20,286 bases of DNA from a virus: IMG/VR virus record IMGVR_UViG_3300032118_000072, positions 1 through 20,286 of that record. One strand, given 5' to 3'. The position numbers and the translations under genes were made by a program. Positions 1 to 20,286 of the stretch are shown piece after piece. Numbering within the stretch: position 1 is the stretch's first letter; each line of letters starts with the position of its first letter. Below the pieces are notes generated by a model. It saw nothing but the letters and a program-made list of their open reading frames with translations, ran no database searches and was not told the origin of the DNA.

Positions 1-772
1 CGTTTCGAATAAACAGGTTGAATTGGTTCGCCTTGAGACGACCCAAGAAGCCTTGATCATCTCTCTAGAACCCATCAAGGCTCGATTGAAGGAACTAGAA
101 GAGGCACTGAAAAATGACGAGAATGCCGAAGTGGTTTCCCTTCGGTCTGAAATCGACGAATTGTCGACGACTATCTCGTGCCTTGATGCTGAAAAGTTGC
201 AATTCGCTGCTCAACGCGGGAAGATTATCTCTGATGCAGAAAAAATGCTAGAGGAGAAGCGTTCCCGTGAGTCGCTGTTGCAAAAGATGAAACTGTATGA
301 ACTGATCACGACAGCCTTTTCAAGGAAAGGAGTTCCCAGTGTCATCGTTTCTTCACAGTTGCCGGTGATCAACACCGAAATTTCCAAGATTTTGACTGGC
401 ATCGTCGACTTTACTCTTGAACTTGAAGTCGACGAGGAGACAGATTCAATGGATGTTTTCATCAACTACGGTGATTCACGAAGGATCATTGAGCTGGGCA
501 GCGGCATGGAAAAGATGATCAGTTCGATAGCAATTCGTGTGGCACTGATTAATGTTTCGACCTTGCCCAAGACCGACATGTTCATCATTGATGAGGGATT
601 TGGTGCTTTGGATGACACCAGCATCGAGGCCTGCAATCGCCTGCTGACTTCGTTGAAGAGGTACTTTCGAACGATCATCGTCATCACCCACGTGGACGGG
701 GTCAAAGACGTGGCCGATGCGATCCTAGAGATCACCAAGAATGAAAAAGACTCGAAGGTAGTGTACGATTGA
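1..772 (+). CDS. Recombination endonuclease ATPase subunit, gp46/SbcC/Rad50-like (3' part only)
   Basis: The frame is open to the first base of the window, so the N-terminal Walker A half lies upstream. The visible C-terminal half starts with a charged coiled coil and ends in the ABC-ATPase C-lobe. Signature motif ELGSGMEKMISS is near 494-530, Walker B plus D-loop MFIIDEGFGALD near 579-614, and the switch histidine VITHV near 679-693. This arrangement is typical of SMC-like nuclease ATPases (T4 gp46, SbcC, Rad50), which work with a gp47/SbcD/Mre11 nuclease to process DNA ends for recombination-dependent replication. That role is family knowledge. No CxxC zinc hook is visible in this part, but the hook could lie upstream. 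It is followed after 3 bases by the next gene, so the two are probably co-transcribed. I give no symbol because the partner gene and N-terminus are not visible. Confidence 0.88.
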   Translation, partial: VSNKQVELVRLETTQEALIISLEPIKARLKELEEALKNDENAEVVSLRSEIDELSTTISCLDAEKLQFAAQRGKIISDAEKMLEEKRSRESLLQKMKLYELITTAFSRKGVPSVIVSSQLPVINTEISKILTGIVDFTLELEVDEETDSMDVFINYGDSRRIIELGSGMEKMISSIAIRVALINVSTLPKTDMFIIDEGFGALDDTSIEACNRLLTSLKRYFRTIIVITHVDGVKDVADAILEITKNEKDSKVVYD

Positions 773-775
773 TCC

Positions 776-1024
776 GTGACCAAAGATTTGAAGACCAGTG
801 ACCGCGTCGACATTCTCTTGAGAGCAGGTGTCGAGCACCCAAAAAAATGGGTGGCTGTCAGTGGATACACAGAACCGCAAGGTGAAGCAGTTGACTTTGA
901 TTGGTACAATGAATGGCAACGTCTCCGCGATCACCATCTCAAGGAGACAAGTTTTCTATTTGAGGTGATCAAAGACCTGGCGAGGCGGATCCATGAAAAT
1001 GAACCAGCGCCCTTACCTCCGTGA
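776..1024 (+). CDS. Small hypothetical protein
   Basis: An 82-residue protein that starts with GTG only three bases after the stop of the recombination ATPase gene, so translation is probably coupled; I see no strong ribosome binding site. It is rich in charged residues and Trp, with helix-prone segments at both ends and no membrane segment, signal peptide or motif I recognise. There is no internal Met that would give a better start. Its 3' end overlaps the next gene by 32 bases, which is normal for compact phage genomes and supports both genes being real. Function unknown. Confidence 0.6.
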   Translation: MTKDLKTSDRVDILLRAGVEHPKKWVAVSGYTEPQGEAVDFDWYNEWQRLRDHHLKETSFLFEVIKDLARRIHENEPAPLPP

Positions 1025-1301
1025 TCGCCTGATATCGGAGCACCCCGATGGATTCTACGTCATCGTTCCCAGGGACGCTGAGCCTGCTGTCCCCTTGAGT
1101 TGTCCTGTCTGTCATCGATTGATGCGTTCACAGGATGATGAGGCTGCCTGGCATGAGCTCAACTGTTGTCACTGGTGTTCGATGGCTTGGGCTGCCCCTC
1201 GTCGAAAGGCATGGTTGGCCGGCTGGCGACCAGATTCAGAAAAACTCGCCTACGAGATTTCACAGAGACCGCCTTTGGTAGTCAATCTTGAGGTAGACTG
1301 A
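993..1301 (+). CDS. Small Cys-rich (putative zinc-binding) hypothetical protein
   Basis: A 102-residue protein with a Cys cluster: CPVC at residues 37-40 and CCHWC at 58-62, the usual 4-Cys spacing of a zinc ribbon or knuckle. The C-terminal half has several Trp and basic residues, which could suggest nucleic-acid or protein contact, but no family is recognised. The start ATG at 993 has a GAGG about 7 bases upstream, inside the preceding gene, and the two genes overlap by 32 bases in different frames. A second Met two codons later is an alternative start. Metal binding is inferred from Cys spacing only. Confidence 0.65.
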   Translation: MKMNQRPYLRDRLISEHPDGFYVIVPRDAEPAVPLSCPVCHRLMRSQDDEAAWHELNCCHWCSMAWAAPRRKAWLAGWRPDSEKLAYEISQRPPLVVNLEVD

Positions 1302-1309
1302 CGGTAGCC

Positions 1310-1316
1310 ATACTTA
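1310..1316 (+). promoter_or_regulatory. Candidate late promoter element ATACTTA (site 1)
   Basis: CATACTTA lies in the 33-base gap between the Cys-rich gene and the gene at 1335, 18 bases before that start codon. It is one of five copies of ATACTTA in the window, all in intergenic gaps. By analogy with the single-element T4 late promoter (TATAAATA centred at -10), transcription would start near 1322, just at the AGGAG ribosome binding site (1321-1325). The promoter role is an inference. Confidence 0.5.
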
Positions 1317-1334
1317 GCTCAGGAGCAATGGGCT

Positions 1335-1718
1335 ATGGCTGATGGCAAGATTGATTACAGTGCACTGGGGCAGGCGATTGACACATCTTGGGGTCGATCT
1401 TCGACTCCAAAGACTGCGAGTTACTCGGTAAAGTTCATGTTGCAAGGAGACAGGGTCATCGCTTCCTATGCCGCGATCGTCAATTTCGGCTCTGAAAAAG
1501 AGATGATCGTGATGAAGCGGGCTTATGCCGAAGAGTCGGTAGCTATCATTAATGAAGTTCTCAAAGCTGTCAAAGAAAATTACAAGAAACTAGCCGGCAA
1601 GGCGCTGTCTTCAAAAGAAGCCGCAACGTCAGATAGCATTGAAATCATCGGATTTGGTGTACATAATCCGAAGAGAACAGCATACTATCGCCGCAAGACA
1701 GTCTTTGACTTGAGCTGA
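1335..1718 (+). CDS. Hypothetical protein upstream of large terminase
   Basis: A 127-residue protein with a good ribosome binding site, AGGAG at 1321-1325. It reads as a small alpha/beta protein: a central stretch of strands (SVKFMLQGDRVIASYAAIV), a long basic helix (residues about 65-95) and a Tyr/Arg-rich tail. It ends three bases before the terminase start and probably heads the same transcript, under the candidate promoter at 1310. The position suggests a packaging or head-related role, and a small-terminase function might be considered. However, I see no helix-turn-helix or oligomerisation region typical of gp16, so I leave it unnamed. Confidence 0.7.
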   Translation: MADGKIDYSALGQAIDTSWGRSSTPKTASYSVKFMLQGDRVIASYAAIVNFGSEKEMIVMKRAYAEESVAIINEVLKAVKENYKKLAGKALSSKEAATSDSIEIIGFGVHNPKRTAYYRRKTVFDLS

Positions 1719-1721
1719 TCA

Positions 1722-3341
1722 ATGACGGCACCCGGGCCCATCAACAGAGATCAACAGATCAAGGAAATCTTGAAGTGTGGGCGTGATCCTGTCTATTTCA
1801 TGCGAAATTACGCAAAGATCCAGCACCCAACACGGGGTCTAATTCCTTTTGAAACGTATTCGTTTCAGGATGAGTGTGTCAGGGCGTTTGAAGAAAATCG
1901 CTTCAACATCATCCTCAAGTCAAGACAACTTGGCCTCACGACGGTCACAGCTGCCTACGCCGCTTGGTATGCGATCTTCAAAAAAGACAAAAATGTCCTA
2001 GTCATTGCCACCAAGTTGCAGACGGCCATGGGATTCATCAAAAAGGTGAAGACGATCTTGGATGGTTTGCCCAAGTGGTTGTTGCTTACCAAGTTCGAAC
2101 CCACTAAACAATCCATTGCTTTTGCAAATGGATCCACTGTAACCGCTGTTCCCACGTCGCCCGACGCGGGTCGTTCAGAAGCCTTGTCATTGCTCGTTGT
2201 CGATGAGGCCGCTTTCATTAGGGACTTTGAAGACATTTGGACGGGTCTATTTCCTACCATTTCAACTGGTGGTTCTGCGATCATCATGTCAACGCCTAAT
2301 GGCGTAGGTGGTCAGTACTATAAACTGTGGACAGAGGGAACGGCACAGATCAACGAATTCAACACGATCAACTTGCCGTGGTGGATGCACCCAGAACACG
2401 ATCAAGCATGGTTTGACAAGGAAACAAAGAACATACCAAAGCGTAAAGTTGCCCAGGAGTTTTTGTGTGACTTCATTTCGTCAGGTGACACCTTTCTTCA
2501 ACCTCCCGAGATGGACTACCTCCGTAGTATGCTCGAGCAACCGATCCGCAAAGAAGGCCCGGCACAAGGCGTCTGGATTTGGTCAGACCCAGAGCCTGGG
2601 AAACGTTACGTCATTTCAGCAGACGTCTCACGCGGTGACAGCAATGATTTTTCTACGTTTCATGTCATTGATATGATAGACTGTGAAGTGGTCGCTGAGT
2701 ACATGGGCAAGATCCCTCCTGATAAGTTGGCAGACCTGTTGAGTGAATACGGGACCCGGTACAATGTGGCACTACTATGTCCTGAGCGTAATACGTTTGG
2801 ATATTTTGCATGTGTCAAGCTGAGAGATTCCGGTTACAAACGTCTCTATTATCGCAATTACACAGGAGATCCATTTGAATTCATTTCAAATGATCCCGAT
2901 GCCGTACCTGGATTTGAAACACAGGGAAACACCCGCCCACAGATCTTGGCCAAACTCGAAGAGTTGATTCGTAACAAGACAGTCAAAATATATTCACAGC
3001 GGTTCTATGATCAAATGCAAGCCTTCATTTGGAGCGGGTCAAAGGCTCAGGCTTCTCGGGATTCTCATGATGACTTGATCCTAGGCCTGGCAATTGGATC
3101 CTGGTTGACACATGGAAATAGTGGTGTCAATGAACAAGGGTATGAGTTTGCCATGGCAATGTTGAAAGCGACTAAACGCGATCGCCGCGATTCAACACAG
3201 ATGCCAGGCGATATTGAATCAGCCCAACCGCTGGTCAATCCTAACATCCGTGGCTTCAATCCTTATAACGTTCATAAGCCCCGCGATCCATCTCAAATTA
3301 GACATGCTGACGTTAGCGACTTCAGCTGGCTTTTGCGCTAA
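1722..3341 (+). CDS. Terminase large subunit (T4 gp17-like DNA packaging ATPase/nuclease)
   Basis: The 539-residue packaging motor pumps DNA into the prohead through the portal and cuts the concatemer. The ATPase domain has a Walker A of the terminase type, KSRQLGLTT at residues 66-74, Walker B LLVVDE at 157-162 with the catalytic Glu162, and the coupling motif STPNG at 190-194. The C-terminal RNase H-like nuclease has its acidic residues at Asp301 (ISADVSRGD), Glu355 (CPERN) and Asp450/451 (SHDDLILG). The order and spacing match T4 gp17, although the protein is somewhat shorter (T4 gp17 is about 610 residues). No intein or intron interrupts it. It starts three bases after the previous stop without a clear ribosome binding site, so translational coupling is likely. 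Confidence 0.97.
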   Translation: MTAPGPINRDQQIKEILKCGRDPVYFMRNYAKIQHPTRGLIPFETYSFQDECVRAFEENRFNIILKSRQLGLTTVTAAYAAWYAIFKKDKNVLVIATKLQTAMGFIKKVKTILDGLPKWLLLTKFEPTKQSIAFANGSTVTAVPTSPDAGRSEALSLLVVDEAAFIRDFEDIWTGLFPTISTGGSAIIMSTPNGVGGQYYKLWTEGTAQINEFNTINLPWWMHPEHDQAWFDKETKNIPKRKVAQEFLCDFISSGDTFLQPPEMDYLRSMLEQPIRKEGPAQGVWIWSDPEPGKRYVISADVSRGDSNDFSTFHVIDMIDCEVVAEYMGKIPPDKLADLLSEYGTRYNVALLCPERNTFGYFACVKLRDSGYKRLYYRNYTGDPFEFISNDPDAVPGFETQGNTRPQILAKLEELIRNKTVKIYSQRFYDQMQAFIWSGSKAQASRDSHDDLILGLAIGSWLTHGNSGVNEQGYEFAMAMLKATKRDRRDSTQMPGDIESAQPLVNPNIRGFNPYNVHKPRDPSQIRHADVSDFSWLLR

Positions 3342-3349
3342 GTGCGCCG

Positions 3350-3356
3350 ATACTTA
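3350..3356 (+). promoter_or_regulatory. Candidate late promoter element ATACTTA (site 2)
   Basis: GATACTTA lies in the 35-base gap after the terminase stop and 20 bases before the start of the next gene. Transcription from about 3362 would give a very short leader carrying the AAAAGG ribosome binding site (3364-3369). It would drive the small coiled-coil gene and probably the portal gene behind it. Promoter role inferred from recurrence and placement. Confidence 0.5.
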
Positions 3357-3376
3357 CCCTCAGAAAAGGTTTTGCG

Positions 3377-3688
3377 ATGAGTAATCAGATCACCCTCCCC
3401 CGCCTGAAGACGATCATTGATGAAGAAGTCGACCGTGCTATGAAAGAGAGCGTCGACCACGCCTCGATCAGAGAAGTCGTCAATGGTGCTAGCAAGTTGC
3501 TGGCAGCTGTTGAAGCCTTCCGTGACAGCGCAAACGGACCAATGACCAGTGCCCTGACGCCGCACCTCGATGCCATGGCTCGTGCCCTAGAGGATATGGT
3601 CAGCACTCCGGGATCTTACGTGGAAAAAAAGAAGGCCACACCGCAGAAGGTATCTTTGAGGTCTGTCAAGTCAGACAAGGTCGTCTGA
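3377..3688 (+). CDS. Small helical hypothetical protein between terminase and portal
   Basis: A 103-residue, almost fully helical protein with AAAAGG seven bases before its ATG. The N-terminus (residues 6-20, ITLPRLKTIIDEEVD) is an amphipathic helix resembling the first residues of two other small genes in this window (12007 and 12538). The C-terminus is Lys-rich. It lies between gp17 and gp20 homologues, where T4 has the tail sheath and tube genes, but it is far too short to be either. A minor head or prohead-core protein is a reasonable guess from context only; no family recognised. Confidence 0.7.
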   Translation: MSNQITLPRLKTIIDEEVDRAMKESVDHASIREVVNGASKLLAAVEAFRDSANGPMTSALTPHLDAMARALEDMVSTPGSYVEKKKATPQKVSLRSVKSDKVV

Positions 3689-3764
3689 ATCATTTCCTAT
3701 ACGAGATGGTTGCGAAACCTTACTATGAACCCTGAGCCTGACCTAGAATAGGTGGGCGAAAATC

Positions 3765-6700
3765 ATGGCAAAAAAAGAAGCTCCACAGAGCCTGTTCCGA
3801 CGTTTGACCCGACTGTTTCGCAGCGGGCCCGTCATCAAGAAAAAGATCAGGACGCTTGACACGACGATTGCGGTCGCTGACAAGACTAAGTCTTCAGGTA
3901 CGTTGTTGTTTCAGAAGTCGTTGGCACCCACCTACGCCACGATCACAGCCAATGCCTATAACCTTTCTGAACGCCTGATGAGGTATCAGGATTTTCAAGA
4001 GATGGAATATAGTGTATCATTTCAAACACTTGTGCCAACCCCCGAAGGGCTAGTACAGATGGGTTCCCTTGTTGATGACTGTGTCAAGGATCCCAACAAG
4101 ACGTTCATTGTCTATGCATATGATCACGAGAAGAAACGAATTGTTCCTGCTGTCGGCAAGCAGGCCCGTCAAACGTGTGTCGATCATGCTTGGAAGGTAA
4201 CGTTTGACAACGGCAAAGAGATCACTGCAAGTCCGGAGCACAGATTGATGCTTCGCGATGGAACGTATTGCAAGGTTGAGGATCTTCAACCAGGTGATGC
4301 CATGATGCCCTTCTATCGCAAAGATCTTTTTGAAAACGCGGAAGAAGGTACAAATGGCTACTCGTGGATCTACACGATGGATAACCGTTTCCGCGGCTGG
4401 ACGAAAGAACACCAACTGATTGCAGAATGGACGGCCGGCCGCGAGCTCACAGAAGACGAGTGTGTGCACCATATCAATTTTGTTAAGACTGACAACAGGC
4501 CGGAAAATCTCCGGATCATGTCGAAGTCAGATCATAATTCCTACCATGCAGCCATCAACAACGGCGTCAAGTGGAATGCAGAGACAAATAACGAGTGGAT
4601 TGAAAAGTTCAAGCAAAACCATGCTGTGTGGATGCGGGATAACGCTCCCACCCGTCGTAAAGACGTGACATTCGCAAAGATTCTACAGACTTGTGAGCGA
4701 GTAGGGTTCAACATTGGACGGGTTTCAAGCGTACTAGACGTTAGTTTCAACTTGATTCATGAGCGACTAGTTGCAAACGGGTTCAAAAGTTTTGATGAGT
4801 TTTCGAAGACCTATTCGTCAGGTGGAACTTATGACAACAAGGTTGCTGTTGGTCTTCTGACACGCGATCTTTCAATTGAGAAAATCGTCTCTGTTTTGGA
4901 AGAAAACGACACAAAACAATCTGTTGCAATCAAGTTGGGTTGTACTGTCAATGTTCTTGACAAGTTCTTGAATCGTCGCATCAATGTCTCGTGGAGCGAA
5001 CTTCGTGCTCAATTGGGATATGACTGTTCAAAAATTAATATTAAGTCTACCGGTCGTCCTGTAGGATCAAATGGACGTCCTCTGACGTTTAAGCAGATTT
5101 GTGATGCTTATGAACCTGGATTGACATTGCCTCGTCTTTCAGAGAAGCTATGTGCTAACAAGAACACAGTCATCTCTAGGCTAGCTCAGAATGGTCATAA
5201 GAAGTACAGTGAGTTTCAAGAGTCATATCAGAATTGTAAAGTCGTTTCAGTCGAGTACGTTGGTGAAATTCCACTCTATGATCTGACCGTCGACGGTTAC
5301 AAAAACTTCGCCACTGACAGCGTAATCTCACACAATACACCAGAGATCGCCGCGGCCCTTGATATCTATGCAGACGAGACAGTTGCCGCCGACGAGAAAG
5401 GTCAGTGTCTGCACATCTACTCTGACAACGAGAAGATCAAAGAGGTCCTCGAAGACCTTTTTTACAACACCTTGAACATCGAGTTCAACCTCCGATCTTG
5501 GGCCCGTAACCTGGTCAAGTACGGCGATTTTTTCCTCTACAACGATGTGTCACCGCACTACGGTGTCGTCTCTGCATTTCCGATTCCAGTCAATGAGGTC
5601 GAGCGCGAAGAGAACTATGACCGTGATGATCCGTTTGCAATCCGGTACCGTTGGGTCACCCTAGGTAACCGCGTCCTAGAAAATTGGGAAGTGACTCACT
5701 TCCGTCTATTGGGCAACGACATGTTCTTGCCTTACGGGTCATCTGTCATTGAACCTGCCCGACGCATCTGGCGACAGTTGATCTTGATCGAAGATGCAAT
5801 GTTGGTGTACCGCGTTGTCAGGGCCCCCGAGCGCCGCGTCTTTTACATTGACGTGGCCAATGTGCCGGCCGAAAATGTCGGCATGTACATAGAGGAACAA
5901 CGCAAGAACTTGCGGACCAACCAGGTCGTCGACAGGTCGACAGGCCGCGTTGATCTCAGGTATAACCCACTCTCAGTTGACGAAGACTATTTCATCCCAG
6001 TCCGTGGGTCAGAGTCGGGCACTAAGATTGAAACGCTGGCAGGCGGCCAGAACACTGCTGCGGTCGAAGACGTCGCCTACATCCAGAAGAAGTTGTTTGC
6101 GGCCTTGAAGATTCCCAGGGCATATCTCGGTTACGACGAATTGCTTTGTTTGTCTGGTGACACCAGAGTGCCTCTTTTGTCAGGAGAATCATTGGAACTT
6201 CATGATCTAGTGAAGAAATTCAATGAGAATTCTGAGCAGATTTGGGTATATTCGTGTGATGCAATCACTGGCAAGATCATTCCAGCAAAGGTGACAAAAG
6301 CATGGAAAACGAAAGACGTCAATGAAATATATGAAGTGACTCTAGACACCGGTGACGTCATCAGGTGTACAAATAATCACCCATTCTTGTCTCGCGATGG
6401 AGCGTATGTTCGGGCTGATGAATTGGCAACTGGAACCAGTCTGATGCCTTTGTATCGTCGGCTGTCTAATAAGTCTGACGGTGATTTTCAGAGCGGATAT
6501 GAGAAGGTACTTGATAACTCAAGCGGTGAGTGGAAATTTACACATCGTGTTGTCAACGACACAGGACTAGTCATCGATGATGAATCACGATTGATTGAAC
6601 GGAGTTACGTTGTTCACCACGTGGATCACGACAAGAGAAATAACCTGCCACAAAACCTTGTCAAGATGGGAAAAAAGGCGCACATTCGTCACCATGCTTC

Positions 6701-8198
6701 CGGTGCGGTTGCAAACCTTTTGACGACAGCATCACGCGATAGGTTGCGGGAAACAATGCAGACGCCCGCGTACCGTCAGGTTCACCAAAAGGGTGTTCAA
6801 GACGCTTGGTCTCGTGATGATGGTTCACGTCGTTTGCTTGTTGCAAATAACAACAGTAAGCACAAACGAAAAGATGTTGATCTTGAAGTTGCACACCGCA
6901 TTGCGGCAACATGTCTAGATAGAAAAGAATTCTATAGAAAGATTGGCCTAACATACACCGGATTTTCAAGAACCTGTGCACGGCAAGGCATTCATCATGG
7001 TTCATGGTTGACAAGCGTCTTTGGTAACAAAAGGCGCGGAATCAAACGAAACCACAAGGTTCTTAGTGTTCGCGTGGTCAGGCTAGATGCTCCGTTGCCT
7101 GTGTACGATCTCACCGTAGAAGGTCATCACAATTTCGCAGTTCAAGCAATCGGTCAGACACTCGATTCATTTGGAAATTGTGTGTTTGTTCACAACAGCT
7201 CAAAGGCTACGCTTGCGCAGGAGGACATCAGGTTCTCGCGGACCATCAGCGTCATCCAGAAGGTGATGTTGGCTGAGCTCAACAAACTGGCCATCATTCA
7301 CCTTTATGCCCACGGGTATGACCAGGATGATCTACAAAATTTTACCCTGAGACTGTCGAATCCATCGACCGTGGCTCAACAGCAGAAGCTCGAACTGTGG
7401 AGATCTAAGTTTGAGATCGGAGGCAGCGCTCCTGAGGGCTTCGTCAACAAAGACTTTGTCCGTAAGGAAATTTGGGGTCTCAACGACGATGAATGTCGTC
7501 AGATTGATGAAAATCGTCTGAAAGATAAAACCGTTGATGCTGCAATTGAAGCCGGTGGAGGTGGAGAAGGTGGTGCTGCCGGTGGTGGAGGAGAAGATCT
7601 TTTTGGAGGAGAAGAAGCCGGCGGTGGTGAGGCTGCTCCTGCTGAAGAAACACCACCCGAAGAAAATGCTTCAGATGAACCAGAAGAAGAGAAGCAACCC
7701 GGAATAGAACTCTTGACGTCTGCCGATGATCTTGATGAAGATGATGAAACATTTGGATTGAAATTGAGTCTCAAGGACACTGAAGTGCCTCTTAAGGCAC
7801 AAAAACAACTTGACAGGGCACTGTATAATCGTAGTCGAGTTCGGCACCATGGTGCTAGCAAAACTCACATGCCCGATTTCAACAAAATGACATCGAATGA
7901 CAACCACGCGATGGAAGATCCGTACGATAATGATTGGATCAAATCAGTCGTCAGCAATCCATTCGGAGAATCACGTAGTGCTGCGCCTCATCGAACTCAC
8001 ATTTCATCTGACGTGATGTCAATGTTGAAGGGTTGGTCGCGGCGTCACGGAATTTCGAGTGATTCGCAGGGTTCTGTATTGACTGAGAATGTTAACGAGA
8101 CAATTGTAGAAATCGATGAAGAAGAAGCAAACCGGTTCAACACCGGTGATGAAAACGATGTACTTATCATCGATGACGATGGAGATGATGAACTGTGA
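3765..8198 (+). CDS. Portal protein precursor (T4 gp20-like) interrupted by two inteins
   Basis: The 1477-residue precursor holds three extein parts: residues 1-82, 525-794 and 1145-1477. Joined they give about 685 residues, longer than T4 gp20 (524) because of an added C-terminal tail. The extein junction sequences read smoothly when inteins are removed: QDFQEMEY joins TPEIAAALDIYADE, and AYLGYDELL joins SSKATLAQEDIRF. This is the gp20 pattern of an N-terminal 'PE..AA.D...DE' region and a middle 'P..YLG.....' region. The portal forms the dodecameric vertex ring through which DNA enters, nucleates the prohead and joins the tail. Precursor residues about 1260-1320 are a Gly/Glu-rich linker. 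The last 40 residues are very acidic and contain TIVEIDE, also found in the scaffold. A good ribosome binding site (AGGTGG) precedes the ATG. Confidence 0.93.
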   Translation: MAKKEAPQSLFRRLTRLFRSGPVIKKKIRTLDTTIAVADKTKSSGTLLFQKSLAPTYATITANAYNLSERLMRYQDFQEMEYSVSFQTLVPTPEGLVQMGSLVDDCVKDPNKTFIVYAYDHEKKRIVPAVGKQARQTCVDHAWKVTFDNGKEITASPEHRLMLRDGTYCKVEDLQPGDAMMPFYRKDLFENAEEGTNGYSWIYTMDNRFRGWTKEHQLIAEWTAGRELTEDECVHHINFVKTDNRPENLRIMSKSDHNSYHAAINNGVKWNAETNNEWIEKFKQNHAVWMRDNAPTRRKDVTFAKILQTCERVGFNIGRVSSVLDVSFNLIHERLVANGFKSFDEFSKTYSSGGTYDNKVAVGLLTRDLSIEKIVSVLEENDTKQSVAIKLGCTVNVLDKFLNRRINVSWSELRAQLGYDCSKINIKSTGRPVGSNGRPLTFKQICDAYEPGLTLPRLSEKLCANKNTVISRLAQNGHKKYSEFQESYQNCKVVSVEYVGEIPLYDLTVDGYKNFATDSVISHNTPEIAAALDIYADETVAADEKGQCLHIYSDNEKIKEVLEDLFYNTLNIEFNLRSWARNLVKYGDFFLYNDVSPHYGVVSAFPIPVNEVEREENYDRDDPFAIRYRWVTLGNRVLENWEVTHFRLLGNDMFLPYGSSVIEPARRIWRQLILIEDAMLVYRVVRAPERRVFYIDVANVPAENVGMYIEEQRKNLRTNQVVDRSTGRVDLRYNPLSVDEDYFIPVRGSESGTKIETLAGGQNTAAVEDVAYIQKKLFAALKIPRAYLGYDELLCLSGDTRVPLLSGESLELHDLVKKFNENSEQIWVYSCDAITGKIIPAKVTKAWKTKDVNEIYEVTLDTGDVIRCTNNHPFLSRDGAYVRADELATGTSLMPLYRRLSNKSDGDFQSGYEKVLDNSSGEWKFTHRVVNDTGLVIDDESRLIERSYVVHHVDHDKRNNLPQNLVKMGKKAHIRHHASGAVANLLTTASRDRLRETMQTPAYRQVHQKGVQDAWSRDDGSRRLLVANNNSKHKRKDVDLEVAHRIAATCLDRKEFYRKIGLTYTGFSRTCARQGIHHGSWLTSVFGNKRRGIKRNHKVLSVRVVRLDAPLPVYDLTVEGHHNFAVQAIGQTLDSFGNCVFVHNSSKATLAQEDIRFSRTISVIQKVMLAELNKLAIIHLYAHGYDQDDLQNFTLRLSNPSTVAQQQKLELWRSKFEIGGSAPEGFVNKDFVRKEIWGLNDDECRQIDENRLKDKTVDAAIEAGGGGEGGAAGGGGEDLFGGEEAGGGEAAPAEETPPEENASDEPEEEKQPGIELLTSADDLDEDDETFGLKLSLKDTEVPLKAQKQLDRALYNRSRVRHHGASKTHMPDFNKMTSNDNHAMEDPYDNDWIKSVVSNPFGESRSAAPHRTHISSDVMSMLKGWSRRHGISSDSQGSVLTENVNETIVEIDEEEANRFNTGDENDVLIIDDDGDDEL
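4011..5336 (+). mobile_element. Intein 1 in the portal protein (HNH homing endonuclease type)
   Basis: Residues 83-524 of the precursor (442 residues). It starts with Ser in SVSFQTLVPTPEG (block A) and ends with block F-like YDLTVDGYKNFA and block G VISHN, followed by Thr+1; block B-like ITASPEHRLML is also present. These are the residues needed for protein splicing: nucleophile Ser1, penultimate His, terminal Asn and Thr+1. The endonuclease insert has the HNH signature HHINFVKTDNRPENL (from residue 235). Behind it lie about three helix-turn-helix-like units (roughly 4665-4803, 4830-5010 and 5086-5220), probably for target recognition. The insert is more A+T-rich than the flanking extein. It likely spreads by cutting intein-less portal genes. 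Confidence 0.93.
6147..7196 (+). mobile_element. Intein 2 in the portal protein (HNH homing endonuclease type)
   Basis: Residues 795-1144 of the precursor (350 residues). It opens with block A CLSGDTRVPLLSG (Cys1), has block B-like RCTNNHPFLSRDG, block F VYDLTVEGHHNFA, and ends at FVHN with Ser+1. All splicing residues are intact, so it should be active. The endonuclease part shows HHVDHDKRNNLPQNL (from residue 951), the HNH variant also used by intein 1, then a long basic region and one helix-turn-helix-like unit (about 6880-7010). Different nucleophiles (Cys1/Ser+1 here, Ser1/Thr+1 in intein 1), different lengths and low overall similarity suggest the two inteins arrived independently rather than by duplication. 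Confidence 0.93.
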
Positions 8199-8218
8199 TC
8201 ACCGCAGATCACGGTGAT
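8198..8218 (+). other. Short hairpin after the portal stop codon
   Basis: ATCACCG (8198-8204) pairs with CGGTGAT (8212-8218) around the 7-base loop CAGATCA, directly at the portal stop codon. There is no T-run behind it, so a classical terminator is unlikely. It could be an RNA-processing or mRNA-stabilising structure, or chance. Confidence 0.3.
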
Positions 8219-8267
8219 AGGCTGGTTGAACAATGACCTGCTTGAAATTGAAAGGACGTTGACCAAA

Positions 8268-9128
8268 ATGTCGAAGTCGAGTTCACACAACAAAAAAAGA
8301 AATACTGGACTGCTCTACGAGTTTTTGGTTCGTTCTATCTCACGTGCGCTGGTCGAGGGCGATCAAAAAAAATCAGCCGCTGCATTGAAGCTACTCCGTC
8401 GGCATTTTAAGCCCGGGACAGAATTGTACAGAGAGTTTCGTCTGATCAACGCCTTGATCAAGACGACTGTCTCATCGGAGACAGTCGCTGGTTCAATTAT
8501 GAATGAAGCTAAGCTAGCGGCTCGTTCCTACGATCTTGCCGCCCTTGACCGCGAGAAGTCAATCCTCATCAAACACATCAATTACACGTTGAATGATGAA
8601 GCGTTCTATGATCAACAGGTCAATGAATACAAAATGTACGCGACAGTCCAGACGTTGCTCAATGACTGGCGTTCTGCCAACAGAGATTTGGGACGGATGG
8701 CGATCTATGAAGATCAACTGGTTCGTCACCTGGTGACTGAAAAAGTTCAAATTGAAGATCATGTCATCAGTGAAGAATCAGCCGGCACTGCGCGGTTGCT
8801 GATGAAGGTCATGACCAAAAAGCTCAATGAAAAGTATGCGAGCAGCCTCAATGATGATCAGAAATCACTGCTTAAGGCATATGTTTTTTCTGCTGCCCAT
8901 GATGATCCGACTGTCATTCAGAAGAAATTGATCGAGATGAAGACCGACCTGTTGCAGCAGATGGATACGTTCGCTCAACAACACAGTGACAATTTGTACA
9001 TCAATGAAAAATTGAAAGAAGCTCGTGCACGTTTGGTGACAGAATCACTCGATGTTGTTGATGACGCTTCTGTGACGCGTTTCATGTTGTACACTAAACT
9101 CAGTGCTGAACTCAGCAGCGAGGAATGA
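8268..9128 (+). CDS. Helical hypothetical protein between portal and prohead protease
   Basis: A 286-residue, highly charged, predicted all-helical protein with no signal peptide or membrane segment. Its N-terminus is Ser/Lys/Asn-rich, and the body is long amphipathic helices with a Gln-rich stretch near residues 220-235. I place the start at ATG 8268 with AAAGGA at 8251-8256; the frame is open further upstream to a GTG at 8214, but that would put the start inside the hairpin after the portal gene. It occupies the place of the T4 prohead-core genes 67/68, and a core or assembly function is plausible, but there is no sequence match I can name. It ends four bases before the protease gene. Confidence 0.75.
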   Translation: MSKSSSHNKKRNTGLLYEFLVRSISRALVEGDQKKSAAALKLLRRHFKPGTELYREFRLINALIKTTVSSETVAGSIMNEAKLAARSYDLAALDREKSILIKHINYTLNDEAFYDQQVNEYKMYATVQTLLNDWRSANRDLGRMAIYEDQLVRHLVTEKVQIEDHVISEESAGTARLLMKVMTKKLNEKYASSLNDDQKSLLKAYVFSAAHDDPTVIQKKLIEMKTDLLQQMDTFAQQHSDNLYINEKLKEARARLVTESLDVVDDASVTRFMLYTKLSAELSSEE

Positions 9129-9132
9129 AATT

Positions 9133-10572
9133 ATGAGTGATCAGAGACTGCTCAACACGTATGATGTTTTCGAATACCAGGTGATCACTGAGGTTGTCAC
9201 ACCAGCTACTGTGTCTGAAGACGCTCGCGGCAATTCGATTGAGGTACCCGCTGTCAAAAAAGTGATGATGAAAGGTGTCCTACAAAAGGCAGACACCCTC
9301 AACCAGAACGGTCGAATTTATCCGGCTCACGTGTTGGAACGTGAAGTCAGAAACTATCAAAAATTCATCATTGAAAATCGGGCCCTCGGCGAGCTCGATC
9401 ATCCTGATTCTTCTGTCGTCAATTTGAAAAATGTGTCACACATCATCCGTGAGGCCCACCTAGAAAGTGGAACTGTCGTCGGCACTGTCGAGGTGCTAGA
9501 TACACCTTCTGGTAAAATTTTGCAGTCTCTGGTGGAAAGCGGTATCAAATTGGGAATCTCATCACGGGGAGTGGGATCCACGCGGAAACAAGGCGATTAC
9601 TACGTAGTTCAGGACGATTTTCAACTGATCTGTTGGGATTACGTTTCAGAACCATCAACGCCAGGAGCATTCATGATTCCTGAAGGCAAAAAAATTGACT
9701 CTCGTGAACTCAAGAAGGTCTTTAATAGGTCTGATCGGATCGATAGGATTCTGAATGACATCCTTTTTAAGAAATTAGTATCAGTGGGTATTCATGATAT
9801 GACAAATTCTAGAATTAATGGTGAAAGCGGAATTAAGACTTTGTTTTGCAAGTTTTGTAAATTCGAATTTACAAAATACGTAAAAGCTAGTCATGTACCA
9901 TCATATTGTTCTAGAAGTTGTGCTTCAAAATCATCAGTTAGGTCCGGCCTTAATTGCTTTTCGAAAGTTCGAACTATCGTTGATGTTGGTAATAATGAAC
10001 TAGCAAATAGGTTGTTCAATGTTCGTTCACAAATTGCCATAGAAAGAAACACCGGACGTTTGCATTCACAGCACACAAAAGACAAGATTTCAACATCGTG
10101 TACGGGCAAATCAAACGCCTTGAAAGGGTTGTCTTTTGAACAATTTTATGGAGCAGACAAAGCAAAACAACTTAGCGATCAACATTCACAAAAACTTCTA
10201 GAGGGATATGCATCTGGTCGCTTGAAACCTACAGCACGAATGAGCAAGGCACCTACGTTCAGGGGCATAAAACTACGATCGCAACTAGAACAACGAGCAA
10301 TAGAATTTCTAGAGAAACGTGACAACTTGATTTTTTGTCAATCGCTGTTGTATGAACACCCCATGACACGTGTTCAGTGGTTTGACAACTACAACAAGCA
10401 ACACACATACACTCCAGACCTATTTGACGCAGTCAACAATAAGGTTTATGAAGTTAAGCCTTCGAGGTTTGTCGATAAACCAACTGATGAAATGATCAGA
10501 AAAATGGCCGCACTGTCATCATCTGGATGGACATGTGAATACCTAACTGAAAAAGACATGATTGAAAGATGA
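9133..10572 (+). CDS. Prohead protease (T4 gp21-like) fused in frame to a homing-type endonuclease
   Basis: A 479-residue product. Residues 1 to about 211 are the T4-type prohead protease: KGVLQKADTLNQNGRIYP, the catalytic-His segment RALGELDHPDS (His90) and the catalytic-Ser segment GISSRGVGS (Ser143/144). The spacing is very close to T4 gp21, a 212-residue serine protease that trims scaffold and capsid proteins inside the prohead. Its usual C-terminal helix, here RSDRIDRILNDIL, ends at residue 211. There is no stop; the frame continues for about 268 residues into an endonuclease (listed separately). The start at 9133 is preceded by GAGGAA. The frame extends upstream to 9103 in the previous gene, but that start has no support. 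The fusion could be translated as such, with the protease then releasing itself, or the 3' part could start internally. Confidence 0.9.
   Translation: MSDQRLLNTYDVFEYQVITEVVTPATVSEDARGNSIEVPAVKKVMMKGVLQKADTLNQNGRIYPAHVLEREVRNYQKFIIENRALGELDHPDSSVVNLKNVSHIIREAHLESGTVVGTVEVLDTPSGKILQSLVESGIKLGISSRGVGSTRKQGDYYVVQDDFQLICWDYVSEPSTPGAFMIPEGKKIDSRELKKVFNRSDRIDRILNDILFKKLVSVGIHDMTNSRINGESGIKTLFCKFCKFEFTKYVKASHVPSYCSRSCASKSSVRSGLNCFSKVRTIVDVGNNELANRLFNVRSQIAIERNTGRLHSQHTKDKISTSCTGKSNALKGLSFEQFYGADKAKQLSDQHSQKLLEGYASGRLKPTARMSKAPTFRGIKLRSQLEQRAIEFLEKRDNLIFCQSLLYEHPMTRVQWFDNYNKQHTYTPDLFDAVNNKVYEVKPSRFVDKPTDEMIRKMAALSSSGWTCEYLTEKDMIER
9769..10572 (+). mobile_element. Endonuclease extension on the prohead protease gene (Zn finger, NUMOD3, PD-(D/E)xK fold)
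   Basis: From about protein residue 213 onward the sequence becomes A+T-richer and of a different kind. It has a Cys4 finger (Cys239, Cys242, Cys259, Cys263), a NUMOD3-like DNA-binding segment (HTKDKISTSCTGKSNALKG, residues 314-332), and a nuclease-like C-terminus. That C-terminus has RSQLEQRAIEFLE (382-394), TPD (427-429) and YEVKP (439-443), the E...D...ExK pattern of PD-(D/E)xK nucleases such as Vsr-like homing enzymes and TnsA. Finger plus NUMOD3 plus nuclease is the usual build of phage homing endonucleases. The nearest possible internal start is ATG at 9799, without a clear ribosome binding site. The exact nuclease family is my inference from motif order. Confidence 0.72.
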
Positions 10573-10578
10573 GAAAAT

Positions 10579-10992
10579 ATGAGTCTCAATAATCCCCAAG
10601 GTGGTATCGGGTATGCTGCAGAATTTCAATCAGCCGCACTGCCTTTTCTGACGGCCTCTGTCGCTCCAGTGGTATCTTCTGGCCTGTTGCGAGTCGATTT
10701 TCCCAAGGTCAGCAGGTTCATCAATGTCACAAACATGGCGGCTGTCGGTAATAAACTACGCATCGGTTTCACCCGAAATGGCATGTCCACACCGTTCAAC
10801 AATTACTATGTGCTTGACGGTACCCAACAGGTGATGTTGGAACTCCGCGTCACAAGCGTTTACTTTGCTGGTACTTCAGGATCGATTGAATTCAGCATGT
10901 GTGCCGGCCTGACAAATGTCGACGCCCGCCAGATGCCAGTGCTGACCGGTACGCTAGGAAATGGCGATCCCGGCTGGTTGGGTGTGGGTTAG
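10579..10992 (+). CDS. Small probable structural protein
   Basis: A 137-residue protein of mostly beta character with few charges, many Gly, Ser, Thr and Val, and a C-terminus of Gly-rich turns ending PGWLGVG. This composition fits a small virion protein (decoration, head fibre or similar beta-sandwich), and it sits among head genes six bases after the protease-endonuclease stop. There is no recognisable family motif and no signal or membrane segment. The start ATG has only a weak purine-rich stretch upstream (GAAAGATGAGAA). Function not known. Confidence 0.75.
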   Translation: MSLNNPQGGIGYAAEFQSAALPFLTASVAPVVSSGLLRVDFPKVSRFINVTNMAAVGNKLRIGFTRNGMSTPFNNYYVLDGTQQVMLELRVTSVYFAGTSGSIEFSMCAGLTNVDARQMPVLTGTLGNGDPGWLGVG

Positions 10993-11027
10993 TCGGCCTT
11001 TTTGGTAATTGCTGTATGCTTATGATC

Positions 11028-11510
11028 ATGAGTTATGGCATCGTATACTACTGGTTTTGCAATAAAACAAACATGGGTTACATTGGTAAAACTACTAATA
11101 CACTGTACGGACGTTGGAAAGGTCATTTGCATAATGCACTTAATCCTAAGTCTAAGACCGGTCATTGGGAATTCCCAAAAGCAATTCGTGATCACGGAAA
11201 AGATTTTTTTGAAGGACGTATTGTTTGTGAGTGTGATTCTCCTGAAGAATTGGCATTGATGGAAGATCATTGGATAAAGAATTTGAATACGCTGTGGCCC
11301 AACGGTTATAACATGCGTGATGCCTCTGGATTTGTTTGTGACCAAACACGTCAATTGATTTCTGAACGTACTCGTGAAGCAATGGCGCACCTAGATCCTA
11401 GATGTAAGGAACGTCAACGTAGTGCCATGAAAGATCCTGAGACAAGAAGAAAAATCTCTGAGCGAACTAAAGAAGCAATGAAGCGTCGTAGAGACAAAGA
11501 ATCACCATGA
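11028..11510 (+). CDS. GIY-YIG homing endonuclease, free-standing (Seg-like)
   Basis: A 160-residue protein with the GIY-YIG motif at its N-terminus (GIVYYW, then GYIGKT about 10 residues on), the basic WKGHL helix and the catalytic Glu in LMEDHWIKNL. Two NUMOD3-type basic repeats follow (QLISERTREAM and KISERTKEAMKRR), used by T4 Seg enzymes for DNA binding. In-frame ATGs at 11016 and 11022 are alternative starts; 11028 places the motif in the usual position, and none has a strong ribosome binding site. It sits between the small structural gene and deformylase, and its stop overlaps the deformylase start (ATGA). No splice-site or intron features are evident, so it is probably a stand-alone selfish gene. 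Confidence 0.9.
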   Translation: MSYGIVYYWFCNKTNMGYIGKTTNTLYGRWKGHLHNALNPKSKTGHWEFPKAIRDHGKDFFEGRIVCECDSPEELALMEDHWIKNLNTLWPNGYNMRDASGFVCDQTRQLISERTREAMAHLDPRCKERQRSAMKDPETRRKISERTKEAMKRRRDKESP

Positions 11511-12004
11511 ACGTTGTCCTTTATCCTTCGGAAAATTTGCACGTCCCGTGTCGTCAGGTCGAAAAATTTGATCATGGCCTCCGCACGACAGTTGCTAGCA
11601 TGGTCGACACGATGTATGCCTCGAGCGGTGTGGGTCTGGCGGCACCCCAAATTGGAATCCAAGAGCGACTAGTTGTTATTGATCCATCAGCAGGCCAGAA
11701 GGCGAACGATCTTGTGACGCTTGTCAATCCTAAGATAACCTGGCGCTCAAGTTCATCAGAGATGGGACTCGAAGGGTGCCTATCATTGCCCGGGATCACT
11801 GTCAACATCTCCAGGCCGACTGAAGTTGAAATTGAGTACCAGGACGTTCTTGGCCAGACTCATCACAATTTTTTCACCGGTTGGCCCGCCCGGGTGGTGC
11901 AGCATGAAATTGACCACCTAGACGGGGTCTTGATGATAGATCGAGCCTCTCCAATGGAACACAAGATGGCACTCAAGAATGTTTCAAAAATTGTAAGGGT
12001 GTGA
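11507..12004 (+). CDS. def: Peptide deformylase
   Basis: A 165-residue enzyme that removes the formyl group from nascent N-formylmethionine. All three signature motifs of the metal-dependent family are intact: GVGLAAPQIG (residues 42-51), EGCLSLPG with the metal-binding Cys, and QHEIDHLDG with both metal-binding His and the catalytic Glu. The length is near that of bacterial Def. Phage deformylases are known, especially in marine T4-like phages, and are thought to support synthesis of short-lived or abundant proteins. No transit peptide. It starts inside the stop codon of the GIY-YIG gene with no strong ribosome binding site, so its translation may depend on that gene or on coupling. It lacks a long C-terminal extension. 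Confidence 0.95.
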   Translation: MNVVLYPSENLHVPCRQVEKFDHGLRTTVASMVDTMYASSGVGLAAPQIGIQERLVVIDPSAGQKANDLVTLVNPKITWRSSSSEMGLEGCLSLPGITVNISRPTEVEIEYQDVLGQTHHNFFTGWPARVVQHEIDHLDGVLMIDRASPMEHKMALKNVSKIVRV

Positions 12005-12006
12005 CT

Positions 12007-12483
12007 ATGGCAACAGGAAACAAATTGTCAAGACTGCAACTGAAGGCTCTAGTCAAAGAATGTCTGCTCGAGATCTTGCAAGAAGGTTTGGGTTCCGGAG
12101 TCGCTTCTCAAGCGAGATCTCTTTCAACTGTCACTGAATCCCGTAATGCGTCACAGTCTCGGCAACCTAGAAGGTCTCCACTTGATGAGCCCGCAACTGT
12201 ACACGGACAAAGAAAAATTTCCAACAATACTTTGGCCGAGGCAGTGCGTGCCACTGCAGGTGGCAATGCATTGATGGCCGATATTTTGGCTGACACAGCG
12301 ATGACAACATTGCAATCACAACTCGCAGGTGAAATTCCGACCCATGGAGGAAACAATGCTTCATCACGGGTGGGACACCAAGAACAATTTACCGGTGAGC
12401 CTGCAGATGTTTTTGGCGAGGCCGCGGCATCAAAATGGGCTAGTTTGGCCTTCGCTGACGTGCCATCCAAGAAAACAGCGTAA
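12007..12483 (+). CDS. Small hypothetical protein with amphipathic N-terminal helix
   Basis: A 158-residue protein starting at ATG 12007, preceded by AAGGG; a GTG at 12001 overlapping the deformylase stop is an alternative. Residues 6-26 form an amphipathic helix (KLSRLQLKALVKECLLEILQ) like those opening two other small genes here. The rest is low-complexity, rich in Ala, Ser, Thr, Gln and Gly, and probably disordered. It lies in the block of small genes before the scaffold. The helix-plus-disorder build would suit a prohead internal or core protein that is later cleaved; this is inference. Confidence 0.68.
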   Translation: MATGNKLSRLQLKALVKECLLEILQEGLGSGVASQARSLSTVTESRNASQSRQPRRSPLDEPATVHGQRKISNNTLAEAVRATAGGNALMADILADTAMTTLQSQLAGEIPTHGGNNASSRVGHQEQFTGEPADVFGEAAASKWASLAFADVPSKKTA

Positions 12484-12537
12484 TCGTGAAGTGAGTGCCT
12501 ATTTAGACGTAGCACTAATGCAAGAGAGGGTGCAACA

Positions 12538-12789
12538 ATGAGATTGACGTCAAGATTGCTCAAGCGAATCATCGAAGAAGAAGTTTCCAAATTTGGTGCC
12601 ATGGACGACGTTGAGTCCCGTGCCAAGGACACAGAGGAGACGGATGCTGATGAACTTGCTGATGCTCTAGAAAAAAAGATCGATTACGCCAAGGCGCTAA
12701 AGGTTGAAGAAAGTCGCCTCCGCCGGCGTCTGGCTAAGATCAGTGAAACACGTGTTCGTGTTTTGAAATCGATCGCTCGTAAGGTCTGA
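12538..12789 (+). CDS. Small charged coiled-coil protein
   Basis: An 83-residue protein with a good ribosome binding site (GAGAGGG, about 8 bases before the ATG). The N-terminal helix (LTSRLLKRIIEEEVSKFG) resembles the N-termini of the genes at 3377 and 12007. Residues about 30-80 are a continuous charged helix with heptad-like spacing, probably a coiled coil. It has no Cys and no membrane segment. Its size, acidic/basic alternation and position before the scaffold recall small T4 prohead-core proteins, but I cannot assign it to a family. Confidence 0.7.
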   Translation: MRLTSRLLKRIIEEEVSKFGAMDDVESRAKDTEETDADELADALEKKIDYAKALKVEESRLRRRLAKISETRVRVLKSIARKV

Positions 12790-12806
12790 AAGAAGAAGAG
12801 GACACA

Positions 12807-13421
12807 ATGTCAGGACAAGGCAAATATACAACGTACGTTCCATTGGACCCGGCAGGCAAAGCCCGCCGCACGTTCATGGAAAAACTTTTCAAGGGCGCCG
12901 GTGAAGTCGATCCACAGCCTTCGATTGACGCCTCTGCTCCTGGTGTTCCTCCTGGTATTGCTGGTATCACTCCTCCATTTTATGGAGTGAGCGATCCTGC
13001 AAAGGCATCTGCTGATGCTGCAAAGTGGGGAAATGATATCCTCCGTGCGGCAGCTGCAAAAGGAATCCAGGCCGGCGATCCTCAGTATTTTCCAACCGGT
13101 GTCGACTTGACATTCCAGGGAGGCCCCGATGTCGCCAAAGACGTGACATGGGCTTCTGCAACATCGAAATTTGATGGTTCTGCAGGTAGCAATGCTGGCG
13201 GACCTTCGAACGGTTATTTTCCAGACATTAGCTCGCCGGGTGCCGGCAAGACCGACGGTGTTGATAAGACCGTTGATCCAAAGATTGTGACGACAGATAT
13301 CAAGCCCAACATTGTTCCGGGTTCTGATGCCAACACTAAGAATCCATCCTCCGCCGGCACGAAACTATATGATGCCAATGCGTTGGGAAACAAGTTGCCA
13401 CCAGGCGCCTCAGGCGGTTGA
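12807..13421 (+). CDS. Pro/Gly/Ala-rich probable structural protein
   Basis: A 204-residue protein with a purine-rich ribosome binding site (AAGAGGA) 5-6 bases before the ATG. The N-terminal 35 residues are basic and may form a helix (PAGKARRTFMEKLFKG). The rest is unusually rich in Pro, Gly, Ala, Asp and Ser with little predicted structure, ending in a run of Gly and Pro. Such compositions occur in internal head proteins and in linkers of virion proteins. No enzymatic motif or transmembrane helix. It is 17 bases downstream of the coiled-coil gene and probably in the same transcript. Confidence 0.7.
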   Translation: MSGQGKYTTYVPLDPAGKARRTFMEKLFKGAGEVDPQPSIDASAPGVPPGIAGITPPFYGVSDPAKASADAAKWGNDILRAAAAKGIQAGDPQYFPTGVDLTFQGGPDVAKDVTWASATSKFDGSAGSNAGGPSNGYFPDISSPGAGKTDGVDKTVDPKIVTTDIKPNIVPGSDANTKNPSSAGTKLYDANALGNKLPPGASGG

Positions 13422-13448
13422 GAAGGCATAACCTTGCACGGCAATCCG

Positions 13449-13455
13449 ATACTTA
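13449..13455 (+). promoter_or_regulatory. Candidate late promoter element ATACTTA (site 3)
   Basis: GATACTTA lies in the 64-base gap before the scaffold gene, 30 bases before its start. Transcription from about 13461 would cover the scaffold and, with only a 50-base gap behind it, the major capsid gene. No separate copy of the element precedes the capsid gene, so this site may be the main source of capsid mRNA. Inference from recurrence and position. Confidence 0.5.
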
Positions 13456-13485
13456 ACTTTGAGATTGTAGGGAAACGTTTAGCAC

Positions 13486-15492
13486 ATGTCAAAGGAACTT
13501 TACGAAGAAGCGCTGGCAGATGTCAAGCGACTAAAGAAAGTCGCTGAAGATAATGCTAAGCGTGATCTAGCTGAGGCAGTCGCTCCTCGGATCCGCGATC
13601 TAATTGAAAAAGAACTTCTCCGCGAGATCAATGAAGAAGATAATCTCGATGAAGACGTTCCAGGCGCTCCTGGGTCTCCGTCAATTTCTGGAGACTTGAT
13701 GACGGATGACGAGGTTCCTGTTTCAGGTGTTCCTGAAGCCGGTGACACCGACCTCGCGGCAATTTCTATGCCTGACGAAGAAGGTAAAGTCACTTTGGAT
13801 CTTGATTCATTGATGACAGATCCTGCCGGAGCCGCCGTTGAATCACCGATGTTTGGCGGTGAGACTGAATATGAAATGAGCATGGAATCTGTCGAGGCAT
13901 TGTCGCCGATCATCAATGCTACTAAATCGAACCTAGTAAAAGAACTCGAGTCGAGTCTTTATCGTCTCGGTGAATCAATCAAACGATTTAAAGCGGCCAG
14001 CATGCTCGTCAGGGAATCTCGTGGTTATTCAGAGCATATCGCTCAGATGATTTCCCGTGTAGAGAATATGTATGACTACGTGCAGGAGTCAGTTACTGAT
14101 CCACGCAGTAAGAGTTCATACGAAGCAAAACTCGAAAGCTACTTCAAAGAACTCAACAAGCTCCAGGAGCATAAGATGTCTAAGAGAACCCTCAGGGATA
14201 TGATGAACGAGAGTGATGTGACGCTGAAACTTACCGGCTTGCCTGATGAGATTGACCTCGACTCTGTCGGTGTTGATCTAATCACTGGCGAAGAAGGTGA
14301 AGAAGGCAGCGAAGAAATGGACCTCGGAGATTCTGGTGAGGGCGGCGAGGAAGGAGGCGAAGAGGCTGGTGAAGACCTTGACCTCGACAGTCTCGATCTC
14401 GGCGGTGATGAAGATTCTGAAGACGAAGGAGAGGATACAAAGATGGGTGAGTCTCGTAGGCTAAGTGACAACACGATCGTTGAGATCGATGAAGGTATGC
14501 TTCGCCGCGAAATTGCTCGGATGAAGAACCTCCGTGAAGACGCAGTTCCTTCAACGAAGGGTTCTGGACCTGGTAAGGGCACGCATTCTTTTGGCGGTGG
14601 TAAAGAAGAAGCTGACCTCCCTTGGGGCGTAGACGTTACAACCGAGAGCGATGCTGATGAAGATGATGAAGATGACATGATGGACGAGGGTCCAGATGGC
14701 GATCTCACCATGGACGAAGATCAGGATCAAGACCAGGACGATGAGCTCGATGAGATGGACGGTCTCGAGCAGAGCTACGGCATGGATCAGGCTGAAGACA
14801 CCCGTGATGTCGGTGGAGACGTTGCTCCTAAGAGCATGGGCGGCGGTGCTGAAACCCGTAAGCAGTCCCGTGAGCCCGGTCAGACGATGGAGTCACTCAA
14901 GCGCCGGATTACGTTTGAGAAGCGCCTGCAGGAACGGGCCAAGGTCCGTAGTGCCTCCTTGAAGAAAGAGGCAGCCCGAGCGATTGCTAGTAAAGATTCA
15001 CGCAAGTTGAATGCATTGAAGACTGAAAATGCGACCTTGCGCCAGCGGTTCACTGAGTCGGTGAACCGTGTCAGGAAGATGTCGAAGGTCTTGGCGGAAG
15101 CCAAGTCTCGCAGAGGTGTTCGCCCCAATGGCACACCGACCCGGCCCGCGGAGAATATGGCCGAAGGAACACTCCGCAATAAGTTGGCAGAAACGAATCT
15201 GTTCAACGCGAAGCTAGTCTACACGAACAAGTTGCTGCAGAACGAGGCCCTGTCTAAGAAGCAGAAGGCCGAGATCATTCAGCGTCTTGATGAGGCGAAC
15301 AGCCTCCGTGAAGTGAAGCTCATCTACGAGAGCCTGACCAAGACACTGGCTGGAACCTCTCGTCCCCTGGCAGAAAATGCTGATCGCAAGGTCATGGGTT
15401 CTTCTTCTAGGGCTATGCGGCCGGCCTCAACCTCTCTGAACGAGGGATATGAGACCGACAGGTGGCAGAAGCTCGCAGGCATCAACAAGTGA
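13486..15492 (+). CDS. Prohead core/scaffold protein (gp22 position)
   Basis: A 668-residue, very acidic, mainly helical protein placed directly before the major capsid gene, where T4 has scaffold gene 22 (T4 gp22 is about 270 residues, so this is much longer). Residues 1-50 are helical; 139-245 are a long coiled-coil-like region. Residues 268-320 and 388-428 are Glu/Asp/Gly-rich tracts, the second with a DQDQDQDD run. Between them is TIVEIDEGMLRREIARMK (330-347), whose first seven residues also occur in the portal tail. The last 240 residues are again helical and basic (ESLKRRITFEKRLQERAK onward) and end in RWQKLAGINK. It would form the core on which capsid protein assembles, then be cleaved by the protease. 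Assignment rests on position and composition. AGGG lies 13 bases before the ATG, a weak arrangement. Confidence 0.75.
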   Translation: MSKELYEEALADVKRLKKVAEDNAKRDLAEAVAPRIRDLIEKELLREINEEDNLDEDVPGAPGSPSISGDLMTDDEVPVSGVPEAGDTDLAAISMPDEEGKVTLDLDSLMTDPAGAAVESPMFGGETEYEMSMESVEALSPIINATKSNLVKELESSLYRLGESIKRFKAASMLVRESRGYSEHIAQMISRVENMYDYVQESVTDPRSKSSYEAKLESYFKELNKLQEHKMSKRTLRDMMNESDVTLKLTGLPDEIDLDSVGVDLITGEEGEEGSEEMDLGDSGEGGEEGGEEAGEDLDLDSLDLGGDEDSEDEGEDTKMGESRRLSDNTIVEIDEGMLRREIARMKNLREDAVPSTKGSGPGKGTHSFGGGKEEADLPWGVDVTTESDADEDDEDDMMDEGPDGDLTMDEDQDQDQDDELDEMDGLEQSYGMDQAEDTRDVGGDVAPKSMGGGAETRKQSREPGQTMESLKRRITFEKRLQERAKVRSASLKKEAARAIASKDSRKLNALKTENATLRQRFTESVNRVRKMSKVLAEAKSRRGVRPNGTPTRPAENMAEGTLRNKLAETNLFNAKLVYTNKLLQNEALSKKQKAEIIQRLDEANSLREVKLIYESLTKTLAGTSRPLAENADRKVMGSSSRAMRPASTSLNEGYETDRWQKLAGINK

Positions 15493-15542
15493 TGCGTGAA
15501 CATCGATTACCAAACCAACTGAAAGAAAACGGAGAATACACC

Positions 15543-17450
15543 ATGAAGTTTTTTACACTAGAGCAGCTGTCACAGGGAATTCGCGAGAAGCATGTCGGCG
15601 TCGAGCGAGCCCGTCTCGTTGAAAAGTGGAGCCGCACTGGCTTGCTCCGCGGTCTCGATGGTTTCAAGCGCGAGATGATGGCACAGCTCCTGGAAAACCA
15701 GGCTGCCCAGGTCCTCAAGGAGAGCAACTCGCTCTCGACTGGTGGAGGCGCCGTTGCGTCCTCTGGCCAGATCCAGGGCTTTTCGAACATCGCATTCCCG
15801 ATCGTCCGCAGGGTGTTCGGTGGCCTCGTCGCGAACGAGCTCGTCTCGATTCAGCCCATGTCACTGCCTTCCGGCCTGATCTTCTACCTTGACTACACGT
15901 ATGGTTCGAATGTCGGCGGTGAGGCAGGTGCTAGCCTCAGCAACTCTTCCACGTTTGAGACCTATCAGCGTGGGCAGTCCATCTACAACAACCCAGTAGG
16001 TAAGGGAATCCAGTCAGGATCCTTGACGTCGGGTGGTATGTACGACCTGGTCAACGTGGGTTACTCCAAGGTTCACAGTGGAACTCTGGGTCTTGCCACG
16101 GCATCTCTCGGTGCCTGGACCGGAGCTTCTGATGCATTTGTTTCTGATGCAATTGTCACTTCGGTGACTGATTTCTCGGGTACCAACGCTCGTCAGTTGG
16201 GCTTCGATCCTCAGGTTGAAGTCGACCTGCAGCAGAACACGCTGGACCTCCAGTTTGTTTTCCTGTCAGTTGCCGACCTTCTGACGGCAATCCCGAAGGG
16301 TGATACACTGGCTCCGGAGCAAGTTGCAATCTTCGGATTCTCTTCAGCTGGTGGTTCGGTCGCCTGGGGTGATGCATACCAGTCGGGCAAGGGTGTCCTC
16401 AACCTCCGCCGCCTCAACCGCCGCGGAAACTTCACGGCCGGTGTCTTTACGCCTGATCCGCTGAACGGCACGCACATCATGTCGGCTCTCCGAATCACCA
16501 ATGGCAGCACCAAGCCCATTGTCACAGCAAGCACGACCAAAGTCTCCATGGCCATCACTGATGCGCTCACGGTTGACGGTGGTTCCGGAGCAACCTTGAC
16601 GGTCCCGTCGTTTGAAACTGACTTCGGCACCACACCGACTCCGGCGATCCCTGAGATCGATATCAAGATCGAGGCGATCGCAATCACAGCCACGACACGG
16701 AAGCTCCGTGCTCGCTGGTCGCCTGAACTAGCACAGGACCTCAATGCGTACCACTCGATGGACGCTGAGGTCGAGCTGACGAGCATCTTGAGCGAGCAGA
16801 TCGCCCTTGAGATCGACCGCGAGATTTTGAGTGACCTGGTGACCCAGGCCAACGGTGCCAACTTCTACTGGAGCCGTTCTCCAGGCCGCTTCGTCAACAA
16901 GCAGACCGGCGATCGCCAGGCTCTGGCTTCAAGCCTTAGCATCGGCCCGCAGTTCACCGGCACCGTCCGTGAGTGGTACGAGACCTTGGTCGAGACCATC
17001 ATCGACGTCGCCAACACCATCCACCGCAAGACCCTCCGCGGGTCGGCCAACTTCATGGTCACCGGTCCGGATGTCTGCACCATCCTGGAGAGCTCGGTGC
17101 TGTACAAGCCGAAGTTCTCGATCGACGGCGAAGGCCAGGTTGCCTCCCCGTTCACCATCGGCGCCGAGGCCATCGGCACGGTGTCCAACCGCTTCACGGT
17201 ATACAAGGATCCGTACTTCCCTCGGAACAAGATCCTGGTCGGCTACAAGGGCGGCAGCTACCTTGAGACGGGCTACGTGTACAGCCCCTACGTGCCACTG
17301 ATCGTCACCCCGACGATCTTCGCGCCGGAAGACTTCACGCCCCGTAAGGGAGTGATGACCCGGTACGGCAAGAAAATGGTCCGAACGGACTTTTATGGCA
17401 CGGTGACAGTTTTGGACATGAACGTAATCTTAACAATTACGGCCACTTAG
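15543..17450 (+). CDS. Major capsid protein precursor (T4 gp23-like)
   Basis: A 635-residue precursor (T4 gp23 is 521). Family-typical segments are the N-terminal delta region with WSRTGLLRGL, then FPIVRRVFGGLVANELVSIQPM and GLIFYLDYTYG. In the C-terminal half are RKLRARWSPELAQDLNAYHS, DREIL and the end region FTPRKGVMTRYGKKMV. Extra length lies mainly between residues about 170 and 390, probably an insertion (I-type) domain. A candidate protease cleavage site is QVLKE/SN after Glu60, close to the known T4 cleavage after residue 65. The start at 15543 is preceded by GGAG; the frame is open upstream to 15462 inside the scaffold gene but the family N-terminus supports 15543. Base composition is richer in C and G at third positions than in neighbours, as expected for a highly expressed gene. 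A hairpin follows the stop. Confidence 0.95.
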   Translation: MKFFTLEQLSQGIREKHVGVERARLVEKWSRTGLLRGLDGFKREMMAQLLENQAAQVLKESNSLSTGGGAVASSGQIQGFSNIAFPIVRRVFGGLVANELVSIQPMSLPSGLIFYLDYTYGSNVGGEAGASLSNSSTFETYQRGQSIYNNPVGKGIQSGSLTSGGMYDLVNVGYSKVHSGTLGLATASLGAWTGASDAFVSDAIVTSVTDFSGTNARQLGFDPQVEVDLQQNTLDLQFVFLSVADLLTAIPKGDTLAPEQVAIFGFSSAGGSVAWGDAYQSGKGVLNLRRLNRRGNFTAGVFTPDPLNGTHIMSALRITNGSTKPIVTASTTKVSMAITDALTVDGGSGATLTVPSFETDFGTTPTPAIPEIDIKIEAIAITATTRKLRARWSPELAQDLNAYHSMDAEVELTSILSEQIALEIDREILSDLVTQANGANFYWSRSPGRFVNKQTGDRQALASSLSIGPQFTGTVREWYETLVETIIDVANTIHRKTLRGSANFMVTGPDVCTILESSVLYKPKFSIDGEGQVASPFTIGAEAIGTVSNRFTVYKDPYFPRNKILVGYKGGSYLETGYVYSPYVPLIVTPTIFAPEDFTPRKGVMTRYGKKMVRTDFYGTVTVLDMNVILTITAT

Positions 17451-17459
17451 GCAGACTTG

Positions 17460-17481
17460 AAGGGTCCCGCAAGGGACCTTT
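17460..17481 (+). terminator. Hairpin terminator behind the major capsid gene
   Basis: AAGGGTCCC (17460-17468) pairs over nine positions (one G-T) with GGGACCTTT (17473-17481) around the stable GNRA loop GCAA, ten bases after the capsid stop. The T-run after the stem is short and interrupted (TTTCGTC), so termination may be partial. Placement at the end of the capsid gene matches the strong terminator usually found after gene 23. Confidence 0.7.
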
Positions 17482-17485
17482 CGTC

Positions 17486-17602
17486 ATTAAGGGTGTTCAG
17501 TATACAAATCACAAGAAACAGAAGAAGTCGACCATTCGCGCGAAGAAGTTGATGTACAAGCATAAGCGAAAGTTGATAAAGGCGAAAGAGCGTCCAGTGT
17601 AA
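17486..17602 (+). other. Possible small very basic peptide without a standard start codon
   Basis: The gap between the capsid terminator and the next gene (17451-17634) contains an open frame ending at TAA 17600-17602. Its translation is coherent and strongly basic (VQYTNHKKQKKSTIRAKK, then MYKHKRKLIKAKERPV), unlike random DNA. No ATG, GTG or TTG opens it except a TTG-ATG pair at about 17549-17554, which would give a peptide of about 17 residues. ATT at 17486 has AGGGA at the right distance, inside the terminator hairpin. It could be a real small gene, a remnant, or chance. Confidence 0.3.
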
Positions 17603-17634
17603 CTCTATCCACAGAAATGGTACCATGAACCAAG

Positions 17635-18000
17635 ATGTGGCTATTTACGATTGATGGATTCTATAGTGCGGTGCAAGACAAAGACAGGAATGATGTCATA
17701 TGGATTCGAGCCCGCGTCAAGGACGATCTTTCGAGATTGGTGACAACGTATGATGTCCATGCAACAGAGATCCTTGTGGATTGTGGTACTGACTACAAGT
17801 ACCGCATCGGAGTCTGGCGCGAGGAGTGGGTCCGCATTGCAGGTGCAGTGGCCCATGACATCAACTACAACAATTTCAAGTATGCCTCAGAGACGTCTTT
17901 GGGCAAAGACCGGGCCACGGTCCTGGCTGACATTTGGTGGACCATGTATCGTCTCCAGCTCAAAGAAGAGGGAAAATTGGGCCTACCTGGGTCACTCTAG
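17635..18000 (+). CDS. Conserved hypothetical protein of the 'MWLFT' type
   Basis: A 121-residue protein with the recognisable layout of a small family seen in bacteria and phages. It opens with MWLFTIDGFYSAV, has an IRARVKDDL segment, a central CGTDYKYRIGV, a REEWVRIAGAVAHDINYNNFK segment, and ends DIWWTMYRLQ. Its function is unknown as far as I know; the compact alpha/beta look and conserved aromatic residues suggest a small soluble domain. I recall the family from memory and give no accession. The ATG at 17635 is chosen because MWLFT is the usual N-terminus; an ATG ten bases earlier is in another frame and short. It is transcribed separately from the capsid gene, being behind the terminator, but no clear promoter is seen. 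Confidence 0.85.
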   Translation: MWLFTIDGFYSAVQDKDRNDVIWIRARVKDDLSRLVTTYDVHATEILVDCGTDYKYRIGVWREEWVRIAGAVAHDINYNNFKYASETSLGKDRATVLADIWWTMYRLQLKEEGKLGLPGSL

Positions 18001-18056
18001 AATATTCTGTTTAATTTGAAGGCTGGTCACCCCATTGCCAAAAAACGAATATTCTG
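18000..18056 (+). repeat. Direct repeat GAATATTCTG, two copies
   Basis: GAATATTCTG occurs at 18000-18009 and 18047-18056, 47 bases apart, each followed by a related T/A-rich stretch (TTTAATTT and ATAATTTTT). Each copy contains the palindrome GAATATTC. The 157-base gap 18001-18157 holds no gene that I can support. A TTGCCA (18035-18040) and GATAAT (18056-18061) pair 15 bases apart and a TATGAT at 18070-18075 could form a host-type promoter for the gene at 18158, with the repeats as operator or activator sites. All of that is inference. Confidence 0.35.
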
Positions 18057-18157
18057 ATAATTTTTCAGCTATGATCTAGTGTCTTGTACACAGGTCCATG
18101 GTGGGCTTAAGGTCTAGTCACGGGCACTGGAAAGACCAGGCCCAAGGAGATATGACC

Positions 18158-18433
18158 ATGAAGAAGAAGATCGTGCAGTCCACCAACCGCAACGCTATCA
18201 TCCGCACCCGCGCCGACCGAGGTGGCAAGTTTCGCACTGAGACTGCTCGCCGTGATAACAATGCTGTGCAGTTTGCAGCGACGACCAACCCGCGGTCCAA
18301 TGCCACGGCACTGTTCCTCGATTTCCCGTTGGGTGCAATCAGGTTGTCGGGTGCTGAGGCTCGGACTCTGTACCGCGTCTTGCGCAAGCACTACAAGTTC
18401 GCCGGTAAGCCGATCCGATTATCACCGCGGTAA
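18158..18433 (+). CDS. Small basic hypothetical protein
   Basis: A 91-residue basic protein. The start at 18158 is chosen because AAGGAG (18144-18149) lies 8 bases upstream; an ATG at 18152 is too close to that site and one at 18098 lacks a ribosome binding site. The N-terminus is Lys/Arg/Asn-rich (MKKKIVQSTNRNAIIRTR). The second half reads as a compact strand-helix unit (TALFLDFPLGAIRLSGAEARTLYRVLRKHY), similar in look to small regulators or single-domain phage proteins, and it ends basic. High pI suggests nucleic-acid or ribosome contact. No family recognised. Confidence 0.7.
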   Translation: MKKKIVQSTNRNAIIRTRADRGGKFRTETARRDNNAVQFAATTNPRSNATALFLDFPLGAIRLSGAEARTLYRVLRKHYKFAGKPIRLSPR

Positions 18434-18447
18434 CAGGAAAATCTCTC

Positions 18448-18473
18448 GGCTGGGCACCTTCGGGTTCCCGGCC
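18448..18473 (+). other. Strong hairpin with UUCG loop
   Basis: GGCTGGGCACC (18448-18458) pairs with GGTTCCCGGCC (18463-18473), eleven positions with one G-T and one mismatch, closed by a C(UUCG)G tetraloop. It lies between the stop of the small basic gene and the ATG at 18500, about 11 bases before the GAAAGG ribosome binding site. No T-run follows, so it is more likely an mRNA stabiliser, processing or partial attenuation site than a full terminator. Confidence 0.5.
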
Positions 18474-18499
18474 TTGGGACGTTGAAAGGCTTCGATACC

Positions 18500-19066
18500 A
18501 TGAAACTCAACAAGGAAACAGCTCTATTTTTGACCAAGGCTCTTTTTCACTACGAGCAATCTTGCTCTATTTCTGAGTCGGTGACCCGCCGCGTCAAGGA
18601 CCTTCGCTATGAGCTCAACGAGTTCGTCCTTGGAAGGCTTGACTCCGACGAGGTCGAAAACGACAAGGGTAGCAAGGTAAGTTGGCACGTGCACGGTGAT
18701 GACTGCAACCATGCTGATGGAGAAGTCCTCGAGAAAGAGGATGATGTTGAAGATGAAGAAGAGTCCGAAGAAGTCCCTGAAACTGACGGTGAAGTCAGTG
18801 CGGGTGAACTGCACGAACTGACCGCGTGTACTTCAGACCGCGGTCAAGTAGAATTTGAGGACATCAATCATGATGGCGGACCTGCGGCGGTTGATGTGTT
18901 GATCGACGGTTACACGGAATACTATTCCGTGACCGCTGTCAAGCGAACGGCAAAGGCGCTCGAGGTGTGGACCGAAGGTGATTGGCAAACCATCAACGTT
19001 CGAAAGTTTCCCAAGGACTGGACCAAACTGTTGCCTGTCAACCAGTCGCTGTTGGTCTGTGAATGA
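18500..19066 (+). CDS. Acidic hypothetical protein
   Basis: A 188-residue protein with GAAAGG ten bases before ATG 18500 (the frame reaches TTG 18482, which lies before that site). The first 55 residues are helical. Next comes a His/Asp/Cys-containing segment (WHVHGDDCNHADGE), then an acidic low-complexity stretch (residues about 80-100, Glu/Asp-rich). The C-terminal half (from about 105) is an alpha/beta domain with VEFEDINHDGGPAAVDVLIDG. The acidic linker between two folded parts suggests a two-domain protein. No known family. Its stop overlaps the next start (ATGA), so the two genes are translationally coupled. Confidence 0.72.
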   Translation: MKLNKETALFLTKALFHYEQSCSISESVTRRVKDLRYELNEFVLGRLDSDEVENDKGSKVSWHVHGDDCNHADGEVLEKEDDVEDEEESEEVPETDGEVSAGELHELTACTSDRGQVEFEDINHDGGPAAVDVLIDGYTEYYSVTAVKRTAKALEVWTEGDWQTINVRKFPKDWTKLLPVNQSLLVCE

Positions 19067-19452
19067 AGCTCAATCTGCACCCGAAAGAGTTCCTGGCGCT
19101 GTACAACATGATCCAGCGCCAACCTCACCTTGAAGGAAAAGAGGTCGATGACGTTGCCTTGCACGAGGTTCACAATCGCATGCGGGCCTGCTTGATCTCT
19201 GCTCTGCTACACCGCCGCGACGATGATGATGACATCATGTTCGATGCCTGGGAACAGTCCCAAAGGAAAAAGATCGAAGAACTGACAATTCAAAACAATG
19301 AATTGAAATCTGCGGCAAAAGATCCAAAAGCATTCTTGAATAAGGATCATATCTTGACGCTGGAGAACCACGAGCTCGATTCTGAAGAGCTCAAGTATCC
19401 TCGTGGTCGGGCTACCACAAAACCCGGCAGGCACACAGGCCATAAAAAGTGA
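19063..19452 (+). CDS. Hypothetical coiled-coil protein coupled to the preceding gene
   Basis: A 129-residue protein starting in the ATGA overlap with the preceding gene. It begins MKLNLHPKEFLALYNMI, resembling the N-terminus of the preceding protein (MKLNKETALFLTKALF), which hints at a common origin or common regulation of the first codons. An Asp run (DDDDD) is followed by a helix with coiled-coil character (SQRKKIEELTIQNNELKSAA) and a basic Gly/Lys-rich tail (GRATTKPGRHTGHKK). No membrane segment, enzyme motif or recognised family. Confidence 0.72.
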   Translation: MKLNLHPKEFLALYNMIQRQPHLEGKEVDDVALHEVHNRMRACLISALLHRRDDDDDIMFDAWEQSQRKKIEELTIQNNELKSAAKDPKAFLNKDHILTLENHELDSEELKYPRGRATTKPGRHTGHKK

Positions 19453-19462
19453 ACAGCGGGCC

Positions 19463-19469
19463 ATACTTA
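19463..19469 (+). promoter_or_regulatory. Candidate late promoter element ATACTTA (site 4)
   Basis: CATACTTA lies 11 bases after the stop of the preceding gene and 48 bases before the mature tmRNA 5' end. Transcription from about 19475 would give a precursor with a leader of about 42 bases, to be trimmed by host RNase P. Role inferred from its recurrence. Confidence 0.45.
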
Positions 19470-19483
19470 TGACCTGCAGGTCT

Positions 19484-19514
19484 TTGACAATTGAGTGATT
19501 CTGTCTGATATACC
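19484..19514 (+). promoter_or_regulatory. Possible sigma70-type promoter for tmRNA
   Basis: TTGACA, a perfect -35 consensus, is at 19484-19489, and an extended -10 like TGATATACC is at 19506-19514 with 19-base spacing. A GATATA at 19507-19512 gives 17-base spacing as an alternative. Transcription would begin almost at the mature 5' end of the tmRNA. Together with the ATACTTA element just upstream, it would let the gene be read both by unmodified host polymerase and late in infection. Confidence 0.4.
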
Positions 19515-19516
19515 AT

Positions 19517-19890
19517 GGGGGCGAAATAGCTTCGACGTGGCAATGAGACTGATGATTGCAGGCACTGGTGCACGAGGGACCAGTTCAAAACCCATGTGAC
19601 GTACAAACGCCAACGACAACGGTGTTGCTCCTTTTGCCCTCGCGGCATTAGGAACGGGTGTCCCAGCGACCTTGGAACAGAATGCTGGGAAACGTCAGGG
19701 GACCAGACGTTAACTGGAACGCCGTCAAAGCGCTGGACGTAAAACGCAGTGCCGACCTGGTGACCAAGTCGCTAAATTTTCGCGTCACTAGACCCGCCCA
19801 GAGGTCGATCAAGCTGACGGGCCAAGCCTGTGGACGATGTCAACAGAGGAACTGTTGCGGACCCGGGGGCAGTACCCGGCGCCTCCACAA
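19517..19890 (+). ncRNA. ssrA: Transfer-messenger RNA (tmRNA)
   Basis: About 374 bases. The 5' end GGGGGCGAAATAGCTTCGACG matches the tmRNA start. Its first seven bases pair with CGCCTCC (19880-19886), including the G3-U70 pair that marks alanine charging. A T arm CCGGG/CCCGG (19863-19867, 19875-19879) with a 7-base loop GGCAGTA (not the usual TTC type) precedes the acceptor end. A tag-like frame starts near GCC 19609 and reads ANDNGVAPFALAA, the typical tmRNA tag form. However, the next codon is TTA, not a stop; a TAG sits one base out of frame (19649-19651) and the first in-frame stop is TAA at 19711-19713. The genomic 3' end is ACAA, so CCA is not encoded and would have to be added. tmRNA with SmpB rescues stalled ribosomes; no smpB is seen here. 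Confidence 0.9.
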
Positions 19891-19897
19891 GACGGAT

Positions 19898-19904
19898 ATA
19901 CTTA
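19898..19904 (+). promoter_or_regulatory. Candidate late promoter element ATACTTA (site 5)
   Basis: TATACTTA lies in the 37-base gap between the tmRNA 3' end and the second GIY-YIG gene, 23 bases before its ATG. Expected start of transcription about 19910. T4 seg-type genes often have their own late promoters, so the placement is reasonable. Inference. Confidence 0.45.
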
Positions 19905-19927
19905 CATCGGTAACAGATACATATTTT

Positions 19928-20286
19928 ATGAGGTATCTCTACAAAATCAGTAACTTGATCAATGGTAAAGTGTATGTCGGTCAAACGTATGACTTTGCTC
20001 AGCGCAAAGCTGGCCACGTTTATAGATCAAAAGATCTAACGAATGAGAGGCCTCTTTATCGTTCCATGCGCAAGCATGGGATAGAAAATTTCTCATTTGA
20101 TATCATTGAAGAATGTGTCGACAGTCAAGTAGATGAACGTGAGAAATTCTGGATTAGTCATTATGATTCAACCAATACCAACAAAGGTTATAACCTTGAG
20201 CCTGGTGGGAAGGGGTGTTCTGATGAAACTCGACGTAAATTGTCTGAAGTCCTTAAAGGCAACACACACTGCGTCGGTCGGATTGT
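19928..20286 (+). CDS. GIY-YIG homing endonuclease, partial (runs off the window)
   Basis: The first 119 codons of a second GIY-YIG enzyme, open to the window end. The motif is YLYKISN at residues 3-9 and YVGQT at 16-20, with QRKAGH as the basic helix and the catalytic Glu in DEREKFWISHYDS. The sequence GYNLEPGGKG then leads into a NUMOD3-type repeat (SDETRRKLSEVLKGN) at the window edge. The layout equals that of the enzyme at 11028 but the sequences differ considerably, so they are not a recent duplication. No good ribosome binding site precedes the ATG. It begins 38 bases after the tmRNA 3' end, so the tmRNA region may be its target. Confidence 0.9.
   Translation, partial: MRYLYKISNLINGKVYVGQTYDFAQRKAGHVYRSKDLTNERPLYRSMRKHGIENFSFDIIEECVDSQVDEREKFWISHYDSTNTNKGYNLEPGGKGCSDETRRKLSEVLKGNTHCVGRI

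Follow-up and report, generated by a model that had tools for sequence, protein, structure and literature searches.

ATANTTA as a candidate single-element late promoter of uncultured T4-like phages, with many copies placed close to the start codon

In a clade of uncultured T4-like phages, most of them jumbo phages, the heptamer ATANTTA very probably (we put the probability at roughly 85%) acts as the single-element late promoter, together with the sigma factor and the leaderless class of transcripts proposed here. According to this proposal a phage-encoded gp55-like sigma factor would direct the host RNA polymerase to ATANTTA. The box would lie at about -13 to -6 and act without a -35 element, and the transcript would start about 6 nt after it. 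In the structural operons the distance from box to gene, 15-35 nt minus these approximately 6 nt, would leave a short leader with a Shine-Dalgarno (SD) site. At many other late genes of the relatives only 5-6 nt separate the end of the box from the start codon, so that transcription would begin with the A of the AUG or with the base preceding it and give a leaderless mRNA.

The window analysed here comprises the entire virus record (20,286 bases) and represents part of the genome of an uncultured T4-like phage. Its T4-like head module consists of a gp46-like end and genes for terminase, portal, prohead protease, peptide deformylase and the major capsid protein; a tmRNA gene is present as well. 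ATACTTA occurs five times on the + strand (1310, 3350, 13449, 19463 and 19898) and not at all on the - strand, which agrees with the original prediction in both position and strand. In shuffled windows the mean was 0.65 copies for the two strands together, and not one of 100 shuffles yielded five. The boxes and two of the genes behind them are the following.

1310..1316, + strand: ATACTTA, proposed late promoter box, 18 nt 5' of ORF 1335, the first gene of the terminase operon
1722..3341, + strand: large subunit of terminase, encoded by the second gene behind the 1310 box (phrog_2, E 4.8e-51)
3350..3356, + strand: ATACTTA box, 20 nt 5' of ORF 3377, between terminase and portal
12499..12505, + strand: CTATTTA, a weaker variant box, 32 nt 5' of ORF 12538, overlooked in the original prediction
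13449..13455, + strand: ATACTTA box, 30 nt 5' of ORF 13486, upstream of the major capsid gene
15543..17450, + strand: gp23-like major capsid protein, located behind the 13449 box and ORF 13486 (Pfam Gp23, E 3.3e-75)
19463..19469, + strand: ATACTTA box, 47 nt 5' of the tmRNA
19898..19904, + strand: ATACTTA box, 23 nt 5' of the GIY-YIG ORF

All five ATACTTA copies are intergenic, as had been claimed, in a window of which about 95% is coding and only about 4.5% intergenic (called genes and tmRNA subtracted). Four of them are intergenic with the genes as called. The 19898 box fell inside a called ORF because the gene caller had taken an over-long start; when this ORF is read from the ATG at 19928, the Pfam GIY-YIG match begins at residue 3, so that this box is intergenic as well. 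Two further features of the head module may be mentioned. A peptide deformylase gene lies within it (11507-12004), and the portal ORF (3765-8198, 1477 residues) matches an HNH endonuclease near residue 216 and, at 808-1128, an intein splicing domain, so that the portal gene probably carries inteins.

Relatives were collected by their terminase, which gave 54 viral contigs, at most 83% identical, in records of up to 309 kb. Genes were called with a simple script, and the 7-mers found in the intergenic DNA before genes were scored against their frequency inside genes. In 12 records, i.e. the window and 11 fetched relatives, which are related to one another and include the near-duplicates G009 and G010, the most enriched 7-mer before genes was ATACTTA (64 occurrences against 0.94 expected). 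Ranks 2-4 were taken by ATATTTA, ATAATTA and ATAGTTA, which gives the consensus ATANTTA with C preferred at N. Both of the proposed checks that can be made by computer favoured the original prediction, whose consensus has to be read as ATANTTA rather than ATACTTA. The motif is also intergenic and strand-specific beyond the window, across whole related records, and a strand bias is seen in many of the terminase-carrying contigs. Three extra records (324-369 kb), picked by their sigma gene and not by the motif, have ATACTTA or ATAGTTA near the top of the list. No conserved base and no conserved -35 element was found upstream of the box, in line with a single-box promoter. The T4 consensus (TATAAATA or ATAAATA) does not describe these sites, and in G014, G015 and G016 TATAAATA does not occur in the 60 nt upstream of genes. 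T4 itself, passed through the same pipeline, has ATAAATA at rank one and therefore serves as a positive control for the method.

The location of individual boxes is conserved too. ATANTTA precedes the gene in front of terminase, which is the position of the 1310 box, in 34 of 40 relatives, nearly always 403-429 nt 5' of terminase; the flanks of these sites have diverged, and an SD site mostly follows the box. A copy within 80 nt after terminase, the position of the 3350 box, is present in 12 of 34 relatives. Orthologues of ORF 13486 have ATACTTA at a gap of 21 in G002 and ATAGTTA at a gap of 33 in G001.

It is conspicuous that the distance from box to start codon is bimodal in the relatives, with one class at 15-35 nt and another at exactly 5-6 nt. 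When all patterns of the form XXXNXXX were ranked at a gap of 5-6 before 2,903 genes, ATANTTA came first with 67 occurrences against 0.96 expected, spread over 50 protein clusters, and CTANTTA was found there 19 times against 0.85 expected. SD sites accompany 69% of the far boxes (14-45 nt) but only 10% of those at 5-6 nt. Moreover, homologous genes in different records retain the 5-6 nt spacing even where their flanks have diverged. The T4 late promoter, TATAAATA, is located at -13 to -6 and involves gp55, gp33 and gp45 (PMC2988020, PMC1524935); since its box spans these positions, a gap of 5 would place +1 on the A of the AUG. This spacing, predicted to put +1 at the AUG and lacking an SD, is found in the relatives and not in the window, where the leadered class alone is represented, with no site at 5-6 nt. 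G003 has little of the 5-6 nt class, which is therefore not universal in the clade.

The genes that carry the box are of the late type. By homology to T4, a box precedes 17 of 46 structural genes and none of 31 genes for replication, nucleotide metabolism or RNA ligase (Fisher p = 4e-5), which bears out the predicted late-gene placement. Boxes stand 5' of nearly all copies of two tail-sheath paralogues, in some records also 5' of the tail tube, neck gp13 and major capsid genes, and before a gene that is similar to T4 gp5 across its lysozyme part. G001, G002, G014, G015 and G016 each encode two different gp18-like tail-sheath paralogues, adjacent or close to each other. Another recurrent feature is an N-terminus like MKITxxxLRxIIxEE, common to many otherwise unrelated small proteins that are often encoded behind a late box (in the window 3377-3688 and 12538-12789; many in G001, G002, G006 and G014-G016). 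By analogy with the internal proteins of T4, this N-terminus may serve to target the proteins to the capsid and be cleaved by the prohead protease.

The original prediction implied a divergent gp55 homologue, and such a protein is encoded by the largest relatives; the gene lies outside the 20 kb fragment that makes up the window. G001-G005 each have one protein that matched the gp55 family (phrog_234, E 7e-7 to 3e-9), G014-G016 encode close homologues of it, and the family comprises 131 loci in IMG/VR. Among 50,697 phage records, relatives of this sigma were found only in Flavobacterium immuto phages, Microcystis Mel-JY01 and one uncultured huge phage, at about 28% identity. In the alignment with gp55, region 2 lines up, and the new proteins have an extra C-terminal helical domain that is missing from gp55. 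The protein is only remotely like gp55 and differs from it at the C-terminus. Its predicted structure is confident for about residues 50-150 only, and its best fold matches, though weak, are to sigma factors. Pfam and PDB sequence searches with the protein gave nothing significant. Profiles of the gp33 co-activator and the gp45 clamp (phrog_254 and phrog_223) had no match in eight records at E <= 1, a profile-level result that leaves room for remote homologues; T4-style activation is thus not supported. No match was obtained for the late sigma phrog_12791 or for a phage RNA polymerase beta subunit; in the search for a T7-type RNA polymerase even the control genomes gave no match. Taken with the late-gene bias and the missing -35 element, the sigma of the relatives supports the predicted reading of the box as a T4-like, gp55-type late promoter.

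A second type of element occurs in the same genomes. TANNNT peaks at a gap of 6 before the start codon in five large records, and these elements come with an extended -10 (like GTGGTAGGAT), a C at -1 and, between -35 and -30, a -35 element. There are 140 full sigma70-type elements in the register that makes +1 coincide with the AUG, compared with 0-6 when the register is shifted by four or more. All five large records and G003 (i.e. G001, G002, G003, G014, G015 and G016) encode an RpoD-like sigma with a strong region 2 and an incomplete region 4, 54-73% identical to that of G002; it is absent from immuto, Mel-JY01 and T4. We infer that the TANNNT promoters are most naturally assigned to this RpoD-like sigma. 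We suggest tentatively, with the odds somewhat against it, that these phages use two sigma factors of their own, one RpoD-like for TANNNT promoters set on the AUG and one gp55-like, independent of gp33 and of a T4-type clamp, whose promoters are also often set on the AUG. The phages would then run a largely leaderless transcription programme, in which many mRNAs would be translated independently of SD pairing.

Other explanations of the motif are conceivable. As AT-rich words are generally commoner between genes, and further such words are indeed enriched there, the pattern might reflect composition; we give this next to no credence, since ATANTTA is strand-specific, top-ranked, sharply positioned and conserved over records of 36-59% GC, whereas scrambled and reversed words lack the pattern. 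Chance clustering of ATACTTA is ruled out by the shuffles, the scrambled motifs and the T4 control. It is also quite improbable that the boxes at 5-6 nt serve translation, as an AT-rich start-site element, instead of being promoters of leaderless RNA. An element whose distance from the AUG is constant could act in the mRNA, but the identical strand-specific word also sits 15-35 nt before genes, where SD sites follow it, and TANNNT in the same register has the anatomy of a promoter, with its -35, extended -10 and C at -1 and the 140 full elements against 0-6 when shifted.

It is somewhat less improbable, though still unlikely, that the box is read by the RpoD-like sigma, or by the primary sigma of the host as a -10 variant, instead of by the gp55-like sigma. 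The RpoD-like protein is present in all five large records, and the ATANTTA and TANNNT promoters share the same register relative to the AUG. On the other hand, immuto and Mel-JY01 lack an RpoD-like sigma and yet have an ATATTTA motif together with a gp55-like sigma. Moreover, the separate canonical TANNNT class with its -35 suits the RpoD-like sigma, while the ATANTTA sites have no -35. Recognition of ATANTTA by the gp55-like sigma is the reading we prefer.

In comparison with known systems, the proposed promoter shares with that of T4 the single AT-rich box without a -35, the location before late structural genes, the T4-like genomes and a sigma of the gp55 family. It differs in that T4 has ATAAATA with gp33 and gp45, whereas this clade has ATANTTA and a sigma with an extra C-terminal domain, gp33 and gp45 not being detected; copies 5-6 nt from the AUG are many in this clade and none in T4. 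Divergent late promoters are known from the T4-like phages Aeh1 (CTAAATA, PMC1524935) and S-PM2 (NATAAATA, PMC2984593). There, too, a shifted consensus goes together with a diverged gp55, but the fifth base of the box remains A and the promoters are not described as leaderless. Immuto and Mel-JY01, the nearest cultured carriers of the sigma, have ATATTTA or TATTTAT as top motif but, like T4, no 5-6 nt peak of note and no TANNNT register peak. In Actinobacteria and Deinococcus-Thermus, where leaderless genes are frequent (PMC3160421), such genes likewise have a -10 element only a few bases ahead of the start codon and lack an SD (PMC3160421, PMC12340547). The present case differs in that it concerns phage genomes and, as we propose, extends to the promoter of a phage late sigma.

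The box in front of the tmRNA deserves separate comment. The features of this site are given below.

19484..19512, + strand: TTGACA-17-GATATA, candidate sigma70-type promoter of the tmRNA, read from the sequence; it would start near the mature 5' end
19517-19890, + strand: tmRNA gene (Rfam RF00023, 60 bits), with a degenerate T arm and a CCACAA end

As TTGACA-17-GATATA lies between the 19463 box and the tmRNA, the box may not be the main tmRNA promoter. At the position of this box G002 has ATAATTA and G014 has none, and TTGACA is kept in the window, G002 and G014. The tmRNA may thus have its own sigma70-type promoter, to which the late box would add a longer transcript. ARAGORN missed the tmRNA of the window; the copies in G002 and G014 score 93 and 87 bits. 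The tmRNA ends in GGGGGCAGTACCC in the window as against GGGTTCGATTCCC in G002. In the window the GIY-YIG homing endonuclease ORF lies directly 3' of the tmRNA, and its insertion may have damaged the tmRNA (region 19517-19927). The tag peptides read ANDNGVAPFALAA in the window (by eye), ANDNGVAPLALAA in G002 and ANDNGFADDVRLAA in G014.

A host search by terminase and by sigma returned nothing from 84,980 bacterial and archaeal genomes, and the actinobacterial marker WhiB is absent in the 12 records. In the open-access literature we found no prior report of leaderless transcription in jumbo or T4-like phages; as far as we could find, late promoters placed at the start codon are undescribed in T4-type phages. 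For these widespread giant phages, of which no cultured member was found, a transcription map becomes readable from sequence alone. A shifted late promoter that is tied to a specific diverged sigma also offers a natural test of how sigma factors read DNA. Finally, if the proposal is true, late promoters set at the start codon predict hosts that translate leaderless mRNA well, which would narrow the question of the host.
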